Shown one piece after another: positions 1 to 64,000 of a DNA stretch of 64,000 bases; positions within the stretch are counted from its first letter, which is position 1, and the number at the start of each line of letters is the position of its first letter. This DNA is from Patescibacteria group bacterium. Its GTDB lineage: Bacteria > Patescibacteriota > Microgenomatia > UBA1406 > GWC2-37-13. The DNA is taken from contig JAMCST010000011.1 of assembly GCA_023380935.1 (NCBI GenBank), positions 1 to 64,000 of the forward strand, written 5' to 3'. Both the position numbers and the translations under genes were made by a program. The notes beneath the pieces are model-generated. The model was not told the DNA's origin, searched no databases, and saw only the letters and a list, made by a program, of their open reading frames with translations.

Positions 1-73
1 AGTAGTAAACACAATGAGACAGTTTTATAAATTTCATTCTTCCATTTTACTCGAACAGACGAGGATTCTGGAA

Positions 74-109
74 GAAACTACCTCCCTCGGGCTTACGCCC
101 GGAGGTTTC
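74..109. repeat. Imperfect hairpin with bulges on the 5' arm
   Basis: The two arms pair as GAAA, CCTC and CGGGC with GCCCG, GAGG and TTTC around a TTAC loop, giving 13 base pairs. The two 3-nt bulges are both on the 5' arm. Asymmetric bulged palindromes of this kind occur at the ends of IS200/IS605 elements, but no transposase is visible beside it. There is no T-run on the plus strand after it, so a terminator role is unlikely. Confidence 0.5.
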
Positions 110-121
110 AAGTAAGGTATT

Positions 122-331
122 ATGAAACATTTTAAATACCCCGCCTGTCTTGCAGTTAAATATCTTGTCTCAAAATCTCAAGCTTGGGATATTTGTCATG
201 AAGAGCTTCAAAAACTTCCCAATAATAATCAATTTACCTATCGGTACTGTGAACGGTTCTCTAAAGCGTTTCTCTTTGACGGGAAGTACTTCAATACAAC
301 AGACCAAGAGCATGATTGGGTGATTTTATAA
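122..331 (+). CDS. Small hypothetical protein
   Basis: This 69-residue ORF is not recognised. It is rich in aromatic and basic residues and contains two cysteines (in CHEEL and RYCERF). It starts with ATG 12 bases after the hairpin at 74-109 and is more AT-rich than the glycosyltransferase genes downstream. No signal peptide or membrane segment is visible. It could be a genuine small protein or the leftover of a mobile element whose other parts lie left of the window. Confidence 0.35.
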   Translation: MKHFKYPACLAVKYLVSKSQAWDICHEELQKLPNNNQFTYRYCERFSKAFLFDGKYFNTTDQEHDWVIL

Positions 332-379
332 GGAGTCGATTACTTTAGACAGTGTCAACCGTTTTGTGGACGCTACTTT

Positions 380-469
380 TGGCGGTGGGGGCGAGATTCG
401 AACTCGCGATGACGTTGCCGCCATACTGGTTTTCAAGACCAGCTCGTTAGACCACTCCGACACCCCACC
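380..469 (-). tRNA. tRNA-Ser (anticodon UGA)
   Basis: Read on the minus strand, the acceptor stem GGTGGGG pairs with CCCCACC. The anticodon arm CTGGT/ACCAG encloses loop CTTGAAA, so the anticodon is UGA. A long variable arm marks a class II serine tRNA. The T arm carries GTTCGAATC. Discriminator G is followed by an encoded CCA (plus-strand TGG at 380-382). No intron is present. Confidence 0.95.
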
Positions 470-490
470 AACTGACGGGAATGAGATAAG

Positions 491-511
491 AAAACACCAA
501 GAAGGTGTTTT
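491..511 (-). terminator. Terminator-like hairpin between tRNA-Cys and tRNA-Ser
   Basis: The sequence is a perfect 8-bp inverted repeat, AAAACACC and GGTGTTTT, around a 5-nt loop. Read on the minus strand the stem ends in a T-run, as in a rho-independent terminator. It lies just downstream of tRNA-Cys and upstream of tRNA-Ser, so it may separate their transcripts. The stem has only four GC pairs, so termination could be weak. Confidence 0.45.
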
Positions 512-512
512 G

Positions 513-555
513 TCCCAGAAGTATGTATCCGCTTTAGCGGATTACAACTTCGGGA
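513..555. repeat. Long interrupted hairpin in the tRNA spacer
   Basis: Successive segments pair: TCCC with GGGA, GAAGT with ACTTC, and TCCGC with GCGGA around a TTTA loop, with a small internal loop (ATGTA opposite TTACA) between the last two. The whole spacer between tRNA-Cys and the terminator-like hairpin folds. It could help processing of a tRNA-Cys precursor or be a mobile-element end. Confidence 0.5.
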
Positions 556-575
556 TCCCGCACATCTAGGCAAAA

Positions 576-651
576 TGGAGGCGCAGAGGGGAATCGAACC
601 CCTGCGGTAGGTGTTTTGCAGACACCTGCGTTTCCACTTCGCCACTGCGCC
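576..651 (-). tRNA. tRNA-Cys (anticodon GCA)
   Basis: Minus-strand acceptor stem GGCGCAG pairs with CTGCGCC. The anticodon arm GGTGT/ACACC holds loop CTGCAAA, giving anticodon GCA. Discriminator U73 is the usual identity base for cysteine, and CCA is encoded (plus-strand TGG at 576-578). The T arm is AGGGG TTCGATT CCCCT. Two broken copies of its 5' half lie upstream on the same strand. Confidence 0.95.
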
Positions 652-673
652 ATTTTGCAAGATGTTGCTGGGA

Positions 674-706
674 CAGACACCTGCGTTTCCACTTCGCCAA
701 CGCGCC
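674..706 (-). pseudogene. Duplicated 5' half of tRNA-Cys
   Basis: This 33-bp stretch matches bases 619-651 of the intact tRNA-Cys with two adjacent changes in the acceptor strand. Read on the minus strand it covers acceptor, D arm and 5' anticodon stem, and stops in the anticodon loop after G34. No matching 3' half is nearby, so it cannot form a tRNA alone. Confidence 0.8.
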
Positions 707-853
707 TATGCTCCCTTATAAAGCGTTAACCATTATTTTAATGTCTAAAACGTTTCTCCGCCTATTCTTCCTTTTCGCCTTAGCTCCATTTGAAGCACGG
801 CTCAAAGAGCGAATTATGGCGGACTTCGGCTATTTTATGTACAAACGGCCTCG

Positions 854-870
854 CACTTCGCCAACGCGCC
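854..870 (-). pseudogene. Second, shorter fragment of tRNA-Cys 5' half
   Basis: Seventeen bases are identical to 690-706, including the two acceptor changes that distinguish that copy from the intact tRNA-Cys. It therefore derives from the half copy rather than from the functional gene. Confidence 0.6.
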
Positions 871-885
871 ATTATTCCACTATCG

Positions 886-915
886 TAGACAATTATAGCG
901 AAAATCGGTTAAAAT
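886..915 (+). promoter_or_regulatory. Promoter of the GT2 gene at 922
   Basis: A -35-like TAGACA at 886-891 is followed after 18 bases by -10 TAAAAT at 910-915. The ATG at 922 comes only 6 bases after the -10, so the predicted transcript would begin at or next to the start codon. Confidence 0.55.
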
Positions 916-921
916 TGATGC

Positions 922-1677
922 ATGAATCAGGAACGCCCGTTTTTCTCCGTCGTTATTCCTTCGCTCAACGAAGAGGATAATTTACCGATCTTGCTGCAAA
1001 GCATCGTCCATCAAACCGACCGCGACTTTGAGGCAACGGTCTGCGACAGCGGTTCAACCGACGCCACCAAGAGCAAGGCCGAAGCGTTCGCCGGCAAAAT
1101 CCCACGCTTCCGGTTTGTGGAACACCGCTGCAAAAACGTCGGCGCGGCACGCAACTACGGAGCCCAGCTGGCCCGAGGCGAATTTCTCGTGTTTTTCGAC
1201 GCCGACGTCGAGGTCAGCCCCGATTTTTTAGCCGGCATCCGCCGCCACATCAACCAGCATCATCTTGATGATCTGACGATCTGGAACCGCCCGAAACACA
1301 CCAACTGGGTGGGAAAGCTGATTCTGTACCTGCTCAACCTTAATTTGTCACTGTTCCAACACATTAAGCCGGCGGCCAACGGCCCGTGCATCATCATGAG
1401 AAGATCGCTGTTCGAACGGCTGCAGGGCTTTGACGAATCGATCGTCTTCGGCGAAGACTTCGACTTAATCCAGCGCGCCGGCAAACTCAAAGCACGGTTT
1501 GCCGTGTTCCGGCAGCCGATCATCTACGTTTCTACCCGGCGCTTCGAAAAGGAAGGATTACTTTACAGTTTGTTTAAATCGATTAAGGCTCTTATCCACA
1601 TGCTGATCATCGGCCCGATCCGCACACCGATTTTCCATTATGAAATGGGAGGACAATATTATAAAAAAAATCAATAA
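922..1677 (+). CDS. Glycosyltransferase family 2
   Basis: A 251-residue GT-A fold enzyme predicted to transfer a nucleotide-activated sugar in surface glycan synthesis. Visible motifs are the opening strand FFSVVIPSLNEEDNLP, the nucleotide-binding CDSGSTD, the metal-binding FFDADVE and the acceptor-side GEDFD. A hydrophobic stretch near residues 125-145 and another near the C-terminus suggest membrane association. The start is fixed by the promoter that ends 6 bases upstream. The acceptor and sugar cannot be told from sequence. Confidence 0.88.
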   Translation: MNQERPFFSVVIPSLNEEDNLPILLQSIVHQTDRDFEATVCDSGSTDATKSKAEAFAGKIPRFRFVEHRCKNVGAARNYGAQLARGEFLVFFDADVEVSPDFLAGIRRHINQHHLDDLTIWNRPKHTNWVGKLILYLLNLNLSLFQHIKPAANGPCIIMRRSLFERLQGFDESIVFGEDFDLIQRAGKLKARFAVFRQPIIYVSTRRFEKEGLLYSLFKSIKALIHMLIIGPIRTPIFHYEMGGQYYKKNQ

Positions 1678-1683
1678 CCTTAT

Positions 1684-1701
1684 AACTCGTAACCCGTAAC
1701 T
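1684..1701 (+). repeat. Short AACYCGT tandem repeat before the Nudix gene
   Basis: The units AACTCGT and AACCCGT are followed by AACTATG, whose ATG is the start codon of the Nudix gene. The same AACYCG motif forms an 8-bp tandem array inside the gene at 9483. Confidence 0.5.
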
Positions 1702-2148
1702 ATGTCCATGGTATTGCAGACCTCGGCCGGCGGCATTGTCTACAAAAAACAGGCTGGGAAAGTCTTGTGGTTGATCGGTCAACACTCCCAGCATAAAGGC
1801 TGGGTATTTCCCAAGGGCCTGGTGGCCGACCAGCACCAGAATGAACGACTAGATGACGCGGCCTTGCGCGAGGTTGAGGAAGAGGGCGGCGTCAAGGCTA
1901 AAATTATTAAACTGCTGCCCAGTCCGGTATCTTACATTTACCGCTTCGAGGGCCAGCTGACCAAAAAAACCGTCTATTATTTTCTGATGGAGTACGTTTC
2001 CGGCGACCCGCAAAATCACGACTGGGAAATGAGCGAGGCTAAATTTGTCACGGAAGAAGAAGCGATGCAGACCCTAACCTACCCGTCGGACAAGCAGGCT
2101 TTTACCGCTGCACTTAAGCTCTTTACCACCCAACATGAAACGGATTAA
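1702..2148 (+). CDS. Nudix hydrolase
   Basis: A 148-residue Nudix protein expected to hydrolyse a nucleoside diphosphate linked to another group. The Nudix box is near residues 39-64: the E-x7-RE-V-x-EE-x-G-V core is intact (ERLDDAALREVEEEGGV). The spacing from the leading G to the first E is eight residues instead of five, a small insertion seen in diadenosine-polyphosphate or NDP-sugar relatives. The 3' end overlaps the next gene by 14 bases, suggesting translational coupling. The substrate is unknown. Confidence 0.85.
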   Translation: MSMVLQTSAGGIVYKKQAGKVLWLIGQHSQHKGWVFPKGLVADQHQNERLDDAALREVEEEGGVKAKIIKLLPSPVSYIYRFEGQLTKKTVYYFLMEYVSGDPQNHDWEMSEAKFVTEEEAMQTLTYPSDKQAFTAALKLFTTQHETD

Positions 2149-3943
2149 ACCCCTACTGCCATACGGTGTTTTTACTATCGTCATCGTCTGTGTATTTATC
2201 TATACTGTCTCGATCAGACAACCCTGGTTTGGACAACTGATCAGCGGCGACCAGCATAATCTGACCGGAAGCACGCTCAAGTTTGCCCGGATCTGGTACC
2301 AGGAAAAACCGTGGAATGTCGCCTTCGGGATGATCGAACAACCCCGATCAGTGGAAAACGGGTCGCTCCAGCAACGGGAACCCTATATCTCTTACCCTCC
2401 AGGCGCCGTTATCCCGATCTATCTGCTCGCCGTCCTGCTTGGTCATGAACCTACCGTAGCAATGGTGATGGGTTTTAACCTTTTTAGCCACGTAGTCACG
2501 GCTCTGCTACTTACTTACCTGGCATTTTTCCTGTTTAAGCGCGCGCTTAAAAACGCGCTCTTTTCCTATGTTTTACCCCTCATTCCCGGCCTACTGTTTC
2601 TTTTGCTACCGGGCGTGCTCTTTTGGCAACAAAATATCTACTTTGCCGATCAGGCGGTAATCCTACCGGTAGTAATCATCATGTTGATCGAGATTGTCCG
2701 CGACCAGCGCCAAAGCCAGCGGCTGACCACCATACTCAATATAGCGCAGCCGATCGTCATGGTTTATGGATCACTGACCGATTATTTTTTCCTGTTCCTA
2801 TTAATCGTGTTGTATCTTAAACGGCTACTGACTGATAAGCAAATTAAATCAGTTAAATCATTGATTACCACCACGTTGCGCTTTTGGTGGCCGGCCCTAC
2901 TGACATACGCGGCCTTTATCTTACAGGTGATCTACCTGGGCGGACTAGCCCATCTCCAGGAGAAGCTGCTTCAACGCACCGGCATGCAGATGGCGGAGAG
3001 TAACATTAGACTGCGATTTTTTGAGATATTTTGGCTGCAGCATATTTTCAACGCCTACGGCAAACAGGCATTTTGGTTGATCTGGATCTCTTTATTTAAC
3101 GTGCTTGCCTGGGCAGTCACCTACTGGGTAGGTCTGCGTAAAACCATGGAGCCAGCCAAACGTAATCAGTTTCTACGTCTATTTTTTTACGGCGCCGCTT
3201 TTGTCGTACCCCAGTTTCTCCAGATATACTGGCTGCGGGAACACTCATATATGCACGACTTTTCTTCTTTCAAATTCAGTTTGACCGTCACTATGGTGCC
3301 GTTTGTCTTTATCCCGATTCAACTATCCAGCCTCTCCCAAAAACAGAACAGTAACCGATCCTCAAGTTCAGCCGTTCGATTGTACCTGGCCGGCTTGATC
3401 ATGGTCGTTTTAGTCTTTATCCTCTACCTTTTCCGGCACGTCAACCACGAAGACCTACAACTACTGTTAAACAGCTTGTTAATTGCCTGGCCTGTGTTTA
3501 TAACGGTCTTTCTCTTGTCGGCCGATTTCCCGGTTTCCCCTTCCCTGGCGATAATCGCGGTTGGCGTCACGGTACTAATTTTGATTTACATCGCCTTTCC
3601 CCTTTACAGAAACCACTTCGGCAAAACCAGTCTTAACTACGAAGCGCTCGGCAACTCCATCCGCAAATGTACCAATTACAACGAAGTATTGATCTCGCCT
3701 GTTTATAACGCCCCTTCAAACCCGCCGCAAATGATCACCTTTACCATGAAACCGGTTCATAAAATCGACCAATTCGCGCAGATCAAGCAGTATACTGATC
3801 AAATCAAAAAACCGTACGATCTGGTGGGAATTTTCCCGGAAAAACCCCAGGGACAGTACGACGATTGGTTAAAATACAAACTGACCCAATGGTCGTGCGG
3901 AGGAAATTATTTTGTTCTCCTTGATAAACGAATCCTCCAGTAA
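2135..3943 (+). CDS. Polytopic membrane protein, divergent GT-C-like
   Basis: A 602-residue protein with about 12 hydrophobic segments and a soluble C-terminal tail. After TM1 an extracytoplasmic loop carries SGDQH (D39), then SYPPG near residue 89 before the next membrane span. An acidic residue in the first loop followed by YPP is typical of GT-C enzymes that use polyprenyl-phosphate sugars outside the membrane, but overall similarity to a named family is not evident. It overlaps the Nudix gene by 14 bases and its end overlaps the convergent gene by 37 bases. Confidence 0.7.
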   Translation: MKRIKPLLPYGVFTIVIVCVFIYTVSIRQPWFGQLISGDQHNLTGSTLKFARIWYQEKPWNVAFGMIEQPRSVENGSLQQREPYISYPPGAVIPIYLLAVLLGHEPTVAMVMGFNLFSHVVTALLLTYLAFFLFKRALKNALFSYVLPLIPGLLFLLLPGVLFWQQNIYFADQAVILPVVIIMLIEIVRDQRQSQRLTTILNIAQPIVMVYGSLTDYFFLFLLIVLYLKRLLTDKQIKSVKSLITTTLRFWWPALLTYAAFILQVIYLGGLAHLQEKLLQRTGMQMAESNIRLRFFEIFWLQHIFNAYGKQAFWLIWISLFNVLAWAVTYWVGLRKTMEPAKRNQFLRLFFYGAAFVVPQFLQIYWLREHSYMHDFSSFKFSLTVTMVPFVFIPIQLSSLSQKQNSNRSSSSAVRLYLAGLIMVVLVFILYLFRHVNHEDLQLLLNSLLIAWPVFITVFLLSADFPVSPSLAIIAVGVTVLILIYIAFPLYRNHFGKTSLNYEALGNSIRKCTNYNEVLISPVYNAPSNPPQMITFTMKPVHKIDQFAQIKQYTDQIKKPYDLVGIFPEKPQGQYDDWLKYKLTQWSCGGNYFVLLDKRILQ

Positions 3944-4836
3944 TCCACTATCGCTGCGGTGAAAAAAATCGTCATCCAAAGACCCGACTTGTAACTAACA
4001 AAATACGCGTGGGTCAACATTCCGTAGGCATAAGGAATAACATAAAGCGGGATGATTCGTACGAGCGCCTGAGCATAGTCATCGATAAGGGAAGAATAAA
4101 AAACCAATAGGACAAACCAAATCAAACCGGTGACCAAGGTGAGCGAATGATTGGCAAAAATGTCAAAAAAGGAAAGTAATAATATCGCGATAATGTTAAC
4201 GTGACGATAAAGCGCCCGGTTTCCCACCACCAGATAGAGAACGTAAAGAAGAAAATACAAGACATCGGTGATGAATAACGCTGTAGCTGCGCCTTGGTTA
4301 AGACTAAAAACCGCCTTGTTCGTCAGAAAACTCAGCAGGAGTTGCGGGTGATGAATTAACTGGCTTTTAGGAAAGGCGTATCCCAACACCACGCCGGGAT
4401 ATGACGGGTCAAGGGACACTCCGTTTAACTGCCCTTTGCTGACGGATAGTTCGATCGTGTAGGTTTTTCCTTGAGAATCAGGAATAATCGGGAAACCAAA
4501 CGGAAACAAGGGAAGTTTGATAAACTGAACGGTATAGTAAGTTTGTTCATAATACCAGTGATGACTGCCTTTTTCTTTTATCCTAAAGGTCAATCGGTCG
4601 TCGTTGATTCTTTGCCCATCAAATCTGATCTTCACCATGCCAAGGTTGTTTTCTTTGGCCGTAAAACTGCCTTTGACCGGTACGCCCTTAACAAAATCTC
4701 GGCCGGTGTTTATCTTGAAGACCGAGGCGGTGCCCAAATACTGGGAAAGATTGGTGACGGGACGATCGGAAAGCAGCAATTGATATAATGATAAACCAAT
4801 CACCAAAACCGCACCGACAATAAAGCCGCGTTTCAT
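3907..4836 (-). CDS. Hypothetical membrane protein
   Basis: Unrecognised 309-residue protein. An N-terminal membrane anchor (residues 4-22) is followed by a soluble, beta-rich region to about residue 160. Four or five hydrophobic segments fill the C-terminal half, ending in basic residues. The order resembles envelope proteins with one outside domain and a helical membrane bundle. It lies 20 bases downstream of the Nudix gene at 4857-5312. A TATTCT box 5 bases before its ATG could give it its own start. Confidence 0.55.
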   Translation of the reverse strand: MKRGFIVGAVLVIGLSLYQLLLSDRPVTNLSQYLGTASVFKINTGRDFVKGVPVKGSFTAKENNLGMVKIRFDGQRINDDRLTFRIKEKGSHHWYYEQTYYTVQFIKLPLFPFGFPIIPDSQGKTYTIELSVSKGQLNGVSLDPSYPGVVLGYAFPKSQLIHHPQLLLSFLTNKAVFSLNQGAATALFITDVLYFLLYVLYLVVGNRALYRHVNIIAILLLSFFDIFANHSLTLVTGLIWFVLLVFYSSLIDDYAQALVRIIPLYVIPYAYGMLTHAYFVSYKSGLWMTIFFTAAIVDYWRIRLSRRTK

Positions 4837-4856
4837 GATTCAGAATAGAGACAATG

Positions 4857-5312
4857 TCATAATTGTTTCCGGTCAAGCCCCTGGCCAAAATAACTTTCGA
4901 TCGCCTGACAGATGTTGGTTTGACGGGGAAATTTGGTCCTAAAGCTGTTTTTATCGACCCAGCCGAACCAGTCGTGTTCGTCGCTAATCTTCACCGTGCC
5001 CGCCTGATAACGACAAGCGTAAAACACCAGGAAGATTTTTTTGCCGCGGTTACGGTGAACTGATTGATTGGGAAACTCCCAGTAACTGACAAAAAACGGC
5101 GAACCGACCTTGATCGTTAGACGCGATTCTTCATAGACTTCGCGCTGCAGCGCCTTGGCGAAGTCCCGCTCGCCTACCTGGATTTTGCCGCCGGGCAGGT
5201 CGATCGCCCCGGGCGGCGGCAGGGGGTCACGGAGCAGAAGAATGTCTTTTCCCTTCAAAATGACCGCTTTCTGGCCGACGCAGAACCGTTCGTCTTCGCG
5301 CACTTCCGTCAT
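4857..5312 (-). CDS. Nudix hydrolase
   Basis: 151 residues. The Nudix box reads GGKIQVGERDFAKALQREV followed by YEESRL; the metal-binding RE..EE residues are intact, while the usual last Gly is Arg. The core strand order (KAVILKGKDILLLRD, then a Pro-rich turn) is typical of MutT/NUDT-type hydrolases. It may clean oxidised nucleotides or act on an NDP-sugar. It is the first gene of a minus-strand pair. Confidence 0.85.
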   Translation of the reverse strand: MTEVREDERFCVGQKAVILKGKDILLLRDPLPPPGAIDLPGGKIQVGERDFAKALQREVYEESRLTIKVGSPFFVSYWEFPNQSVHRNRGKKIFLVFYACRYQAGTVKISDEHDWFGWVDKNSFRTKFPRQTNICQAIESYFGQGLDRKQL

Positions 5313-5461
5313 ATTTAAGGCTAACTTCCCGTTCCTAGGAAACGCATGCCCGTGAGCTCTTTAGTGAACAGAATTAGAACTTTTTACAGCCTGTCCACCA
5401 AGAAATATTATATACCAGATTTTGATTAACATCCGAGTCAATACTTTTTTGAATTTAATGA

Positions 5462-5467
5462 TAAAAT
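5462..5467 (+). promoter_or_regulatory. -10 box of the AT-rich orphan gene
   Basis: TAAAAT lies 6 bases before the ATG at 5474, so the transcript would be leaderless. No good -35 match is seen at the usual distance. Confidence 0.5.
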
Positions 5468-5473
5468 ATTCTC

Positions 5474-6466
5474 ATGCAAAAAAGCGGATTGCCACCTGGT
5501 CGGAGACAAATAATTAAAAAACTTATTGAGGAAAAAAATAGATCTTTGACAATAGATGAATTAGTAAAATTCACTGGAATTCCAAAAGCGAAAATTCGCC
5601 AAACGTTAACAACTTACGATACAACTATTGTTCGAGTTGGTAAAGAAAGATTTGACACGGTTGAAAGAATCTATTCTGGTAGAATATTCCGTTATACTCC
5701 GCAAAAAAACGAAATACAAAAAGGTTTACTTTTCGCAGAAGAAGATCTTCATTTATTCTTGACGGCTGCCCGCGATTATTGGTCAGATATTACCTTAATC
5801 GATAATTTCAATAATCAATATCTTTTAAAAAAACATAAAGCCAGGTCAAAGATACCATTTTCTTATTATCGCGGTTTAGCCCCGTGGTATAAAAAGGTAG
5901 GTTTCCAAGACAATGATGATATATTATTTACGTGTTTGGATTTCAATCAAAAAAAATTCAAGATTGTACACCAAAAACAGCAAGATCGGGATGAGTTTAT
6001 CATTAAAGTAAAAAATAAAAAATTGGCCGATTTGGTTTATAGCATTCTTTCTTATACTATTCCGAAATATGAGCTTGATACGTTTTTAATAAGGAAATAT
6101 CTTTTTGTTTTTCCATATAATGAACCTGACCCGCCCGATCATTTAACTAAAGCAATTTGGAATGATAAACGTTTTCTAATATCAACTCGGGATAAAATGT
6201 TGAGTTGGTCAGGTTATCCATTGAACCATGATTTGGAAATTGGCATCAAAAAATATTATTATCAAAATGAACGAGGCGAATATTATCCCGTTTGTATTTT
6301 GTCCGATGAATATGGCCGTTATGGTTTTTGTGATCATTGTGAGCAAAGGTTAATTTGGGAAAAAAATACCGGTTGGCGCCATCCAGTAAACGAAGCGGAA
6401 TGGTCAGAAAGTTATCTGACTAAAGAATTCTTTAATTTGGACAAAAATATTTACAAACTCAATTAG
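5474..6466 (+). CDS. AT-rich orphan protein with N-terminal winged-helix-like region
   Basis: A 330-residue soluble protein not recognised from any family. Residues about 8-60 look like a winged helix (RRQIIKKLIEEKNRSLTIDE, then VKFTGIPKAKIRQTL). The middle is rich in Lys, Tyr and Phe. Near residue 285 a CDHC pair could bind metal, though no second pair is visible. Base composition is far more AT-rich than every neighbour and codon choice differs (many AAA, ATT and TTT), which suggests recent acquisition. No partner gene is adjacent; tRNAs follow it. Confidence 0.75.
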   Translation: MQKSGLPPGRRQIIKKLIEEKNRSLTIDELVKFTGIPKAKIRQTLTTYDTTIVRVGKERFDTVERIYSGRIFRYTPQKNEIQKGLLFAEEDLHLFLTAARDYWSDITLIDNFNNQYLLKKHKARSKIPFSYYRGLAPWYKKVGFQDNDDILFTCLDFNQKKFKIVHQKQQDRDEFIIKVKNKKLADLVYSILSYTIPKYELDTFLIRKYLFVFPYNEPDPPDHLTKAIWNDKRFLISTRDKMLSWSGYPLNHDLEIGIKKYYYQNERGEYYPVCILSDEYGRYGFCDHCEQRLIWEKNTGWRHPVNEAEWSESYLTKEFFNLDKNIYKLN

Positions 6467-6493
6467 ATCATTATTCAAGGAATATTGGTCAAG

Positions 6494-6520
6494 TTAATTG
6501 TTAAAATAGTCGACAATTAA
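6494..6520. repeat. Inverted repeat downstream of the orphan gene
   Basis: TTAATTGT and ACAATTAA form an 8-bp AT-rich stem around an 11-base loop, 27 bases after the stop codon at 6466. There is no following T-run, so it may stabilise an mRNA end rather than terminate. Confidence 0.35.
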
Positions 6521-6523
6521 ATA

Positions 6524-6545
6524 AGGAGTGGATTTGAACCTTTTC
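6524..6545 (-). pseudogene. Possible tRNA 3' fragment
   Basis: The minus strand reads AGGTTCAAATCC followed by ACTCC, the pattern of a T arm and acceptor 3' strand. The T stem pairs for only about three base pairs and no 5' half is nearby. It may be a decayed tRNA end; the evidence is weak. Confidence 0.25.
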
Positions 6546-6586
6546 CGAAGCTAAATTGCCAAACTCTTAACTTTTTTACGCGCGTG

Positions 6587-6658
6587 AGCGGGCGAAGGGA
6601 ATTGAACCCTCTGTCTTCTCCTTGGCAAGGAGACATTTTACCGGTAAACTACGCCCGC
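6587..6658 (-). tRNA. tRNA-Gly (anticodon GCC)
   Basis: Minus-strand acceptor GCGGGCG pairs with CGCCCGC. Anticodon arm TCTCC/GGAGA encloses TTGCCAA, so the anticodon is GCC. The T arm is GAGGG TTCAATT CCCTT. Discriminator U; CCA is not encoded. Confidence 0.95.
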
Positions 6659-6676
6659 AGTTTGTCCTGTCTTTTT

Positions 6677-6712
6677 ATTTTATCAAAAAAACCGTCAATT
6701 ATTTGTTAAAAT
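6677..6712. promoter_or_regulatory. Divergent -10 boxes between tRNA-Gly and tRNA-Phe
   Basis: On the plus strand TAAAAT at 6707-6712 ends 13 bases before mature tRNA-Phe. On the minus strand TAAAAT at 6682-6677 ends 18 bases before mature tRNA-Gly. Both distances suit short precursor leaders. The -35 elements are not convincing. Confidence 0.45.
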
Positions 6713-6725
6713 AAACCGTTTGCTT

Positions 6726-6798
6726 GCCGAGGTAGCCAAGGTGGTCACGGCGGGGGTCTGAAAAACCTCAGATGCGTGTTCGACTCACGCCCTCGGCA
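6726..6798 (+). tRNA. tRNA-Phe (anticodon GAA)
   Basis: Acceptor GCCGAGG pairs with CCTCGGC. Anticodon arm GGGGT/ACCTC, with one G-U pair, holds loop CTGAAAA, giving GAA. The T arm is GCGTG TTCGACT CACGC. Discriminator A; CCA is not encoded. It is the only plus-strand tRNA in the window. Confidence 0.93.
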
Positions 6799-6808
6799 CT
6801 CCCGTATG

Positions 6809-6880
6809 TGCGTCTGGATGGGATCGAACCATCGACTCCTACTTTATAAGAGTAGTGCTCTACCACTGAGCTACAGACGC
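6809..6880 (-). tRNA. tRNA-Ile (anticodon UAU)
   Basis: Minus-strand acceptor GCGTCTG pairs with CAGACGC. D arm GCTC/GAGC and T arm GATGG TTCGATC CCATC are canonical. The anticodon stem CTACT/AGTAG encloses CTTATAA, so the anticodon reads UAU, decoding AUA. Most bacteria read AUA with a CAU tRNA modified to lysidine by TilS, so a UAU isoleucine tRNA is uncommon. Discriminator A; CCA is not encoded. Confidence 0.9.
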
Positions 6881-6891
6881 AAGCTTTGTCA

Positions 6892-6933
6892 GGCGGGTAA
6901 GGATCGCGTTCTGATCGGTAAACTACGGCTCCC
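6892..6933 (-). pseudogene. tRNA 5'-half remnant upstream of tRNA-Ile
   Basis: Read on the minus strand it starts GGGAGCC (acceptor-like), then CGTAGTTTACCG, which is 12 bases identical to tRNA-Gly at 6642-6653. A D-arm closing AAC follows, and it ends in TACCCGCC with no anticodon arm. The same TACCCGCC ends the 5'-half remnant at 8650-8677. Confidence 0.4.
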
Positions 6934-6998
6934 TTACACTCCAAGTATATCAAAACCACCGCCCATTCGCCTTTAATCAGTCCTTTAAAATGATCTGG

Positions 6999-7616
6999 TC
7001 ATCCTAACTTCAGTTCGTAGCTGTCCAGGACGCGGAAGGTTTGATCGTAAACCAGTTTTACCCAACCGGTGTTTTCAATGCAGTCGAACATGATTTTGTA
7101 GTCTTTGATAAAACCGATGGCATGCAGGAAAAGCCAGATCGCCCGCTCGTGCGCCACCACCATTACGGTCGCGCCGGGATTGGCCTGGGCAATCCGGATT
7201 AGGGCCGCCCGGAAGCGTTTCACCATCGACGCGGAAGTTTCATAAGAGGGATAATACTTAAATTCCATCTTTGCGGCGGGCGGCAACCGGTCAAACACCG
7301 GAAACAATCCTCTTACTTCTTCTTTATAATCCTTATCGTCCCGGTTCTCATATACTCCATAGTCCCTTTCCCTTAGATCTTGGTCGATTTGGACAGTCAG
7401 ACCCTTGGCTTGGGCAAAATACCGGGCGGTCTGCTGCGCCCTTAACCGGTCGGAGCTGTAGACGGCGCGATAATCGATGGTGGAAAAGTGCTTGGCACAG
7501 TCCTGGGCCTGCCGGTCTCCTAATTCGGTCAACGGCAGATTGCCGCCGACGATTTTCTTGACGTTCCCCTGACTCTGCGCATGGCGGAATAGGTAGATGG
7601 TGACAGGCTGGGTCAT
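6999..7616 (-). CDS. Histidine phosphatase (phosphoglycerate mutase-like)
   Basis: 205 residues of the histidine phosphatase superfamily. The phospho-accepting motif is FRHAQSQGN (H12). The second arginine lies in SSDRLRAQQTA, the acid in LRERDYG, and the second catalytic histidine in VVAHE. It probably dephosphorylates a small metabolite; the substrate is not evident. Its ATG overlaps the stop of the upstream SDR gene in an ATGA, so the two are translationally coupled. Confidence 0.88.
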   Translation of the reverse strand: MTQPVTIYLFRHAQSQGNVKKIVGGNLPLTELGDRQAQDCAKHFSTIDYRAVYSSDRLRAQQTARYFAQAKGLTVQIDQDLRERDYGVYENRDDKDYKEEVRGLFPVFDRLPPAAKMEFKYYPSYETSASMVKRFRAALIRIAQANPGATVMVVAHERAIWLFLHAIGFIKDYKIMFDCIENTGWVKLVYDQTFRVLDSYELKLG

Positions 7617-8362
7617 TTTAAATGTCCTCCGCCGTTAACGTAAATAAAGTTCCCGTTTAAAAACCTGGTTTTGTCGTTGATTATCATCATGGTCGCTGTC
7701 GCGATCGCTTTGGGCGTGGCGATTTTTCCCATCGGATTATTTTTGGCCGTGCGTTTCCAAAACCCGTCATCTACTCCTTCAATATTGTCCCACATGCCGG
7801 TTCTTGTTTCCCCGGGGCTAATCGCATTGGTTCTGATGCCATACCTTGAAAGATACAGGGCCATTGACTTGACAAAAGCGATTGTGCCGGCTGTGCCAAC
7901 GCAGTAAGAAGGATCGTCGGTGTCCGGCCGATCACCCAAAGAAGAAGTAATAATAATGACGTTGGGATTGTCTTGGTTTTTCATTAAAGGCAGGGCGTAT
8001 TTCGTGCAAAGGAAGTTGCCGTTGATTTTGGTATCAACCACGTCCTGCCATTCCTGAAAAGCAATGGTTTCGATTGATTTTAGAATATCAATGGCAGCGT
8101 TGTTAACCAAAACGTTCAGCCGTCCTTGTTCTTGTTTGATCTGGTCAAAAGCTTTTTTGACGCTCTCTTGCGATCTGACATCTAATTGAACCAAGATCGC
8201 CTGACCGGCGGCTGTTTCTATTTCTTTAACGGTCTCTTTCCCTTTGTCTCTATTTTTCAAATAAGTGACGTAGGTGATATAGCCGTTAGTCGCCAGTTCT
8301 TTGGCGATGCCTTTTCCAATCCCTTGCGAAGCACCGGTAACCAGTGCGACTTTTTTGTTCAT
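7613..8362 (-). CDS. Short-chain dehydrogenase/reductase lacking the catalytic lysine
   Basis: 249 residues with a Rossmann fold: TGASQGIG cofactor motif (9-16), LDV at 60-62, NNAA at 87-90, active-site N114, Ser at 140/141 and Tyr153. The residue four after Tyr153, Lys in the SDR catalytic tetrad, is Thr (YCVGT). The protein may bind NAD(P) with altered or lost activity. The start at 8362 is chosen because a longer reading would enter tRNA-Ala and the dinucleotide motif begins right after MNKKVALV. Length is normal for a classical SDR. Confidence 0.85.
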   Translation of the reverse strand: MNKKVALVTGASQGIGKGIAKELATNGYITYVTYLKNRDKGKETVKEIETAAGQAILVQLDVRSQESVKKAFDQIKQEQGRLNVLVNNAAIDILKSIETIAFQEWQDVVDTKINGNFLCTKYALPLMKNQDNPNVIIITSSLGDRPDTDDPSYCVGTAGTIAFVKSMALYLSRYGIRTNAISPGETRTGMWDNIEGVDDGFWKRTAKNNPMGKIATPKAIATATMMIINDKTRFLNGNFIYVNGGGHLK

Positions 8363-8398
8363 ATTATGGGCTTTAAGTGCGAATGCTGAAGCCTCCGG

Positions 8399-8471
8399 TG
8401 GACTCGAGGGGAGTCGAACCCCTGATCTCCGCAATGCGAATGCGGTGTTCTACCAACTGAACTACGAGCCC
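8399..8471 (-). tRNA. tRNA-Ala (anticodon CGC)
   Basis: Minus-strand acceptor GGGCTCG pairs with CGAGTCC through one G-U pair at the third position, not the usual G3-U70 orientation of other positions. Anticodon arm CCGCA/TGCGG encloses TTCGCAT, giving CGC. The T arm is CAGGGG TTCGACT CCCCT. Discriminator A; CCA is not encoded. It lies 37 bases upstream of the SDR start. Confidence 0.92.
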
Positions 8472-8510
8472 GTTATTCTCCAAAATCTACCAAACGCGCA
8501 ATCGCCCCTG

Positions 8511-8554
8511 TGTCCCCGGGGAGAATCGAACTCCCGCCTTAGGTTCCGCCCGCC
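8511..8554 (-). pseudogene. tRNA 3'-half remnant
   Basis: The minus strand carries an intact T arm GGGAG TTCGATT CTCCC, followed by an acceptor-like CGGGGAC and discriminator A. Upstream of the T arm no anticodon stem can be formed; the sequence is GGCGGGCGGAACC. Together with the 5'-half at 8650-8677 it frames tRNA-Arg. Confidence 0.6.
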
Positions 8555-8655
8555 TTCATTTGTGCCCTCGAAGGGAATTGAACCCTTATCACTGGTTCCG
8601 GAAACCAGTACTCTATCCGTTGAGCTACAAGGGCTTACCACAAATGATTGGCGGG
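8549..8655. repeat. Inverted repeat around tRNA-Arg
   Basis: The arm at 8549-8564 (CCCGCCTTCATTTGTG) is matched in inverse orientation at 8639-8655, with 15 base pairs and a small AA/T irregularity. In the minus-strand transcript the 5' leader and 3' trailer of tRNA-Arg would pair and extend the acceptor stem; the discriminator base is part of this helix. Confidence 0.7.
8563..8634 (-). tRNA. tRNA-Arg (anticodon CCG)
   Basis: Minus-strand acceptor GCCCTTG pairs with CGAGGGC through one G-U pair. Anticodon arm CTGGT/ACCAG holds TTCCGGA, giving CCG. The T arm is AAGGG TTCAATT CCCTT. Discriminator A; CCA is not encoded. It sits inside an inverted repeat and between halves of a degenerate tRNA. 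Confidence 0.93.
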
Positions 8656-8677
8656 TATTCATTGAACTACAAAGACC
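8650..8677 (-). pseudogene. tRNA 5'-half remnant
   Basis: On the minus strand it reads GGTCTTT GTAGTTCAATG AATA then CCCGCC, resembling an acceptor strand and a D arm with a shortened loop. Its acceptor strand pairs only partly, mostly by wobble, with the 3'-half remnant at 8511-8554. Confidence 0.5.
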
Positions 8678-8681
8678 AATA

Positions 8682-9461
8682 CTACTTTAAAAAGAGCAAT
8701 AATATTATAGCAAGTGCGATCCGATAAATCCCGAAGGGAATCAGGGTGTTCTTTTGGAGAAACCCGATAAACCACTTCATGACGAAATATGCCACCACAA
8801 ACGCCGCCAGCGTTCCGATCAGCAACAATGACAACGACTGGCCCGAATGCATTAACAGACCGCGCATTTTGAACAGGTCATATCCCGAAGCGGCCAATAT
8901 CGTGGGGACAGCCAGGAGAAAGGAATAACGCGCCGCTTCGTCGCGCCGATAGCCCAATCCCATCATTCCCACCATGACAATCCCCGAGCGCGACACGCCC
9001 GGCACCACAGCCAGCGCCTGGACTAACCCGATCAAAGCCGCCTGGCGGTCGGACATCTGGTCAAGCTGACGGTTAAGCCGCTTTGTCTGTTTTTTCAGCT
9101 TCAGTTCCAAGACGATAAACACGCCGCCGACGATCAACAGCGCCATGATAATTAGCAGGTTCGAGTTGAAAAAAACCGTCTTGATAATTTTGTATAGCAA
9201 AAAACCGATAACGGCGGTCGGAACAAAGGAAAACGCCAGCTGTCTTATTAAATAGAGATGGCGACGCAGATACTGGGCGTAGAGAAAAACCACCGCCAAA
9301 ATGGCTCCAGCCTGGATAAACACCTCGAAAAAACTCTGAAACGCGGTTTGGGCAAGACCCAGCAAATGACCGGTGATGATGAGATGGGCAGTTGAGGAAA
9401 CCGGCAAGAATTCGGTTAATCCTTCAACCACTCCGAGGACAAGGGCATGCAATATCGTCAT
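8682..9461 (-). CDS. uppP: Undecaprenyl-diphosphatase UppP (BacA)
   Basis: 259 residues with about eight membrane helices. It dephosphorylates undecaprenyl diphosphate on the outer face to recycle the lipid carrier for peptidoglycan and surface glycans. Both family signatures are intact: EGLTEFLPVSSTAHL (residues 13-27, with the two catalytic Glu and the Ser/His) and PGVSRSG near residue 155. The size is typical. It diverges from the GT4 gene at 9483 with only 21 bases between start codons, fitting a shared role in carrier-linked glycan synthesis. Confidence 0.95.
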   Translation of the reverse strand: MTILHALVLGVVEGLTEFLPVSSTAHLIITGHLLGLAQTAFQSFFEVFIQAGAILAVVFLYAQYLRRHLYLIRQLAFSFVPTAVIGFLLYKIIKTVFFNSNLLIIMALLIVGGVFIVLELKLKKQTKRLNRQLDQMSDRQAALIGLVQALAVVPGVSRSGIVMVGMMGLGYRRDEAARYSFLLAVPTILAASGYDLFKMRGLLMHSGQSLSLLLIGTLAAFVVAYFVMKWFIGFLQKNTLIPFGIYRIALAIILLLFLK

Positions 9462-9467
9462 GTCTCA

Positions 9468-9475
9468 ATTATAAT
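9468..9475. promoter_or_regulatory. Symmetric bidirectional -10 element (uppP / GT4)
   Basis: ATTATAAT contains a perfect TATAAT on both strands: plus 9470-9475 and minus 9473-9468. It is 7 bases from the ATG at 9483 and 6 bases from the ATG at 9461. Both genes would be transcribed without leaders from one overlapping element. No convincing -35 is seen on the plus side. Confidence 0.7.
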
Positions 9476-9482
9476 CTAAGCA

Positions 9483-10622
9483 ATGAAAATTGCCATTGTT
9501 CATGATCAGCTGCAGGAGTTTGGAGGCGCAGAACGGGTGTTGGTGGCGTTGAAGCGGATCTTCCCCAAGGCCGACGTCTTTACTTCGTTTTACAACCCTA
9601 AGGCATTGGGAATCCACGCGGAAAAATTCCGCAATTGGAACATCGTTACCTCCTGGGCCGATAAGGTACCGTTGTTGAAGCGGCTTTACTCGCCGCTGCG
9701 CTTCATTACCCCGCAGATCTGGGAAGGATTTGATTTTGGAAAATATCAGTTGGTGATTTCCTCATCCGGCTCATACATGAGCAAGGGCGTCGTCACCAAG
9801 CCGCCGACCAAACACGTGTGTTATCTCCACCACCCGCCCCGCTATCTTTATTATTACGAAACGGCCATCGAGTGGCAAAAATACTGGCCGGTCAAGGTCT
9901 ACGGCCACCTGATCAACCACCACTTACGGCTTTACGATTACCTGTCTTCCCAACGCGTCGACCAGTTTATCGCCAACTCTAAAGAGACGCAAAAAAGAAT
10001 TGCTAAATTCTACCGGCGCGACTCCACCGTCATCTATCCCCCGGTCAGTCTTCCGGAACCCCAACCCGCTAACCCGCCAACTCTCGAACTCTCAAACTCG
10101 TTAACTCGTCAACCCGTTAACTATTATTTGACCGTCTCCCGCCTGGCCCGCGCCAAACACGTTGACGTTTTGATTGACGCCGCCAACCAACGCCGATTCC
10201 AACTCAAGGTAGTCGGCAGCGGCCGGGACGCCGGCCGGCTGCGCTCGCTGGCCGGTCCGACCGTGGAAGTGCTTGAGCACGTCGACGATCAAGCACTAGC
10301 TCAGTTGTACCGTAACGCCCGCGCCTATCTGTTTGCCGCGGTGGACGAAGAATTTGGCATCGCGCCGGTCGAAGCGATGGGTTATGGTTTACCGGTGATC
10401 GCCTACGCCTCTGGTGGTTTAAAAGAGACGGTTACCAACGGCAAAAACGGCTATCTTTATCATCGACTGAGCCCGGAGTCTCTGGTTGCGGCCTTGACAA
10501 CCTTGGATAAACTGTCAGACGGCGAATATCAACAGATGCGCCGCGCCAGCCGCCAAGCAGCGGAAAAGTACACCGAAACCGCCTTCAAACAAAACATCCT
10601 CCGGTTTGTAGCCGGTGTTTAA
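9483..10622 (+). CDS. Glycosyltransferase family 4
   Basis: 379-residue GT-B enzyme. The N-terminal domain begins MKIAIVHDQLQEFGGAERV. The C-terminal domain has the sugar-nucleotide binding EEFGIAPVEAMGYG (E-x7-E) and SGGLKETV. The CYLHHPPRY motif and overall layout resemble WbaZ-type mannosyltransferases. The linker between the two Rossmann domains (about residues 194-213) is encoded by an 8-bp tandem repeat. The 3' end overlaps the convergent Nudix gene by 38 bases. Confidence 0.9.
   Translation: MKIAIVHDQLQEFGGAERVLVALKRIFPKADVFTSFYNPKALGIHAEKFRNWNIVTSWADKVPLLKRLYSPLRFITPQIWEGFDFGKYQLVISSSGSYMSKGVVTKPPTKHVCYLHHPPRYLYYYETAIEWQKYWPVKVYGHLINHHLRLYDYLSSQRVDQFIANSKETQKRIAKFYRRDSTVIYPPVSLPEPQPANPPTLELSNSLTRQPVNYYLTVSRLARAKHVDVLIDAANQRRFQLKVVGSGRDAGRLRSLAGPTVEVLEHVDDQALAQLYRNARAYLFAAVDEEFGIAPVEAMGYGLPVIAYASGGLKETVTNGKNGYLYHRLSPESLVAALTTLDKLSDGEYQQMRRASRQAAEKYTETAFKQNILRFVAGV
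10063..10118 (+). repeat. Seven-unit 8-bp tandem repeat inside the GT4 gene
   Basis: Consecutive octamers are AACCCGCT, AACCCGCC, AACTCTCG, AACTCTCA, AACTCGTT, AACTCGTC and AACCCGTT, followed by AACTATTA. Seven units make 56 bp; the reading frame stays open because the array falls in the flexible interdomain linker. Confidence 0.75.
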
Positions 10623-11061
10623 TGACTTTGACATCCTTACCGTAAGTAAACTCTCCCCGGATCTTTTTCCCTCCGATGACCAACGGCAACCAATAGCGAT
10701 AGTCGTCCCACATCTGTTTTCGATAGGGAATCTCTTCGAAACTGAACCACCGGGGAATGATCTCTTCTGAACTCACCGGTTTAATCGACTTACCGTCCGC
10801 AACGTATACGTGTATAAAAGTATCCCAGCCATGATCTTTAACATATGGAAAGTAAAAAACCAGGCGAGCGACTTCGTTGAGACTTTTAACGGTCACCCCG
10901 ATTTCTTCCGTGATTTCCCGGATCGCCGATTGTCTTGGCGTCTCTTTAGTTTCTATCCGTCCCCCAACCCCCACCCAATAACCCTCTCCTAATCCTCTTT
11001 GTTTTTTTCCCAACAGGATTTGCCCGTCCTTGATAAAAAAGGTGACGGTTGCTTGTATCAT
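10585..11061 (-). CDS. Nudix hydrolase, MutT/MTH1-like
   Basis: 158 residues. The Nudix box is complete: GGRIETKETPRQSAIREITE followed by EIGV. The start MIQATVTFFIKDGQILLGKK and the W-V-G-V-GGR core resemble MTH1/8-oxo-dGTP hydrolases, which keep oxidised purines out of DNA. The divergent neighbour mutM removes 8-oxoguanine from DNA, so a shared role in oxidative-damage defence is reasonable. The 3' end overlaps the GT4 gene. Confidence 0.87.
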   Translation of the reverse strand: MIQATVTFFIKDGQILLGKKQRGLGEGYWVGVGGRIETKETPRQSAIREITEEIGVTVKSLNEVARLVFYFPYVKDHGWDTFIHVYVADGKSIKPVSSEEIIPRWFSFEEIPYRKQMWDDYRYWLPLVIGGKKIRGEFTYGKDVKVIKHRLQTGGCFV

Positions 11062-11070
11062 AACTTATAT

Positions 11071-11094
11071 ATTTTACTGTAAAAACTGTAAAAT
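11071..11094. promoter_or_regulatory. Divergent -10 boxes between Nudix and mutM
   Basis: ATTTTAC at 11071-11077 and GTAAAAT at 11088-11094 form an inverted pair, placing TAAAAT in both directions. The minus box is 9 bases from the Nudix ATG. The plus box is about 50 bases from the mutM ATG, so mutM would have a leader of roughly 44 bases. Confidence 0.5.
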
Positions 11095-11144
11095 ATGAAC
11101 TGATTTTGGTGACGCTGGACATTGGTCACTGGTCCATTTTAACT

Positions 11145-11987
11145 ATGCCCGAACTGCCCGAAGTGGAAACGATCCGACTCAACCTGGAAAAAAATTTGCC
11201 CGGCAGAATCATCTCCCGCATCCGCGTGTTGGCCAAAAAGCAGTTAACCGGCCGCCTCGATCACGCCTTGGGACAAAACATCGTTGCGGTTGAACGCCAA
11301 GGGAAATATCTGGCTATCCGCCTAGGCAACGGTTATTATCTCAATGTCCATCTGAAGATGACCGGCCAGTTTTTGTTTGCCAAAAATCCCCGGCAAACAA
11401 AATTTCCCCACCGGATTCCTTTTGTCCACGGACAACGCATGCCGGGTAAAACCACCAGGGTAATCATTGAGTTTAGCGACCGATCGCAACTGTTTTACAA
11501 TGACCTGCGCATGTTCGGCTGGATCAAGATCACCAAAACGCCTCAGTTTCCCAGCGCGCCCGACGTGCTGTCTGCCCGGTTTACCCGGCGTTATTTCCAT
11601 CAGGTCGTCGGCCGGACCCACCGGGCGATCAAAGCCCTGCTTCTGGATCAGGAAAAACAGGCCGGCATCGGCAATATCTATGCCAACGAGGCCCTGTTTG
11701 CCGTCAAAATTCACCCGCTGCAACCTGCTAATCGACTAAACCAAAAGCAAGTCGACCAACTCTATGCGGCCATCATTAAAATCATGAAACAGGCGATCAA
11801 ACACCGCGGCACTTCCGCCTCGGACGAGGCGTTTATTCTTCCGGATAGCCGCAAAGGCCGCCATCAGCACTATCTGTTGGTTTACGACCGCGAGGATCAA
11901 CCCTGCCGCATCTGCGGCACTCCCATTAAGCGGCTCAAACACCACGGACGTAGTTCGTACTTTTGTCCTCGTTGCCAAACCACGTAG
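11145..11987 (+). CDS. mutM: Formamidopyrimidine-DNA glycosylase MutM (Fpg)
   Basis: 280-residue base-excision enzyme for 8-oxoguanine and formamidopyrimidines. The start must be the ATG at 11145, not an upstream TTG, because catalysis uses Pro2 exposed after Met removal (MPELPEVET). Glu3 and the beta-hairpin Lys54 (GKYLAIRL) are present, as are HLKMTGQF and the helix-two-turn-helix GIGNIYANEALF. The C-terminal zinc finger has C254, C257, C274 and C277. Complete. Confidence 0.96.
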   Translation: MPELPEVETIRLNLEKNLPGRIISRIRVLAKKQLTGRLDHALGQNIVAVERQGKYLAIRLGNGYYLNVHLKMTGQFLFAKNPRQTKFPHRIPFVHGQRMPGKTTRVIIEFSDRSQLFYNDLRMFGWIKITKTPQFPSAPDVLSARFTRRYFHQVVGRTHRAIKALLLDQEKQAGIGNIYANEALFAVKIHPLQPANRLNQKQVDQLYAAIIKIMKQAIKHRGTSASDEAFILPDSRKGRHQHYLLVYDREDQPCRICGTPIKRLKHHGRSSYFCPRCQTT

Positions 11988-12002
11988 TTAAAATGAAGGG
12001 GA

Positions 12003-13208
12003 CTATTCATATCTGATCGCCTCGACCGGCTCCAGATTGGCCGCTTTCCTGGCCGGCAACACGCCAAAGACGATCCCGATCGCGCTGGAAACCCCCAGAG
12101 CCAGGACCATAGACGGAACGTCGATGTAGGCCGGGAAAAATCCCTGGACCAATAATACTCCCAAAAACGCCAAACCCAGTCCCAAAGCGCCGCCGATGAT
12201 TGACAGGGCGACCGATTCGACGATGAATTGTAATAAAATGTCGTTTTTCCTGGCTCCCAACGCCCGCCTGACCCCTACCTCCCGGGTCTTGTCGGAAACC
12301 GTCACATACATGATGTTCATGATGCCGATTCCTCCCACCAACAGCGAAATGCTGGCGATCGCCACCAAAACAATGTTCATGATGTTGAAAATCGAGTTGA
12401 CTACCGACAGAATTTCCGTCGGTTCCAACAAACTGAATTCGTCGTCTTTATAGCGCTTGAGCATGACTTTGTTGATCTCCGCCTTGACGGTTGCCAGAGG
12501 AATATTCGGATCGGTTTTAATGGCAAAGCGGATAAACTGCTTTTGGGGATCATAGATAAAACCGGTGGTATAGGGGCCAAAAAAATACGAGTCATAGTCG
12601 TTGCCTCCTAATCCGCCACCTCCCTTGCTTTTGATAATACCGATAATGGTGAAGTTGACGTTATCCACGCTTACTCTTTTATCCAGGGCGTTGATGGTCG
12701 AACCAAACAGTTTTTCGGCGATTTTCGGACCGGCCACCAAGACTTTGGCGTGTTTGTCTATGTCGGTTTTGTCGAAAAACCTACCCTTGTCGATGGTTAA
12801 ACCGGCGATGTCGGCAAAATCGGCCGAGGTGAAAAAGATTGAAATGTACTCCGTTTTAACCGTCCCTTTGGCTTTGCCCGATTTGGAAGACAACGGAGCC
12901 AAACCGACCACGCCCTTAACCCGCGACAGATTAGTCAAGTCTTTAATGTCAAAACGCTGGCCGAGCACCGAGGCGGCACCGCCAAAGCCGCCGCCCTGCA
13001 GCACCTGACCGGGGGTGACAAACAGGGTGTTTTTCCCCAACGCCTCGAACTGGTCGGAAATATAGCGTTTTAGACCCAGACCCAGCGCCATCAGCATGAT
13101 GACGGCAAACACGCCGATCACGATCCCCAACGAGGTGAGAAACGTCTGCATCTTGCTTCTTTTGAAATCCTCCAGGGCGGATCTGACAATAAACAACAAA
13201 TACCCCAT
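12003..13208 (-). CDS. ABC transporter permease, MacB/FtsX-type
   Basis: 401 residues with the MacB layout: TM1 near residues 15-40, a large extracytoplasmic domain to about residue 270, then three C-terminal helices with the signature SDKTREVGVRRALGAR in the cytoplasmic loop. A Gly-rich stretch near residues 70-80 is in the outside domain. It is the last gene of a three-gene operon with an ATPase and an HlyD-like adaptor. Without an outer membrane partner it probably exports a peptide or lipid-like compound across one membrane. Confidence 0.9.
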   Translation of the reverse strand: MGYLLFIVRSALEDFKRSKMQTFLTSLGIVIGVFAVIMLMALGLGLKRYISDQFEALGKNTLFVTPGQVLQGGGFGGAASVLGQRFDIKDLTNLSRVKGVVGLAPLSSKSGKAKGTVKTEYISIFFTSADFADIAGLTIDKGRFFDKTDIDKHAKVLVAGPKIAEKLFGSTINALDKRVSVDNVNFTIIGIIKSKGGGGLGGNDYDSYFFGPYTTGFIYDPQKQFIRFAIKTDPNIPLATVKAEINKVMLKRYKDDEFSLLEPTEILSVVNSIFNIMNIVLVAIASISLLVGGIGIMNIMYVTVSDKTREVGVRRALGARKNDILLQFIVESVALSIIGGALGLGLAFLGVLLVQGFFPAYIDVPSMVLALGVSSAIGIVFGVLPARKAANLEPVEAIRYE

Positions 13209-13217
13209 TTTTATTTA

Positions 13218-13886
13218 TTAGCCCACCTGGCCGTCTTTAACTTTTATTACCCGCTTTCCGTAAGCGGCAATGTCGGCTTCATGAGTCACTACCACGATGG
13301 TAATTTTTTCATTCCGGTTCAGCTCTCCAAGCAGCTTCATGATGTCGTGACCGCTTTTACTGTCGAGGTTACCGGTGGGCTCGTCGGCTAAGATTAGTTT
13401 CGGCTCCATAATCAGCGCCCTTAGCACCGCCACTCTTTGCTGCTGGCCGCCGGACAGCTTGTTCGGGAAGGATGATTTTTTTTCGATCAGGCCAAACTTC
13501 GTCAACAGTTCAAGGGCTTTGGCCTCCGGATCGTAGTTAAGTTTCTTTCGGGCATAGACCGTAGGCAACAATACGTTCTCCAACACCGACAATTTGGGAA
13601 TCAGGTTAAATTGCTGGAAGACAAAACCGACAAATTCGTTCCTTAAGGTCGACAGTTCGTCGTCGGACAGTTGGGAAATTTTTTTGCCCTGGATAATCAC
13701 ATCGCCGGAACTGGGTTTGTCCAGCAGACCGATCAGGTGCATCAGGGTGGACTTTCCGCTTCCCGACGGCCCGGTAATCGATACGAACTCGGTTTCTTTG
13801 ATCTCCAGGCTGACCTTTTTCAGGGCATAAAAGATGGTGTCTTCGTCGACCCGGTAACTCTTGCTGACGTTTTGGAGCTTAATCAT
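13218..13886 (-). CDS. ABC transporter ATPase, MacB/LolD-type
   Basis: 222 residues with all ABC motifs: Walker [10 protein letters not shown] (39-47), Q-loop [10 protein letters not shown], signature [11 protein letters not shown], Walker [10 protein letters not shown] and the switch His in VVTHE. It energises the permease at 12003. Its start overlaps the end of the adaptor gene by 8 bases and it ends 9 bases before the permease, so all three are one operon. Confidence 0.95.
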
Positions 13887-14916
13887 AAACCGCTTCGCCA
13901 GCCGCTATCCCATTGGTAATCACGGTTTGACCGTTGATCTCGGCGCCGGTTTGGATATATCTTTTGACTTTTTTACCGTTGGTCTTGACGTAGACGTAGC
14001 TCCCATGACCGTCCGAGTTGAGGTATCCTGACGGAACCGAAAGAACGTTATTTTCTTCTTTTACCAGAAAATCCACGTCGCCGGTCATGCCGATGCGCAA
14101 GGGCAGCTTCGTCTTGGCGCCATCCAGTTTTATGCGGACTTCGTAAACCGTTCCGGTCTCGCCGGTTTTGGGAGTATAGGCGATATAACTGACTTTCCCC
14201 TGATATTCGCGGTCGGGAAATGAATCAAACACCACCGTTCCCTGGTCATTGGCCTTGATGTTCACCACGTCGGTCTGGTCGGCGGTCACGGAAAAATAGA
14301 TCGTATCCGGATTGACAATCTCGAATTCGGCGCCGGCCGGCGTAATGTTCACCCCGGCATAAGGCGTATCGATCCTGACGACCTCACCGGCGATCGGCGA
14401 AACCAGCGTCGCATACTGCCGGGACAGGTCCTGCAGTTCCACGTCCAACACCGCGTTGTTCAAATCAAACTGGGCCTTATCCAGCGCCCGCAGCGCCTCG
14501 CGGCGCGCATCCTCCGACAAACCGCCGGTGTTTTTTATCTGATTGTCCTCGACTGACTGGTCATAATCCCAACGGTATTTTTGGTAGGTGTTGAGGTATT
14601 TTTGCAGGCGATTTTTTACATCGCGCTGATCAAGCGCGGCAATCGCCTGATATTTTTTTACCCGGTCGCCTTCTTTGACCCCCACCCAGGCCAACAACCC
14701 TGACGTTTGAAAACGCAGACTTACGTCTTCTTCGGCGGCGATTTCGCCCGACAAGGAAAGGGTTTCTTTTAAATTCTGACGTTTAACCGTATAGGAGTTT
14801 TCTTTATTTTTGGCTTTGGCGGCCTGAAGATTTCGGTAGCCAACCAGAGCAAAAACAATTACGACGAGCACAACCAAATACCATCTTTTTTTCAAAAAAC
14901 CTCCGATTTTTTTCAC
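13879..14916 (-). CDS. HlyD/MacA-type membrane-fusion adaptor
   Basis: 345 residues starting at GTG. An N-terminal membrane anchor (about 10-28) is followed by a lipoyl half-motif, a short coiled coil near residues 95-155, the second half-motif LVSPIAGEVVRIDTP, then beta-barrel and membrane-proximal domains. This is the periplasmic adaptor architecture. In a single-membrane cell it would sit on the outside and gate the MacB-like permease. It is the first gene of the operon. Confidence 0.88.
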   Translation of the reverse strand: MKKIGGFLKKRWYLVVLVVIVFALVGYRNLQAAKAKNKENSYTVKRQNLKETLSLSGEIAAEEDVSLRFQTSGLLAWVGVKEGDRVKKYQAIAALDQRDVKNRLQKYLNTYQKYRWDYDQSVEDNQIKNTGGLSEDARREALRALDKAQFDLNNAVLDVELQDLSRQYATLVSPIAGEVVRIDTPYAGVNITPAGAEFEIVNPDTIYFSVTADQTDVVNIKANDQGTVVFDSFPDREYQGKVSYIAYTPKTGETGTVYEVRIKLDGAKTKLPLRIGMTGDVDFLVKEENNVLSVPSGYLNSDGHGSYVYVKTNGKKVKRYIQTGAEINGQTVITNGIAAGEAVYD

Positions 14917-14951
14917 TCGATTAGCTTACTATAAACTTGACAACTCATTAA

Positions 14952-16100
14952 CTAAATAAACGGCTGCCATTCGCCGATCGGCATGATATTAAAAGTTAGG
15001 AAATTCCAACCGTAAAAATATATTGCCGGTAATATGATCAGCGCTGCCAGGACAAATTTTTTGGAACCGATAAAACGGGAAAACGCCACACAGGCCAACG
15101 GCCAAAGCGGAAGGCTGTATCGGGAAATATCCCGGTGTTGAACAAATGTCGTCGCAATAAAGTATATCAAAAAAAAGTAGAACCAGCTCCGATGTGACGT
15201 CTGACTCAAGGAAAACAACGCCAATATATAGGCAAAAAAAATAAAGACAACGTCCTCCAACCAGGCGGTGCCCACCCAGGGCTGGCCGGCATTAAACACG
15301 GCAAACGGATAAGCCAGGTGGATGTTGTTGCCGGAGTGGAAATAGGCCAAAAAGTCGCCGTAGCGGAAATAGTATAACCCAAACACGGCCAACAATCCAA
15401 CCGGAATGAGTAGAATGCCAAGCCTGTTAACCGTTAGGATTTTTTCCTGACGATTTTTCACCAACGCTTCGATAAACACCAACAGATAGGCGCCAAACAG
15501 CAGCACCCCCGGCGACTTGGTCATCGTCGCCAACGCGCCGAACCCGCCGGCTAACCAATACTGTTTTCTTTCAAAGAAAAACAAAGACAACAACACGGTT
15601 AACAGAAACAGGCTCTCCGGCGCGCCGACCGACCGCACGATCAAAAACCGCGGCAGCATGAGAAAAACCGCCGTCAACCAGACCGGCCGGTTGGTAACGC
15701 GAAAGTATTTAAGGAAGTAATAAAAAAACCCTGCGAGGATTACGGTAAAGACCAAATTAACCAAAACCATTGATTTCAGATAACCGAAAACATAGGAGAA
15801 CAACCGGATAAATACCGGATAAAGCGGCAGATGGGCGGCGTAATAAGTCGGTGCCAAAGACACGTCTACCCGCAGTGTCTTGATGATGGTCGGATCGTAG
15901 AACGACTTGGCGGGGATGATGTACAACGGCCCGTCATAATGTTTGTAGATATAAAGGAAGTTGCTGTCGGGAATCGTCAACCCAAACCAGTGGGAAAACC
16001 GCAACAGAAACGGCAGCCAGAGCACCATGGTGGATACCAAAACCACCGCGGTTAGGGTAAAATATGGTATGAAGCGTTTGCATCGGATTTTTTCCAGCAT
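14952..16100 (-). CDS. PIG-V-like membrane mannosyltransferase
   Basis: 382 residues with roughly ten helices. The first outside loop has KHYDGPLY (H54, D56, G57), followed by HLPLYPVFIRL; this pair (YDG...PLYP) is the pattern of GPI mannosyltransferase II (PIG-V) relatives and their bacterial homologues. It would use a polyprenyl-phosphate sugar. Its ATG lies 32 bases inside the divergent gene at 16069, an unusual head-to-head overlap. A TACAAT box 7 bases upstream supports this start. Confidence 0.75.
   Translation of the reverse strand: MLEKIRCKRFIPYFTLTAVVLVSTMVLWLPFLLRFSHWFGLTIPDSNFLYIYKHYDGPLYIIPAKSFYDPTIIKTLRVDVSLAPTYYAAHLPLYPVFIRLFSYVFGYLKSMVLVNLVFTVILAGFFYYFLKYFRVTNRPVWLTAVFLMLPRFLIVRSVGAPESLFLLTVLLSLFFFERKQYWLAGGFGALATMTKSPGVLLFGAYLLVFIEALVKNRQEKILTVNRLGILLIPVGLLAVFGLYYFRYGDFLAYFHSGNNIHLAYPFAVFNAGQPWVGTAWLEDVVFIFFAYILALFSLSQTSHRSWFYFFLIYFIATTFVQHRDISRYSLPLWPLACVAFSRFIGSKKFVLAALIILPAIYFYGWNFLTFNIMPIGEWQPFI
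16058..16063 (+). promoter_or_regulatory. -10 box for the gene at 16069
   Basis: TAAAAT lies 5 bases before the ATG at 16069 and inside the coding region of the divergent PIG-V-like gene. This predicts a leaderless transcript. Confidence 0.45.
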
Positions 16101-17535
16101 AGTTACTATTGTAGCAAATAACCGGTGGGCGTGTTTGCTGATCGTTCTGGCAATTGTCCTTCGCTTTTACCGACTGGCGGATTTTGCCACTTTCTTAAGC
16201 GATCAGGGTCGCGACGCCATCATCATCAAACGGATCGTCACCTTAGAACATTGGCCGGCGATCGGCGCGCCGGCCTCGGTCGGCCAGATCTATCTTGGAC
16301 CGTTCTATTATTACCTGATGGCGCCGTTTTTGGCACTGTTCCGCCTTGATCCGGTGGGGCTAGCCTATGGATCGGCCTTTTTGTCGGTCGCCGGACTGAT
16401 CGTCGCTTATGCCCTTATCAAGAAATTCGTCGACGCAAAAACCGCCCTGGTATTTTTGTTTCTGGCGAGCGTTTCCGAGGTTAATATCGAGGCCGCCCGG
16501 TTTTCCTGGAACCCCAATCCGCTGCCGATTTTTGCCTTTGTCACCCTCTTTTTTTTCTTTTCGGCCTTTTTCCGTCAACGGCGCTGGTCAGCTTTCCTGT
16601 TTGGTGCGTTTTTTGGCCTCACTGCCCAGTTGCACTATCTTGCCTTACTGATGGCGACCGTGTTTCTGCCGGTCGCCTTAACCTTGATGATCCGTACCAA
16701 AGCCCGGTTAAAAGTGATTGGGCTCGGACTGATCGCTTTCGCTGGATTCGGGTTGGCCTCCCTGCCGCTGATTGCCTTTGATCTACGCCACCAGTTTCTC
16801 AACAGCCGAAACTTCCTGACGCTGTTTTCCCAAACCGGCATCGCCGGCCGCAACGGTTTGGAGGCCAGACTGGGACAGACGGCCAACAGTTTTATCAACA
16901 CCGTCTTTGCCGCTAACATTCATCCGGTCTTGACCGGCGGGATTTTCCTCATCCTTATCCTGGCGTTCTTGGCCATCCTCAAAACCAAACAGGCCAATCC
17001 CCTGATCAAACTGCACTGGTCGAATTTTCTCATCTACTGGCTCGTCTTCAGCCTGATCAACGTCCCCAGTCACCCCCATTACTTCGGACCGGTTTACTTC
17101 AGCTTCTTCCTGATCGTGGCTTATGCACTCGGCCGGATCAACCAGCGTTTGATTGTGGCGTTGTTTCTGGTTGGATACCTTTTTTTGAACTTGTTTGACC
17201 TGGCACAAAAACCGCCCGGTTTCCAGCTGATGCACAGCCGGACGGTGGCCGATTTTCTCGGCCAAAAAATCAACCATCGGCCGTTTAATATTGCCACCTG
17301 GCCGGTCGAATTGACCGAAGACAATTACCTTTATTTCCTGGAACTGCAGGGCATGATCCCGTCCGACCGCCGCCGGGTGATCATCGCCGATCAGCTGTTT
17401 GTCTTGTGTAATCAAGCTCCCTGCCGCGTCCTCGATTCACCCTCGTGGAATATCTCGATGTTCGGGCCGGGAAAAATTGATAAAATATGGACGGTGGCCG
17501 GTATTAAAATTTACCGCATTGTCCATGCCCGCTAA
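16069..17535 (+). CDS. GT-C membrane glycosyltransferase, SDQGRD subfamily
   Basis: 488 residues, about 11 helices. The first loop holds LSDQGRDA (D45, D49), then GPASVGQIYLGPFYYYL. The gene at 42440 has the same arrangement (HTDIARDF then GVFHGPAWTYL), so the two are paralogues of one GT39-like subfamily. A short soluble C-terminus ends IKIYRIV. The ATG at 16069 is preferred over an upstream in-frame TTG/ATG stretch lying deeper in the opposite gene. It leads a nine-gene operon ending at 27917. Confidence 0.8.
   Translation: MKRLHRIFSSIVTIVANNRWACLLIVLAIVLRFYRLADFATFLSDQGRDAIIIKRIVTLEHWPAIGAPASVGQIYLGPFYYYLMAPFLALFRLDPVGLAYGSAFLSVAGLIVAYALIKKFVDAKTALVFLFLASVSEVNIEAARFSWNPNPLPIFAFVTLFFFFSAFFRQRRWSAFLFGAFFGLTAQLHYLALLMATVFLPVALTLMIRTKARLKVIGLGLIAFAGFGLASLPLIAFDLRHQFLNSRNFLTLFSQTGIAGRNGLEARLGQTANSFINTVFAANIHPVLTGGIFLILILAFLAILKTKQANPLIKLHWSNFLIYWLVFSLINVPSHPHYFGPVYFSFFLIVAYALGRINQRLIVALFLVGYLFLNLFDLAQKPPGFQLMHSRTVADFLGQKINHRPFNIATWPVELTEDNYLYFLELQGMIPSDRRRVIIADQLFVLCNQAPCRVLDSPSWNISMFGPGKIDKIWTVAGIKIYRIVHAR
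16108..16113 (-). promoter_or_regulatory. -10 box for the PIG-V-like gene
   Basis: TACAAT on the minus strand ends 7 bases before the ATG at 16100 and lies inside the coding region of the plus-strand gene. Confidence 0.5.
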
Positions 17536-18289
17536 ACCAATCATTTCTTTGATCATCCCCTGCTATAACGAGGAAACCAACATCCAAAAAGGCGTGCTGG
17601 ACAAGATCGGCAACTATACCAAGGCCAACCCCGAATTCGGCGAGGTAATCATCGTCGACGATGGCTCAACCGACGCGACCAAAACGATCATCAGGTCACG
17701 TTATCTCCCTCAATATCCCAAGTTTTCTCTCCGGGAAAACCGCCATCAGGGCAAGGCGTTTGCCGTGATCTCCGGCATCAAGACCGCCCACCACCCGTAC
17801 GTGATGTTTTCCGATATCGATCTGGCCACCCCGATTGAGGAGGCGGAAAAACTGATCGCCCAGATCGCCAACCATTCCCAGATTATCATCGGCTCACGCA
17901 ACTACCGCCGAGAAAACGCTCCCGTATTAAGAAAGGTCATGGCGGTCGGTTTTATCTTTGTCCGCAACTTACTCATCGGTTTAAAAGGCATCAAAGACAC
18001 CCAATGCGGTTTCAAGCTGCTGGAAAAAACCGCCGCCCTGAAGGTAATCGATCGCCTGCGGGTTTTCCGGCCCCGCTCCACGATCTCCGGATCGTCGGTG
18101 TCGGCCGGATTCGACCTGGAGTTTCTCTTTTTGGCCGCCAAGTTCGGCTACAAAATCACCGAAGTACCGGTAATCTGGCGCCATGTGGAAACGAAAAACG
18201 TCAACTTCCTCAAAGACTCGATTGAAACCATCACCGACATCTTAAAAATTAAATTCTATGACCTGCGGGGCAGCTATTCGCTTTCATGA
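17525..18289 (+). CDS. GT2, polyprenyl/dolichyl-phosphate glucosyltransferase-like (ALG5-like)
   Basis: 254 residues. The start SLIIPCYNEETNIQKGV, EVIIVDDGSTDAT, the metal-binding SDIDLATP, GSRN and the later DTQCGFKL are characteristic of ALG5/DPM1-like enzymes, which move a sugar from a nucleotide onto polyprenyl phosphate. Such carriers are the donors for the GT-C enzymes that follow in the same operon, so this gene may supply them. Its ATG overlaps the upstream gene by 11 bases and its stop overlaps the next start by 4. Confidence 0.88.
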   Translation: MPAKPIISLIIPCYNEETNIQKGVLDKIGNYTKANPEFGEVIIVDDGSTDATKTIIRSRYLPQYPKFSLRENRHQGKAFAVISGIKTAHHPYVMFSDIDLATPIEEAEKLIAQIANHSQIIIGSRNYRRENAPVLRKVMAVGFIFVRNLLIGLKGIKDTQCGFKLLEKTAALKVIDRLRVFRPRSTISGSSVSAGFDLEFLFLAAKFGYKITEVPVIWRHVETKNVNFLKDSIETITDILKIKFYDLRGSYSLS

Positions 18290-19521
18290 AAAACCACGTC
18301 GGGCCGATTATTTTCCTCGTTCTGATCGCGGGCGGGCTGATTTTTTTCCGCTTTAACCAGATCCCGAAAAACTTAAGCACCGACGAGGTCGAGTTTGCCA
18401 AACTGGCCGTCAGTCTGAACCGCCGACCATATACGCCGTACAGCCAACGGGCGACCGGCCACGCCACGCTGTATTTCTACGTGATTCTCGCCTCTTTTAA
18501 GCTATTTGGCATTAATAATTTTGCCCTGCGGTTTCCCAGCGCCTTGTTTGGCGTAATCAACGCCGTGATTTTCTACCTGCTGCTTGCCAAAATTTTTTCC
18601 CAAAGGCAACCATTGGTCCGCCAATTCAACCTGATCACCCCAAAACGGCTGGCCCTGCTCATGGCGTTGGCGCTGGTGTCATTACGCTGGTACTTTAATT
18701 TTGCCCGGTTTTCCTTCGAAGCCACCTTTTTATTGATGCTTGAGTTGCTGGCGTTGCTTTTGGTGCTGGACGAGTCGTCAAACCGAAGCCTGACGGCGGC
18801 CGGCATTTTTACCGGACTGGCTTTCAACTCTTATACGCCGGGCCGGCTGTTCTTTCTGGTGCCGCTTTTGGTGCTGAAACTGACAAAACGCTGGAACCGG
18901 CGCTCTCTTTTGGCGTTTGTTGTTCCGTTGGTCGTCGTCATCCTGCCGCTGTCTTACTATCTGCTGTTCCATCCGGACACCCGCATCAACCAACAATCCT
19001 ATTTCACCAATGCCGCGGTGCCCTGGACCCAAAAACTGAGTGATTTGGGAGAAAACATCAAAAAAACCGCGTTGATGTTCGATTTCCAAGGCGACGCGAA
19101 CGGCCGGCACAACTACCCGCTTAAACCCGCCCTCAATCCGATTACCGGTTTGCTCTGTACCGTCGGATTGATCATCGTCTTAGCTAAACGGCGCGACCGC
19201 ATCAACCAGATTTTTCTCTTTTTTTTCCTGGTCAGCCTGATTCCCACCCTTTTTACCTATCCCCAGGAAAACCCCCATATGCTGCGCACCTTTACCGTGA
19301 TTCCCTCCCTGGTCTATTTAAGCTCTCTGACCATCCTTTTTATTCTTAACCGACTGAAAAACGCCTACCGGAACGTCGCCCTAACCATTATTCTGATTTT
19401 GCTTATGATGTCGGTGGTTTATGATTTGCGCACATATTATTATTACCAGACGCGTGTCTTTCCCCGTTCATTTGAAATTAAGACCGATCTCGGTAAAATC
19501 ATGAAAGGAGTGTCTTTATAA
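18286..19521 (+). CDS. GT39-family membrane glycosyltransferase
   Basis: 411 residues, about ten helices. The catalytic Asp-Glu pair is D33-E34 in NLSTDEVEFAKLA, followed by a loop ending GHATLYFY and LRFPSALFG, as in PMT_2/ArnT-like enzymes. It would transfer a sugar from a polyprenyl-phosphate donor on the outer face. Starts in an ATGA overlap with the ALG5-like gene. Confidence 0.85.
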   Translation: MKNHVGPIIFLVLIAGGLIFFRFNQIPKNLSTDEVEFAKLAVSLNRRPYTPYSQRATGHATLYFYVILASFKLFGINNFALRFPSALFGVINAVIFYLLLAKIFSQRQPLVRQFNLITPKRLALLMALALVSLRWYFNFARFSFEATFLLMLELLALLLVLDESSNRSLTAAGIFTGLAFNSYTPGRLFFLVPLLVLKLTKRWNRRSLLAFVVPLVVVILPLSYYLLFHPDTRINQQSYFTNAAVPWTQKLSDLGENIKKTALMFDFQGDANGRHNYPLKPALNPITGLLCTVGLIIVLAKRRDRINQIFLFFFLVSLIPTLFTYPQENPHMLRTFTVIPSLVYLSSLTILFILNRLKNAYRNVALTIILILLMMSVVYDLRTYYYYQTRVFPRSFEIKTDLGKIMKGVSL

Positions 19522-19530
19522 AACCATCGC

Positions 19531-20967
19531 ATGCGTAAAACTGTCAAAACCCACTGGCTGATTACGGCGTTTCTGATATTCTACTTTTCCATCACCGCCT
19601 TCAAATTCATTGCCCATCCGACGCCGTTTTACGACTGGGACGAGGGCATCTATGCCCAAGTAGGTAAAGAAATGATCGCCCGACGTTCCCTGGTGCCTCT
19701 CTGGCAAGGCCAGGCTTGGCTTGATAAACCCCCGCTTGTTCCGCTGTTCTACGGCCTGGTGGAACAGTTGCCGGTGCCGGCGGAATACTCGCTGCGTTTT
19801 GCCACTTTAGCCATGGCGCTGCTCGCCTTGGTCCTGCTCTATGCTTTTGTCTACCGGACACTGCGACAACGTATAATTCCCACCTTAACTGTCATTATCA
19901 CCGCTTTTATTCCGATGTTCGTCCAACGCGCCCAGGTGCTGAATGTCGACGTGTTTTTACTGATCGGCTGGCTGGGATATGTCATTGCCTATCCTAATTT
20001 CTGGTGGTCCTTGATGTTTTTGAGCATTGGCGTGCTTAGCAAATCGCTGCTTGGCTATTTCCCGGCCTTGATGCTGTTGACCTATGAACTTTGGCAGTTA
20101 CGGCGGCCGGGGAATAAGTCCAGTCCGCGCATCAGAAATATTCTGATTCAGATCGGAATCACCGGACTGTGGTTTGTGGCGATGATCTGGATATATCGCG
20201 GGGATTTTATCCGGGCCCATTTTATCGAGAGCCAATTGAAACGGGTGACCGCCTCAATCGAGTCGCATTTTGGTCAGCGCACCTTTTACCTGGAGCAGGT
20301 CTGGACCGAGTTGGGACTGTGGCATTGGTTGTTACCGGTTGGACTGGCGGCCATTGCGGTTGAGTTTTGGCAAAAACGTAATGTCAAACGTTTGTTCTGG
20401 GTGTTATTTTTTACTCCCTGGTTTATTTTTTTGAACCTGACCAAAACCAAAATTACCTGGTATCTCTACGTGATCGTCCCCCAGTTTGCCTTGATAGTCG
20501 CCTGTTCGGTCGCCTGGTTGAAAAATCGGAAGTTGATACTCATCGCGGCCACGCTAATCGGACTGATAACCATTAAGGTCGACCTGGTCGACCACCAGTT
20601 TTTTCTCACCCATTATTCCCAACCGGATGATAACTACCAGATGGCCATTGCGGCCCGATCGCGCTGCGGCCGGCTGGGCGACCTGGTTTCGGCCAATACC
20701 CGTTCGACCTATACCACACTTAAAGAAATGAATCTGGTGATCGGCTCCACCCGCTGGTGGGGAGATCACCCGAGTATCGTGTATTATTTCGGTAAACCGG
20801 TGGAATTTCTTTACAGCATCGATGAGTTACAACATTACCTTGACCGATCGACGGCTGGAGATTGTCTGGCTATCGAAACCAATAACAAGACCGCCGTCGC
20901 CTCTTTTTCCCGCCTAACCAAAATCAACCAGTTCGGCGCGCTTTATCTTTATCAAGTCACCAGATGA
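19531..20967 (+). CDS. GT39/ArnT-like membrane glycosyltransferase
   Basis: 478 residues and the most canonical family member here: YDWDEGIYA (D37, E38), then WLDKPPLVPLFYGL, SLRFATLAMALL and the helix with VQRAQVLNVDVFLL. These are the PMT_2 motifs of ArnT, which uses undecaprenyl-phosphate sugars. A soluble domain of about 100 residues closes the protein. It starts 9 bases after the previous stop and its end overlaps the next gene by 4. Confidence 0.9.
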   Translation: MRKTVKTHWLITAFLIFYFSITAFKFIAHPTPFYDWDEGIYAQVGKEMIARRSLVPLWQGQAWLDKPPLVPLFYGLVEQLPVPAEYSLRFATLAMALLALVLLYAFVYRTLRQRIIPTLTVIITAFIPMFVQRAQVLNVDVFLLIGWLGYVIAYPNFWWSLMFLSIGVLSKSLLGYFPALMLLTYELWQLRRPGNKSSPRIRNILIQIGITGLWFVAMIWIYRGDFIRAHFIESQLKRVTASIESHFGQRTFYLEQVWTELGLWHWLLPVGLAAIAVEFWQKRNVKRLFWVLFFTPWFIFLNLTKTKITWYLYVIVPQFALIVACSVAWLKNRKLILIAATLIGLITIKVDLVDHQFFLTHYSQPDDNYQMAIAARSRCGRLGDLVSANTRSTYTTLKEMNLVIGSTRWWGDHPSIVYYFGKPVEFLYSIDELQHYLDRSTAGDCLAIETNNKTAVASFSRLTKINQFGALYLYQVTR

Positions 20968-22139
20968 AAAAAACCAAACGAGTCCCGCGGTCATTAGTCG
21001 GTGTCATAATTGGAGCAGCGATGGTCGTTTCCGTCGCTTTCAATTTGGTAGTTCCGATCGCCCGCAACTGGTCACGTTTTACCGAAAAGTTCGACCCGAA
21101 ACTCTACGAAAAAAAATACAATCAGTCTCAGTATGTTATCCCTCAGTCAAAAACGCCGATTTCCGACGAAGAACTGCTCAGCTATGCCGGTTATCAATAT
21201 GTACACGGAATTAATCCGGTACTGATCAACTCCGATCACCCACCGCTGGGTAAATATTTGATTGGATGGTTTACCGTAATTTTTCACAATAATCGAGTGG
21301 TGTCGCTGTTTTTCGCCGTAGCCAACGCCGCCATAATTGCCCTCCTGATTTACTATCTGACCAGATCCTGGGTCAGCGCCGCCATCGGATTATTGTTTCT
21401 TTCCTGGGACACGATGTTCATAGACCAGATCATCTACTCGCCCATTCTGGACATTATTCAGGTTTTTTTCCTGTTGAGTTACTGTTTGGTTCTTCTGATC
21501 TGGCACGAAACCCGACAACGCCGCTGGCTGCTGCTGGCGGGCGTGATGCTTGGCTGCGTCGCTTCGGTCAAATTGTACTTTCCCGCCCTGATCCTCATCG
21601 GCGTTACCGGCTTGTTTCTGCTGATTAAAAAGTCCGGGTTAAAGGCCGGCATCCAATCCGTCGCCGCGATCGGATTGATTACCGGTGTCGTCTACACCCT
21701 GACCTACTGGTCGTTTTTCAGCCACGGTAATAACCTACGTAACTTTTTTGGGACCCAAAAATGGATTTTTTTGTTTTGGCAGAATAACGCGATTGACCGC
21801 AGTCGAATCTTTGCCAATGCCATTCCCCTAATTCTGTTTAACCGCTGGCGGGTCTGGTGGGGCGACCAAACCTACGTCACTTTTGTGCGTTGGTCAGTCG
21901 TCTGGCCGTTGACCTTTGTCGCCGGTTTTGCCGGCATCTATGGACTGCTGGTCGCCAAGAAAAACCCGCTACCGAAACGGCTGGGCAACGGAGCGTTATT
22001 TTTATCCCTTTGGAGTGTATTTTATCTGACTTATTCGTGTTTTATCCCGTTTTCCCCGCGCTATCTTCTATTGCTTTTCCTGCCATTGTATATAATTATC
22101 ACATTGTTCATTAAGTCTTGTTTCCCCAAATATGTTTGA
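20964..22139 (+). CDS. PMT-like membrane glycosyltransferase
   Basis: 391 residues. A long first outside loop contains ISDEELLSYAG and then NSDHPPLGKYLIGW; DHPPLGK is the conserved second-loop motif of protein O-mannosyltransferase-type enzymes, and SWDTMFIDQ follows as in that family. It lacks the long C-terminal soluble region of its neighbours. Operonic, 4-base overlap upstream and 8-base overlap downstream. Confidence 0.83.
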   Translation: MKKTKRVPRSLVGVIIGAAMVVSVAFNLVVPIARNWSRFTEKFDPKLYEKKYNQSQYVIPQSKTPISDEELLSYAGYQYVHGINPVLINSDHPPLGKYLIGWFTVIFHNNRVVSLFFAVANAAIIALLIYYLTRSWVSAAIGLLFLSWDTMFIDQIIYSPILDIIQVFFLLSYCLVLLIWHETRQRRWLLLAGVMLGCVASVKLYFPALILIGVTGLFLLIKKSGLKAGIQSVAAIGLITGVVYTLTYWSFFSHGNNLRNFFGTQKWIFLFWQNNAIDRSRIFANAIPLILFNRWRVWWGDQTYVTFVRWSVVWPLTFVAGFAGIYGLLVAKKNPLPKRLGNGALFLSLWSVFYLTYSCFIPFSPRYLLLLFLPLYIIITLFIKSCFPKYV

Positions 22140-23643
22140 CGTATTCCAACTGTTTCATCAGATAAAAAAACGCTTTGCCCGCCGTGACGTTCTTTTGGGG
22201 TTTGTTCTTGTTTGTGTCTACCTAACAACACGGTTGATTAACCTAGACAAATTCCCGATCTTCGCCGACGAAGGCATCTATATCCGTTGGGCAACTACTG
22301 CCTGGCACGACGCCTCTTGGCGGTTCATTTCCCTTACCGACGGCCGCCAACCGCTCCAAACCTGGGGAACGATTCCTTTTCTAAAACTGTTTCCCAATCA
22401 GGCTTTGTTGGCCGGACGATTGTTTGCTACAACGACAGGGCTGGTCGGACTGGTCGGCATGTTTACCTTATGTTACTATTTGTTCGGCAAAAAGGCTGCT
22501 TATTGGGGCAGTCTTTTTTATATCTTTACCCCGTATTTCCTTTTTTACGACCGGATGGCGCTGATGGACTCCGGCGTCAACGCGGCGTTTATCTGGATTT
22601 TGTTTTTCTCTATCGTGTTGGTAAGGACGGTTCGTTTTGATGTCGCCTTAATCTTTGGGATGGTGGCCGGATTGGCGCTGCTGGCGAAATCATCGGTGGA
22701 ACTGTTCATCGGGCTCAGTATTTTTGCCCCCTTGCTTGTCGTTAACGGCAAAGGCAAACCCGCACTAAAAAAAATCACGAACTTCTTGATTCTGTTTTTT
22801 CTCGTCGTCGCTCTCGCCACTGTCATCTACAATGTCCAACGCCTCTCACCCTACATGCATTTTATTACGCTAAAAAATGCCACTTTTGTTAAATCGCTTG
22901 CCGTGTTCGTTAAAAACCCCCTCGACGGAGTCGTCTACCACCTTCAAGCCATTCCCGAATACATATTGATCGAGTCGGGATACCTTCTTCCGTTTATCGG
23001 CCTAGCCGGCCTAATCCTTTTGATTGAGAAACAACGACGCCTGGGTCTCTATTTATTAATTTGGCTCATCCTGTCTTATCTGATAATCGCGCTTTTTTCG
23101 ATTGTGCTTTATCCGCGCTACGTCAACTTTATCGCCGCACTGTTAACGATATCCGCCGGTTACCTGATGACAAAAGTCAACCGGAAGATCGCCGCGGTTC
23201 TGATAGCGGCTTATGTTTTTGCGGTCGCCTATTTCGACTACACTATCGTGGTTGATTTTTCTCATATTCCCTTCCCGGCCATTGACCGGGGCCAGTATAT
23301 CAGCGGCGGCAGCGCCGGCTGGGGCGCCCGGGCCGCAGTCGATTACGCCCGCCAACAGGCCCAAACAAAACCGGTGCTAATACTGGCCCAGGGAGATTTT
23401 GGCATGGCGGCCGATGTGTTACGCGCCTTTGTCCGCCCCGGTGATAATGTCGAAATCAAAGGCTTCTGGCCGCTTGACAAAGCCATCCTCACTAACTACC
23501 AAAAAGAACTGAGTGAAAAGAAGATCTTTGTAGTCTACGTCTATCAAAACTCATATCCTCCCGATCTTCCGCTTACCCTGATTAAGCGTTATCCCAAACC
23601 CGGCGGGGCCGTATCGCTTGATTTGTTTGCCTTAACCCCATGA
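22132..23643 (+). CDS. GT39-family membrane glycosyltransferase
   Basis: 503 residues. The catalytic pair is D46-E47 in IFADEGIYIRWA; DGRQPLQTWGTIPFLK and AGRLFATTTGLVG follow. About eleven helices and a soluble C-terminal domain of roughly 120 residues. Part of the nine-gene operon. Confidence 0.86.
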   Translation: MFDVFQLFHQIKKRFARRDVLLGFVLVCVYLTTRLINLDKFPIFADEGIYIRWATTAWHDASWRFISLTDGRQPLQTWGTIPFLKLFPNQALLAGRLFATTTGLVGLVGMFTLCYYLFGKKAAYWGSLFYIFTPYFLFYDRMALMDSGVNAAFIWILFFSIVLVRTVRFDVALIFGMVAGLALLAKSSVELFIGLSIFAPLLVVNGKGKPALKKITNFLILFFLVVALATVIYNVQRLSPYMHFITLKNATFVKSLAVFVKNPLDGVVYHLQAIPEYILIESGYLLPFIGLAGLILLIEKQRRLGLYLLIWLILSYLIIALFSIVLYPRYVNFIAALLTISAGYLMTKVNRKIAAVLIAAYVFAVAYFDYTIVVDFSHIPFPAIDRGQYISGGSAGWGARAAVDYARQQAQTKPVLILAQGDFGMAADVLRAFVRPGDNVEIKGFWPLDKAILTNYQKELSEKKIFVVYVYQNSYPPDLPLTLIKRYPKPGGAVSLDLFALTP

Positions 23644-25355
23644 AAAAGCATCGCCTAAACCGGACGATCGTCGTTTTGGCGTTGATTATGGCGGTGGGAA
23701 TTTTCTTGCGCTGCTACCGTCTAAACGCTCTTCCTCCGGGACCGGAATGGGATGAGGCCAGCGTCGGGTATAATGCTTTCTCGATTGCCCAGACCGGACG
23801 GGACGAATGGGGACATTTTCTTCCTCTTATCTTCCCCGCGTTTGGGGATTATAAAAACCCGCTCTACATTTACTGCACCGCCGTTTTCGTCAAACTCTTC
23901 GGCCTGGGTTTGTTTAGCTTAAGATTGACCAACGTTATTGCCGGAGTCCTGGTGATTCCGGTCGTCTACCTGATTGGGAAGCTCATCGCCGGGAAAAAGG
24001 TAGGAGTGATCGGAGCCTTATTTGTCGCGGTGTCTCCGTTCGGAATATTTTTCTCCCGCATTGCCGGAGACGGAATCATGCTTTCAAGCTTGTTTATCAG
24101 CGCGGGCGTGTTGATGGAGCTGTATTTTATCAAAACCCAAAAAACCCGTTTTCTCACCATGGCGACGATAACTTTTATCCTGGCGATGTTCTCCTATAAC
24201 CTGGGACGGGTGATTGCCCCGCTTCTTCTCTTGACCATTTTCGCCGTTAATTACCTCGGGGCAAAAATTCGCCCCCGCGCCACCCACCTGATCGCGATCG
24301 TTTTCGCCGGCGCCGCGCTTTTACTGGTCGGGCAACAGCTACGGTTTAGTCTTTCCTCACGCCTCCAGTATGTGGGGATTTTCGGAGAAAAAAAAGGCCT
24401 AACTCTGGAAATCGACGAATATCGCGGCCAGGACAAAAACGACCTGCGCGCTAAAATACTGCATAATAAAATCAGCTTCACCATCCTAACCATGGCGAGC
24501 AACTATTTGTCTCATTTTTCCACCGATTTTTTGCTCAATTATCAAAACCACCGCAACGTATCGGAAAGCCACGCCCCACCCCTTTATCTGGTACAGATCT
24601 TGTTTTATTACTTCGGTCTGGTTCTTTTATTCCATGAGGCTACGGTGCGAAAAACAGGAAAAAGGCGGTGGTTACTGGTAGTGGTTATTGCCGCCGTCGC
24701 CGTGGCGCCGCTGCCTTCAACCATCACCGAAGGAGCGCCCAGCGGCAAGCGGTCGTTGGCCCTGCACGGATTGATGGAATTGGTAACCGCATACGGTTTG
24801 GTCGTTTTCTTCACTCGCTTGTCATGGAAAAAAATCTCGACGCGGCTGATCGCTGCAACTGTCGCCGTCGCCTACCTGGTAAATGTTGCCGGCTTTCTCT
24901 GGTTTTTCTTCTTCACCTATCCTAACCTATACGGAAACATCTATGCGATGCGGGAAAGAGAGATCTGTGACATATTAAAAAAAGACGATGCGCGTTTTGC
25001 TCGGGTAGTGATTTCCCGTCAGATCGACGGTGTCCCATACATTTTCCCGCTTTTTTGTCTGCAAGTTCCTCTGCAAACCTTATGGCAAACCCGGCGATTT
25101 CGTTTTATCGATGGCTGGTATTACGTGGACCGGTTTTCCCATTTTCAGTTTGTCGACGCGGTCGAACCGGAAATCGTTGATCAGTTGCCCAAGGGAAAAA
25201 CCAGCGCGGTTTTCGTGACCGACACGGAAAAACAAACACTCCTTCCCCGCCTGATTAATGACCATTTATTAACTCCGGCCCAGATGAAACAACAATCATT
25301 GCCCTTGGTTAACGATCCGCAGGCGCTGTTATATCTCTACATTGTCAAACCATGA
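23640..25355 (+). CDS. GT39-family membrane glycosyltransferase, SIAQTGRDE subfamily
   Basis: 571 residues. GPEWDEASVGYNAFSIAQTG carries D38-E39, then RDEWGHFLPL and DYKNPLYIY. The same string recurs in the proteins at 33245 and 46708, marking a three-member subfamily. About ten helices precede a long soluble C-terminus (about residues 430-571). Sugar and acceptor are unknown. Four-base overlaps on both sides. Confidence 0.87.
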   Translation: MKKHRLNRTIVVLALIMAVGIFLRCYRLNALPPGPEWDEASVGYNAFSIAQTGRDEWGHFLPLIFPAFGDYKNPLYIYCTAVFVKLFGLGLFSLRLTNVIAGVLVIPVVYLIGKLIAGKKVGVIGALFVAVSPFGIFFSRIAGDGIMLSSLFISAGVLMELYFIKTQKTRFLTMATITFILAMFSYNLGRVIAPLLLLTIFAVNYLGAKIRPRATHLIAIVFAGAALLLVGQQLRFSLSSRLQYVGIFGEKKGLTLEIDEYRGQDKNDLRAKILHNKISFTILTMASNYLSHFSTDFLLNYQNHRNVSESHAPPLYLVQILFYYFGLVLLFHEATVRKTGKRRWLLVVVIAAVAVAPLPSTITEGAPSGKRSLALHGLMELVTAYGLVVFFTRLSWKKISTRLIAATVAVAYLVNVAGFLWFFFFTYPNLYGNIYAMREREICDILKKDDARFARVVISRQIDGVPYIFPLFCLQVPLQTLWQTRRFRFIDGWYYVDRFSHFQFVDAVEPEIVDQLPKGKTSAVFVTDTEKQTLLPRLINDHLLTPAQMKQQSLPLVNDPQALLYLYIVKP

Positions 25356-26548
25356 AAGCCAACCTGAAACTGACTATCGGCCTGGCCGGCGTGTTAATCT
25401 TCAACGCCTTACTGCGTCTGGTGATTTTTCATTCCACCCCCAACAGCGTCTCGCCCGAAGAAATCGCCTTTCTCAAGACCTTAACCATTACCCCGGCGCT
25501 TAATGACCTGTCGTTCCGTTTTCTGGCGCTGCCGGTCAACTCCCTGATGTTGGTCCTCATTACCCTGCTGGTCTACCGCACGAGCAAAAACCTGTCTTTA
25601 TCGCTGATTACCGCCCTACTGATGACGATTGTCCCCTGGTCTTTTATCTTACAGCAACACCTCAATCCCTTTATTCTGCTTCCTTTGGGCGTGGTAACCG
25701 TGCTTATGGTGTCAGCCCGACCGGTTCTTCGCCTGGCCGGCATCGGTCTGGTCGTTTTTTTGTTGCGGCACTGGCTTGACCTCCATCTCCCGTCGGTTAG
25801 TCAATCAATCAGCGATTTTCCCATCCTATTCCGTTTGGTTGATTGGAAAACGCTTTTCTTTGCCGGCGACTCGGTTTCCCAGTACCTGAAAATCCCCAAA
25901 GCCGGATTTTTCTTTTACGGCGACAGCGTCTTTTTATTCCTCGGTGCCTACCGGCTGCTGGATTCTAGATTTAAACAGCTGACGCAAACGGTACTTTTTT
26001 TATTCATTGTCGGGATGCTTTTCCTTTTTACCACTTCGGCCAACGCCTTACTCACCTACCGCGGCATCCTGCTTTTCTTGCCTTTTACGCTAATAGGGGC
26101 GGTTGGTTATCATTATGCGCTTACCGCTCTGCCCCGTTACCTGAAACTCGGCGCCGTTGCCTTCATGGTTATCAATCTAATCTTTGTCGCCGAACTGTTT
26201 GCTTCGCACTTTGACAAAAAAAATTCATTTGAGTGGGGCTATGCGGAAACCAGCGCCATCAACCAACTTAATCGAATGGGCGTCCGCTGCGTCTACATTA
26301 CCCAGGAATCGGGGAAGTTCCAGCTTTATGCTGATTTTTATCATAAAAACCGGAGCTTCTCCGTAGAAAAAATTTCCGACTCTCACCTTAAACAAACCTG
26401 TTTGGTCAATAATCAATGCCGTTGCTTGCTCAAGGAACAAGAATTGAGGCTGGTGGATCAGCAAAAAGACGATGTGCAAACCGTGTTTTCCCTCTACCGG
26501 GGACTGCCGATCTATTTTCTTATTTCCAAAGACAATGAGTCAAAATAA
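25352..26548 (+). CDS. Divergent GT39-like membrane protein
   Basis: 398 residues with eight or nine helices. The position of the catalytic Asp-Glu pair reads PEE (E36-E37) in NSVSPEEIAFLK, aligning with ADEAAF or TDEVEF of neighbours. This conservative change could alter or reduce activity. It also lacks the long outside loop that follows in active relatives. It may be a specialised or accessory member. It overlaps the next gene by 14 bases. Confidence 0.65.
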   Translation: MKANLKLTIGLAGVLIFNALLRLVIFHSTPNSVSPEEIAFLKTLTITPALNDLSFRFLALPVNSLMLVLITLLVYRTSKNLSLSLITALLMTIVPWSFILQQHLNPFILLPLGVVTVLMVSARPVLRLAGIGLVVFLLRHWLDLHLPSVSQSISDFPILFRLVDWKTLFFAGDSVSQYLKIPKAGFFFYGDSVFLFLGAYRLLDSRFKQLTQTVLFLFIVGMLFLFTTSANALLTYRGILLFLPFTLIGAVGYHYALTALPRYLKLGAVAFMVINLIFVAELFASHFDKKNSFEWGYAETSAINQLNRMGVRCVYITQESGKFQLYADFYHKNRSFSVEKISDSHLKQTCLVNNQCRCLLKEQELRLVDQQKDDVQTVFSLYRGLPIYFLISKDNESK

Positions 26549-27917
26549 GCGACTTATCGTTCTGTTAACCATCGCGGCGATAATATTACGTCTGATCATC
26601 AGTGAAACAAATTATTATGGTGGCGATGTCGATCTCTATTTCGTTTCTTGGGCAAAAAATCTACTGCAATATGGGCCGGCTGGTTTTTACGATCGCAATC
26701 TCCTCGCCAATTATCCTCCGTTGGCCGCCGTCAGTTTTTCCGGAAGTTTAATGCTTTACCGTCTGCTTTTCCCACCGGTCAATCGATTGTTTTGGTTCCT
26801 CAACGGCAACTTTCCCCTTTTTCCTTCCCGGCTGTTGTTGATTTGGCAGGATCGCAATACCGCCGCCACCTTCATGAAACTGGGTGGGATTGCGGCGGAT
26901 ATTCTTTTGGCTCTTGGACTATATCAGATGGCAAAACTATTCGTTAAAAATAACAAAAGCCGTATCCCGGCCATCATTCTCTACAGCGCTTTATTCAATC
27001 CGGCCATCATATACAACAGTTCTCTATGGGGGCAAATCGATACCATCCCCCTCGCTTTTGCTGTTTGGTCGTTCTACCTTCTTTACAAAAACCGGATGAT
27101 TCTTTCGTTCGTTCTTCTCTGTTTGGGTCTTCTGTCAAAACAAACCATCGGCATCCTCGTACCGATTTATGGCCTTTTATTTATTAAAAGGGGCGACTGG
27201 AAACTTAAAATAAAATCGTTTCTGAGCGGAGCAGTGGTATTTTTTGCCGTTTTTCTCCCCTTTTATAAACGGGGCAACGTGATATTGTTTCCGCTGATCA
27301 CTTATCTAAGAATCGCCACCCAGTTTGCCGCAGGTTGGTTAACGGCGCACGCCTTTAATTTCTGGTATCTCGTCCATTATCCTGGCAACACTTCCGACCT
27401 CGTCCTTTATTTTGCCAACCTAACGCCGCGGTTTTTGGGAACGGGCTTTGTCTTGATTGGTCTGGTCGGCGTGCTTTACTTCGTTGGAAAAAAGACGCAA
27501 AGGGGATCATCGTTTATAATGGCCGCGGCGTTGTTGCCAATGCTGGTGTTTTTGTTTTCCACGCGCATGCACGAACGCCATTTATTGCCGGCCATCCCGT
27601 TCCTTTTGCTGGCAACGGTTATTGAGGCGCGCTTCTATTGGCTATATTTATACACGACCCTATTCCATTTCCTGAATTTATACGCCGCCTGGAAACAGCC
27701 GCCGGTTCGTTTACTGATGGATCTGGCAGATAACCGGATTTTCGTGAACGCGCTGATCGTAGTTCAGATTTTGCTGTGTTTCTTCATATATTATTATTTC
27801 CTGGCTTTTTCCGGAAAAAAAACCGCTTTTCTTCGAGGAAAATCACGAAAACGCCAATTGCCGCCATCGCGGTCAAGGCATCTGCAATCAAACGGAGGGG
27901 CGTATCGCCAAAAATAA
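26535..27917 (+). CDS. Gpi18-like membrane mannosyltransferase
   Basis: 460 residues. The first loop has GGDVDLYFVSWA (D31, D33), then NYPPLA. FNPAIIYNSSLWGQIDTIPL and FSTRMHERHLLP are the signatures of the Gpi18/ALG6-8-like mannosyltransferase group. The start at 26535 is preferred over an upstream alternative because MSQNKRL leads directly into TM1. The last 30 or so residues are basic, lack family character and lie opposite the convergent gene. It is the final gene of the operon; its paralogue is at 31929. Confidence 0.83.
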   Translation: MSQNKRLIVLLTIAAIILRLIISETNYYGGDVDLYFVSWAKNLLQYGPAGFYDRNLLANYPPLAAVSFSGSLMLYRLLFPPVNRLFWFLNGNFPLFPSRLLLIWQDRNTAATFMKLGGIAADILLALGLYQMAKLFVKNNKSRIPAIILYSALFNPAIIYNSSLWGQIDTIPLAFAVWSFYLLYKNRMILSFVLLCLGLLSKQTIGILVPIYGLLFIKRGDWKLKIKSFLSGAVVFFAVFLPFYKRGNVILFPLITYLRIATQFAAGWLTAHAFNFWYLVHYPGNTSDLVLYFANLTPRFLGTGFVLIGLVGVLYFVGKKTQRGSSFIMAAALLPMLVFLFSTRMHERHLLPAIPFLLLATVIEARFYWLYLYTTLFHFLNLYAAWKQPPVRLLMDLADNRIFVNALIVVQILLCFFIYYYFLAFSGKKTAFLRGKSRKRQLPPSRSRHLQSNGGAYRQK

Positions 27918-29556
27918 CTGTTAGGCGGCTTTTGCCTCTGGGTAGGGTAACGGTAATCAAGCGATATTGGTTCTGGTGGTTGATTTTTGTTTCCCGTCCG
28001 TTTACCTCGGCTTTCCAACCGGGAAAATCATAGGTGTTAAGACGCAGCGCCACCGGGGTAACGGCGTCGATCAGAAACGTTTTGTTCTGGAAACGATTGT
28101 CTTCGACCGTGATCTTTCCCGACCCTGAAACGATCTGGGCGGGCTGCACAGACAGATCTGACGGAGCGATGCGGTAGACTGTGGTGCCGAGCGGCGATTT
28201 GGTCAGCGGCACGCCGCGCGGCACGAACTCAAACGAAGTGTGGCTGATCCGCCAGGCGATCTCCGTAAAGCTAGTTCGCTCGGCATCACTGGTTTGCAGT
28301 AATCGCTGTGGCTGAAAATATACCCGGTACTTAACCGCCGTTCCCACGACCAATATTATCAGTAAGATATTTAACACTAATCGCCATGTCCGTGACCGGC
28401 CCAACGGGCTGATGAAACCGATCGCGTAGGCGCCGACTACGCTGATAAAAAACGCCGTAAAGGTAAGAAAACGCCAGGGAAACTGGATATACGCCAAGTA
28501 GCTGATCCTGTCCCAGACAAAACCGGACCAACCCGTGGCCATAAACAGACTGAATAAAAGCAAGCTGAGATAAAATCCGTACTCCACTAAACGATTTCGG
28601 GATCCCTGGGATTTTTTCTTGAATATCCAATTCACCAGAGCGGCTAAAAGGGAAAAAATCACCAAGATGATCGGAATTTTCCCCAGTTGAAACGTCATGC
28701 CGTCGCCGCGGCCGGCTACCGAACCGCCAAACCCCCACGGCGAGTACCAGAACTGGTCCGGATAGACAAAATGGAGATGAAAATCAGCCAGTTCTTTGGT
28801 GAGAATCTGACTGACAATGGTTGCCTGACGCTCAAACAGCGCTGGAATCCAAAAAAACGCCGACAGGGCCAGACCATCAATCAAGGCAAAAATCAACCAA
28901 CCCAGGTAGCGTGTCTTATGCCGGTGTTTTAACCAACTATATAATCCGTAGGCCCCGATAAAAAACCCGGCCGGCAAGGCAATAAGCGGATGGGTAAGGA
29001 TCAAGGCGGCCCAGGCCAGGGCGACTCCGATTCCCCGCCTGACGGTCGGCTTGGCATCCAGACGCTGCAAAGCGGCTATCAACCAGGCAAAAACGGCAAA
29101 ACTGAAAAACTCGGCCAGCGCCCCCCGCACATAAACCGTTACCGCATGGTAGAAAAAGAAGGTAAAAAGCGTGGCCGCCAGTATCCCGGCGCGCCGGCCG
29201 AGGCCGGTTTTGACAAACACGTATATCCCGGCGGCCGCACCGATAAAACCGGTAATGATCATCAGTTTGATTGACCAGATTAATGAAAAACCCAGTAAAT
29301 GGAACGCCTCGGCTACGTAGTAAATCAGGGGGGGATAGAAGTTGAACAAAGGATAACCAAAACCGAATCCGAGCCAGTCCACCCAACGCGGGTAAAGATA
29401 TCCCTGCTTAAGACCCTGATCGAGCAGAAACAACCGGGCGATATGCTGATCGTCGTGCATCGAAGGGTAATATTGATTAAGGAGGATAAACCAGGCCGGG
29501 AGTGTTATAATTACAAGCAAAAGCCCGATAAAAACCGGCCGTTTAAACCATTTCAT
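27784..29556 (-). CDS. Membrane protein, PTPS-related/GT-C-like
   Basis: 590 residues. After TM1 the loop MHDDQHIAR (D35, D36) is followed by YPRWVDWLGFGFGYPLFNFY and PPL, the pattern of large membrane proteins annotated as 6-pyruvoyl-tetrahydropterin-synthase-related, which look like GT-C enzymes. Eleven or so helices, then a beta-rich outside domain near residues 430-550 and a last helix. The start at 29556 rather than 29562 is chosen because the -10 TAAAAT abuts the upstream ATG. It overlaps the convergent gene by 134 bases. Confidence 0.72.
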   Translation of the reverse strand: MKWFKRPVFIGLLLVIITLPAWFILLNQYYPSMHDDQHIARLFLLDQGLKQGYLYPRWVDWLGFGFGYPLFNFYPPLIYYVAEAFHLLGFSLIWSIKLMIITGFIGAAAGIYVFVKTGLGRRAGILAATLFTFFFYHAVTVYVRGALAEFFSFAVFAWLIAALQRLDAKPTVRRGIGVALAWAALILTHPLIALPAGFFIGAYGLYSWLKHRHKTRYLGWLIFALIDGLALSAFFWIPALFERQATIVSQILTKELADFHLHFVYPDQFWYSPWGFGGSVAGRGDGMTFQLGKIPIILVIFSLLAALVNWIFKKKSQGSRNRLVEYGFYLSLLLFSLFMATGWSGFVWDRISYLAYIQFPWRFLTFTAFFISVVGAYAIGFISPLGRSRTWRLVLNILLIILVVGTAVKYRVYFQPQRLLQTSDAERTSFTEIAWRISHTSFEFVPRGVPLTKSPLGTTVYRIAPSDLSVQPAQIVSGSGKITVEDNRFQNKTFLIDAVTPVALRLNTYDFPGWKAEVNGRETKINHQNQYRLITVTLPRGKSRLTVIFGDTPLRLIADALTAMAAIGVFVIFLEEKRFFFRKKPGNNNI

Positions 29557-29562
29557 AACCAT

Positions 29563-29568
29563 ATTTTA
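29563..29568 (-). promoter_or_regulatory. -10 box for the gene ending at 27784
   Basis: TAAAAT on the minus strand is directly followed by ATGGTTATG. The second ATG (29556) sits 6 bases after the box, the same spacing as other genes here, so it is taken as the start. Confidence 0.5.
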
Positions 29569-29590
29569 TCAGGTTAAATTGCGTCTCACC

Positions 29591-31021
29591 ATGCAGGATA
29601 TCAAGAAAAAAACCGTCGTCAGCATGCTCAGCCTGTTCCTTCAGAGCGGCTACTCGGCCGGGTTGGGCCTGGTGGCCAACCTGATTATCACCATTCTTCT
29701 GACTCCAAAAATCTTCGGGATCTACATCACCGTTTTGTCGATGATTTCGCTGCTCAACTACTTTTCCGACATCGGCCTGGCGGCGTCTTTGGTGCAGAAA
29801 AAGGAAATCGATGCCGAAGACGTCAGAACGGTGTTTTCGGTCCAACAACTGTTGATCATTACCGCGGTGCTGATCGGGTTTCTCGCCAGCGACGCCGTGC
29901 AACGGTTCTATCAACTGCCGGCGACCGGCGTCTATCTCTACTGGGCGCTGCTTTTTTCCTTTTTTCTCTCCTCGTTAAAAACGATTCCCTCGATCTTCCT
30001 GGAGCGGAAAATCCATTTTCAGAAAATCGTCATTGTCCAGGTGATAGAAAATACCGTGTTTTATCTGACGGTAATCGTTCTGGCGATTGCCAAATTCGAC
30101 CTCACCAGTTTCACGGTGGCCGTATTGGTTCGGGCGGTGGCCGGCCTGGCGGCGATCTATGTTATTTCGCCCTGGAAACCGCAGATCGGGATCTCGTTTG
30201 CCCGTCTGAAGGGACTGCTGAAGTTCGGACTGCCGTTCCAGGCCAACTCATTTATGGCGTTGTTGAAAGACGACCTGATGACTTTATATTTAAGTAAAGC
30301 GGTCGGTTTTACCGGCATGGGATACATCGGCTGGGCTAAAAAGTGGGCCGAGGCGCCGATCCGCATCATTATGGACAACATCAGCCGGGTGCTTTTCCCG
30401 GTGATCGCCCGCATCCAGCACGAAACCGACAAGGTCGGCCGCCTGGTGGATAAAATCCTGGTTTACCAGACCATTCTTCTGGCACCGGTGATCTCCGGAG
30501 CGATTGTTCTGATGAGCGTGTTTGTGGAGATTGTCCCCCGTTATAACAAATGGGCGGTGGCCCTGCCGCTGTTTTATCTGTTTATCATCGCCTCGTTTTT
30601 TTCCTCGTACTCTTCTCCCTTCACCAATCTGTTTAACGCCCTGGGCCGGATTAAGATTTCCTTTTACTTCATGGTGTTCTGGACCGCCGGCACCTGGATC
30701 TTAACCCCCCTGCTCACCCGCTTCCTCGGCTATTACGGTTTTCCCCTGACGCAATTGGTGTTGTCGTTTGCCTTTGTCGTCGTGGTCAAACAGGCGAAAC
30801 AACTGGTCAAATTCCATTTCTGGCGGTCGGTCTATCGACCCACCTTGGCGGCGGTCATCATGGGGCTGGCGCTTGCCTTTATCAACCTGTTCCTGCTTAA
30901 CTCACTCGTCGATCTCTTGATCATGGTGATGCTGGGCGCGCTGATCTACGTGTTGGTCCTCAACTGGATTTTCCGGGTGAATCTGGTTAAACTGATAAAA
31001 GAACTGGGGAATTACTCATGA
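29591..31021 (+). CDS. Wzx-type polysaccharide flippase
   Basis: 476 residues with 12 to 14 helices, beginning MQDIKKKTVVSMLSLFLQSG. The layout (GLVANLIITILLTPKIFGIY, FSDIGLAASLVQKKE, then FGLPFQANSFMALLKDD) matches the polysaccharide transporter family, which flips undecaprenyl-linked glycans outward. It is the only flippase in the window and starts a four-gene operon with a GT2 and two GT-C genes. The ATG at 29591 is preferred over a TTG at 29579 because a TTAAAT -10 overlaps the latter. Confidence 0.9.
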   Translation: MQDIKKKTVVSMLSLFLQSGYSAGLGLVANLIITILLTPKIFGIYITVLSMISLLNYFSDIGLAASLVQKKEIDAEDVRTVFSVQQLLIITAVLIGFLASDAVQRFYQLPATGVYLYWALLFSFFLSSLKTIPSIFLERKIHFQKIVIVQVIENTVFYLTVIVLAIAKFDLTSFTVAVLVRAVAGLAAIYVISPWKPQIGISFARLKGLLKFGLPFQANSFMALLKDDLMTLYLSKAVGFTGMGYIGWAKKWAEAPIRIIMDNISRVLFPVIARIQHETDKVGRLVDKILVYQTILLAPVISGAIVLMSVFVEIVPRYNKWAVALPLFYLFIIASFFSSYSSPFTNLFNALGRIKISFYFMVFWTAGTWILTPLLTRFLGYYGFPLTQLVLSFAFVVVVKQAKQLVKFHFWRSVYRPTLAAVIMGLALAFINLFLLNSLVDLLIMVMLGALIYVLVLNWIFRVNLVKLIKELGNYS

Positions 31022-31932
31022 ACAAAATCAGCGCCATCATTGTCGTCAAAGACCGCCCGCCCCATCTGCAGGAAACCATCAACTCGGTGCAGGCGTTGGC
31101 CGACGAAATCATCATCGGCAGCATTAACCTGAGCCCGGAGCAGGTCCAGACGCTGCAAAAACATCCTAAGATAAAGGTCGTCGCCGTGCCCGCGGACACC
31201 CCCTTTGCCGATCTGGTGAAGGAAGAGTTGAAACAGCAGGCGCGCCACGATTGGGTGCTGTATCTTGATCCGGACGAGGTCTTTCCTAAAAACACCGGCG
31301 GTCTCATTCGGGCCGAACTGGCGCATTACGATTGTTTTCTGTTTCCCAGAAAGAACTTAATCTTCGGCAAATGGATCGAGCATTCACGCTGGTGGCCAGA
31401 CTATCAAGTTCGCCTTTATCGTAAATCTTCCGTAATTTGGCCGGCCGCCATTCACCCGCAGCCTAAGATTAACGGCCGGCAGTTCCGGTTTCCCGCTCAC
31501 GAGGAGAACGCCATCCTCCATTATAATTACGACAACCTCGACCAATATCTAACAAAGGCGATGCGCTATGCTAAAACCGAGGCGCAAATGTTGACCGGTC
31601 AAAATCAACCATTGACTTTGGCTGCTACGATCAATAAGAGTTTGTCTGAGTTTGTTAGTCGTTTTTTCGCCGGCGAAGGCTACAGAGACGGAATGCACGG
31701 CCTCGCTCTTGCCTTTCTGCAGATGTTCTATTATCTTCTAGTGTATTTTTACTACTGGGAGATGCACCAGTATCGCAGCGAAACCAAAGACAATCTCAGC
31801 GCCGTCCCGCAACAATTCTTTAAGTCCGGTCTCAAGCAAAGCCACTACTGGATCAATAAAAAAAATCTCGTTGCGCCCCAAAAAAGAATCATCCTAAAAA
31901 TTATTAACCGGATCATCGCGATCCTGCCATGA
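31018..31932 (+). CDS. GT2, WaaE-like, with an altered nucleotide-binding motif
   Basis: 304 residues. The metal-binding region is DPDE in LYLDPDEVFP and the acceptor part is FPRKNLIFGKWIEHSRWWPD. Where related enzymes have VVDxxSxD for nucleotide binding, this one reads IIIGSINLSPEQ, so the key Asp is missing. The paralogue at 44051 keeps the motif (VVDMESQD). It may use an unusual donor or be weakly active. A hydrophobic stretch near residue 235 suggests membrane contact. Four-base overlaps on both sides. Confidence 0.8.
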   Translation: MNKISAIIVVKDRPPHLQETINSVQALADEIIIGSINLSPEQVQTLQKHPKIKVVAVPADTPFADLVKEELKQQARHDWVLYLDPDEVFPKNTGGLIRAELAHYDCFLFPRKNLIFGKWIEHSRWWPDYQVRLYRKSSVIWPAAIHPQPKINGRQFRFPAHEENAILHYNYDNLDQYLTKAMRYAKTEAQMLTGQNQPLTLAATINKSLSEFVSRFFAGEGYRDGMHGLALAFLQMFYYLLVYFYYWEMHQYRSETKDNLSAVPQQFFKSGLKQSHYWINKKNLVAPQKRIILKIINRIIAILP

Positions 31933-33248
31933 ATAGAACACGGACATTGATTATCCTCCTGTTGTTGGGATTATTGATGAGGATTGCTTTAAGCGTAGTT
32001 ACCCATAACGGCGACGTCAACACACATATTGCCTGGGGAAGCGACATTGTTTCCCACGGCCTGACCGGCCTTTACCAGCGTAATCTGATGGAAAATTATG
32101 GCGTCAGCGCCGTCAATTACCCGCCGATCACGATCTGTTTTTTTGCTTTGAGTTATTATCTTTATAGTTTGATTGGTCCGCTTCTCTGGAAACTGAATCT
32201 GCTTATTCCTCTTTTTCCGTCACAGGTCATCTTTTTCTGGAGAGACCAACAGTTTGTCCTACCGGCACTGATGAAGCTCTGGGCGATCCTGGCCGATATC
32301 GGTCTGGCTTATGTGGTTTACCGTTTTGTCAGGGGCTGGGATAAAACCAAGTCGGGCAGACTGCCGCTGGTGGCCGCCGGATTGATTTTGTTTAACCCGG
32401 CGTTTTTCTACAACAGCGCCTACTGGGGACAGATTGATGTTATTCCCCTTTTTTTTATTACCCTGGCTTTTTATCTGTTACTGGAGAGCAAACGGACATA
32501 TTGGCCGGTCGTCTGCGCTGCACTCGCTTTGTTGACTAAACAAACGGCCATTGTGTTTTTCCCTATTTTAGCCTTGCTGTATTACCGGCGTTTCCGGTGG
32601 TTCGGATCGGTAAAGGCCCTGTTATTATTTTTGCTGATGACCTGGGCGTTCCTCTTTCCCTTTTGCCGACCGGGAAGTGGCCTCTTTTGTCCCTGGATCA
32701 CTTACTGGCAAAGAATACTCAATCAGTACGGGTCAGATTACTTGACCGCCCATGCTTTTAATTTTTGGGGTCTGATAACCGGATTAGGACACGTTCCTGA
32801 CTCGATTTCGATTGTCTTCGGCCTAAGCGCCAGGAGCGTCGGAGAAATATTGGTGATACTGAACACCGGCGTGATTTTATATCTTTTGCATAAGAGCCGT
32901 TACCGCACTATCGCCATATTCCAGTCGCTGTTTCTTATTCCCTTTGCCGTGTTTCTTTTTGCTACGCGCATGCACGAACGCCATTTGTTATTGGTACTGC
33001 CGTTTTTGCTGTTGTTTTTGCTATCCAAAAGGCAGCCGCTGGCGGTCTTTATTTATCTGTCGCTCTTTCATTTCTACAATCTCTACAGCGGCTGGTGGTC
33101 TCCTCACCCCCCGGACATGATCATTAGGATATTTTCCTATCAACCGGTAGTACGGGTGTTCATTGTCGTAACGATCGCCGCTTACTTTAAGCTTCTCGCC
33201 CGACTCGGTTCAGGAACAAAGCCGTTCAGAAAATCAATCGTATTATGA
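31929..33248 (+). CDS. Gpi18-like membrane mannosyltransferase
   Basis: 439 residues, paralogue of the protein at 26535. The first loop has NGDVNTHIAWG (D29), then NYPPITI. FNPAFFYNSAYWGQIDVIPL and FATRMHERHLLL are conserved. About eleven helices. The second acidic residue of GDVD is Asn here, a possible donor or acceptor difference. It is coupled to both neighbours by ATGA overlaps. Confidence 0.83.
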   Translation: MNRTRTLIILLLLGLLMRIALSVVTHNGDVNTHIAWGSDIVSHGLTGLYQRNLMENYGVSAVNYPPITICFFALSYYLYSLIGPLLWKLNLLIPLFPSQVIFFWRDQQFVLPALMKLWAILADIGLAYVVYRFVRGWDKTKSGRLPLVAAGLILFNPAFFYNSAYWGQIDVIPLFFITLAFYLLLESKRTYWPVVCAALALLTKQTAIVFFPILALLYYRRFRWFGSVKALLLFLLMTWAFLFPFCRPGSGLFCPWITYWQRILNQYGSDYLTAHAFNFWGLITGLGHVPDSISIVFGLSARSVGEILVILNTGVILYLLHKSRYRTIAIFQSLFLIPFAVFLFATRMHERHLLLVLPFLLLFLLSKRQPLAVFIYLSLFHFYNLYSGWWSPHPPDMIIRIFSYQPVVRVFIVVTIAAYFKLLARLGSGTKPFRKSIVL

Positions 33249-34873
33249 AAAACTCGGTACGAATACTATTGATTGTCAGCGCCATATTTTTATTAATCAG
33301 ACTGCCGTTGCTGGATCAGTTGTTTCTTCTTCACGACGAGCGCGACATTGCTTTTTCCGGCTACTCGATTGCCCAAACCGGACGTGACCTGTTCGGGCAT
33401 CGGTTTCCCCTTAACTTTACCGGCATCAGCCCCAATAACCCGATGGTGGCAATCTATTACTCCGCCCTGGCGGCCCTGGCTTTACCCGGACACTCGGTGT
33501 TTTTCGCCAGACTACCATATGTGTTAATATCCACTTTATTGATTTGGCTGGTATTTGAGTTGGTGGCGACTATCACGAAAAACCGCCGTAAAGCCGTCTT
33601 AACCTCGGTCATTTTCTGTTTCAGTCCCTGGGTGTTTCACATTACCCGGCTCGCGCTCGATATCCCGCTGGCAATTGTTCTGCTGGTGGCGGCTGCTCTA
33701 GCTTTCATAAAACAAAAACGTTTCTTGGCTTATCTGCTATTTTTTCTCACCTTTTACTGCTATCAGGGTTTCCGCCTGCTGATTCCGTTTTTGTTGCTTT
33801 ATCTGGAGTTTTTTCCCTGGTCCCAACCAGCAGCCAATCCGAAGAGTCTCCGATCAAAATCCAACTCAAGATGGCTGTTGTGGTTACTTGACGGCGTATT
33901 TGTCCTGGCCTTACTAGCGTCACCGCTACTGATTGACCCGCAAACGACCAAAGGGCGGTTCGGCGAAATTGTCTTTTTCAACCCGGACACGGTCAAAGAG
34001 GTGATTTTCCGGCGCAACACTTCAACCGCTTCTTCATTAGTCAAAAAAATGCTTGATAATAAAATCACCGTCAGTCTGGACTATATGCTCACCAATCTGA
34101 TTAAGGGTCAGGATCTGATCTATCTGTTCAAGGACGGTGATTACAGCGCCATTAACGGTAATACCGCCTCGGGACAGTTTCTCTTCGTAACGATTGTTCT
34201 ATACTACCTGGGGATCGCTTCGTTCGGCCGCCGGATCGGTAAAGACGATCTGTATTTGCTCGGTTTCACCCTTATCGGCTTGATTCCGGCGCTGTTGAGC
34301 CGTCACGGCGCTTCTTTTTCTATCCGCGCCATGCCGTCGGGCATTGGTTTTGCCTATCTGATCGCTTCCGGTCTGATTTTAACCGTCCGGATGGTGACCA
34401 AAACTAAAAATAAAAAATGGGTAATCGGTCTGACTCTGCTAATCATCACCGTCAACCTCACCTATGTCGGCTACATCTATTTTTTCCGCCGACCCGTGAC
34501 TGTCGGAGAGATCTTTAACGCCAATGAAAGAACCTTAAGCAACCGACTGCTCCAAGACAAAACCATGCCGTTGACCGTTTATCATCCCTTACCGCAGGAC
34601 GGTTTCTTGAGTCTGGCTTTTTTGGATAAAAATATTAATCTGAACCGTCTCCAAAACGCCATGCGGTCAACCACCTACGTTGACGGTCAATACCGGTTCT
34701 TGCCGTGCAACAGCAAGTTGAAGTATCAGTTGCTCAAACAAGCCGTCGTCTCCGAACGCTGCCTGGATATTCCGACCTATAACGCTTTGGCCAATATCCA
34801 CAACCCGATGGTTAAGGAGCGTATTCCCTATCAGGATTATTCTTTGAAAACCGCTTATTTTTTTACCCGATAG
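33245..34873 (+). CDS. GT39-family membrane glycosyltransferase, SIAQTGRDE subfamily
   Basis: 542 residues. LLHDERDIAFSGYSIAQTG includes D31-E32, then RDLFGHRFPL. Clearly related to the proteins at 23640 and 46708. Ten helices and a soluble tail of about 110 residues. Last gene of the operon beginning with the flippase; its 3' end overlaps the convergent gene by 19 bases. Confidence 0.86.
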   Translation: MKNSVRILLIVSAIFLLIRLPLLDQLFLLHDERDIAFSGYSIAQTGRDLFGHRFPLNFTGISPNNPMVAIYYSALAALALPGHSVFFARLPYVLISTLLIWLVFELVATITKNRRKAVLTSVIFCFSPWVFHITRLALDIPLAIVLLVAAALAFIKQKRFLAYLLFFLTFYCYQGFRLLIPFLLLYLEFFPWSQPAANPKSLRSKSNSRWLLWLLDGVFVLALLASPLLIDPQTTKGRFGEIVFFNPDTVKEVIFRRNTSTASSLVKKMLDNKITVSLDYMLTNLIKGQDLIYLFKDGDYSAINGNTASGQFLFVTIVLYYLGIASFGRRIGKDDLYLLGFTLIGLIPALLSRHGASFSIRAMPSGIGFAYLIASGLILTVRMVTKTKNKKWVIGLTLLIITVNLTYVGYIYFFRRPVTVGEIFNANERTLSNRLLQDKTMPLTVYHPLPQDGFLSLAFLDKNINLNRLQNAMRSTTYVDGQYRFLPCNSKLKYQLLKQAVVSERCLDIPTYNALANIHNPMVKERIPYQDYSLKTAYFFTR

Positions 34874-36543
34874 ATCGTGGCGGTACGGTTACCCCATAAA
34901 AACTCCAGATGATTAGGACAGTCGAACAAACTGCGGGCAATCTTGAAATCGTTGTTGTAATAAACGTAATCGATCTGTTTTAGAATGTCGCAGTCATGAC
35001 TTTGAACCATTGCCAACCTATGCCGGTAATCGATGCCGGTTATCTGTTCCATCCAAAGATCTGCCAGGTAAAGCGGTTGACCGGAAAAGGCGGAAACATA
35101 GGCGGTGTCACCCCAGGCATAAAGCGGTTTTGGATCGGTTAAGTTGGCTCCGATAGTTTTATCGTATGGTGGAGACAATACCACGCCGCGCGGCTGTCGC
35201 CCCAACTCCTGCAACGCCTCCAGTTCTCCGTCGGGCAGATAAACCAGAGCCGGAGACCGGAATGTGTCACGTGCCAAATCCAGCGTCGTCGGTAGCGCCA
35301 AAATTACGATCACACACAACAACGTTTTTGTCAGGCCGGATTTTTTCCGGTACAGGGAAAACGCCAACTCGATCAGTGGTATGGTGGAAAAAAACACTGC
35401 GTAGTAAAAAAACTGATAGATGTTCGTCCACTCGCCTGTTTGCACGAACAACGCCGTGGCAAGAACAGTAACCAGTAACACCGCGGCGACGCTGATTTCC
35501 AGTTGCGTCGCTTTTTTGGTCATAATCCGGTAGGCCAAATACATAAGACCGAAGAAACGCACCCCCAGGTAGAAAAACAGGAAAACCGTCAGGTTAAACA
35601 ACTCGATCAGCAACCAGGGCAATACTAGTCCTTTAGCCGCCAAAACGTAGCGTAAACTGGTCAACCGCGCCAGGTAAAACAAGTGGGGATCTTCGGTAAC
35701 CGGATTGATGCTGGTAAACGGAGAAAAAATAAAAGTGGAGCCGGCAGCTGCAGTTGAAGCCGGCCGGTAAAAAAACCAAACCGTGACTGCCGCCACCGCC
35801 GTGAACAATATCGAATAAAACAAGACGCGACGCCGGTCTTTGCACACCAATCCAACCGTCAGCGTCCCCAACACCAGCGCCACCACTCCGCCATAAAACT
35901 TAAGGGCAAAATTAACGCCGATAATCCCGGCAAAAATCAAAACAGTGATACGATTGATTTTTTTCTCCTGGATTTTGATCAGCATAAACAGCAAACCCAG
36001 CAGCGACCAACCGAACTGGGCATTGAGCGTTAACGGCTCAATCAGGTGAAAAAGCAGGTGCGACGCTCCCCAGATCGTCCGGTCGGTCACCAAAGTAAAG
36101 TAGTAGGAAAAACTGCCAGTGAAGTAAAAAAAGGCCAGGAACAGGACCAAAAAAACCCAGCGCCGACTAATGGAGTGCGCCAGTTTTATCAACAACCAGG
36201 TAAAAAGACCGAACCAAACCACCGGCAACAGCTTAAAATAGGCCAGCAACGGATTAATTCCCAACCTGGCCAGCCAGGCAAGCAGTAAATCATACAGATA
36301 GTTGTATCCACGCAGCGCGACTCCGGAAAAAGTGGGCATCAGTGGAGGAAAGTTGATAAAGGCCGTCCGGGCCACAGCCAAATGCCAAAGCGCATCGTGT
36401 CCGAGGGAGCGCCAGAAAAACAGTCCGCATTTTTCCTGGAAACAATAGTGGCTGCCGCTGGGAAGGTTAAAGGACAAAAAAACCACCATGGCACTAACGA
36501 CGATCAAGGCGAGGACGGTTTTTTTTATCACTGACCGGTTCAT
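34855..36543 (-). CDS. GT-C-like membrane protein, tandem paralogue 2
   Basis: 562 residues. The first loop holds PSGSHYC, KCG and GHDALWHLAVARTAF (H49, D50), then FSGVALRGYNYLYDLLL. An Asp in the first outside loop is the GT-C pattern, but the family is not named. The pair C34/C39 in the loop could form a disulfide. The C-terminus has a soluble domain ending WGNRTATIYRV. It is about half identical by eye to the gene upstream (36540), so it arose by duplication. It starts in an ATGA overlap with it. Confidence 0.72.
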   Translation of the reverse strand: MNRSVIKKTVLALIVVSAMVVFLSFNLPSGSHYCFQEKCGLFFWRSLGHDALWHLAVARTAFINFPPLMPTFSGVALRGYNYLYDLLLAWLARLGINPLLAYFKLLPVVWFGLFTWLLIKLAHSISRRWVFLVLFLAFFYFTGSFSYYFTLVTDRTIWGASHLLFHLIEPLTLNAQFGWSLLGLLFMLIKIQEKKINRITVLIFAGIIGVNFALKFYGGVVALVLGTLTVGLVCKDRRRVLFYSILFTAVAAVTVWFFYRPASTAAAGSTFIFSPFTSINPVTEDPHLFYLARLTSLRYVLAAKGLVLPWLLIELFNLTVFLFFYLGVRFFGLMYLAYRIMTKKATQLEISVAAVLLVTVLATALFVQTGEWTNIYQFFYYAVFFSTIPLIELAFSLYRKKSGLTKTLLCVIVILALPTTLDLARDTFRSPALVYLPDGELEALQELGRQPRGVVLSPPYDKTIGANLTDPKPLYAWGDTAYVSAFSGQPLYLADLWMEQITGIDYRHRLAMVQSHDCDILKQIDYVYYNNDFKIARSLFDCPNHLEFLWGNRTATIYRVKK

Positions 36544-38258
36544 GGGTGCGGGTGAACGACACGGTAAATGGTCGCTTGCCGATTGCCCCATAAAAACACC
36601 AGACGACTGGGACAATCAAACAGGCGGCGATCAATCTTGTGGTCGTTGTTGTAATAAACATAGTCGATCGCCTCAAGCATGCGGCAGTCGTGGCGCTCGA
36701 TCTTGTCCAGCCGCGCCTGATAGTCAATCCCGGTCAGGCGGATCTGCACCAGATCGGCAAAGTAGCTCGGTTTACCGGAAAAGGCCGAGACATAGGCGGT
36801 GTCGCCGTTGGCAAACAGCGGCCGGGGAACGGCATATTGATTGACTAGTCCGTCGTCAAACAGCGGAGAAAAAACCACACCAACGGGCTGGCTTTTCAGA
36901 AACGCCAGCGCTTCTATTTCCTCTTTCGGAATATAGGTACCGCCGGGAAACAGCGACCAGGAGCTTTTGGCAATATCCACGGTCGCCGGTAATGCCAGAC
37001 CAATTAGAATAATGATTCCCACCAACGCCAACTTAGTCTTAGTTTTATACCAGGAAAACGCCAATTCGGCCAGGTAAATGGAGGAAAGAAAAACGGCGTA
37101 GTAAAAAAACTGGATGGTGTTCCACCACTCGGCTTTTTGCACGAACAGTACTGTCATCGCAGTGGTAACGACCATGGTTCCCATGACGATCGCGTCAAAT
37201 CGATCAAGTTTTTTCTTGATCAGCCGAATTCCGAAATATAGCAAACCAAAGAAACGTACGCCCAGATAGAAGAAAAGAAACAAGACGAGATTAATCGCTT
37301 CAATGACGATTAATTTCGGCCCAACCGGCCGGGTAAGCAAAAAGTAGCGGGCATTGGTTAAGTTCTGAAGATACAGCAGACCGGGGTCTTCGGTAATCGG
37401 ATGCACCAAGGCAAACGGCGCGAGCGAGAAAATCGCCCCGCCGGCGCCAGCAGAAAACGGGGCGTAAAAAACCATTAACGCCCCACTGGCGGCGGCCAGC
37501 ATTAAACCGCTCAAGATAAAAAATCGCGAACGATTCCTTGGTAATATTTCCAACAGACAATACAGCATTCCTAAAACCAAGGCCGCAAAACCGCCGTAAA
37601 ACTTCAGGCCGAAGTTCAAAAAAATCACGACGGCAATCGCGAAGACGGTTTTTTTAGTGAGCCGGTTCTCTTTAAATTTAATCAACAGGTACAGCATTCC
37701 CAACAGCGAAAGGGCGTACTGCGGGTTAAACATGATGTGGTAAATTTGTTGGGACAATAAACCGGCCGAGCCGAAGACGGTTTGATCATGAATCAGGGTG
37801 AAAATGTAGGAAAAAGAACTGGAAAAATATAAAAAAAACAGGAAAAAGGCGGTAAAGACAACCCTGTCTTTTAACTTCCGCGATAATTGAATCGCCAACG
37901 CGGTGAATAAGATAAACCAGACAACCGGAATAATCTTAAAGAAATAGGTCAGGGCCGACAGGTGGGTAAAACGCACCAACAAATAGATCACCAGGTCAAA
38001 AAGATAATTGTAGCCGTTCAGGGCCGCGCCGGAAAACACCGGCGAGATAAACGGGAAACGGTTAAAGGCTGTCTCCACCAACGCCAGATGCCAGACGGCG
38101 TCATGACCGTGCACGCCCCAGAAATATATCCCGCATTTTCCCTGGTAACAATACTGGCTGCCGCTGGGCACGGTCACACTCATGTAAAGGATAAAGGCCG
38201 GGACGATCAGAAAGAGTAGCCCAGGGTGTTTTTTGATATAATCAAAAGCATGTCTCAT
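36540..38258 (-). CDS. GT-C-like membrane protein, tandem paralogue 1
   Basis: 572 residues, about 12 helices. Motifs match the downstream paralogue: VPSGSQYC, KCG, GHDAVWHLALVETAF (H52, D53), FSGAALNGYNYLFDLVI, and a C-terminal WGNRQATIYRVV. The start at 38258 (MRHAFDYIKKHPGL) is chosen because a longer reading has no hydrophobic or family-like content and would lie inside the divergent GT2 gene. Its start codon overlaps that of the GT2 gene by nine bases in opposite orientation. Confidence 0.74.
   Translation of the reverse strand: MRHAFDYIKKHPGLLFLIVPAFILYMSVTVPSGSQYCYQGKCGIYFWGVHGHDAVWHLALVETAFNRFPFISPVFSGAALNGYNYLFDLVIYLLVRFTHLSALTYFFKIIPVVWFILFTALAIQLSRKLKDRVVFTAFFLFFLYFSSSFSYIFTLIHDQTVFGSAGLLSQQIYHIMFNPQYALSLLGMLYLLIKFKENRLTKKTVFAIAVVIFLNFGLKFYGGFAALVLGMLYCLLEILPRNRSRFFILSGLMLAAASGALMVFYAPFSAGAGGAIFSLAPFALVHPITEDPGLLYLQNLTNARYFLLTRPVGPKLIVIEAINLVLFLFFYLGVRFFGLLYFGIRLIKKKLDRFDAIVMGTMVVTTAMTVLFVQKAEWWNTIQFFYYAVFLSSIYLAELAFSWYKTKTKLALVGIIILIGLALPATVDIAKSSWSLFPGGTYIPKEEIEALAFLKSQPVGVVFSPLFDDGLVNQYAVPRPLFANGDTAYVSAFSGKPSYFADLVQIRLTGIDYQARLDKIERHDCRMLEAIDYVYYNNDHKIDRRLFDCPSRLVFLWGNRQATIYRVVHPHP
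38237..38242 (+). promoter_or_regulatory. -10 box for the GT2 gene at 38250
   Basis: A consensus TATAAT lies 7 bases before the ATG, predicting a leaderless mRNA. The box is inside the coding region of the divergent membrane-protein gene. On the minus strand only a weak AATTAT near 38268-38273 precedes the 38258 start. Confidence 0.6.
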
Positions 38259-39068
38259 GATCTGGCGATAATTACGGTCGTGTATCAAAATTACATTATA
38301 CTCGATGATTTTTTCAAAAGTTTGGCCGCCCAGACCGACACTCGCTTCACCCTGTTTATCGTAGATGTTTCGACGGAAAAACAGCCAATCAAACCACCGC
38401 CAGAACTCAATGTTACGGTTATCCCTGCCCCCAACCGCGGCTATGCCCATAGTGTTAATCTTGGTCTAAAACAAGCCCGCAACCACTTTTCCCAGTTCTG
38501 CGTGATTAACCCCGACACCGTCTTAAGCCAAAACTTCGTCGCCAAGGTTAAAACCAGCCTTAGCGCTCATCCCGGGGCAATTATCGGCGGCAAAATTTAC
38601 TATGCGATCGGTTACGAATATCACCGTGACCGCTATCGTCCGGCCGATCAAGGCAAAGTCATCTGGTATGCCGGCGGCACAATTGACTGGAACCACGCCC
38701 TGACGCCGCACCGGGGCGTGGATACGGTTGACCGGGGACAGTTTGACCGTTTTGAACCGACCGGGTTTGTTAATGGCTGCTTGATGTGTCTTGACCAAAG
38801 CGTCATTAATACGGTCGGATACTGGGACGAGAGCTATTTCCTGTATTTTGAAGACTCTGACTACTGTGAACGGGCCAAGCGTAAAGGAGTTAAGTTATAC
38901 TATGACCCGGCGATCGTCATCTGGCATAAAAACTCCCAGTCCACCGGCGGCTCCGGGTCGACCATTCATCAAAAATACCAAGCAAGAAATCGGTTGATTT
39001 TCGCCCTGAAATACGCACCGCTGAAAACCAAACTGCATCTGATCAGAAACCTGATTTGGCACCGGTAA
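38250..39068 (+). CDS. GT2, rhamnosyltransferase-like
   Basis: 272 residues. AIITVVYQNYIILDDFFKSL, IVDVSTEK, NRGYAHSVNLGLKQA, INPDTVLS and the acceptor/base region YFEDSDYCERAKRKG give a complete GT2 of the WcaA/rhamnosyltransferase type; VDVST replaces the usual VDNxS. The protein is soluble and would extend a lipid-linked glycan inside the cell. The ATG at 38250 is supported by the TATAAT 7 bases upstream. It is a monocistronic gene, 5 bases from the convergent stop at 39074. Confidence 0.87.
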   Translation: MSHDLAIITVVYQNYIILDDFFKSLAAQTDTRFTLFIVDVSTEKQPIKPPPELNVTVIPAPNRGYAHSVNLGLKQARNHFSQFCVINPDTVLSQNFVAKVKTSLSAHPGAIIGGKIYYAIGYEYHRDRYRPADQGKVIWYAGGTIDWNHALTPHRGVDTVDRGQFDRFEPTGFVNGCLMCLDQSVINTVGYWDESYFLYFEDSDYCERAKRKGVKLYYDPAIVIWHKNSQSTGGSGSTIHQKYQARNRLIFALKYAPLKTKLHLIRNLIWHR

Positions 39069-39073
39069 CAAAC

Positions 39074-40981
39074 TTAACCGCGATAACCGTAAACCGTGAT
39101 CTGGCCGGGAACGGAGAAAATGGGAAAAATCTCGTCAAAACTCACCCGTTCTCCGTGCGGCAGAATGAGGGTACCGCGAAGAATGTCGCCGTCCTGAAAC
39201 GCATCCTCCTTACACGCCTTGCCGTAACACAAAATAAAGGTTAAGCCGTAATCGCGGCTGACTAACCGGTGGTCCTGTTTAAGCAGATAGTCCAGTCCGG
39301 CCTGGTCAACCGAGACGGGAAACACTCTTAGCCGCACCGCGTTGGTCTTTAAAAACGCTTTGTGGTTCTGTCGCTTGTTATATTCCCAAATCTGTTTGTG
39401 TTGACTGATGGCGTCGGCGATCCCCTTTTGGTAAGTAAGCGCCGAAATGGGATAAGGTTGGGAAAAATAGTAAATCGGTCCGGTGAGACAAACCAGCAAC
39501 ACGATTAAAAAAGCCGTCGCGGTGCGGTTGGTATGGTTTTCTCCGGTAATAATTGATGGCTTTTTCCTGCCAAGAATAATTACCAACCACTGGATAACGA
39601 TCACCGCCGCAACGATTAGCACGGTGACCGGGGAGAACTGACGCGTAACCGCTAATAACGGCGCCAGACCGGTCAAAAGCAACGCCAGCATCACCCGCGG
39701 ATAAAAACCAAAAACGGGCAGAAACAACAGCGAGATAATACCGGCGACAAACAAAACCGGCACCAGATTTACACTCAGGGTCAGGTTACCCAACATTAAC
39801 GTTCCGATTTCTTTTCCGGTCAAAGAAAAAGTATTATGGAGCAGGTAAAAATGGGTCAAAAAAGCAAAAATCGCCACTAACGAATATACGATCAGTCGTG
39901 ACGCGAGCGACGACCGGCGCTTCCAAAAAAAACGGACAAATAAAACCGCGGCATTAACCACAAAAAAACCGTAGAGCAGTGAATTTTTTAAGACAAACTG
40001 TCTTGTTTCTTCCAGCACTCCGTACTTAATGAAAAGTCCGGAAGACAACAATAATCCGACAAAAAACAGATTAAACCAATTCAGGTCGCTGCCCAGAATC
40101 GGCAGCAGGACAAAAACGTTCAGAAAATACCACGGTTGAATTTCGCGCGTCAACGACAGATAAAGCATCAGGAACATAAAACCGGTGAAGATAAGCTGTT
40201 TAACGCGGCGACCGCCGGTGAAGAATAAAAAAGGCAGAGTGATGAATTTTATTCCCGCGGACAGCAGCAGCATCAGTCTCCCCCACCACTGTTTGCCGTC
40301 CAGCACCAAACTCATCCCAGCGATCGCCAACCCGACGCCGATCAGGTCGTTGTGGGCTCCGAGCAAACCTTCCACCAACACCAAAGGATGGACGGCAAAG
40401 ATCATCGCCCAGCGGCGGTTACGCCGACTCAGACAATAGACGGCCAACCAATAAAAAATAACGGACAGGAGCTTGAACAGATAAAAATTAAGAACGAACT
40501 TTCCCATCGCCAGAAACGAAGGGATCAGCGTTATGCCTAAAAAAACCGGACCATAGGGGTAGGTCCGGTGGGTCCAGTGCATAAACCTTAACCACGGATC
40601 GGTCTTGAAATACTCGGGAACGTAAAAATAGGGATTTTGATGGTAATGGGTAATGATCTTGGCGTCAAAAATGTAGTTGAACAAATCATGAGATAAAGCG
40701 GGATAGGAAAACAACAATATCGCGCCAACCACCAAGCTCAAAAGGAAAGGGTTGATGGTCTTGATGCGTCTTAAAAACAAGTAGTAAAACATAAACAACC
40801 CGACGACGATGCCGATATAAAGATAGAGATTGATCTGCCGGTGATAATAACCCAACGGAATAATCCATTGGCGAAACGCCTCCCAGTAGCGATGGTTGAA
40901 CAGGGTAAGGTTAACGTCGATCAGGGAGTATGACCAAACCGAGATCGCGATCAAAAAGATTGAGTAGAAAACAATCAGCAT
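39074..40981 (-). CDS. GT-C membrane glycosyltransferase, MptB/GT87-like
   Basis: 635 residues, 13 or so helices, and a C-terminal soluble domain. SHDLFNYIFDAKIITHYHQN with PY, HWTHRTYPYGPVFL and HPLVLVEGLLGAHND resemble the polyprenyl-phosphate-mannose-dependent alpha-mannosyltransferase (MptB/DUF2029) group of actinobacteria and CPR relatives. The ATG at 40981 is chosen over an upstream TTG that overlaps the preceding gene. Last gene of a three-gene minus operon. Confidence 0.8.
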   Translation of the reverse strand: MLIVFYSIFLIAISVWSYSLIDVNLTLFNHRYWEAFRQWIIPLGYYHRQINLYLYIGIVVGLFMFYYLFLRRIKTINPFLLSLVVGAILLFSYPALSHDLFNYIFDAKIITHYHQNPYFYVPEYFKTDPWLRFMHWTHRTYPYGPVFLGITLIPSFLAMGKFVLNFYLFKLLSVIFYWLAVYCLSRRNRRWAMIFAVHPLVLVEGLLGAHNDLIGVGLAIAGMSLVLDGKQWWGRLMLLLSAGIKFITLPFLFFTGGRRVKQLIFTGFMFLMLYLSLTREIQPWYFLNVFVLLPILGSDLNWFNLFFVGLLLSSGLFIKYGVLEETRQFVLKNSLLYGFFVVNAAVLFVRFFWKRRSSLASRLIVYSLVAIFAFLTHFYLLHNTFSLTGKEIGTLMLGNLTLSVNLVPVLFVAGIISLLFLPVFGFYPRVMLALLLTGLAPLLAVTRQFSPVTVLIVAAVIVIQWLVIILGRKKPSIITGENHTNRTATAFLIVLLVCLTGPIYYFSQPYPISALTYQKGIADAISQHKQIWEYNKRQNHKAFLKTNAVRLRVFPVSVDQAGLDYLLKQDHRLVSRDYGLTFILCYGKACKEDAFQDGDILRGTLILPHGERVSFDEIFPIFSVPGQITVYGYRG

Positions 40982-40985
40982 ACGG

Positions 40986-42440
40986 TTACGGACGACTAAC
41001 AATTGAGAAAGAGTTGTTTTTTTCCAGAACTTTATAGGGAATGCTGTTTACCTTTAGCCCGTCTATTGCCCAGTTGCGGGTAATGGCGACGAAGTTTTTT
41101 TCATCGGAACGGAACAACCTCAGCAAAGTGCGCTTCTCGTCGGGCATCTCGATCAACGGCTTGATGCTGGCACCGGAATAAAACACGGCGATCGGAAGAA
41201 AATCGTCGTCGAGGTAATGCGTCTGGGGATAGGCGGCGATTTTTTCGGAGATCGCCACGTCGTCGGGAACATATCTGGTCGTCGGGATGACCTCGGGATA
41301 GAAGATTTTAATCTGAAGCAGTGCTACCGCACCGAACAATAAAAGATAAAGGGATTGGAAAACGGTCTCACGGAAAAATCGACGCAATCCGGCCGGAACC
41401 AGTTTTTTGGCCAACCGAAAACACACTCCTCCCAAACGGTAGACACCGCCCGCCCCAATCAGAACCAACGGAAGATAAACCGGAATCAGATGCCAGATTT
41501 GACTTTTGTCGGTCGTTAGGAAAGGATAAAACACCAACAGATTCCACAGTAAGACGGTGGCGACCGGCTTTTGCAGAAACGCCAGCGACACCAGTAAAAA
41601 ACCGCCGCCCAATAGCCAAAAATAATACCACTTTCTTATTCCCATGTGCAGATAGAACAACGGCAGCTGCGGATGCAACTGAAAATAGGTCAATAAACTG
41701 CTGCGTTGGCGCAAACCGACATTAAAAAAGTGTTGCTCAATAAACAACGGGTACTCGCTTGCCTGGAGATGATACCAGGGATAAACCACGGCCAAAAAAC
41801 CCACCACTCCCAAAGCTAACCAGATGGCATTTTTCAGCTTAGCCAACTGACGCAGGTTGATAAAAACAATCAACGGTAAAGCCGACAGTCCCACCAGCGT
41901 TTTACTCATCATTAAACCACCAAAAGCGACTCCGACCGCCGGAAACAAAGCAAACCGGTCGGCCGACTTCAACGCCAGATATATGGTTAATATATAGAAA
42001 AAAACCAAAATGGCGTCCAGGTTACCCGACCTCACTCTTATCAGATACCAGACCGACGTTCCAAGCATCAGGGCGGCCACAAAGGCAATGGTTTTTTTTT
42101 TGAACAGCTGGAGTCCGGTCAGATAGGTTAATGCGATCGAACCGAGACTAAGCAGCGCCGAAGGCAACCGGGTGGCAAATTCGCTGAAGCCGAAAACTTT
42201 GTACGACAACGCCATCAACCAGAAACCCAACGGCGGATGATCGTAGAACGGTTGGCCGTTCCACATCATGTTCATGTAGTCGCCGGTTTTCACCATGGTG
42301 CGCGCGATCGCACCGTACCACGCCTCGTCCCAACTGGATAAGGTGGGATAGCCTAGCCGGTAAAAGAAAAAAAAGGCGAAGATTGCTATCAATACAAACA
42401 ACGGTAAAGCCGTGAGGAAAATTTTCTGCTTGGTTTTCAT
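40986..42440 (-). CDS. GT39/ArnT-like membrane glycosyltransferase
   Basis: 484 residues. SSWDEAWYGAIARTM includes D38-E39, then NGQPFYDHPPLGFWLMALSY and TRLPSALLSL. These are canonical PMT_2 motifs, second only to the 19531 protein. A soluble tail of about 90 residues. Its ATG shares one base with the upstream stop, so the operon is translationally coupled. Confidence 0.9.
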   Translation of the reverse strand: MKTKQKIFLTALPLFVLIAIFAFFFFYRLGYPTLSSWDEAWYGAIARTMVKTGDYMNMMWNGQPFYDHPPLGFWLMALSYKVFGFSEFATRLPSALLSLGSIALTYLTGLQLFKKKTIAFVAALMLGTSVWYLIRVRSGNLDAILVFFYILTIYLALKSADRFALFPAVGVAFGGLMMSKTLVGLSALPLIVFINLRQLAKLKNAIWLALGVVGFLAVVYPWYHLQASEYPLFIEQHFFNVGLRQRSSLLTYFQLHPQLPLFYLHMGIRKWYYFWLLGGGFLLVSLAFLQKPVATVLLWNLLVFYPFLTTDKSQIWHLIPVYLPLVLIGAGGVYRLGGVCFRLAKKLVPAGLRRFFRETVFQSLYLLLFGAVALLQIKIFYPEVIPTTRYVPDDVAISEKIAAYPQTHYLDDDFLPIAVFYSGASIKPLIEMPDEKRTLLRLFRSDEKNFVAITRNWAIDGLKVNSIPYKVLEKNNSFSIVSRP

Positions 42441-44023
42441 CAGCGGAAAATTAACGTATGGATTAGATTCTCGTCTGATGGGGTATTGAGATCGGCACCG
42501 GACAGGCGGTATTTTTCGATCCTAAACCCAGTGGAATAGTGCCATACGGCCACCGGTAAGCCGGCGATCTTTACTTTTGCCGCTTTCCACCAGTCGTCGC
42601 TAATGGTTGGGTTATGGCTGGGAGAAATTAAAAGATAAGTCACTGGTTTTTTTTGGTAGGGAAAGGCTTGATTGTCGCCAAACTGCTGTTGGGTATAGTT
42701 CATGGCATAACGATTGGAGTACCCGAACTGGTCGTCGGTGAAGATGTAGTAACCGAACTCGGCCGGGGCATCACGAAAAATCCGCTGGGCAGCCGCCTGG
42801 TTAAATCGCCAGGATCCCCCGTCACCGCCGAAGTAACTCACCGGTTTAAAATAAACAAAAAAGTCGTGGCGCAGTCCGACAAAAACCACGATGGCAAAAA
42901 CCAGCAGGAACAGCGGCTTATAGACGAACTCGTAGTTCATGGCGAAAATCAGCGCCACCAGACCCAAAAACGGCCAGTAATAATAACCCCACATCATCCC
43001 CCGGTAAAGCACGGTCGTTGCCCAGTAGCCGAAATAAAAATACAACAGCAGTAATACGAATATCCGACGTTTCCCGGGATCTTTGGCGCGCCACAACCGC
43101 CATAGCCCGGCGGCCAGACACACCGCAAAAATACCCAGCAACCATCGGTTGTCTTTGGTGACAAACCCGACCCCGTCGGTGTAAGTAGAACGGATTCTTG
43201 ATTGAACGATGTCGCTGAATTTTTTGTCCACTTTACCGCTGTTTTCCTTACCGGTCAGGTAATTGATCACCGAGTGCGTCTGCAGAAATTGGTGTTTCAG
43301 ATCGAAAAGAATAAAAGTTGAAAGGGGGATGAGAATGATTAAAACTGAAAAAAGATGGATGAACTTTCTATTTTTCAATATTGCCAGTATCAACACCGGT
43401 AATGATAAAATCAATACCGGGACCGCAAACGCCATCTGGAACTGGATCATCATCCCCAGCAAGAAAACCGCCAAAAGGAGGTGTTTGTTCTTCTGACCAA
43501 CCAGGTACCGCCAAAGATAATAGACGTAAAGCGGAGCGAGAATCACCGCTCCAACCGGGTTGAAGAAACTGGAAACGGAGAAACAGAGGGCAACGCCGGT
43601 AAGGGCACCCGCCAAACAACCCACCTCTTCAGAAAAAACCCGTTTTCCCACGTAATACGCGACGGCGCAGGCAACCATAAACAGCACCACCCAAAACCAG
43701 CCGACCACGGCCGGATTGCCGCCGCCGATAATAAAGGCCGGAAGGTTAAGATAGGTCCAGGCCGGACCATGGAAAACGCCGGGGATTCCGCCGGAGCGCG
43801 GTCCGATCAGGGAGATCGGTTTATTCTTCACCACGTCCTCCATGAGCAAAAAATCGCGGGCGATATCGGTGTGGAAGATAATATCGCCATGAATGGCAAA
43901 CCAGGCGGCGAAAAATAAACTGGCGCCAAATGCCGCCAGCGCCGCGACTTTGACACTCACTGCCAACCACCCGGGTGATCGTGGTTTTGCCTTTTTCTGA
44001 CCGGGGTAAGGGGATGGTTTCAT
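42440..44023 (-). CDS. GT-C membrane glycosyltransferase, SDQGRD subfamily
   Basis: 527 residues with a basic, proline-rich N-terminus. The first loop has HTDIARDFLLMEDVV (D53, D57), then GVFHGPAWTYLNLP. It is a paralogue of the 16069 gene. About eleven helices and a soluble C-terminal domain of about 110 residues. A CATAGT box 8 bases before the ATG may be its promoter. It leads the operon 44023-39074 and diverges from the GT2 gene at 44051. Confidence 0.82.
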   Translation of the reverse strand: MKPSPYPGQKKAKPRSPGWLAVSVKVAALAAFGASLFFAAWFAIHGDIIFHTDIARDFLLMEDVVKNKPISLIGPRSGGIPGVFHGPAWTYLNLPAFIIGGGNPAVVGWFWVVLFMVACAVAYYVGKRVFSEEVGCLAGALTGVALCFSVSSFFNPVGAVILAPLYVYYLWRYLVGQKNKHLLLAVFLLGMMIQFQMAFAVPVLILSLPVLILAILKNRKFIHLFSVLIILIPLSTFILFDLKHQFLQTHSVINYLTGKENSGKVDKKFSDIVQSRIRSTYTDGVGFVTKDNRWLLGIFAVCLAAGLWRLWRAKDPGKRRIFVLLLLYFYFGYWATTVLYRGMMWGYYYWPFLGLVALIFAMNYEFVYKPLFLLVFAIVVFVGLRHDFFVYFKPVSYFGGDGGSWRFNQAAAQRIFRDAPAEFGYYIFTDDQFGYSNRYAMNYTQQQFGDNQAFPYQKKPVTYLLISPSHNPTISDDWWKAAKVKIAGLPVAVWHYSTGFRIEKYRLSGADLNTPSDENLIHTLIFR

Positions 44024-44031
44024 ATACCTTC

Positions 44032-44044
44032 ACTATGATAGAAT
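44032..44044. promoter_or_regulatory. Overlapping divergent -10 boxes between 44023 and 44051
   Basis: The plus strand has TAGAAT at 44039-44044, 6 bases before the ATG at 44051. The minus strand has CATAGT at 44037-44032, 8 bases before the ATG at 44023. Only 27 bases separate the two start codons, so both transcripts would be leaderless or nearly so. Confidence 0.5.
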
Positions 44045-44050
44045 ATTTAT

Positions 44051-44815
44051 ATGGAAAAAGCAATTTCCGTCCTTACCTTTAGCCGCAATGAGGAAAAGAA
44101 TATCACAAAATGCATTGAGTCGGCCAAATTGCTTTCTTCTACCGTTATTGTCGTTGACATGGAAAGTCAAGACCGCACCGTGGCCCTGGCCAAATCCCAA
44201 GGCGCTACGGTTTACCCCTTCCCTAACGCCGCCTACGTGGAGCCGGCGCGCAATTTTGGCGTGGCTCAGGCAAATACCGAGTGGATATTCATTCTGGACG
44301 CTGACGAAAGAATCACGCCGGAGTTGGCCGACGAAATCAAAAGGAAAATTACCACGTCGCAGTTTAGCTACTACTACGTTCCCCGGAAGAATATTTTTGC
44401 CGGGAAAAAATGGCTGAAGCATGGCGGCTGGTGGCCGGACCGTCAACCGAGACTAATCAAACGTAACTGCCTGGTTACTTGGCCAAAAGCCATCCATTCA
44501 TCACCGATTATCAGAGGAGACGCCGGACAACTGAATCAACCGCTACTCCATTACTTTCACGGCCAACTCTTGAATATGGTCGAAAAGACCGCCACTTTCG
44601 AAGACATCGAGTCCAACCTGTTGCTCCGGGCGCGCAAGCAGGTCGGTGTTCTGACTTTTTTCCGGAAATTTTGGGGGGAACTACTGCGTCGTCTGATCAT
44701 TAAGTTCGGATTTTTGGACGGGAGCATCGGCGTCTTGGAAAGCGTTTATCAGGCTTTTTCAAAAACCTTTACCTATCTGTTTCTCTATGAGAAAACCAAC
44801 CGCCGCACTCTATAA
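44051..44815 (+). CDS. GT2, WaaE-like
   Basis: 254 residues. ISVLTFSRNEEKNITKCIES, VIVVDMESQDRT, FILDADERITPEL and RKNIFAGKKWLKHGGWWPD are intact motifs of WaaE/KdtX-type GT2 enzymes. A hydrophobic C-terminal stretch may touch the membrane. Paralogue of 31018 with a complete nucleotide-binding motif. First gene of a four-gene operon (44051-48315); its end overlaps the next gene by 29 bases. Confidence 0.88.
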   Translation: MEKAISVLTFSRNEEKNITKCIESAKLLSSTVIVVDMESQDRTVALAKSQGATVYPFPNAAYVEPARNFGVAQANTEWIFILDADERITPELADEIKRKITTSQFSYYYVPRKNIFAGKKWLKHGGWWPDRQPRLIKRNCLVTWPKAIHSSPIIRGDAGQLNQPLLHYFHGQLLNMVEKTATFEDIESNLLLRARKQVGVLTFFRKFWGELLRRLIIKFGFLDGSIGVLESVYQAFSKTFTYLFLYEKTNRRTL

Positions 44816-45872
44816 CCCGTTTCTTGACACGCTGGGGGGTGGAGAAAAACACATTCTCTCCGTCCTTAAAGTACTGGAGGAATTCGGGTATCAGATAACC
44901 ATCTTCTGGAATGACAATCTGGAAAAACAGATCAAGGACAAGTTCTCTCTTAGTTTCCAGGCGCCTCTGCGGTTTGCGCCGAATCTGTTTCACCGCCCCA
45001 GCCAACTCAAAAGATTGATTACCTTAAGGCAGTTCGACATGCTGTTCTACGTTACCGACGGCAGCTATTTTTTTTCCACCGCCAAGCAAAACTATATTTT
45101 CTGCATGGTGCCGCAACAAAACCTGTACCAACGCACCATCATCAACCGACTGAAAATGGCCAATTTCAACTTCATCAGCAACTCGCGTTTCACCCAGAGT
45201 TGGCTGCAACACTGGCACATTCCCAGTCAAGTCATCTATCCATATTTAGCATCGGAGTTCATTGATCTTGATCTTGGCCGGGTTAAAAAAGACAATATTA
45301 TTTTGTCGGTCGGTCGTTTTTTCAATCAACTTCACGCAAAACAGCACGCTAAAATTATTGATGCGTTCAATAAACTTAAACTAAGAGATACGTCGTACAA
45401 AAAATTTACTCTAATATTGGCTGGCGGATTTAAAAACGAAGATATTCAATACGTTAAAGAACTGAGCCAGTTGACCCAAGGGCGCAGTGATGTTCGTCTG
45501 GTCCTTAACCCCGATTTTCCCACCCTGTTTGACTGGTATAAACGCGCCCGGTATTATTGGCACTTTACCGGGTACGGAGTCGACGTAAACACCACTCCCC
45601 AGGCCGCCGAACATCTGGGGATTACTCCGTTGGAGGCGATGGCCGCCGGTTGCATTACGTTTTGCCATGACGCCGGTGGCCCACGAGAGATTGTTGAATC
45701 AGGAAAAAACGGTTTTTTGTTCAGTCAAGTCGATCAATTAATCGAGCAGATGCAAACAATAACCGATCCTCAACTTATACAACAACAGGCCAAGGCCCGG
45801 GTCACGTCCCGGTTCTGCTATCCGGTCTTTAAAAATCGGGTCAAAGAAGTACTTAGTTTATCCCAAAAATAA
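44787..45872 (+). CDS. Glycosyltransferase family 4, ALG11-like
   Basis: 361 residues, GT-B fold. The start is ALYNPFLDTLGGGEKHIL (glycine-rich loop). The C-terminal domain has NIILSVGRFF, a basic loop KQHAK and GITPLEAMAAG with AGGPREIV. The FDWYKRARYYWHFTGYG stretch and GITPLEAMA resemble ALG11-type mannosyltransferases. It works on the inner face on a lipid-linked oligosaccharide. Confidence 0.88.
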   Translation: MRKPTAALYNPFLDTLGGGEKHILSVLKVLEEFGYQITIFWNDNLEKQIKDKFSLSFQAPLRFAPNLFHRPSQLKRLITLRQFDMLFYVTDGSYFFSTAKQNYIFCMVPQQNLYQRTIINRLKMANFNFISNSRFTQSWLQHWHIPSQVIYPYLASEFIDLDLGRVKKDNIILSVGRFFNQLHAKQHAKIIDAFNKLKLRDTSYKKFTLILAGGFKNEDIQYVKELSQLTQGRSDVRLVLNPDFPTLFDWYKRARYYWHFTGYGVDVNTTPQAAEHLGITPLEAMAAGCITFCHDAGGPREIVESGKNGFLFSQVDQLIEQMQTITDPQLIQQQAKARVTSRFCYPVFKNRVKEVLSLSQK

Positions 45873-45881
45873 AGTAAAGTT

Positions 45882-46718
45882 ATGATATCAGTCGTCATTC
45901 CCACTTACAAAAACCGTCAAGTTTTTTTGACTAATCTGCGTCAGAATTTGCGCTGGCTTGAACACGAAGAGATCGTCGTGGTTAACGACGACCCCGACGC
46001 CGATTTAACTAACGCGATGCAACCATACCCCAACCTTAGACTGCTGCAAAACCCGGTGAACCTCGGCTTTGGTCCCAGCGTTAATCGCGGCGTCAAACTG
46101 GCCACTCAACCTGTCTTATTTCTTCTTAACGACGACGTCATGTTAACTGGTACTGGTTTTCTTGACGCCGTGAAATATTTCCGACGCGATCGGCATCTGT
46201 TTGCGGTCGGCTTTGCCCAACAAGAAAAGGACGGTCGCCTGGTGGGGAAAAACCGGTTGTTTTGGCAACGGGGACTGTTCCACCACCGCGCCGCCACTGA
46301 TCTGGAGTTCGGAGATACGGCCTGGGCCGAAGGCGGTTGCTGCCTGGTAGACAAAAGGAAATTTGTGCAACTGCACGGCTTTGACCCGATCTATGCGCCG
46401 TTCTACTGGGAGGATATCGATTTGTGTTACCGGGCCAAACTAAAACAATGGAAGGTTTTGTTTGACCCGCAGTACGTGACCGTTCATCATCACGAATCCA
46501 CCATCGGCACTCATTACCGACGGCGTGACATCGAAACCGTGGCGTTTCGCAATCAGTTAATTTTCACCTGGAAAAATATCCGAACCGCCACCGGCTGGAT
46601 CGAACATCTCGTCTACCTACCGTACAATCTGTTATATTACCCGATAAAGGGAAGCTGGCCTTTTGTTATCGGACTGATTCAGGCGATCGTTAAAATATTA
46701 TTTGCCAATGAAAAATAA
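45882..46718 (+). CDS. GT2, rhamnosyltransferase-like
   Basis: 278 residues. ISVVIPTYKNRQVF, EIVVVNDDPDAD, NPVNLGFGPSVNRGVK, FLLNDDVML and YWEDIDLCYRAKLKQWK are the GT2 motifs; the base is ED in WEDIDL. A C-terminal amphipathic/hydrophobic region suggests membrane docking. It sits between a GT4 and a GT-C gene and its end overlaps the latter by 11 bases. Confidence 0.87.
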   Translation: MISVVIPTYKNRQVFLTNLRQNLRWLEHEEIVVVNDDPDADLTNAMQPYPNLRLLQNPVNLGFGPSVNRGVKLATQPVLFLLNDDVMLTGTGFLDAVKYFRRDRHLFAVGFAQQEKDGRLVGKNRLFWQRGLFHHRAATDLEFGDTAWAEGGCCLVDKRKFVQLHGFDPIYAPFYWEDIDLCYRAKLKQWKVLFDPQYVTVHHHESTIGTHYRRRDIETVAFRNQLIFTWKNIRTATGWIEHLVYLPYNLLYYPIKGSWPFVIGLIQAIVKILFANEK

Positions 46719-48315
46719 AACCCGTTATTTGCTGTTCGCCGCCATTTTGGTGAGTTTGTTTTTGAACCTTTTCCGTTTCGGGCAGGTACCGCCCTGTCTC
46801 AACGCCGACGAGGCCGCCTTCGCCTATAACGCCTACTCGATCGCCAAAACCGGCAAAGACGAATTCGGCCGATTTCTGCCTCTCCGTTTCGAGTCGTTTC
46901 AGGACTATAAACTACCGCTGTTTGTCTATGCGTCGGTACCGTTTGTGGAGCTGCTGGGTTTAAACGAACTGTCTACTCGCCTCCCCAACGTCGTCATCTC
47001 ACTCTTTTTTGTACCGCTGGTCTATCTGATTACCAAGAAACTGTTCAGAAACCAGACCGTTGCCCTGCTGACCGCCTGGTTGGCGGCGTTGACTCCATGG
47101 ACCTACATTCTTTCCCGCCACGCTCACGAAGGGGTAATCGGAGCGGTATTTATGCTCGTGGCCGTTTATTACCTGATCGACCTGCATCGCTCGATCAGCG
47201 TCAAATCCTTGATCATCAGCAACGCCTGCGTCGTACTGGCGGCCAATTCGTATCATTCTTACCGGATGTTCGTTTTTTTCTGGGTAGGTTGGGAAATTTT
47301 ATTGCTTCTGACCAAAACCGCGAAGACCAATTTTAAACTCCGCTGGTTCTGGTTGGTGGTGGTGCTGACCTTGGCGATTCCGATCGCCATTGACGCCTCA
47401 TCGAGCTTAAACCGGGTCAGTAACCTATTTTTCACGCAAAACCCGGGCATTCACCTGCGCCTGCAGGAGTACTTAACCGAACACAATCTACCGATTCTCC
47501 ATAATATTTATACCCAGGGCATCCGCGACGTGACTGACCGCTACTTTGAACAGATCTCCCCGGGGTTCTTTTTGATCTGGGGTGATAAAAACTGGCGGTT
47601 CGGCTACCAATACCTGGGACTGATTACGCCGGTAGAATATCTTTTCATTTTTGTCGGTCTTTACTACTTATTTAAAGAGAAACACCCCCAACGGTATCTC
47701 CTGTTGCTCCTCCTAGCGGCGTCGCCCATCCCCAATGCCCTCACTTGGCAGGACGCCTCGCTGATCCGCGTTTATTTCATGATTTTTCCTTTACTAATCA
47801 TTGTCGGCTTTGGTCTTTACCGGTTTCTTCTGACCGTTAAGCGGCCGCTGCGGCCGGTAGTCTTCGTCGCTCTTGCCTTAATCTACGGCTTCTATCTAAT
47901 CAATAGCTGGGATGTTTACTTTTTTCATTATCCGAAACGCATCGAAGTCATCCGCGCCTGGCAGTGCGGATACAAAGAGTTGGGAGACTACGTAAAGCAA
48001 AACTATAACAAATACGACCGGTTCGTCATCACCGATCGTCTTGGTCAACCTTATATTTTCCTGTTGTATTATCTTCAGTACGATCCGGCCAAATACCAAA
48101 AACAGGCGACCATGACCATACCGGACGGTTATGGGTTTGGCCAGGTCGAGGGATTTGACAAGTTCAGTTTTAAGTTCAGGTTTGACCCGCAGGCGAGAAA
48201 AACCGTGTTTGTCGGCTACCCGGAGGAGTTCAAGGGCCTGAGGATCGACCCGGCAAAAATCAAAAAAATCCAGATCCGCTCCGAAGAGATATTTTGGATC
48301 TACGCGGTAAACTAA
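46708..48315 (+). CDS. GT39-family membrane glycosyltransferase, SIAQTGRDE subfamily
   Basis: 535 residues. ADEAAFAYNAYSIAKTGKDE includes D34-E35, then FGRFLPL and DYKLPLFVYASVPF. Third member of the subfamily at 23640 and 33245. The ATG at 46708 is chosen over an in-frame TTG two codons earlier. The C-terminal 130 residues are soluble. Its stop is 6 bases from the convergent CPBP stop. Confidence 0.87.
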   Translation: MKNKTRYLLFAAILVSLFLNLFRFGQVPPCLNADEAAFAYNAYSIAKTGKDEFGRFLPLRFESFQDYKLPLFVYASVPFVELLGLNELSTRLPNVVISLFFVPLVYLITKKLFRNQTVALLTAWLAALTPWTYILSRHAHEGVIGAVFMLVAVYYLIDLHRSISVKSLIISNACVVLAANSYHSYRMFVFFWVGWEILLLLTKTAKTNFKLRWFWLVVVLTLAIPIAIDASSSLNRVSNLFFTQNPGIHLRLQEYLTEHNLPILHNIYTQGIRDVTDRYFEQISPGFFLIWGDKNWRFGYQYLGLITPVEYLFIFVGLYYLFKEKHPQRYLLLLLLAASPIPNALTWQDASLIRVYFMIFPLLIIVGFGLYRFLLTVKRPLRPVVFVALALIYGFYLINSWDVYFFHYPKRIEVIRAWQCGYKELGDYVKQNYNKYDRFVITDRLGQPYIFLLYYLQYDPAKYQKQATMTIPDGYGFGQVEGFDKFSFKFRFDPQARKTVFVGYPEEFKGLRIDPAKIKKIQIRSEEIFWIYAVN

Positions 48316-48321
48316 GTCCGA

Positions 48322-48975
48322 CTAAACAAAAAAAACAAAACTCAGGTTATAGAGTGCGTGAATCAAAATGGCCGGAAGCAGGCTTTTGCGTTCCAGGTAG
48401 GTAAAGGAAACAAACAGGCTGAAAACGATATCGGTGGCCATGATAAATAAAATCGTCCCGCCGCTTATCCTGAGACTGGTAAATAAAATCGGCACGTGTA
48501 AAAAGAAAAACAGAACGCTGGCTAAAAAAGACGCGGAAAACACGTTTTTCGATTCCTGGTACAGTCTTTTTAAGACAAAACCCCGCGACAACACTTCTTC
48601 GGAAACGCTCGTGGCCGTCGCCAGCACCAACGAGGCCAATGCCGGGGCGAGGTGGAACGACGGTAACACGATCTGTCGTTGGTGTTTGAAATAATTGGCC
48701 AGGATTCCCACCAGAAAGAACAACCCGCCGGCGCCAAAACCGACCAGCGCATCTTTCTTGATCGAGGAAAAATTCAGGCCGATTCCGGCGAAGAACGGTC
48801 GTTTTTCCCAACGGGTAATGAAGAAATACACGGGCAAAATGAAAATGGCCGGCTTGACAATCAGTTCGTCAACCGCTTCGGGCAGATGAAAATTGGCACG
48901 ATAAATGCTCCAAACGATTAAGATGATGGCCCAAAAATTGAGCGTTTTTTGCATCGGGGAAACGGGTTTCTTCAT
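48322..48975 (-). CDS. CPBP-family intramembrane metalloprotease
   Basis: 217 residues with six or seven helices. The motifs EEVLSR (E126, E127, R131), FFFLH (H160) and HALYNLSF are those of the CPBP/Rce1-like family, intramembrane glutamyl-type proteases; substrates are unknown. Several start codons are possible. The ATG at 48975 is chosen because a TAGATT -10 box ends 7 bases upstream. It lies 42 bases after the XRE regulator stop. Confidence 0.85.
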   Translation of the reverse strand: MKKPVSPMQKTLNFWAIILIVWSIYRANFHLPEAVDELIVKPAIFILPVYFFITRWEKRPFFAGIGLNFSSIKKDALVGFGAGGLFFLVGILANYFKHQRQIVLPSFHLAPALASLVLATATSVSEEVLSRGFVLKRLYQESKNVFSASFLASVLFFFLHVPILFTSLRISGGTILFIMATDIVFSLFVSFTYLERKSLLPAILIHALYNLSFVFFV

Positions 48976-49017
48976 CATTAATAATCTAGCTTCTTGACGC
49001 TGATAAATCAAGTCCAG

Positions 49018-49239
49018 TTAGACGCCGGAGAACAGCATCTGCAGATTGATGTGGAGTTGACGGGTGATTTTGTGGAGAACCTTTACGGTCGGATTTGCCT
49101 GTCCCAACTCGATCTGTGACAAATAGGTACGGTCGATATTGCACATTAAGGAGAGTTCCTGCTGTGATAATTTTAACTTCTTTCTCTTTAAAACTATCTT
49201 GCTCCCCAACCGTTTATAGAAAAAGTTTCCCCGAGGCAT
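49018..49239 (-). CDS. XRE-family transcriptional regulator
   Basis: 73 residues, consisting of one Cro/CI helix-turn-helix: KKLKLSQQELSLMCNIDRTY followed by LSQIELGQANPT. No sensor domain is present, so it probably acts as a dimer. A 14-base sequence 43 bases upstream of its start is repeated 39 bases before the LTD gene at 58084, which may mark its operator. It lies between rpoD and the CPBP protease. Confidence 0.88.
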   Translation of the reverse strand: MPRGNFFYKRLGSKIVLKRKKLKLSQQELSLMCNIDRTYLSQIELGQANPTVKVLHKITRQLHINLQMLFSGV

Positions 49240-49282
49240 TGTTTGGACAAAGCTTAAAACAGACGCCGTTTAAAATCGAGTT

Positions 49283-49296
49283 ACTATAGACCACAA
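49283..49296 (-). promoter_or_regulatory. Candidate operator shared with 58031-58044
   Basis: TTGTGGTCTATAGT on the minus strand, 43 bases before the XRE start. The identical 14-mer is 39 bases before the LTD gene on the other strand. It has a CTATAG palindromic core. A 14-base match alone could be chance in 64 kb; the position is what makes it interesting. Confidence 0.3.
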
Positions 49297-49353
49297 GATA
49301 TTGAATTCGGACCGTCAAATCAATATTTTTTTTACGATATACCATCGGGGGGG

Positions 49354-50445
49354 TCACTCAAGGAAATCTTTCAGTTTTCTCGCTCGGGTCGGGTGTTTAA
49401 GCTTCCGGATCGCCTTGGCTTCGATCTGGCGAATCCGCTCGCGCGTCACCTTGAATTCTTTACCCACTTCTTCGAGGGTTTTCGGTTTGCCGTCCTCCAG
49501 CCCGAAACGCATAATCAACACGCGTTTCTCCCGCGGCGACAAGGTCTCCAGCACCTTACCCAACGCGTCCTTTAACAGTTCGCGCGACACCTTGTCGTAA
49601 AGCATGGGCTGGTTCTGGTCGGTGACAAATTGTTCCAGTGTGGCTTCTTTGTCGTCGCCGATCGGCGTGGATAACGACTTGGGTTGTTGCGATATCTTAA
49701 GTAGATTCTCCACCTCGTCAACGGTTAACTGCATCTCTTTAGCCATCTCTTTGATGGTCGGTTCTTTGCTCAGTTTCTGCGTCAGACGCCGTTGGGTTTT
49801 ATAGAGACGGTTAATCTGGTCAACCATATGGACCGGGATCCGGATCGTCCGCGACTGGTCGGCAATCGCCCGGGTAATCGCCTGACGGATCCACCAGGTA
49901 GCATAGGTGGAAAATTTATAGCCGCGGCGCCAGTCATACTTCTCCACCCCGCGGATCAGCCCCTTATTTCCTTCCTGGATTAAGTCGAGAAAGGTTAAAC
50001 GCCGCCCCAGGTATTTTTTGGCAATGGAAACCACCAGGCGCAGGTTGGCTTTAATCAGGGTTTCTTTGGCTTTTAGATCGTTTTTTTCGTAGAGTTTGGC
50101 CAGTTTTACTTCTTCCTCAAACGTAAGCAGCGGAGTGCGTCCGATCTCCTTCAGGTATTTTTTTATCGGATCAAGCGACTCGCCGTGCTTCAGGGCAATA
50201 ATCTGTTCCAGTTCCTTTTCAATCTCTTCCGATGACTTCCTGGCCTCGTTTTCCTCCCGGGTGGAGATGGTTTCGAAGATATCGATCCCCCGTTTCAGCG
50301 CCTGATCAAAAAAGTCGTCGATTTCCCCGATGTGTTTTTCCGGCTCGGCATGGATCAACAGAATATCGTCCTGCACCAAGAAGCCGTCTTCCTCGCCCTG
50401 CTTCAACAGGTCCTTAAAGGTTTTGGGTAGCTTCTGTTTTGTCAT
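49354..50445 (-). CDS. rpoD: Primary RNA polymerase sigma factor (RpoD/SigA)
   Basis: 363 residues. It has region 1.1 (1-70), region 1.2 [17 protein letters not shown], region 2 with [20 protein letters not shown] for -10 recognition and melting, region 3, and region 4.2 [20 protein letters not shown] for -35 recognition. It lacks the large non-conserved insert of proteobacterial RpoD. It lies 9 bases downstream of dnaG. A TAAAAT box overlapping the dnaG stop, 6 bases from this ATG, would give rpoD its own leaderless transcript. Confidence 0.96.
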
Positions 50446-50451
50446 AGGTCA

Positions 50452-50457
50452 ATTTTA
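50452..50457 (-). promoter_or_regulatory. -10 box for rpoD overlapping the dnaG stop codon
   Basis: TAAAAT on the minus strand includes the dnaG TAA stop and ends 6 bases before the rpoD ATG at 50445. Confidence 0.5.
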
Positions 50458-52224
50458 CAACGCAGACAGGCTTTTTTCTACCTTTCTTAGTTGGCTGTTG
50501 AGATCAGCGATTAACCGGTCGTCGGCCGGATGGTCCGTCTCCCGTGAGGCGTGCACGATTTGTTCCTTAAGCGACAGACGCTTAATCTCATAGGCGTCCT
50601 TAAGTATTTCGTTGTCCTCGTCCCGGCTTTCACTCAAGGTGGCAAACAAAAACAATTCATTAATAACCGGTTCCAGCTCCGGCGGCAACTGACGACAAAA
50701 TGCCGGTGCGTCAAATTTTTCCGGATGGCGGTGACGCCAGTCGATAAACGCCTGCACGATTTTCCGGTGGGCCGGCAAGGAAAAATCGTCGACCGTCACC
50801 GCTGCAAAAACCGTATCGACCAGCACATATGGGTTATCCGACTGAAAAACCAGACTCAACAGATATTTGTCGAGGCTTAACTTGCGGTCGTCACGCGTCT
50901 TGGCCTTGGCGGGAAAGACCTCAGACAGAGATAGACTGGCCGACCGCGACCGCTGACGCATCAATGCCTCAAGGCTGTCGGTCGACACCTCCAACGCCTC
51001 GGCCAACTTACGCACGTAATGGGACTGAATCACCGGGTTGCGGATGTGATTTAGGTAAGGAACAATGGCGTCGGAGATCTTTTTCTTGTGGTAGGCGGTG
51101 TTTTCCGGATACTGTTTTCTGGCCGTATCGATGAGAAAATCATAAAAAGACACCGGGTGGTTGAAGGCACGCCTGAACTTGTCTTTGTCTTTTCTTACTG
51201 CCTCGTCGGGGTCTTTGGCAAAATCCAACTGAACCACACCGATCTCCATTCCGGTCGGTTCGGCAATCTGGATTGCCCGTTTCATCGCCTCAATTCCCGC
51301 CTGATCTGTATCCAGCGCCAGATTAATTTTCTCGGCGTAGCGTTTAAGAAAAAGTAGCTGTTCCTGGGTAACCGCCGCACCCTTGATGGCCACCACGTTC
51401 TCAAAACCATATTGGTATGGCACGATCATGTCAAATTCCCCTTCCACGATCAATACGGCGTTATTTTTTTTGATGGCTTCCTTGGCCAGATCAATGCCGA
51501 ACAACGTTTCCCGCTTGTGGTAAATCGGCGTTTCCGGGGTGTTGATATATTTCGGTCCGGTGCCTGTCCCCAACCACCGACCGGAAAAACCCACAATCTG
51601 ACCGCGGCTGTCCTTTAGGGGAAACACCAGCCGGCCGCGGAACCGGTCATAATAGCGTTGGCGGTCGTTCTTTGCCACCAACCCGGCCGCATAAGCTTCT
51701 TCCCGGCTAAAGCCCTTCTTGGTGAGGAAGCGGGTCAACGATTCCCACGATTGCGGCGCATAACCCAGACCGAATTTTTTGATGATCCCGGGCGTCAACT
51801 GCCGTTCGTTCACCAGATAGTTGTGACAATGTTTGCCAAAGCGCGTTTCCCAAAGAATGTACTGGAAATAATGGGCGGCCCAACCGTTGAGCGTAAATAA
51901 CCGTTCTCTGATTCTTTCCCGGTCTTCCTGGTATACGACCCGCTTAAGCTTCACTCCGACACGATCTGCCAGTTCCCGCAACGCTTCGCCGAAAGGAATG
52001 TTTTCCCACTTCATCATGAATTTTATGGCGTCGCCGCCCTCGCCGCATGAACCGAAACAGTGCCAAATCTGCCGTTCCGGAGAGACGATGAACGACGCGG
52101 TTTTTTCCTGATGAAAAGGACAGTTGGCTTTATAGTTTCTCCCGACTTTCTTTAAGGTGATGTATGACCCAATCAACTCCACGATGTCTGCCTTTTTTTT
52201 TACTTCCTCTATTTGGTTATCCAT
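50455..52224 (-). CDS. dnaG: DNA primase DnaG
   Basis: 589 residues that make RNA primers at the replication fork. The zinc-binding domain has C35, H38, C56 and C60, i.e. a CX3C pair (HCFGSCGEGGD) where most primases have CX2C. The catalytic core includes the Toprim motifs VEGEFD and LDTDQAG. A C-terminal helicase-interaction-like region follows. The start at 52224 (MDNQIEEVKKKADIVELIGS) is the family start; upstream reading is spurious. A TAAAAT box lies 8 bases before it. Confidence 0.96.
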   Translation of the reverse strand: MDNQIEEVKKKADIVELIGSYITLKKVGRNYKANCPFHQEKTASFIVSPERQIWHCFGSCGEGGDAIKFMMKWENIPFGEALRELADRVGVKLKRVVYQEDRERIRERLFTLNGWAAHYFQYILWETRFGKHCHNYLVNERQLTPGIIKKFGLGYAPQSWESLTRFLTKKGFSREEAYAAGLVAKNDRQRYYDRFRGRLVFPLKDSRGQIVGFSGRWLGTGTGPKYINTPETPIYHKRETLFGIDLAKEAIKKNNAVLIVEGEFDMIVPYQYGFENVVAIKGAAVTQEQLLFLKRYAEKINLALDTDQAGIEAMKRAIQIAEPTGMEIGVVQLDFAKDPDEAVRKDKDKFRRAFNHPVSFYDFLIDTARKQYPENTAYHKKKISDAIVPYLNHIRNPVIQSHYVRKLAEALEVSTDSLEALMRQRSRSASLSLSEVFPAKAKTRDDRKLSLDKYLLSLVFQSDNPYVLVDTVFAAVTVDDFSLPAHRKIVQAFIDWRHRHPEKFDAPAFCRQLPPELEPVINELFLFATLSESRDEDNEILKDAYEIKRLSLKEQIVHASRETDHPADDRLIADLNSQLRKVEKSLSAL

Positions 52225-52232
52225 TAAAGCAT

Positions 52233-52238
52233 ATTTTA
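52233..52238 (-). promoter_or_regulatory. -10 box for dnaG
   Basis: TAAAAT on the minus strand, 8 bases before the dnaG ATG at 52224, predicts a leaderless or near-leaderless mRNA. Confidence 0.5.
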
Positions 52239-52277
52239 CATAATTTTCCCTATCTTGTATTGCGTGACCAACTCGGT

Positions 52278-52283
52278 TATAAT
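52278..52283 (+). promoter_or_regulatory. -10 box for the PilM-like/LytR_C gene
   Basis: A consensus TATAAT ends 7 bases before the ATG at 52291 and overlaps a possible upstream ATG at 52282, so 52291 is taken as the start of a leaderless message. Confidence 0.6.
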
Positions 52284-52290
52284 GAATTTT

Positions 52291-53769
52291 ATGATGTTCC
52301 TCTTTATTGATAACCACGTGATCAAAGGCCTGGTTATCAAGAAAACCTTGCTGGGTCAATTCGAAACGAATTTTTTCCAGAAAACCTATCAGAGCGAATT
52401 GATCAATCAAGACGCCCTTTCCGTTGACATTCTCGCTTCGGCGATTAAGGAAATTGCTTCCCACAGCCAACTGAAAGGTCACCAGGAAAAAGAGGTCTAC
52501 CTGATCCTTCCCCATCGGGAAATGGTGTTTTTCCGTACCACCGTAGCCACCGATCTGACGCCGTCCACCGTCGTCCCTTTTCTCAAAGACAAGGCGCTCA
52601 CCCGGCTGAACATCGATCTGAACCAGTACGATTTCAACTACTCGATCAAAGAAAACGGACAAAATAAGGAACTGTTTTTCTACGGCATGGCCAAAACCAC
52701 CCTGCTTAACTACATTAACGCCCTGTCTTTGGTGGGGTTAAAGTTCGCGGGGTTGATTCCCGAGGCATTCGCCGATTTTTATTTGTTCGAAAAAACCCTC
52801 AGAAAAGACAAGCAGGAAAACATTCTGTTTCTTTCGTTCTCCGAATCCGGTCTAAACGGCTATCTGTACGACTCGCTTGGTTTGGTGGACAACAAACGCA
52901 TCGAACTCAAAGTCGATGAAACCGAAAACACCAGCGAGACGGTGTTAAAAAAACTCTCCGACGACTTTATTAAGGAAAACCGGAAAATCAACCGCTTAAT
53001 CCTGTCCGGCGTCAACTCGGAAAAAATCAGGCAGGATACTTTTACCAAAGCGGTAGGAATGTGGACCAACCCGTTAAAAAAAATTATCGAAAATTTTTAT
53101 CAGGATTACTTAAAAATGCTGGTCGGTCAAGACAACCAGCCGTTGCCGCTTTTGGCTTATGACGCCTGCTTCGGTGGCTTTATTTTTTACCGCGATAACA
53201 GAAACTGGATTAGCCATCAGAGCAAACCCGTCGGTAAAAAAAACTCCCACTATGATTTTGGACTCGGCTCGCCTAAAAAATTACCCGTTAAGGAGGCGTT
53301 TATTTTTATTGTTTCATTTGCCGTTTCCTTCGTTCTTTTTGTGTTGTTAACCAAGCCAAAAAACCAAAGCAGTCAACTGGCTTTCGCTTTCCCCCGTCTC
53401 AACCTGTTCCACCGCCAAGCTACGCCCACCCCGACGCCGTCGCCCATTACGCCTTCTCCCTCGCCCACCCCGGTAATTAACCGGGAAAGCCTTAAAATCA
53501 AAATCCTGAACGGATCGGGAACAAAAGGAAAAGCCGGAGAATTAAAAGAAATCCTCAAAGATAAGGGATACAGCGAAGTGGTCACCGACAACGCCGATAA
53601 CTTTGACTACCAAAACAGCGAGATCCATTATAAAAAAGACGAGAAAAATGCCGCCCTGCTGATGAAAAACGACCTCAAAGACGTAATCAACATCACCAAA
53701 CTCGTCCAGGCCAGCGACTCCCAGGAAACGGCCGATATTTCCATCGTTATCGGAGCCGACTTTAAATAA
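52291..53769 (+). CDS. PilM-like actin-fold protein fused to a LytR C-terminal domain
   Basis: 492 residues. Residues 1-320 resemble the PilM/HSP70-actin fold ([16 protein letters not shown] opening strand, [15 protein letters not shown], an internal [15 protein letters not shown] strand and ILSG), though the fold call is by pattern only. A membrane helix follows at 335-355, then a Pro/Thr/Ser linker (about 376-400), then a LytR_C domain ([20 protein letters not shown]). The actin-like part would be cytoplasmic and LytR_C outside, linking the inside to the wall. It is 8 bases upstream of prfB. Confidence 0.75.
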
Positions 53770-53777
53770 CCCCGGCT

Positions 53778-54791
53778 ATGGAAGACCAAAGAAAAGAGTT
53801 GGAGAAACGCATTAATAATCTGCAGGAAAAATTCGATCTCTCCGGCAAGAAATCCCAACTAAAAACGCTCGAACAGGCCACCTATCAACAGACGTTCTGG
53901 AACGACCAACAACAGGCTTCGCGCCAACTCAAGCAAATCGCCGAACTAAAAAAAGAGGTCGACGATTTTGAGATGATGCTGCTGCTTTTTGAAGACCGTC
54001 AGGATCGCGCCGCGGAGCCGTTGATCCACCGATTCGAGGTCGCAGTGTTTCTCTCCGGAGAGTACGATGCCGGCGACGCGATCTTGGCACTTCATGCCGG
54101 TCAGGGAGGCACCGAGGCAATGGACTGGACCGACATGTTAAGACGAATGTACACCCGCTACTGCGAAAAAAAGGGGTGGAGTTACGAAGAAATCGATCGG
54201 GTGGACGGCGATGAGGCGGGCGTCAAAAGCATCACCTTTAACGTCCGCGGCCGTTACGCCTACGGTTATCTGCAGGCCGAGGCCGGCGTCCACCGCCTGG
54301 TGCGCCAGTCGCCGTTCAACGCCAACAAACTACGCCAGACTTCATTTGCCCTGGTCGAAGTACTGCCCGATCTGGCCGAGCGGAAAATCGAGATCAAGGA
54401 AGAGGAGTTGGAGTGGCAGTTTTTTCGCAGCGGCGGCCACGGCGGCCAGAACGTCAACAAGGTCGCCACCGCGGTGCGCCTCACCCATAAACCCACCGGA
54501 ATTATCGTGTCCTGCCAGACCGAGCGTTACCAGGGACAAAATCGGGAAAACGCGCTGCGCCTGCTGCGCGCCAAGCTTTGGCAACTTGAGGAAGAAAAAA
54601 AACAAAAAACCATTGCCGGATTCAAAACCAATAAAATCGCCTCGTGGGGAAGACAGATCCGCTCCTACGTTCTCCATCCGTATAAACTGGTGAAGGATCT
54701 GCGCACCGACTTTCAATCTAATCAGGTCGAGGCGGTCCTCGACGGCGACCTGGATGGTTTTATCGAGGCCTACCTGAAGCTTAAAGCATAA
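53778..54791 (+). CDS. prfB: Peptide chain release factor 2
   Basis: 337 residues. The stop-codon recognition tripeptide SPF is in [15 protein letters not shown], and the peptidyl-tRNA hydrolysis motif GGQ is in [20 protein letters not shown] is close to the RF2 form GTEAQDW. The N-terminus starts directly at the coiled-coil region without the UGA-containing programmed frameshift found in many bacteria. Its presence shows that UGA is a stop codon here. Confidence 0.95.
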
Positions 54792-54796
54792 AAACT

Positions 54797-54824
54797 TGTT
54801 TTTTCCTTTTTTTGATGTTATTCT
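54797..54824 (+). promoter_or_regulatory. Promoter upstream of the gene at 54833
   Basis: TTGTTT at 54797-54802, a 16-base spacer, and TATTCT at 54819-54824. The ATG follows 8 bases later, again a leaderless arrangement. It could drive the ftsEX-C39 cluster. Confidence 0.5.
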
Positions 54825-54832
54825 AATTCCAT

Positions 54833-55264
54833 ATGGAAAATCCAACCGTAATCCACCAGTTTGGTACTAACAACAACGCCGGCAAAAAGCCGCTACTGCT
54901 TTTAATTGCCGTTCTGGTACTGTCGGGCGTGGCCGGAACGCTGGTCGGGTATCTTTTCGGCCATGGGTCGGGCAACAAACCAACCAACGCCACCTCAACC
55001 ACCGCCGTGAAAAACGCCGCGGGGATTGCCGATAAAAAAACCTTCAAGGACAAGGCCGAGGGCATCCTGCACACCGGCGGCATCGACGGTGAGGGCAATT
55101 TTCATTTGGAACGGCCGGGCGGAGTTTCCCAAAATGTCTACCTGACTTCTTCCACGGTCGACCTGCAACCGTACGTTAACAAAAAAATCCGCGTCTGGGG
55201 CGTCACTTTTCAGGCACAAAAAGCGGGCTGGTTGATGGATGTCGGTTACGTTGAGGTCTTATAA
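54833..55264 (+). CDS. Hypothetical membrane-anchored protein
   Basis: 143 residues, unrecognised. One membrane helix at about 20-43 is preceded by a short polar tail and followed by a Thr/Ala-rich linker and a compact outside domain of about 85 residues (GILHTGGIDGEGNFHLERPG and later YVNKKIRVWGVTFQAQKAG). The fold looks like a small beta-barrel (OB-like), by pattern only. It is 5 bases upstream of ftsE, so it may act with the FtsEX complex. Confidence 0.65.
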   Translation: MENPTVIHQFGTNNNAGKKPLLLLIAVLVLSGVAGTLVGYLFGHGSGNKPTNATSTTAVKNAAGIADKKTFKDKAEGILHTGGIDGEGNFHLERPGGVSQNVYLTSSTVDLQPYVNKKIRVWGVTFQAQKAGWLMDVGYVEVL

Positions 55265-55269
55265 CAATC

Positions 55270-55947
55270 ATGATCCAGTTCGATAATGTCGCTAAACAGT
55301 TCCCTTTGGGTAACGCCGCTCTTGCCAATCTGACTTTTACCATTCCCGATAACGATTTCGTCTTTTTGGTCGGGCCGTCCGGCGCCGGCAAAACGACCAT
55401 ACTGAAATTGATTTTGCGGGAGCTTATTCCCAATTCGGGCACAATTAAAGTGGACGATTTTGTCTTGACCGACAAACGGTTCCGCCGGGTGGAAAAGTTA
55501 AGGGAGAAGATCGGAGTGGTTTTCCAAGACTTCAAAATCTTGCCCGACAAAAACATTTGGGAAAACGTTGCCTTAGGCATGCAGATTATCAACGCGCCGG
55601 CCAACGCCATAAAAATCGCGGTCAAAGAGGCGCTGCGTCTGGTGAATCTGACCGGCAAAGAGGCGTTTTTTCCGGTGCAACTGTCGGCCGGCGAACTGCA
55701 GCGGGCGGCGATCGCCCGGGCGATCTGCGGCAACCGCCATATTATTCTCGCCGATGAACCCACCGGCAACCTCGACCCCAACACCACCTGGGAAATCATG
55801 AAAATCTTCCGCAAGTTCGAAGGCAAAAAAACCATCATTATTGCCACCCACAACACCGATATTGTCAACAGTCTAAACAAACGCGTCTTGACTATAAAAA
55901 ATGGTAAACTGGTGAAAGACACCCAAAAAGGCAAATATGAACTATGA
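55270..55947 (+). CDS. ftsE: Cell division ATP-binding protein FtsE
   Basis: 225 residues. Walker A GPSGAGKT (35-42), Q-loop VVFQDFKILP, signature LSAGELQRAAIAR (the second Gly of LSGGE is Ala), Walker [10 protein letters not shown], and the switch histidine in IIATHN. FtsE powers FtsX to switch on a wall hydrolase at division. Its stop overlaps the ftsX start by 4 bases. Confidence 0.94.
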   Translation: MIQFDNVAKQFPLGNAALANLTFTIPDNDFVFLVGPSGAGKTTILKLILRELIPNSGTIKVDDFVLTDKRFRRVEKLREKIGVVFQDFKILPDKNIWENVALGMQIINAPANAIKIAVKEALRLVNLTGKEAFFPVQLSAGELQRAAIARAICGNRHIILADEPTGNLDPNTTWEIMKIFRKFEGKKTIIIATHNTDIVNSLNKRVLTIKNGKLVKDTQKGKYEL

Positions 55948-56837
55948 AAAGCATTTTAACGTCAATCCGGCGCACTCCGTATCAATCGACCGCCGCGTTT
56001 TTAGTGCTGTTTCTTAATTTGTTTTTAACCATCAGCATCGTTTTTTCCTTAAGTTTTCTATACGGGCTGCTTGGTTATGTGGAAACCCGACCCCAGGTGA
56101 CCGTTTATTTCCAAACCCAAGTATCGCCCACCGACATCGGCAAGATCCGCGACGACCTGATTAATTCGCAAAAAACCATTTCCGTCAAGTACATCTCCCA
56201 AGAAGACGCCTTTAAAACCTATCAACAACTGAACAAAGACAATCCGCTGCTGCTCGAGATGGTCTCGGCCAACATCTTCCCGGCTTCGTTGGAAATCAAC
56301 GCCAAAAAGCCGGAGTTCCTCCCGGAGATCGCCGCCTTCCTGAAGAAGCAACCCGGCATCGACGAGGTGGTGTTCCAAAAAACCATCATCGACCGGCTCC
56401 TTACGCTCACCGGCGTTATCAAAAAAAGCGCCCTGGCGATGTGCCTTTTACTAATTATCACCACGGTCTTCATTCTTCTGACCATTACCCATTTCAAAAT
56501 TGCCCTGCGCCGGGAAGAGATTGAGTTATGGCGTCTGCTGGGCGCCAGCGGCAACTACATCAAAATGCCGTTTATCAAAGAGGGGCTGTTCTTCGGCTTT
56601 ACCGCAGCGACCACCGCCTTCCTGGTGTTTTTGGCCATCCTGCTTTATCTCAATCCGTTCATTTCCTCTTATCTGCGCGGGTCGGGCAACCTTGTTATCA
56701 GCATCAGTTCCTACCAACTGGCGGTCTGGCCGCTTAACGGAGCGTTCCTTGCGGCAATTTACGGGTTGACCGGAACATTCGGCATGCTGCTTTCCGTTAT
56801 CGCTACCGTGATTGCGTCGCAAAAATATATTAAATAA
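55944..56837 (+). CDS. ftsX: Cell division protein FtsX
   Basis: 297 residues. TM1 near residues 18-45 is followed by an extracellular loop of about 110 residues (ETRPQVTVYFQTQVSPTDIG and PASLEINAKKPEF), then three helices. This is the FtsX topology. The loop is the docking site for the coiled-coil hydrolase, here most likely the downstream C39 protein. Confidence 0.92.
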   Translation: MKSILTSIRRTPYQSTAAFLVLFLNLFLTISIVFSLSFLYGLLGYVETRPQVTVYFQTQVSPTDIGKIRDDLINSQKTISVKYISQEDAFKTYQQLNKDNPLLLEMVSANIFPASLEINAKKPEFLPEIAAFLKKQPGIDEVVFQKTIIDRLLTLTGVIKKSALAMCLLLIITTVFILLTITHFKIALRREEIELWRLLGASGNYIKMPFIKEGLFFGFTAATTAFLVFLAILLYLNPFISSYLRGSGNLVISISSYQLAVWPLNGAFLAAIYGLTGTFGMLLSVIATVIASQKYIK

Positions 56838-56853
56838 TTCCTGCGCGAGAACC

Positions 56854-58029
56854 ATGGCAAGATTACTATGGCTGATTGCCTTAACGACTTGGTTCCTGAT
56901 CAAGGCGCCGGTTTATGCTCAAAACAGCGCGAGCCGGACCGACCTGGAGAACAAAATCCAAGAGTACCAACAAAAACTGGGCGAAATCGGACAACAGAAA
57001 AACACCCTGTCCTCACAAATTCAATACATGGATACCCAAATTTACTTAACCGGGTTGAAGATTCAGGAAACCGAAGCGAAGATCGCCTCCACCCAAAAAG
57101 AGATTGATCTGCTGACCAGCAAGATCGAGGGGCTGGACCAGTCGCTTACCTACCTGTCAAAACTGCTGTTGCAGCGGATCGTGATCGGATACAAACAACG
57201 GCAGGTCTCGTTTCTCTCTCTCTTACTTGACAGCGGCAACGCCCAGGAACTGTTGACCAAACTCAAGTACTTCAAAACCACCCAGGAAGATAACCAAAAA
57301 ACCCTGATCCGCGTCCAGGAAACCAAGCTGAACTTTGAGGAGCAGAAAAAACTGCGCGAGCAGAAGAAAGTTGAGCTGGACCAGTTGAGCCAAACCCTGG
57401 AGGAGCAAAAGATTACACTCGACTCGCAGAAAAAGCAAAAACAAAAACTGCTGGCCGATACCCAGAACGACGAGGCCACCTACCAACGCTTGCTGGCCAA
57501 TGCCGAGGCCCAACTTCAGGCCTTCAAATCCTTTGTCCAAGGCTCAGGTGTAGGCGTTATTTCCGCCAACCAGCTGGGAACCGGATCGGACGGCAACTAC
57601 TACTCACAACGCGACGAGCGGTGGGCCTATAAGACAATCGGGTACAGTAATGAAAACGTCCTTGACGTTGGTTGTTTGCTGACTTCGATCAGTATGGTGG
57701 CCAAAAAGAACGGGCAGAATGTTACGCCGCTGGATATCGCGGCAGACACATCGCGTTTCTGGGCGAATACCGCCTGGATGAACTATCCCTGGCCCGGTGT
57801 CGCCGGTAAATCAATGGTTCAGGTGAACGATATTGATTCAGAATTAAACAGCGGCAATTATGTGATTGCTGGAGTTATGATAAACAACTGTAATTATGGC
57901 GGCAATCACTATGTCGTATTGACGAAGAAAGACGGAGACGATTATATAATGCACGATCCAATCTATGGGCCGGATATTAAATTCCATCAATATTACTCAA
58001 CCATCTGTTCCGCCGCCACCTTTAAGTAA
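56854..58029 (+). CDS. FtsEX-associated hydrolase: coiled coil plus C39-like peptidase
   Basis: 391 residues. A signal peptide (1-23, ending VYAQ) is followed by a long coiled coil (27-235, Gln/Lys/Glu rich) of the CwlO/PcsB/EnvC type, a short linker, and a C39_2-like cysteine peptidase domain. Its likely catalytic residues are C274 (DVGCLLTS), H352 (NHYVVL) and D368 (HDPIYG). In known FtsEX partners the C-terminal domain is NlpC/P60, CHAP or M23, so C39 is unusual. The start at 56854 gives a proper signal peptide. Confidence 0.87.
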   Translation: MARLLWLIALTTWFLIKAPVYAQNSASRTDLENKIQEYQQKLGEIGQQKNTLSSQIQYMDTQIYLTGLKIQETEAKIASTQKEIDLLTSKIEGLDQSLTYLSKLLLQRIVIGYKQRQVSFLSLLLDSGNAQELLTKLKYFKTTQEDNQKTLIRVQETKLNFEEQKKLREQKKVELDQLSQTLEEQKITLDSQKKQKQKLLADTQNDEATYQRLLANAEAQLQAFKSFVQGSGVGVISANQLGTGSDGNYYSQRDERWAYKTIGYSNENVLDVGCLLTSISMVAKKNGQNVTPLDIAADTSRFWANTAWMNYPWPGVAGKSMVQVNDIDSELNSGNYVIAGVMINNCNYGGNHYVVLTKKDGDDYIMHDPIYGPDIKFHQYYSTICSAATFK

Positions 58030-58030
58030 A

Positions 58031-58044
58031 TTGTGGTCTATAGT
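58031..58044 (+). promoter_or_regulatory. Candidate operator shared with 49283-49296
   Basis: TTGTGGTCTATAGT lies just before the -35 of the LTD promoter. Together with two more bases the core GGTCTATAGTCC is nearly palindromic. It is identical to the sequence before the XRE gene. Confidence 0.3.
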
Positions 58045-58047
58045 CCG

Positions 58048-58076
58048 TTGACACGACAAGCATAATGCGTCATGAT
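58048..58076 (+). promoter_or_regulatory. Promoter of the LTD-VanZ-CAP operon
   Basis: TTGACA (58048-58053), a 17-base spacer and CATGAT (58071-58076), then 7 bases to the ATG at 58084. The -35 is consensus. The sequence CATGAT CTGA ATCATG over 58071-58086 is a perfect 6-bp inverted repeat spanning -10 and start codon, a possible repressor site or translation-blocking hairpin. Confidence 0.6.
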
Positions 58077-58083
58077 CTGAATC

Positions 58084-59322
58084 ATGATGACGCGGGTCAG
58101 GATTGGGTTGGCGATTACCCTTGCCTGTTTATTATTATTCCCGGTTGCGGTCTCGGCGAATCTCTGGATTAATGAGATCTATCCGGCGCCCAGTAGTGGC
58201 GACTGGGAATGGGTGGAGCTATATAACGACCAGATAGACGCACTTAGTCTCCAGTCGTACACCGTCACCGACCTGGCCGGCAACAAACTTAAATTTGACT
58301 CGGCGACGCCTTTACCCGGCGGCGGCTACACGCTGGCCAGCGCCTCAAGCGTTTTAAACAACAGCGGCGACACGGTTTTCCTGAAAGACCCCGCCGGCCA
58401 GACTGTGGATGTTGCCACCTATTCCGCCGGCCTGACTGCCGATCAAACCGTGGCCCGCTGCCCGGACGGCAACGGAATCTGGCAAACGGTTAGTTTACCA
58501 ACCAAAAACTCGAGCAACGCCCCGGCCTGCCTGGCGCTCACTCCAACCGCCACGCCCATACCCAGTCCAACCAACCCACCACCGACAGTTACAGCGACGC
58601 CGGCCGATCCGACCGTGCCGCCGCCCAGTGCCACCGCGACACCCGTCGACAATATCTACCTTTCCGAAGTGATGGTTAACCCGGACGCCGGCGGACCCGA
58701 ATGGGTGGAGCTTTATAACGCCAACCCGACCAGCGTCACCCTGAATAATTGGTATATTGACGACGCCGAGAACGGCGGCGCCTCACCCAAGTCTTTCACC
58801 TTAACGTTAAACCCGCAGGACTATGCCTCGTTTACCCTAACCAGCAGCATGTTCAATAACGACGGCGATGCCGTGCGTCTGCTGGACCAGAACAAAACCG
58901 TCAGAGACAGTTTCGAGTACCAGACGACGGAAAAAGGCCTGACCATTGGCCGAGCCGCTATCAACGACGACAACTTCTGCCTGATGACGCCCAGTCGCGA
59001 TCAGAACAACGCAGCCTGTTTGCGTCCTACCGCCGCCGCTTCATCCCCGGCGGCGACCAGTCCCAAACCATCTATCTCCCAATTACCGACCGCCAAGCCA
59101 GCCAACCCGGCGCGCGCCTTTCCCGCCAGACCCAAAACCACGACAGCGCCGTTAGTCGCCGGCGCGACCGTCAAACCCACCACGCCGCCTTTGGTGTTGG
59201 GCGCCAGCGATGCGTCATCGCCGGACAACACCAGCCTCAGACTCAACCGGAGTTTGTCGCTTTGCTCCTTTACCTACGCCGTTTTGACTATCGTATCGAT
59301 ATTCATTAAAATAGGAGGATGA
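58084..59322 (+). CDS. Secreted protein with two lamin-tail domains
   Basis: 412 residues. Signal peptide (about 1-26), LTD 1 (about 27-135, ANLWINEIYPAPSSGDWEW then VELYN), a Thr/Pro linker (about 155-190), LTD 2 (about 192-310, NIYLSEVMVNPDAGGPEWVE), a Pro/Ala/Thr-rich region and a C-terminal hydrophobic helix. The LTD is an Ig-like fold found in bacterial surface proteins, often with nucleases; no enzyme domain is present here. It is probably anchored to the cell surface. Confidence 0.88.
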   Translation: MMTRVRIGLAITLACLLLFPVAVSANLWINEIYPAPSSGDWEWVELYNDQIDALSLQSYTVTDLAGNKLKFDSATPLPGGGYTLASASSVLNNSGDTVFLKDPAGQTVDVATYSAGLTADQTVARCPDGNGIWQTVSLPTKNSSNAPACLALTPTATPIPSPTNPPPTVTATPADPTVPPPSATATPVDNIYLSEVMVNPDAGGPEWVELYNANPTSVTLNNWYIDDAENGGASPKSFTLTLNPQDYASFTLTSSMFNNDGDAVRLLDQNKTVRDSFEYQTTEKGLTIGRAAINDDNFCLMTPSRDQNNAACLRPTAAASSPAATSPKPSISQLPTAKPANPARAFPARPKTTTAPLVAGATVKPTTPPLVLGASDASSPDNTSLRLNRSLSLCSFTYAVLTIVSIFIKIGG

Positions 59323-59717
59323 AGAAATGGACAAACACCTGGATGGGGCGCTGGGGACCGACCTTAATCTGGATGGGCCTGATTTTCATACTGTCCAGCC
59401 GCCAACGCATCACCGTCAGCCACACCTACGCGGTTAATTTCCTTGTTTTCAAAACCCTGCACGTGATCGAATACGCTATCTTATATACCTTAATGGCCCG
59501 CTCGATGGTTTTATCCAGAAAACGACCCGCTCACGATGCGCTTCTGATCGCCTTTATACTTACCCTCATTTACGCGGTCAGCGACGAATTCCACCAGACC
59601 CTTGTTCTCAGCCGCGAGGGCACGCCGCGCGACGTATTGATTGATACGGTCGGAATCACTATAATGTATGTGTTTATTAAAACCCAGGCGCGACGGTTGA
59701 AGAAAATCCTTGTATGA
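59319..59717 (+). CDS. VanZ-family membrane protein
   Basis: 132 residues with four helices. The family core SDEFHQ...GTPRDVLIDTVG is present. VanZ proteins are linked to glycopeptide resistance and surface functions, but the biochemical role is not established. The ATG sits in an ATGA overlap with the LTD gene and follows AGGAGG immediately. Its end overlaps the CAP gene by 4 bases. Confidence 0.88.
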   Translation: MKKWTNTWMGRWGPTLIWMGLIFILSSRQRITVSHTYAVNFLVFKTLHVIEYAILYTLMARSMVLSRKRPAHDALLIAFILTLIYAVSDEFHQTLVLSREGTPRDVLIDTVGITIMYVFIKTQARRLKKILV

Positions 59718-60586
59718 ACCAGCTCAAAAAATGGCTCGCCCATTTTTTTCTCCCCGGCGAAACCAATAATTTCCAGGCGAAAACGCTGCATCTCGACTTT
59801 CTTTCGGTTTATCTGGCGATTGCCCTGATTCTGGTCAGCTTCGCCAAAACCAATCTACCCGCCTTTAATCAAGTGCTGGGGGTGGCCACCGACATCAGCA
59901 TCACCAGGCTCACCGAACTGACCAATGCCGAACGGCAGCAACATCAACTGGCGCCCTTAACCTATAACGAGCGCCTGGCGGAAGCGGCGCGCGGCAAAGC
60001 GCAGGACATGTTCGCCAAGAACTACTGGTCCCATTATGCTCCGGACGGCACCACGCCCTGGGACTTCATCCTCGCCGCCCATTACCAGTACGAGTACGCC
60101 GGCGAGAACCTGGCAAAAAACTTCATGTTTTCCCAAGGGGTCATCGACGCCTGGATGAACTCCCCCACCCACCGGGAGAACATGCTCCGGCCCCAGTACA
60201 CCGAAATGGGAATGGCGGTGATGAACGGGATGTTGAACGGTGAGGAAACTACGCTGGTTGTACAGATGTTCGGCCGGCCGACTACCGCTACCACCGTGGT
60301 CTCCAGCCAATCGCCCGAGCAGTCTCAACCGGTAGTGTTGGCTAAACATACCACCGCGGCGGCACCAGGTAATTTTCTCTCCTTTGATTTGATCATTGCC
60401 TTCATTGTGCTGCTGATGACCGTGCTGATAGCCGATTTTTACATTGCCGGTAAATTAAAGATTGTCCGACTGAACGGAAAAAACCTGGCGCATTTCCTTT
60501 TCCTGGGTTTTGTCCTGGCCGGCCTGTTATTATTTATCACCCAAGGTTCAATCTCCCACTATGCGGCATTTATTAAACCTAATTAA
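59714..60586 (+). CDS. CAP/SCP-domain protein with membrane helices
   Basis: 290 residues. One helix at about 28-47 is followed by the SCP/CAP fold at about 60-190 with AARGKAQDMFAKNYWSHYAP, YAGENLA and WMNSPTHRENML, then two more helices in the C-terminal part. CAP domains bind lipids or wall components and are common on CPR surfaces. The protein is membrane-tethered with the CAP domain outside. Confidence 0.88.
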   Translation: MNQLKKWLAHFFLPGETNNFQAKTLHLDFLSVYLAIALILVSFAKTNLPAFNQVLGVATDISITRLTELTNAERQQHQLAPLTYNERLAEAARGKAQDMFAKNYWSHYAPDGTTPWDFILAAHYQYEYAGENLAKNFMFSQGVIDAWMNSPTHRENMLRPQYTEMGMAVMNGMLNGEETTLVVQMFGRPTTATTVVSSQSPEQSQPVVLAKHTTAAAPGNFLSFDLIIAFIVLLMTVLIADFYIAGKLKIVRLNGKNLAHFLFLGFVLAGLLLFITQGSISHYAAFIKPN

Positions 60587-60842
60587 ACGCGAACTCGGGT
60601 CGGCGCCGGGTCAGTATCTCTGGCTCATCATCATGGGGATGGTGTTCCTGACCCTGTTGAGTGTTTTTCAGGGACAACGGACCGTTACCATTCTGCTGGT
60701 GATCGGGTTTAGTTTTGTGTACATGACCTGGGGACTGATCCATCACGGTCGCAGCCGTACTCTCCACCTCAAAAATGTGCTAGAATATATCATTATCGGC
60801 TTTACTTTTTGTTTTATCATTTTGCTGCTACTGGGTAAATAG
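60561..60842 (+). CDS. Small membrane protein
   Basis: 93 residues with three helices (about 15-33, 40-60 and 72-92) and a polar, basic loop (HHGRSRTLHLKN). No known family is recognised. The start at 60561 (MRHLLNLIKREL) gives a normal basic N-terminus and overlaps the CAP gene by 26 bases. It ends one base before the RmlA-like gene. Confidence 0.6.
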   Translation: MRHLLNLIKRELGSAPGQYLWLIIMGMVFLTLLSVFQGQRTVTILLVIGFSFVYMTWGLIHHGRSRTLHLKNVLEYIIIGFTFCFIILLLLGK

Positions 60843-60843
60843 T

Positions 60844-61602
60844 ATGAAAGGAGTCATTCTTGCCGGAGGATTGGGAACCAGATTGTATCCGCTTACCTAT
60901 GCGACAAACAAACACCTTTTGCCGGTCTACAATAAGCCGATGGTTTACTATCCGATCCAGACGCTGGTCAACGCCGGCATTACCGAAATACTGGTGGTGG
61001 TGTCCGGACCCCATTCCGGTCATTTCATTAACGTTTTGAAAAACGGTCAGGACTTCGGACTTAAACATTTCGAGTACGCCTACCAGGAAAAGGCCAACGG
61101 CGGCATTGCCGATGCCCTGGCGCTGGCGGAGGATTTTGCCGACCGCGAACCGATCACCGTCATTCTCGGAGACAACACCACCGACGCGGACATCGGCCCG
61201 GCAGTGAGAAAATTCAAGAGCGGGGCAATGGTCTTCCTCAAAGAGGTCAAAGATCCCAAGCGCTTTGGCATTGCCGAGTTCGACCTCCAAGATCAAAGCA
61301 AAATCAGCCGCATTATCGAGAAACCAAAACAGCCGCCGTCAAATCTGGCCGTCACCGGACTGTACATTTATGACAACCAGGTGTTTGAGTTCATCAAACA
61401 GTGCGACCCGGACTACATCGGGCGCGGTGAACTGGAAATCACCCAGGTGAATAATTTTTACGTGGAGAAAGGACGGTTGAGTTGGGCAAAACTGGAGGGA
61501 CACTGGCTTGACGCCGGCACGTTTGATACTCTGTTGGCCGCCAACCTTTATTGGGCGAAAAAAAACCGGTCCGAGTTGACTGAAGATAAAGAAAGCGCTT
61601 GA
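60844..61602 (+). CDS. RmlA-like sugar-1-phosphate nucleotidyltransferase
   Basis: 252 residues. MKGVILAGGLGTRLYPLTYA has the nucleotide-binding GG..GTRL motif and HLLPVYNKPMVYYPI the conserved Lys. GDNTTD holds the metal-binding Asp and EKPKQPP a sugar-phosphate site. The short length fits the RmlA (dTDP-glucose) group rather than GlmU. It supplies an NDP-sugar for the surface glycan. No rmlB, rmlC or rmlD is nearby, so the final sugar is open. Confidence 0.88.
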   Translation: MKGVILAGGLGTRLYPLTYATNKHLLPVYNKPMVYYPIQTLVNAGITEILVVVSGPHSGHFINVLKNGQDFGLKHFEYAYQEKANGGIADALALAEDFADREPITVILGDNTTDADIGPAVRKFKSGAMVFLKEVKDPKRFGIAEFDLQDQSKISRIIEKPKQPPSNLAVTGLYIYDNQVFEFIKQCDPDYIGRGELEITQVNNFYVEKGRLSWAKLEGHWLDAGTFDTLLAANLYWAKKNRSELTEDKESA

Positions 61603-61621
61603 TTGATGGTGCAATTTATTA

Positions 61622-61627
61622 TTTAAT
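61622..61627 (+). promoter_or_regulatory. -10 box for the gene at 61634
   Basis: TTTAAT lies 6 bases before the ATG. It is a weaker match than other boxes but has the same spacing. Confidence 0.4.
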
Positions 61628-61633
61628 ATCATT

Positions 61634-61897
61634 ATGGATGCGACTCAACTATTATTGTCCATCGTTTTGACCATCGCCGCGGTTTTTTTAGTGGTGATCG
61701 GAATCCAGTTAATCTTCATCCTGAAGGAGCTGCGCCGGGCATTGATCAACGTCAACAAGATCGTCCATGGATTTGAAGCGATCGGCAGCGGTTTGGACCA
61801 CGGCCTGGCGGAAATCGTCGGATTTATCAACGGCTTTAAAAGCATCGCCAAGATTATCGACACCATTGCTCACCGCAAAAATGAAAAATCAGACTAA
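61634..61897 (+). CDS. Small membrane-anchored protein, DUF948-like
   Basis: 87 residues. One helix at about 8-29 is followed by an amphipathic helical tail (ELRRALINVNKIVHGFEAIG and GLAEIVGFINGFKSIAKI). This is the shape of DUF948/YtxH-partner proteins in Gram-positives. It overlaps the YtxH-like gene by 17 bases. Confidence 0.65.
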   Translation: MDATQLLLSIVLTIAAVFLVVIGIQLIFILKELRRALINVNKIVHGFEAIGSGLDHGLAEIVGFINGFKSIAKIIDTIAHRKNEKSD

Positions 61898-62165
61898 TCA
61901 CCAATCCAGCAACTTTTGGTTCGGTTTTGCCGTGGGTAGCCTGTGCGCCGCGGGCGCGGGTTATTTTTTCGGAACAAAATCAGGCCGGGCGACGACGCAA
62001 AAAATGCTGGATTTGTTTGACAACTGGGAGGATACACTCCAGCACCTGTTGGAACACCACCAATCCCAACCGCAAGACAAACCCAGCCCCAAACCGTCAA
62101 CCATCAGCGTCATCGAGAAAATCAGGTCGGAAATTAACGCGAGAACCACTGGAAAAAACCACTAG
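61881..62165 (+). CDS. YtxH-like protein
   Basis: 94 residues. FWFGFAVGSLCAAGAGYFFG, then TKSGRATTQKMLD, is the short glycine-rich membrane helix plus helix of YtxH/gas-vesicle-like proteins. The C-terminal half is polar. The start at 61881 is inside the previous gene's end, as is usual here. Function unknown; possibly a stress or envelope protein. Confidence 0.68.
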   Translation: MKNQTNHQSSNFWFGFAVGSLCAAGAGYFFGTKSGRATTQKMLDLFDNWEDTLQHLLEHHQSQPQDKPSPKPSTISVIEKIRSEINARTTGKNH

Positions 62166-62176
62166 GAAAAATCGTG

Positions 62177-62205
62177 TTGACTTTACCGATGGGACTTGAT
62201 ATATT
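62177..62205 (+). promoter_or_regulatory. Promoter of rpoB
   Basis: TTGACT (62177-62182), a 17-base spacer and TATATT (62200-62205) form a good primary-sigma promoter. It predicts a leader of about 69 bases before the rpoB ATG, unlike the leaderless genes elsewhere. Confidence 0.65.
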
Positions 62206-62218
62206 TGGATAGCTTAAA

Positions 62219-62247
62219 ATACTCCCTGTATATATTGTGGGGGGTAT
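62219..62247 (+). promoter_or_regulatory. Hairpin in the rpoB leader
   Basis: ATACTCCC (62219-62226) can pair with the later run of GGGGG and TAT (62240-62247) in eight pairs, one of them G-U, around a 13-base loop. It lies in the transcribed leader 33 bases before the start codon and could modulate rpoB expression. Confidence 0.4.
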
Positions 62248-62280
62248 TATTGTTATCTTAATTTCTGCTTCTCAATAGCG

Positions 62281-64000
62281 ATGTCAACAACCAAAAAACC
62301 AACCGCTCAACCCGCCAACGAAATTTATCTCGGCACCGAAGAAACGCTTATTAAACAGCTCGACCTGATCGAAAACCAAAAACAGTCGTGGAACCACTTC
62401 CTCAACACCCAACTCAAAGAAATTATCACTGACTTCTTTCCGATTGACGACTATACCGGAAAAAAATTCTCTTTGCAGTTTGAAGACCTGCGCTTCGGCG
62501 AACCCCACTTCCCCCTTAAACTCTGTCTGCAAAAAAAGCTTACCTACGAAACCCCGGTCTACGTCAGATTAAACCTGGAAAATAAAAAAACCGGCACGCA
62601 AAAACGCCAGGACGTCTACTTCTTCAATCTCCCCAAAATGACCGACAAGGGCACCTTTATTATCAACGGCATCGAACGCGCCATCATTAGCCAAATCGCC
62701 CGTTCACCGGGCGTTTATTTTACCGCCCAGATCGACAAAACCACCGGCCAGACCCTGTACAACGCCGAAATCCGCCCCTACATCGGTGCCTGGCTGGACT
62801 TCACCATTAACAAAAACGGTTTAATTGAGGTTAAGGTCAACAAAAAAAGAAAATTCCTCGCGTCGGTACTGCTGCGGATCTTTGAAGGGGAAAGCAATAA
62901 CCAACTGCTCGAGCACTTCGGCGACCTCGACCCGACACTGGTAGAAAAATACCTGTTACCCACCATCAAAAAAGACCGGACCAAGAACCGGGACGAGGCG
63001 GTCCTTGAATTTTACCGGAAAGTGCGCCCCGGCGAGCCGTTGATTGTGGAGAACGCCTACGAAACGCTTAACAATATTCTCTTTAACCAAAGGAAATACT
63101 CGCTTGCCGACGTCGGCCGCTATAAAATCAATAAAAAACTGGGGCTCGACCTGCCGATTACCAAAGAAAATCACGTCCTTACCAAAACGGATATCGTTAC
63201 GACCATCAAATATTTGATCAACCTGACTTTGAACAAGGGCGAATTTGACGACATCGATCATCTCGGCAACCGCCGCCTGCGCACGGTGGGTGAACTGATT
63301 GGCATGTACGGAATCCGCATGGGTATGGTACGCACCGAAAAAGAAATCAAGGAAAGGATGAGTCTGATCGCGGTCGACGTCAATCCGACGCCGGCCCAGA
63401 TCGTCAACTCCAAACCGATCCTGATGGCGATCAACTCCTTTTACCGCACCAGCCAGCTCTCAACCATCGTCGACCAAACCAATCCCCTGTCCGAACTGGA
63501 CAACTTGCGCCGCATCACCGTCGGCGGTCCGGGCGGAATCGAGAAAGAACGGGCATCGTTCTCCATCCGCGACATCTCTTCGTCCCAATACGGCAGAATC
63601 TGCCCGATCCGTTCACCCGAAGGACCGAATATCGGCGTCGTCACCTATATGTCGCTTTACAGCCGCGTTAACCAGTATGGCTTCCTGGAAACGCCGTACA
63701 AAAAAGTCGTCAACGTCGGCGACAAAAACCATCCGCGCATGCAGGTGACCGATGAGATCGTCTATCTCCAGGCCGACGACGAAGAACAATATTACATCAC
63801 TTCCGGTAACGCCACCGTCGACAAAAACCACTGCATTATGGAGGAAACCCTGGTGGTACGTCATCTTGGCGAGATTACCGAAGTCAACGTCGGACAGATC
63901 AATCTGGTTGACGTCTCGCCGCGTCAGATTTTGGGAGCGTCGGCCGCCCTGATTCCTTTTTTGCAGAACGACGATGCCAGCCGCGCCCTGATGGGAACCC
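62281..64000 (+). CDS. rpoB: RNA polymerase beta subunit (5' part)
   Basis: The reading frame opens at 62281 (MSTTKKPTAQPANEIYL) and runs past the window end, showing 573 codons. Landmarks are ISQIARSPGVYF, the rifampicin cluster FYRTSQLSTIVDQTNPLSEL, RRITVGGPGGIEKERASF and GRICPIRSPEGPNIGVVTYM. The N-terminal lobes lack the large insertions of proteobacterial beta. Positions equivalent to E. coli Q513, H526 and S531 are T395, N408 and T413. The start lies after a conserved-spacing promoter; no Shine-Dalgarno is evident. Confidence 0.97.
   Translation, partial: MSTTKKPTAQPANEIYLGTEETLIKQLDLIENQKQSWNHFLNTQLKEIITDFFPIDDYTGKKFSLQFEDLRFGEPHFPLKLCLQKKLTYETPVYVRLNLENKKTGTQKRQDVYFFNLPKMTDKGTFIINGIERAIISQIARSPGVYFTAQIDKTTGQTLYNAEIRPYIGAWLDFTINKNGLIEVKVNKKRKFLASVLLRIFEGESNNQLLEHFGDLDPTLVEKYLLPTIKKDRTKNRDEAVLEFYRKVRPGEPLIVENAYETLNNILFNQRKYSLADVGRYKINKKLGLDLPITKENHVLTKTDIVTTIKYLINLTLNKGEFDDIDHLGNRRLRTVGELIGMYGIRMGMVRTEKEIKERMSLIAVDVNPTPAQIVNSKPILMAINSFYRTSQLSTIVDQTNPLSELDNLRRITVGGPGGIEKERASFSIRDISSSQYGRICPIRSPEGPNIGVVTYMSLYSRVNQYGFLETPYKKVVNVGDKNHPRMQVTDEIVYLQADDEEQYYITSGNATVDKNHCIMEETLVVRHLGEITEVNVGQINLVDVSPRQILGASAALIPFLQNDDASRALMGT

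Follow-up and report, generated by a model that had tools for sequence, protein, structure and literature searches.

A probable surface-glycan locus rich in GT-C-type membrane proteins in a near relative of Ca. Roizmanbacteria

The evidence assembled here indicates that positions 8682-48315 of the window, by which we mean the whole stretch of 64,000 nucleotides that was analysed, are probably the Roizmanbacteria version of a surface-glycan locus which is conserved in the class and would work mainly outside the membrane. The source genome (85% complete), from a tiny, uncultured organism, is a close relative of Ca. Roizmanbacteria. The locus was flanked by UppP on the left and by CAAX/rpoD on the right, and a search for the same operon in related genomes recovered it between these flanks in all ten relatives fetched. 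The preliminary description had regarded the region as an isolated island; instead, it proved to be the local form of a locus kept across the Roizmanbacteria examined, with its core present in other families of the class. The features are listed below and are named in the text by their first coordinate.

2135..3943, plus strand: 12-TM protein, possible GT-C by topology and one acid, outside the conserved locus
8682..9461, minus: UppP/BacA (undecaprenyl-diphosphate phosphatase), left border; all 10 relatives have a BLAST homologue at this border
9483..10622, plus: GT4 glycosyltransferase adjoining UppP, conserved; 10/10 relatives, mean identity 61%
14952..16100, minus: GT-C, GPI-mannosyltransferase-1-like by profile match, core; 10/10 relatives
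16069..17535, plus: GT-C (PMT_2), core; D45/D49 in loop 1; 10/10 relatives
17525..18289, plus: GT2, predicted DPMS/ALG5/ArnC/GtrB-like polyprenyl-phosphate-sugar synthase by PDB match, core
18286..19521, plus: GT-C (PMT_2), core; D33-E34; 9/10 relatives
19531..20967, plus: GT-C (PMT_2), intermediate frequency; D37-E38; 6/10 relatives
20964..22139, plus: GT-C (PMT_2), intermediate frequency; D68-E69; 5/10 relatives
22132..23643, plus: GT-C (PMT_2), core, in most of the class; D46-E47; 10/10 relatives
23640..25355, plus: GT-C (PMT_2), accessory; WDEA in loop 1; paralogue of 46708
25352..26548, plus: GT-C by predicted fold, ALG12-like, accessory; E36 in loop 1
26535..27917 (=26472), plus: GT-C, accessory; 37% identity to 31929
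27784..29562, minus: GT-C of PF10131 type (above cut-off), frequent; lies close to 22132 in the majority of class loci
29579..31021, plus: Wzx/MOP flippase, core; PF13440 at E 4e-44; 10/10 relatives
31018..31932, plus: GT2 glycosyltransferase; 8/10 relatives
31929..33248, plus: GT-C (GT87-like, slightly under the GT87 cut-off), accessory; D29; 3/10 relatives
33245..34873, plus: GT-C (PMT/ArnT-like, weak), accessory; E32/D34; 4/10 relatives
34855..36543, minus: GT-C, accessory; paralogue of 36540, 49% identity
36540..38258, minus: GT-C by predicted fold (STT3/PMT/ArnT-like), accessory; D53 in loop 1; 5/10 relatives
38250..39068, plus: GT2, rhamnosyltransferase-like by a match below cut-off, core; 10/10 relatives
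39074..41002, minus: GT-C, MptB-like, core; 9/10 relatives
40986..42440, minus: GT-C (PMT_2, 78 bits), accessory; D38-E39; 4/10 relatives
42440..44023, minus: GT-C (PMT_2), accessory; D53/D57 and E62-D63; 1/10 relatives
44051..44815, plus: GT2 glycosyltransferase, core; 10/10 relatives
44787..45872, plus: GT4 glycosyltransferase, core; 10/10 relatives
45882..46718, plus: GT2 glycosyltransferase, core; 10/10 relatives
46708..48315, plus: GT-C (PMT_2), core, right locus edge; D34-E35; 10/10 relatives
48322..49011, minus: CPBP/Rce1-like membrane protease, right border, by PF02517 and synteny

All 19 multi-helix proteins of the preliminary description were present, with 7-15 hydrophobic segments each in a Kyte-Doolittle scan. 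Judged against the GT-C_A type of the GT-C superfamily, the GT-C identity proposed for them was supported for 18, with the helical bundle indicated by predicted fold in two and by sequence profile or paralogy in 16; 2135 is a possible GT-C. PMT_2 was matched by nine of the 19 at the threshold used for window proteins (Pfam, E≤0.01), six of them above the model's cut-off and three slightly below it, and all nine were above it in the genome search. No Pfam family was found at this threshold for 2135, 14952, 26535 (=26472), 34855, 36540 and 39074. The profile of 14952 matched GPI mannosyltransferase 1 in the PDB (23gf_B, E 6e-6), and 39074, whose C-terminal part was absent from most relatives, matched the NCBIfam MptB model (NF038066) with E 2e-8 and 33.1 bits, below the cut-off of 40 bits. 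In the 13-member alignment of 27784, PF10131 was matched by 11 members and PMT_2 by five. A weak PMT match was obtained for 33245, together with an E value of 5e-13 to 23640, and the sole Pfam match of 25352 was a weak one to DUF6541. The possible GT-C protein 2135 had no NCBIfam match either; its matches were confined to four of the 72 family genomes (own included; two weak), and one full-length relative (31-32%) retained D41 and the YPPG stretch.

Structures were predicted for 25352 and 36540, and in both cases the best PDB matches were GT-C enzymes, with modest TM-scores (0.4-0.5) to the solved structures. The AlphaFold model of 25352 (pLDDT 76) resembled ALG12 (Foldseek E 6.4e-5, Z 16.7). 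For 36540 (pLDDT 81, pTM 0.86), the best 23 Foldseek rows were all GT-C enzymes, headed by STT3/AglB/PglB; Z was 17.7 to Pmt4, and the Pmt4 and STT3 rows were tied in the second comparison. The top matches of 36540, the fit of several members to the protein O-mannosyltransferase families PMT_2/PMT and the many differing GT-C proteins in each locus would fit a set that includes protein O- or N-glycosyltransferases, which modify pilins or S-layer proteins and have an acceptor apiece, rather than a single line making one glycan. We consider this unlikely, since fold likeness cannot tell protein from glycolipid transferases, as the tie for 36540 illustrates, and since the accessory status of 36540 is unexpected for a general oligosaccharyltransferase; in addition, a non-systematic look at the locus recognised no dedicated acceptor gene. 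Oligosaccharyltransferases (STT3/AglB/PglB) are characterised by the motifs WWDYG and SVxE/TIxE, and the likeness of 36540 to them is one of overall predicted fold.

An acidic pair had been noted in the first outside loop of most of these proteins. The acids were not lost upon alignment: for 14 proteins there were between 3 and 29 homologues to align, and in 13 of these 14 at least one D/E residue between TM1 and TM2 was invariant; in the exception, 14952, D56 was retained in 10 of 11 rows. The pair itself was less general, as adjacent acids occurred in approximately eight of the 19, and the remainder had single or spaced ones. Adjacent conserved pairs were established by alignment in 18286, 19531, 20964, 22132, 40986, 42440 and 46708, and that of 23640 by comparison with 46708. 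The acids of 25352, 2135 and 23640 were judged by smaller comparisons, and those of 26535 and 34855 by their paralogues. Across the 14 aligned proteins, invariant acids accounted for 35 of 880 loop 1 residues versus 21 of 2236 residues in other loops. Loop 1 was generally better conserved (306 versus 448 invariant residues in the same totals), and acids constituted 11% of its invariant residues versus 5% in other loops.

The GT-C complement of the locus was found to turn over within a stable framework. The 11 loci compared contained 9-18 GT-C-sized membrane proteins each, which formed 36 clusters; six clusters were represented in at least nine loci and 18 were restricted to one or two. The accessory 23640 formed its own cluster, and 25352 had matches in 13 of the 72 family genomes (own included). 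Of the core genes, 46708 lay behind CAAX/rpoD in 27 of the 29 loci with DNA there, the 14952 homologue had moved in one of the ten relatives (G384), and of 137 genomes of the class, 109 (counting the source genome) had a homologue of 22132 at E≤1e-20. The core order of ALG5/DPMS-like GT2, MptB-like GT-C, 22132 and PF10131 GT-C extended to other families of the class. Among 12 class loci that we picked for comparison, a donor synthase lay no more than two listed ORFs away from 22132 in nine (L131, L137 and L139 were the three without one nearby), an MptB-like GT-C was near it in nine, and a PF10131-type GT-C was within three listed ORFs in 11; unlike elsewhere in the class, 39074 was not adjacent to 22132 in Roizmanbacteria. 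This gene order, common to distant relatives, suggests that the line assembling surface sugars is old and that its parts can be exchanged. PMT_2 genes were abundant across the whole class, and big PMT_2 sets, of up to 26 on first-look counts, were also present in certain other classes within the phylum, which counts against the favoured reading.

The remaining components, namely six GT2 (922, 17525, 31018, 38250, 44051, 45882), two GT4 (9483, 44787), the flippase (29579) and UppP (8682), were as originally described. Pfam was run on five of the six GT2, one GT4 and the flippase, and NCBIfam on 922 and 9483, the latter giving GT4-type matches below cut-offs; 31018 showed no hydrophobic segment. 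The UppP call rests on homologues in relatives matching PF02673, which was found in 13 of the 14 genomes searched, ten times on the rpoD contig at the matching place. The suggestion that 17525 makes polyprenyl-phosphate sugars was supported at the sequence level: its best PDB match was dolichol-phosphate mannose synthase (5mlz, E 7.8e-17), with further matches to ArnC (3e-8), GtrB (1e-5) and also other GT2 enzymes, e.g., chondroitin synthase, and its homologues in all ten relatives were 61-72% identical (mean 66%). It was the GT2 compared with the PDB and the one recognised synthase in 8682-48315, versus 18 GT-C proteins. This ratio suggests that few sugar types are reused often, or that donors come from other loci. 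Three similar-looking donor-type GT2 genes and a DPMS-GtrA fusion were encoded elsewhere in the genome; one GtrA-type domain was found genome-wide, which counts against the proposal as regards the crossing of the membrane by donors.

Three-component periplasmic systems, with GT136 and GtrABS as prototypes, combine a polyprenyl-phosphate-sugar synthase, a flippase and a GT-C enzyme that uses lipid-phosphate sugars outside the membrane, and in Citrobacter O-antigen pentofuranosylation a MATE-family flippase has been proposed for the donor (PMC11127046). The locus has components of these three kinds, with donor lipids as a possible cargo of its MOP/Wzx-type flippase. Sets of this trio might decorate a cell-wall or glycolipid polymer from elsewhere with side chains, and the class comparison contained a pattern in keeping with it: Wzx was present in six of the 12 loci, a second donor-type GT2 adjoined it in all six, and that of L142, the one tested, was ArnC-like. 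The probability of mere decoration nevertheless appears low. Such systems pair one GT-C with each donor synthase, whereas the locus contains 9-18 GT-C-sized proteins, 18 GT-C here with one recognised synthase, and its conserved cytoplasmic GT2/GT4 block suggests that the backbone is made here too.

A conventional Wzx/Wzy locus, with cytoplasmic addition of most sugars and with polytopic proteins that are mainly polymerases, ligases or acyl-modifying enzymes instead of polyprenyl-phosphate-sugar transferases, is improbable: although a Wzx (with NCBIfam matches to MOP-flippase and O-glycosylation Wzx models, below cut-offs) and six further GT2/GT4 sit in the locus, and the genome holds a PF02397 initiator and Wzy_C proteins, none of the 19 proteins matched Wzy_C at E≤0.01, the PMT_2, GT87, PF10131 and MptB matches and both predicted folds point to GT-C enzymes of the ArnT/PMT/STT3/ALG12 type, and 17525 resembles a donor synthase. 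The reported lack of Wzy and WaaL stood for the window, as seen with the Wzy_C model, beyond whose reach other Wzy families lie, and did not stand for the genome, where three Wzy_C proteins were encoded elsewhere.

For the favoured extracytoplasmic locus, we infer the following topology, donors, order of steps and product, in agreement with the earlier proposal of a surface glycan built mostly outside the membrane. The glycan would be started on undecaprenyl phosphate by the single PF02397 phosphoglycosyltransferase encoded elsewhere in the genome, and a short oligosaccharide would be made by the cytoplasmic GT2/GT4 enzymes 31018, 38250, 44051, 44787, 45882 and 9483. The Wzx-type 29579 would flip this oligosaccharide, or donor lipids. 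Polyprenyl-phosphate sugars supplied by 17525 and the three similar GT2 could then be spent by the GT-C enzymes, each of which may add one sugar as first proposed, on the outer face for extension and branching, with the core GT-C 14952, 16069, 18286, 22132, 39074 and 46708, usually joined by a 27784-type protein, producing the shared part of the glycan, and the accessory genes that come and go producing the strain-specific part. The last transfer to the acceptor may be carried out by one GT-C or by a Wzy_C/WaaL-type protein encoded elsewhere, and UppP would recycle the lipid. Rather tentatively, the locus may reflect an ancient, vertically kept extracytoplasmic line of Microgenomates-type Patescibacteria (donor synthases, flippase, GT-C core, conserved order) with exchangeable lineage GT-C cassettes, whose accessory set would resemble a serotype locus for host attachment and phage escape; within that reading, the surface glycan would receive most of its sugars on the outer side of the membrane, in the manner of the ER lumen. 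With this conserved set of donor synthase, flippase and core GT-C genes, the question of how Patescibacteria build their surface becomes testable through expression of a small selection in a laboratory host. The locus would probably also be targeted by phages and during host contact, and it would offer enzymology a large natural collection of related GT-C enzymes.

The locus shares with capsule and O-antigen (Wzx/Wzy) loci a fixed chromosomal site, conserved ends, a variable interior, Wzx and a nearby UppP, but differs from them in that the interior variation concerns GT-C genes and in lacking a Wzy_C match. In eukaryotic lipid-linked oligosaccharide (ALG3/9/12/6/8/10) and GPI assembly, several GT-C enzymes draw successively on few dolichyl-phosphate donors. 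The likeness of 25352 to ALG12 and of 14952 to GPI mannosyltransferase 1 recalls these pathways, whereas the locus is bacterial, has more GT-C genes and is variable in its gene set. Mycobacterial arabinogalactan and lipomannan (MptA/B, Emb, Aft) are extracytoplasmic polymers built by several GT-C enzymes; unlike that system, the genes here form a compact locus that contains Wzx, and the resemblance lies in the MptB-like 39074 and in the predicted fold of 36540, which aligned at Z 12-15 with chains of AftA, AftB, AftD and Emb.

All 19 polytopic ORFs that the preliminary description had read as GT-C-like enzymes were present, each with 7–15 hydrophobic segments, as were the six GT2 and two GT4 enzymes, the flippase and UppP. 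The reading of the 19 as one island stood except for 2135 (proteins are named by left coordinate), which is set apart from the locus (8682–48315, from UppP to 46708, ahead of the CAAX-protease gene and rpoD) by five tRNA genes (6586–8634) and other genes, labelled by eye from the sequence as SDR, phosphatase, MutM, MacB, ABC and HlyD. Seven tRNA genes lie toward the left side of the window, at 380–651 and 6586–8634. GT-C genes occupied 80% of 14952–48315; an artefact of overlapping ORFs was ruled out, as the orthologues span most of the length. The host genome amounts to 940 kb and is 85% complete. Its sigma factor (rpoD) was at most 86% identical to named Ca. Roizmanbacteria homologues. The best 31 of the 80 listed rpoD loci were Roizmanbacteria, Microgenomates or Patescibacteria/bacterium records (79–86% identity), and the remaining loci were mostly from Clostridia (no more than 64% identity).

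A PMT_2 match was found in nine window proteins, all nine above cut-off in the genome search and six of them in the Pfam runs. In Pfam, 27784 matched PF10131 (in its alignment of 13 proteins, 11 matched PF10131 and five PMT_2), 31929 matched GT87 slightly below cut-off, and 33245 gave a weak PMT match along with a BLAST match to 23640 (E 5e-13). GPI mannosyltransferase 1 was matched by the 14952 profile (E 6e-6), and MptB (NCBIfam) by 39074 below cut-off; GT87 was matched by four of the 15 members of the 39074 alignment, the window protein not among them. Two paralogue pairs were recognised, 26472 (the ORF at 26535–27917) with 31929, and 34855 with 36540. Profile searches of PDB sequences at E ≤ 0.1 gave no match for 39074, 27784, 31929/26472 or 36540/34855, and NCBIfam at the same threshold gave none for 2135, 25352, 26472, 27784, 31929, 34855 and 36540. 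The 2135 protein has none of the family, paralogue or fold support obtained for the other polytopic proteins. The 39074 protein (39074–41002) carries about 270 additional C-terminal residues with further helices; its relatives mostly have about 360–400 residues, and one copy (L007), of at least 537, is truncated where its locus ends.

Two proteins lacking a good family match, 36540 and 25352, were folded. The predicted structure of 36540 (pLDDT 81, pTM 0.86) matched PDB entries by fold, yet none by sequence profile. Its best 23 Foldseek rows were all GT-C enzymes (E 6e-7 to 2e-3, TM-scores 0.41–0.52 over the query), including STT3/OST chains, AglB, PglB, DPY19, AftA, AftD and ArnT, and VIA-align superposed it on Pmt4 with Z 17.7 (341 residues, 4.2 Å), tied with OST chains. 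For 25352 (pLDDT 76, pTM 0.76), ALG12 was the sole Foldseek row at E ≤ 0.001 (6.4e-5), followed by PglB (1.1e-3) and ArnT (1e-2); unrelated rows began at rank 7 with a GPR3 complex. VIA-align aligned 25352 with ALG12 at Z 16.7 (340 residues, 4.1 Å); the best 41 rows were GT-C enzymes or GPI-transamidase chains, 25 of them with Z of at least 13. Subunit U of the GPI transamidase has a GT-C fold. According to the tool's note, Z values below about 13 may arise by chance among helical bundles; the best rows of both proteins exceed that value.

The region between the first two helices was evaluated for acids in alignments with 3–29 homologues, covering 14 testable proteins. An invariant D or E was found in 13 of the 14; in the alignment of the remaining one, 14952, ten of the 11 rows carry D56. 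Invariant acids made up 35 of 880 loop 1 residues versus 21 of 2236 residues in the other loops (odds ratio 4.4, Fisher p 8e-8). The enrichment partly reflects a general conservation of loop 1, in which 306 of 880 residues were invariant versus 448 of 2236 elsewhere; acids accounted for 35 of the 306 invariant residues in loop 1 and for 21 of the 448 in the other loops. Among four unrelated membrane proteins used for comparison, three (loops of 21–31 residues) had no invariant loop 1 acid and MacB, with a first loop of 233 residues, had four. The alignments did not show a loss of first-loop acids in most of the proteins, an outcome that the preliminary description had set against the GT-C reading. 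Its wording of an acidic pair in most of them was slightly too strong: the acids are conserved, but an adjacent pair was seen only in eight proteins, namely 18286, 19531, 20964, 22132, 40986, 42440 (E62-D63), 46708 and, by comparison with 46708, 23640. E32 and D34 were found in 33245, and the others outside the paired set have single or spaced acids.

Of the 29 rpoD loci with sequence beyond the sigma gene, 27 carry a CAAX-protease gene and a 46708 homologue downstream of it. The two exceptions are L019, with the conserved edge block on the other side of rpoD, toward PrfB, and L009, where FtsE comes after rpoD; both are rearrangements near the locus, by inversion or relocation. When UppP was searched for in 14 genomes, it was absent in one and lay about 26–40 kb from rpoD on one contig in ten. 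These ten relatives, chosen because a single long contig carries both UppP and rpoD, were fetched. The order in them was UppP, GT4, 14952, 16069, 17525, 22132, Wzx, 44051, 44787, 45882 and 46708, with other genes interspersed; losses and one move of 14952 were seen. Nine of the ten stretches continue to CAAX and rpoD; the G383 stretch (L094, L095) ends before them by the coordinates chosen, and L024, from the same genome, shows both. Since all ten fetched relatives hold the locus, confinement to this genome and recent acquisition were both ruled out.

Strict orthologues (at least 34% identity over more than half the length, each gene being given to the best-scoring window protein) of 14952, 16069, 22132 and 46708 were found in all ten relatives, and those of 18286 and 39074 in nine. 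The numbers were six for 19531, five each for 20964, 27784 and 36540, four each for 33245 and 40986, three for 31929 and one for 42440. No strict orthologue of 23640, 25352, 26472 or 34855 was found in the ten relatives; for 26472 and 34855 this is due in part to assignment of the relatives' genes to the paralogues 31929 and 36540. Relatives of 25352 occurred in 13 of 72 family genomes and those of 2135 in four of 72 (two weak), own genome included in both counts. One of the ten relatives' loci has a 2135 homologue, as two ORF pieces. Homologues of 2135 and of the adjoining membrane protein (3907–4836) are adjacent in the variable part of the G376 locus (L089), and the two may travel as a pair.

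Across 11 loci, the GT-C-sized membrane proteins (at least six hydrophobic segments and 300 residues, best match not Wzx, UppP, MacB or CAAX) fell into 36 clusters, and each locus has between 9 and 18 of these proteins. Six clusters were present in 9–11 loci, and 18 were confined to one or two. Orthologues may be split at the 35% identity used for clustering, and 27784-type proteins were spread over several clusters. Nine of the clustered proteins lack a match in the window, and some of them may not be GT-C enzymes. The pattern of conservation and turnover resembles that of a capsule or O-antigen locus, with the difference that here the GT-C genes vary.

Beyond Roizmanbacteria, 109 of the 137 class (Microgenomatia) genomes, own included, gave a 22132 match at E ≤ 1e-20, with 45–53% identity in the 11 further genomes from the same family or order and 24–43% in rows elsewhere. 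Twelve of the 109 were hand-picked, not drawn at random, for long contigs and good scores; positions in their 20-kb stretches refer to listed ORFs (at least 120 residues with a match, or polytopic). A GT2 41–49% identical to 17525 was located within two listed ORFs of 22132 in 9/12 loci, a 39074-like GT-C adjoined 22132 in 9/12, and a 27784-like GT-C lay within three listed ORFs in 11/12. In the window, 39074 stands apart from 22132. At L139, no 17525, 39074 or 27784 homologue was found near 22132. Wzx fell inside six of the 12 stretches, in all six beside a second donor-type GT2 (24–32% identical to 17525); the one examined further, from L142, had ArnC as its best match (E 1.6e-18), ahead of chondroitin synthase, GtrB and DPMS. 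PMT_2 genes were present in all 96 genomes searched (own and 95 relatives); our genome has 21 and the relatives have between 4 and 33. In a draw from the phylum, first-look PMT_2 candidates had a median of 27 (4–42) in 23 same-class genomes, own genome not among them, versus a median of 6 and a maximum of 26 in 230 of 262 genomes from other classes, a count that leaves out 31 genomes without a match and one row and so under-represents zeros. The comparison uses candidates, not scored matches, as scoring covered no more than about 12 candidates per genome.

The analysis established the protein families, the folds predicted for two of the proteins, the conservation of the acids, the synteny and the turnover. 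We infer membrane sidedness, donors, the order of the steps and the acceptor. Assembly of lipid-linked oligosaccharides in the ER and of arabinan and mannan in mycobacteria are among the closest well-studied relatives of the locus. Three-component periplasmic glycosylation systems (PMC11127046) also belong among them. The locus would work like these three kinds of system, in a manner not assignable to any one. Neither the locus nor a GT-C expansion in this class is described among the titles and abstract openings listed from open-licence PMC articles, a silence that is weak evidence of novelty. A general remark on several to many glycosyltransferases in CPR genomes appears in three of PMC12114108, PMC8080830, PMC5220378, PMC12153355 and PMC7563247.

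The best match of 17525 was dolichol-phosphate mannose synthase (5mlz, E 8e-17), followed by ArnC, other GT2 enzymes and GtrB. Our genome holds 19 PF00535 matches, among them, on motifs read by eye, a DPMS-GtrA-type fusion (contig C4, 372 residues) and two more donor-type-looking proteins on C9 and C14. Outside the window there are one PF02397 initiator, three Wzy_C proteins and twelve more PMT_2 matches (two below cut-off), six of which lie in a second glycan locus on C9. In that locus, at C9:62765–65083 (L103), a GT2 domain and a PMT_2-type GT-C share a single open frame of 773 residues, next to two shorter proteins paralogous to its GT-C part; sugar-nucleotide-like genes and a Wzx-like and a MurJ-like protein were noted by eye around this fusion. 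At C14:50369–53040 (L126), a DPMS-like GT2 (by eye) adjoins a 654-residue GT-C-like protein with 11 TM segments, possibly a stand-alone donor/transferase pair.

Follow-up and report, generated by a model that had tools for sequence, protein, structure and literature searches.

Integrative elements use tRNA genes as attachment sites, and the function of the tRNA is kept by sequence that the element brings. The archaeal recombinases of integrative elements that occupy tRNA sites have been described (PMC8371274). Free-standing GIY-YIG homing endonucleases occur in tRNA clusters (PMC13096335, PMC2988022); one of them, phage SegB, is reported to be widely linked to tRNAs, to drive their amplification and to cut within tRNA genes at RAWTSGAAC, the reverse complement of which is a T-loop sequence (PMC13096335). 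An inventory of insertions in the rRNA genes of the Candidate Phyla Radiation (CPR), bacteria that are tiny and for the most part uncultured, reported GIY-YIG open reading frames in non-intron inserts, and its main text is silent on tRNA (PMC11270868). Our literature search, with subscription papers and preprints outside its range, found no description of a nested tRNA or a tRNA intron in Patescibacteria. Here we analyse such a nested gene in a 64,000-nucleotide stretch of a Patescibacteria genome (the window), and we consider it probable that it belongs to a recurrent Patescibacteria class in which a resident tRNA is interrupted by an armed insert carrying a complete replacement of the same isoacceptor. 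Nested replacement looks like a previously undescribed way to swap an essential gene.

The locus spans 8511-8676 and is read on the minus strand. At its centre lies an intact tRNA-Arg(CCG) at 8634-8562, identified by ARAGORN and by Rfam (RF00005, 67.6 bits). This inner gene (8562..8634) is flanked by two parts of an outer, native tRNA-Arg(CCG): a 5′ remnant (8656..8676; GTCTTTGTAGTTCAATGAATA) comprising the acceptor 5′ strand and the D arm up to the D loop, and a 3′ remnant (8511..8548; CGGAACCTAAGGCGGGAGTTCGATTCTCCCCGGGGACA) that starts at C35 and keeps its T arm intact, along with the 3′ strand of the acceptor. The outer acceptor strands, GTCTTTG and CGGGGAC, pair at 7/7 positions, three of them as G-U. 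Between the remnants, the insert of ~107 bp consists of two complementary arms and one tRNA, with a 5′ arm at 8635..8655 (CCCGCCAATCATTTGTGGTAA, written CCCGCC AA TCATTTGTG GTAA or split as CCCGCC AA TCATTTGT G GTAA) and a 3′ arm at 8549..8561 (AAATGAAGGCGGG, written AAATGA A GGCGGG or (C)ACAAATGA A GGCGGG). The CCCGCC motif at the end of the 5′ arm recurs in other cassettes. An earlier note on this DNA correctly placed the insert at the D-loop/anticodon position of the outer tRNA; it also recognized the 5′ half but ran it from 8677 to 8650, whereas the half stops at 8656 and 8655-8650 are arm. Upstream on the same strand is a gene for 259 aa (8682..9461) that we take, from its sequence, to be uppP-like, and downstream is tRNA-Ala(CGC) (8397..8471, minus strand; assigned by ARAGORN and by synteny in relatives). 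The end of the uppP-like gene contains TTGCTATAAT, a conserved promoter-like site of the native tRNA. Because the 21-nt arm preceding the inner tRNA-Arg(CCG) has no obvious promoter, the inner gene is presumably transcribed from this native promoter.

The order uppP - tRNA-Arg - tRNA-Ala is also found in relatives. Un-nested orthologues of tRNA-Arg(CCG) occupy this neighbourhood in G016 (L062), G007 (L060), G014 (L061), G026 and the genus-mate G001 (L074), each with uppP bearing the TTGCTATAAT site at its end, one ordinary tRNA-Arg(CCG) and tRNA-Ala(CGC). Insertion predicts such un-nested orthologues, and those at L062, L060, L061 and L074, which have neither the halves nor the inverted repeat, contradict the idea of a conserved precursor. 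The outer parts of the window locus match the native G016 gene at 18/21 and 33/38 positions, whereas the inner gene matches it at only 15/21 and 26/38 and is nearer to tRNA-Arg genes elsewhere (89% identity in G003, 85% to the tRNA-Arg(TCG) of its own genome). The upstream (5′) outer half outscores all 2000 shuffles, and chance resemblance is ruled out, on sequence grounds, for the outer pieces in the window. Native nucleotides 22-34 (GAATAAGGGCTTC), a run of 13 nt that takes in the 5′ anticodon strand, are absent between the two remnants, so that in the outer copy the D stem and the anticodon stem each retain a single strand and the gene cannot function. Judged by these sequence relationships, the remnants belong to the resident tRNA-Arg(CCG) of the locus, now dead, and a distinct, incoming tRNA-Arg(CCG), the inner gene, has replaced it. 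The suggestion that one tRNA may have been inserted into another was borne out; the outer 'degenerate tRNA' is the resident gene rather than an arbitrary tRNA.

The predicted minus-strand fold of the locus contains the inner cloverleaf, arm helices of 8 bp and 6 bp and the outer acceptor helix, as the earlier note had described, with an energy of -67.1 kcal/mol and z = -2.67 relative to dinucleotide shuffles. Discriminator A73 of the inner tRNA lies within the predicted arm helices, in keeping with the proposal that this base is paired. The inverted repeat, put at 15 bp, does have 15 complementary bases, of which 14 are free to pair, since the innermost would take up inner-acceptor base C72. 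When 43 nested transcripts were folded as ensembles, the inner stems had a mean pair probability of 0.70 in context vs 0.59 after shuffling of the arms alone, and arm shuffling lowered inner folding at 35/43 loci (Wilcoxon p = 1.2e-5). The corresponding values were 0.84 vs 0.69 at the window locus and 0.98 vs 0.37 at L370, where inner and outer sequences are identical. Because shuffling the arms lowers inner folding in these models, the arms probably insulate the fold of the inner tRNA. The notion of an unusual precursor holds only as far as predicted leader-trailer pairing and protection of the inner fold are concerned; of maturation of the outer tRNA there is no sign.

Two of the six further tRNA genes in the window, those for Ile and Cys, have the same history as tRNA-Arg. 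The native tRNA-Ile(TAT) survives as a 5′ half (6898..6932, minus strand) that matches the native tRNA-Ile(TAT) of G030 (L027) and is followed on the same strand by an arm at 6897-6881 (CCCGCCTGACAAAGCTT; the CCCGCCTG arm) and by the replacement tRNA-Ile(TAT) at 6880-6808; the native 3′ half is lost. The tRNA-Cys(GCA) at 651-576 (locus 503..706, minus strand) lies in a type-2 insert, TCCCAG...GGGATCCCGAAG...TTCTGGGA, which has two hairpins, ends TCCCAG/CTGGGA and the centre CGGGATCCCGAAG, and which is flanked on that strand by outer tRNA-Cys remnants (5′ half, 706-674; 3′ remnant, 512-503). The tRNA set of this genome (G000) was compiled from its 28 loci, and its tRNA-Trp on contig 13 is a textbook nested case. 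Separately, at L057 and L051 of this genome, tRNA-Leu(CAA) has its own 17-nt 5′ end plus a repeat, CAACTGGCAGTTGACGATACGCAGTGAG...CTCGGGAGCAGACGTAAAGAT, upstream, and a similar repeat lies upstream of tRNA-Leu(CAG). In the type-2 Thr cassettes of L082 and L139, the 3′ strand of the inner acceptor is present once more in the trailer (TCACGGC, TGTCGGC); between genera this extra copy and the inner 5′ strand covary, and a competing fold might form.

The arrangement recurs in related genomes, where the earlier note had advised looking for it, and in many other CPR lineages. ARAGORN in intron mode mislabels nested loci, so we used a dedicated parser, combined with split alignment, that accepts a locus only if it has an outer T arm and acceptor strands that match, and that favours recognisable outers. 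The genomes compared are draft metagenome assemblies, with G026 in one contig. Parser matches together with loci read by eye place the nested architecture in at least 18 genomes of the family (Roizmanbacteria), and the parser recovered tens of nested loci there. A pattern of two T loops at a spacing too short for tandem tRNAs hits 41/72 family genomes, a reversed control pattern giving fewer hits. About 20 anticodons are affected, inner and outer tRNAs being nearly always of the same isoacceptor and orientation, and the nested loci have arm motifs in common (CCCGCCTGCC...GGCGGGCAGG). When the outer parts were rejoined, the anticodon equalled that of the inner tRNA in 34/41 scored cases and the anticodon stem was fully paired in 34/41; exceptions to the anticodon match are largely parser mis-splits or non-nested hits, with one possible real case (L117, TCT in TCG). 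The cut falls mostly within the anticodon loop (Ile GA^TAA, Met CA^TAA, Trp CTC^CAAA, Thr CG^TAA, Gly TTC^CAA, Val GACA^T) and in a minority of loci in the D loop. For inverted nesting a loose pattern proved too unspecific, and the parser, used instead, found none among 74 tRNAs of two genomes.

An arm motif was also sought across the 84,980 species genomes of GTDB. Among the matches listed, true nested cases are almost only from CPR: Roizman-, Gottesman-, Levy-, Curtiss-, Woyke-, Davies-, Blackburn-, Magasanik-, Uhr-, Falkow-, Doudna-, Kerfeld-, Wolfe-, Jorgensen-, Staskawicz- and Vogelbacteria. One nested case among the matches listed is on a contig titled Ignavibacteriales. At this locus (L349), whose contig seems to include rpoB, a tRNA-Trp is nested between type-1 arms, which might represent spread beyond CPR. 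In IMG/VR the arm pattern hit four contigs with no convincing nested tRNA, the type-2 motif hit none, and a phage origin was rejected on these results.

Empty sites record individual insertions. Within genus g7, the outer tRNA-Arg(TCG) of G007 is one contiguous intact gene in G057 and its outer tRNA-Met is contiguous in G060; compared with these congeneric sites, insertion was exact and produced no target duplication. Inner Ile-GAT genes are near-identical in G001, G012 and G024, which represent three genera, and their outers have decayed differently; G000, the genus-mate of G001, keeps an empty native Ile-GAT site. In G057, what was formerly an inner tRNA-Thr acceptor type is now an outer, which suggests a second round of insertion. 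That such loci are a product of chance or of assembly, with unrelated tRNA-like fragments near a tRNA, is scarcely credible: the genomes are drafts and the window has one weak outer, yet the arms are common to dozens of independent genomes, the empty sites are contiguous and synteny is kept.

As to its origin, the inner gene could have been copied from the outer gene by break repair or template switching at an anticodon-loop palindrome, its acceptor diverging later because equal acceptors misfold. Inner and outer are identical at L370 and differ almost solely by one or two acceptor pairs at L353 and L349 (one compensatory pair at L349), so that for these loci a local copy fits as well as an incoming one; the Thr loci of G024 and G036, where inner and outer have a common body and differ mainly in the acceptor, and the direct 5′ duplications in the composites described below also favour local duplication. 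At the window Arg locus and at the Arg and Met loci of G007, however, the inner gene differs from the resident along its whole length and resembles tRNAs of other genomes, and the near-identical Ile inners of three genera sit in different outers. We therefore regard local duplication as a doubtful general account and retain entry of an incoming copy.

If the outer tRNA were still made, these loci would be tRNA introns: RNase P and 3′ processing would free the inner tRNA, and the outer halves, held by the arms, would be ligated, so that both matured. Rejoined outer exons are incomplete at the window Arg locus, where 13 nt, the 5′ anticodon strand among them, are lost, but give a complete tRNA at many other nested loci; at most loci they form a perfect cloverleaf with the right anticodon, and many outers are structurally perfect (7/7, 5/5, 5/5). 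Between G007 and G060 the outer and arms are 97-100% identical, while the flanks are 69-81% identical or unalignable. Perfect outers and this conservation require either recent insertion and spread or selection on the outer. Against a living outer, two changes separate the outers of G007 and G060, and one of them, in G060, breaks an acceptor pair; some outers have gathered additional palindromes in their D or T loops or are truncated, the window's among them. The tRNA splicing endonuclease (PF01974) was found in 0/30 relatives, including the window's own genome, with four archaeal controls positive. Rfam searches at permissive E-values returned nothing but tRNA and noise for the window locus and eight other nested loci, and the ~107-nt insert has no match to a self-splicing group I intron core. 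The complete, one-contig relative G026 has 46 intact tRNAs, one per isoacceptor except for two tRNA-Met(CAT) and with the nested isoacceptors included, so splicing is not needed there. With no ribozyme, no splicing endonuclease and a full intact set in G026, we rejected the intron reading, which we consider improbable, and infer that the outer copy is not matured. Our preferred reading is frequent recent insertion, which accounts for perfect or conserved outers and for decayed ones alike.

The candidates for the driver of insertion include GIY-YIG nucleases. In G026, 8/11 GIY-YIG genes have a tRNA gene within 150 bp vs 0.24 expected, a number reached in 0/5000 randomisations, and the linked genes are all on the strand of the tRNA; in other genomes, 10 of the top 30 GIY-YIG hits lie within 200 bp of a tRNA gene, again all on the same strand. 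Composites in which the 5′ part of a broken tRNA is joined by a GIY-YIG gene and an intact tRNA of that type are present in the window's own genome and in G026 (Asn, Gly-TCC, Ser-GGA and Pro-GGG). The own-genome composite for Ser-CGA (L056, contig 11 near 77 kb) has a broken 5′ part with palindromes, a GIY-YIG gene and an intact tRNA-Ser(CGA) whose 5′ part is identical to the broken one, with another GIY-YIG gene after it. In G022, a nuclease gene and an intact tRNA-Thr are located at a cut in the T-loop GTTC. The GIY-YIG gene is absent from the window insert and from all the short cassettes, adjoins some nested loci elsewhere and is part of the composites; type-1 arms were not found around any enzyme gene. 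Taken together, the linkage of GIY-YIG genes to tRNA genes, the composites, the precedent of SegB and the rRNA-insert survey make homing by tRNA-cutting GIY-YIG nucleases, in which the replacement tRNA would serve as rescue, the foremost putative mechanism. As a separate observation, contig 2 of G005 (272-4396) has twelve tandem GIY-YIG matches with equal scores and a constant spacing of 357 bp.

A tRNA-site integrase is not indicated: the insert is too short to encode one, and the empty sites reveal no direct repeat of a tRNA end or other target duplication. It is possible, though we lean against it, that GIY-YIG nucleases have no role and that REP/MITE-like palindromes, moved by RAYT/Y1 transposases, enter the hairpin tips of tRNA genes, occasionally with a tRNA. 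The arm motif is related to intergenic palindromes (CCTGCCTGCCGGCAGGCAGG), similar palindromes without cargo occur intergenically and in tRNA loops (D and T), and Y1 transposases are present in 23/30 relatives, one of them adjoining the nested tRNA-Trp of the window's own genome. This RAYT-like gene (L208 4640-5275, G000 contig 13) lies between two copies of CACCTACGAGGTGGATTGGGT, ~40 bp from the tRNA. In the family, RAYTs flanked by hairpins of their own occur commonly; in the sample inspected, each has a short hairpin peculiar to it (e.g. CACCTACGAGGTG) and none has type-1 or type-2 arms. On this sample the RAYT, common as it is, was rejected as the mover because its flanking hairpins are unlike the arms. 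The conserved ends CCCGCCTGCC and GGCGGGCAGG and the cargo-less palindromes suggest that the arms double as the termini of a mobile palindrome.

In our main reading, which we consider probable, a ~107-bp insert entered the resident tRNA-Arg(CCG) between the D loop and the anticodon, and the inner gene now supplies the essential tRNA, presumably as a long precursor from the resident promoter. The arms would pair around the inner tRNA, confine the outer remnants to their own domain and prevent mispairing between inner and outer. Such an insert would be harmless to its host because it comes with a substitute for the gene that it disrupts, and it may spread through DNA breakage and repair at tRNA genes, most likely via tRNA-linked GIY-YIG homing endonucleases. 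More speculatively, and with less confidence than doubt, we propose a new class of selfish element, the home-and-rescue tRNA cassette, in which nuclease-driven invasion of single-copy essential tRNA genes delivers a diverged, cut-resistant and arm-insulated copy of the same tRNA, so that CPR acceptor stems would be turned over by invasion, not mutation. Entry of an incoming copy into the resident, whose position it assumes, is a route for in-place replacement of an RNA gene that is both essential and single-copy. In CPR genomes it would account for unusual leaders and trailers, for tRNA fragments that look like duplicates and for a rapid turnover of tRNAs; it also affects automated tRNA annotation there and would link the many small CPR GIY-YIG nucleases to a concrete target.

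Each of the known systems resembles these cassettes in part. T-even SegB and other free-standing GIY-YIG enzymes are likewise encoded by small nuclease genes co-located with tRNA genes, but SegB is a phage protein encoded beside tRNA arrays, with neither arms nor a tRNA nested in its cognate, and the short cassettes described above are free of nuclease genes. Bacterial tRNA genes also host group I introns (PMC3984707), which are likewise insertions neutral to the host; theirs is a neutrality of self-splicing, whereas the cassettes, with no ribozyme match, would be neutral by virtue of a complete replacement tRNA. The inserts of CPR rRNA genes (PMC11270868) are similarly short, uncharacterised and placed at the tops or bases of stem-loops, but they are confined to rRNA and have no replacement gene inside, unlike the tRNA cassettes. 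Archaeal intron-containing and disrupted tRNAs (PMC4090602) have halves parted in the anticodon loop, as here, but need a splicing endonuclease that is absent from these genomes, in which the 'intron' is a tRNA that has the isoacceptor type of the outer one. Integrative elements at tRNA sites have in common with the cassettes both the target and the preservation of function by incoming sequence; they restore a missing 3′ part, whereas the cassettes bring a whole nested tRNA, with no integrase and no attachment-site repeat.
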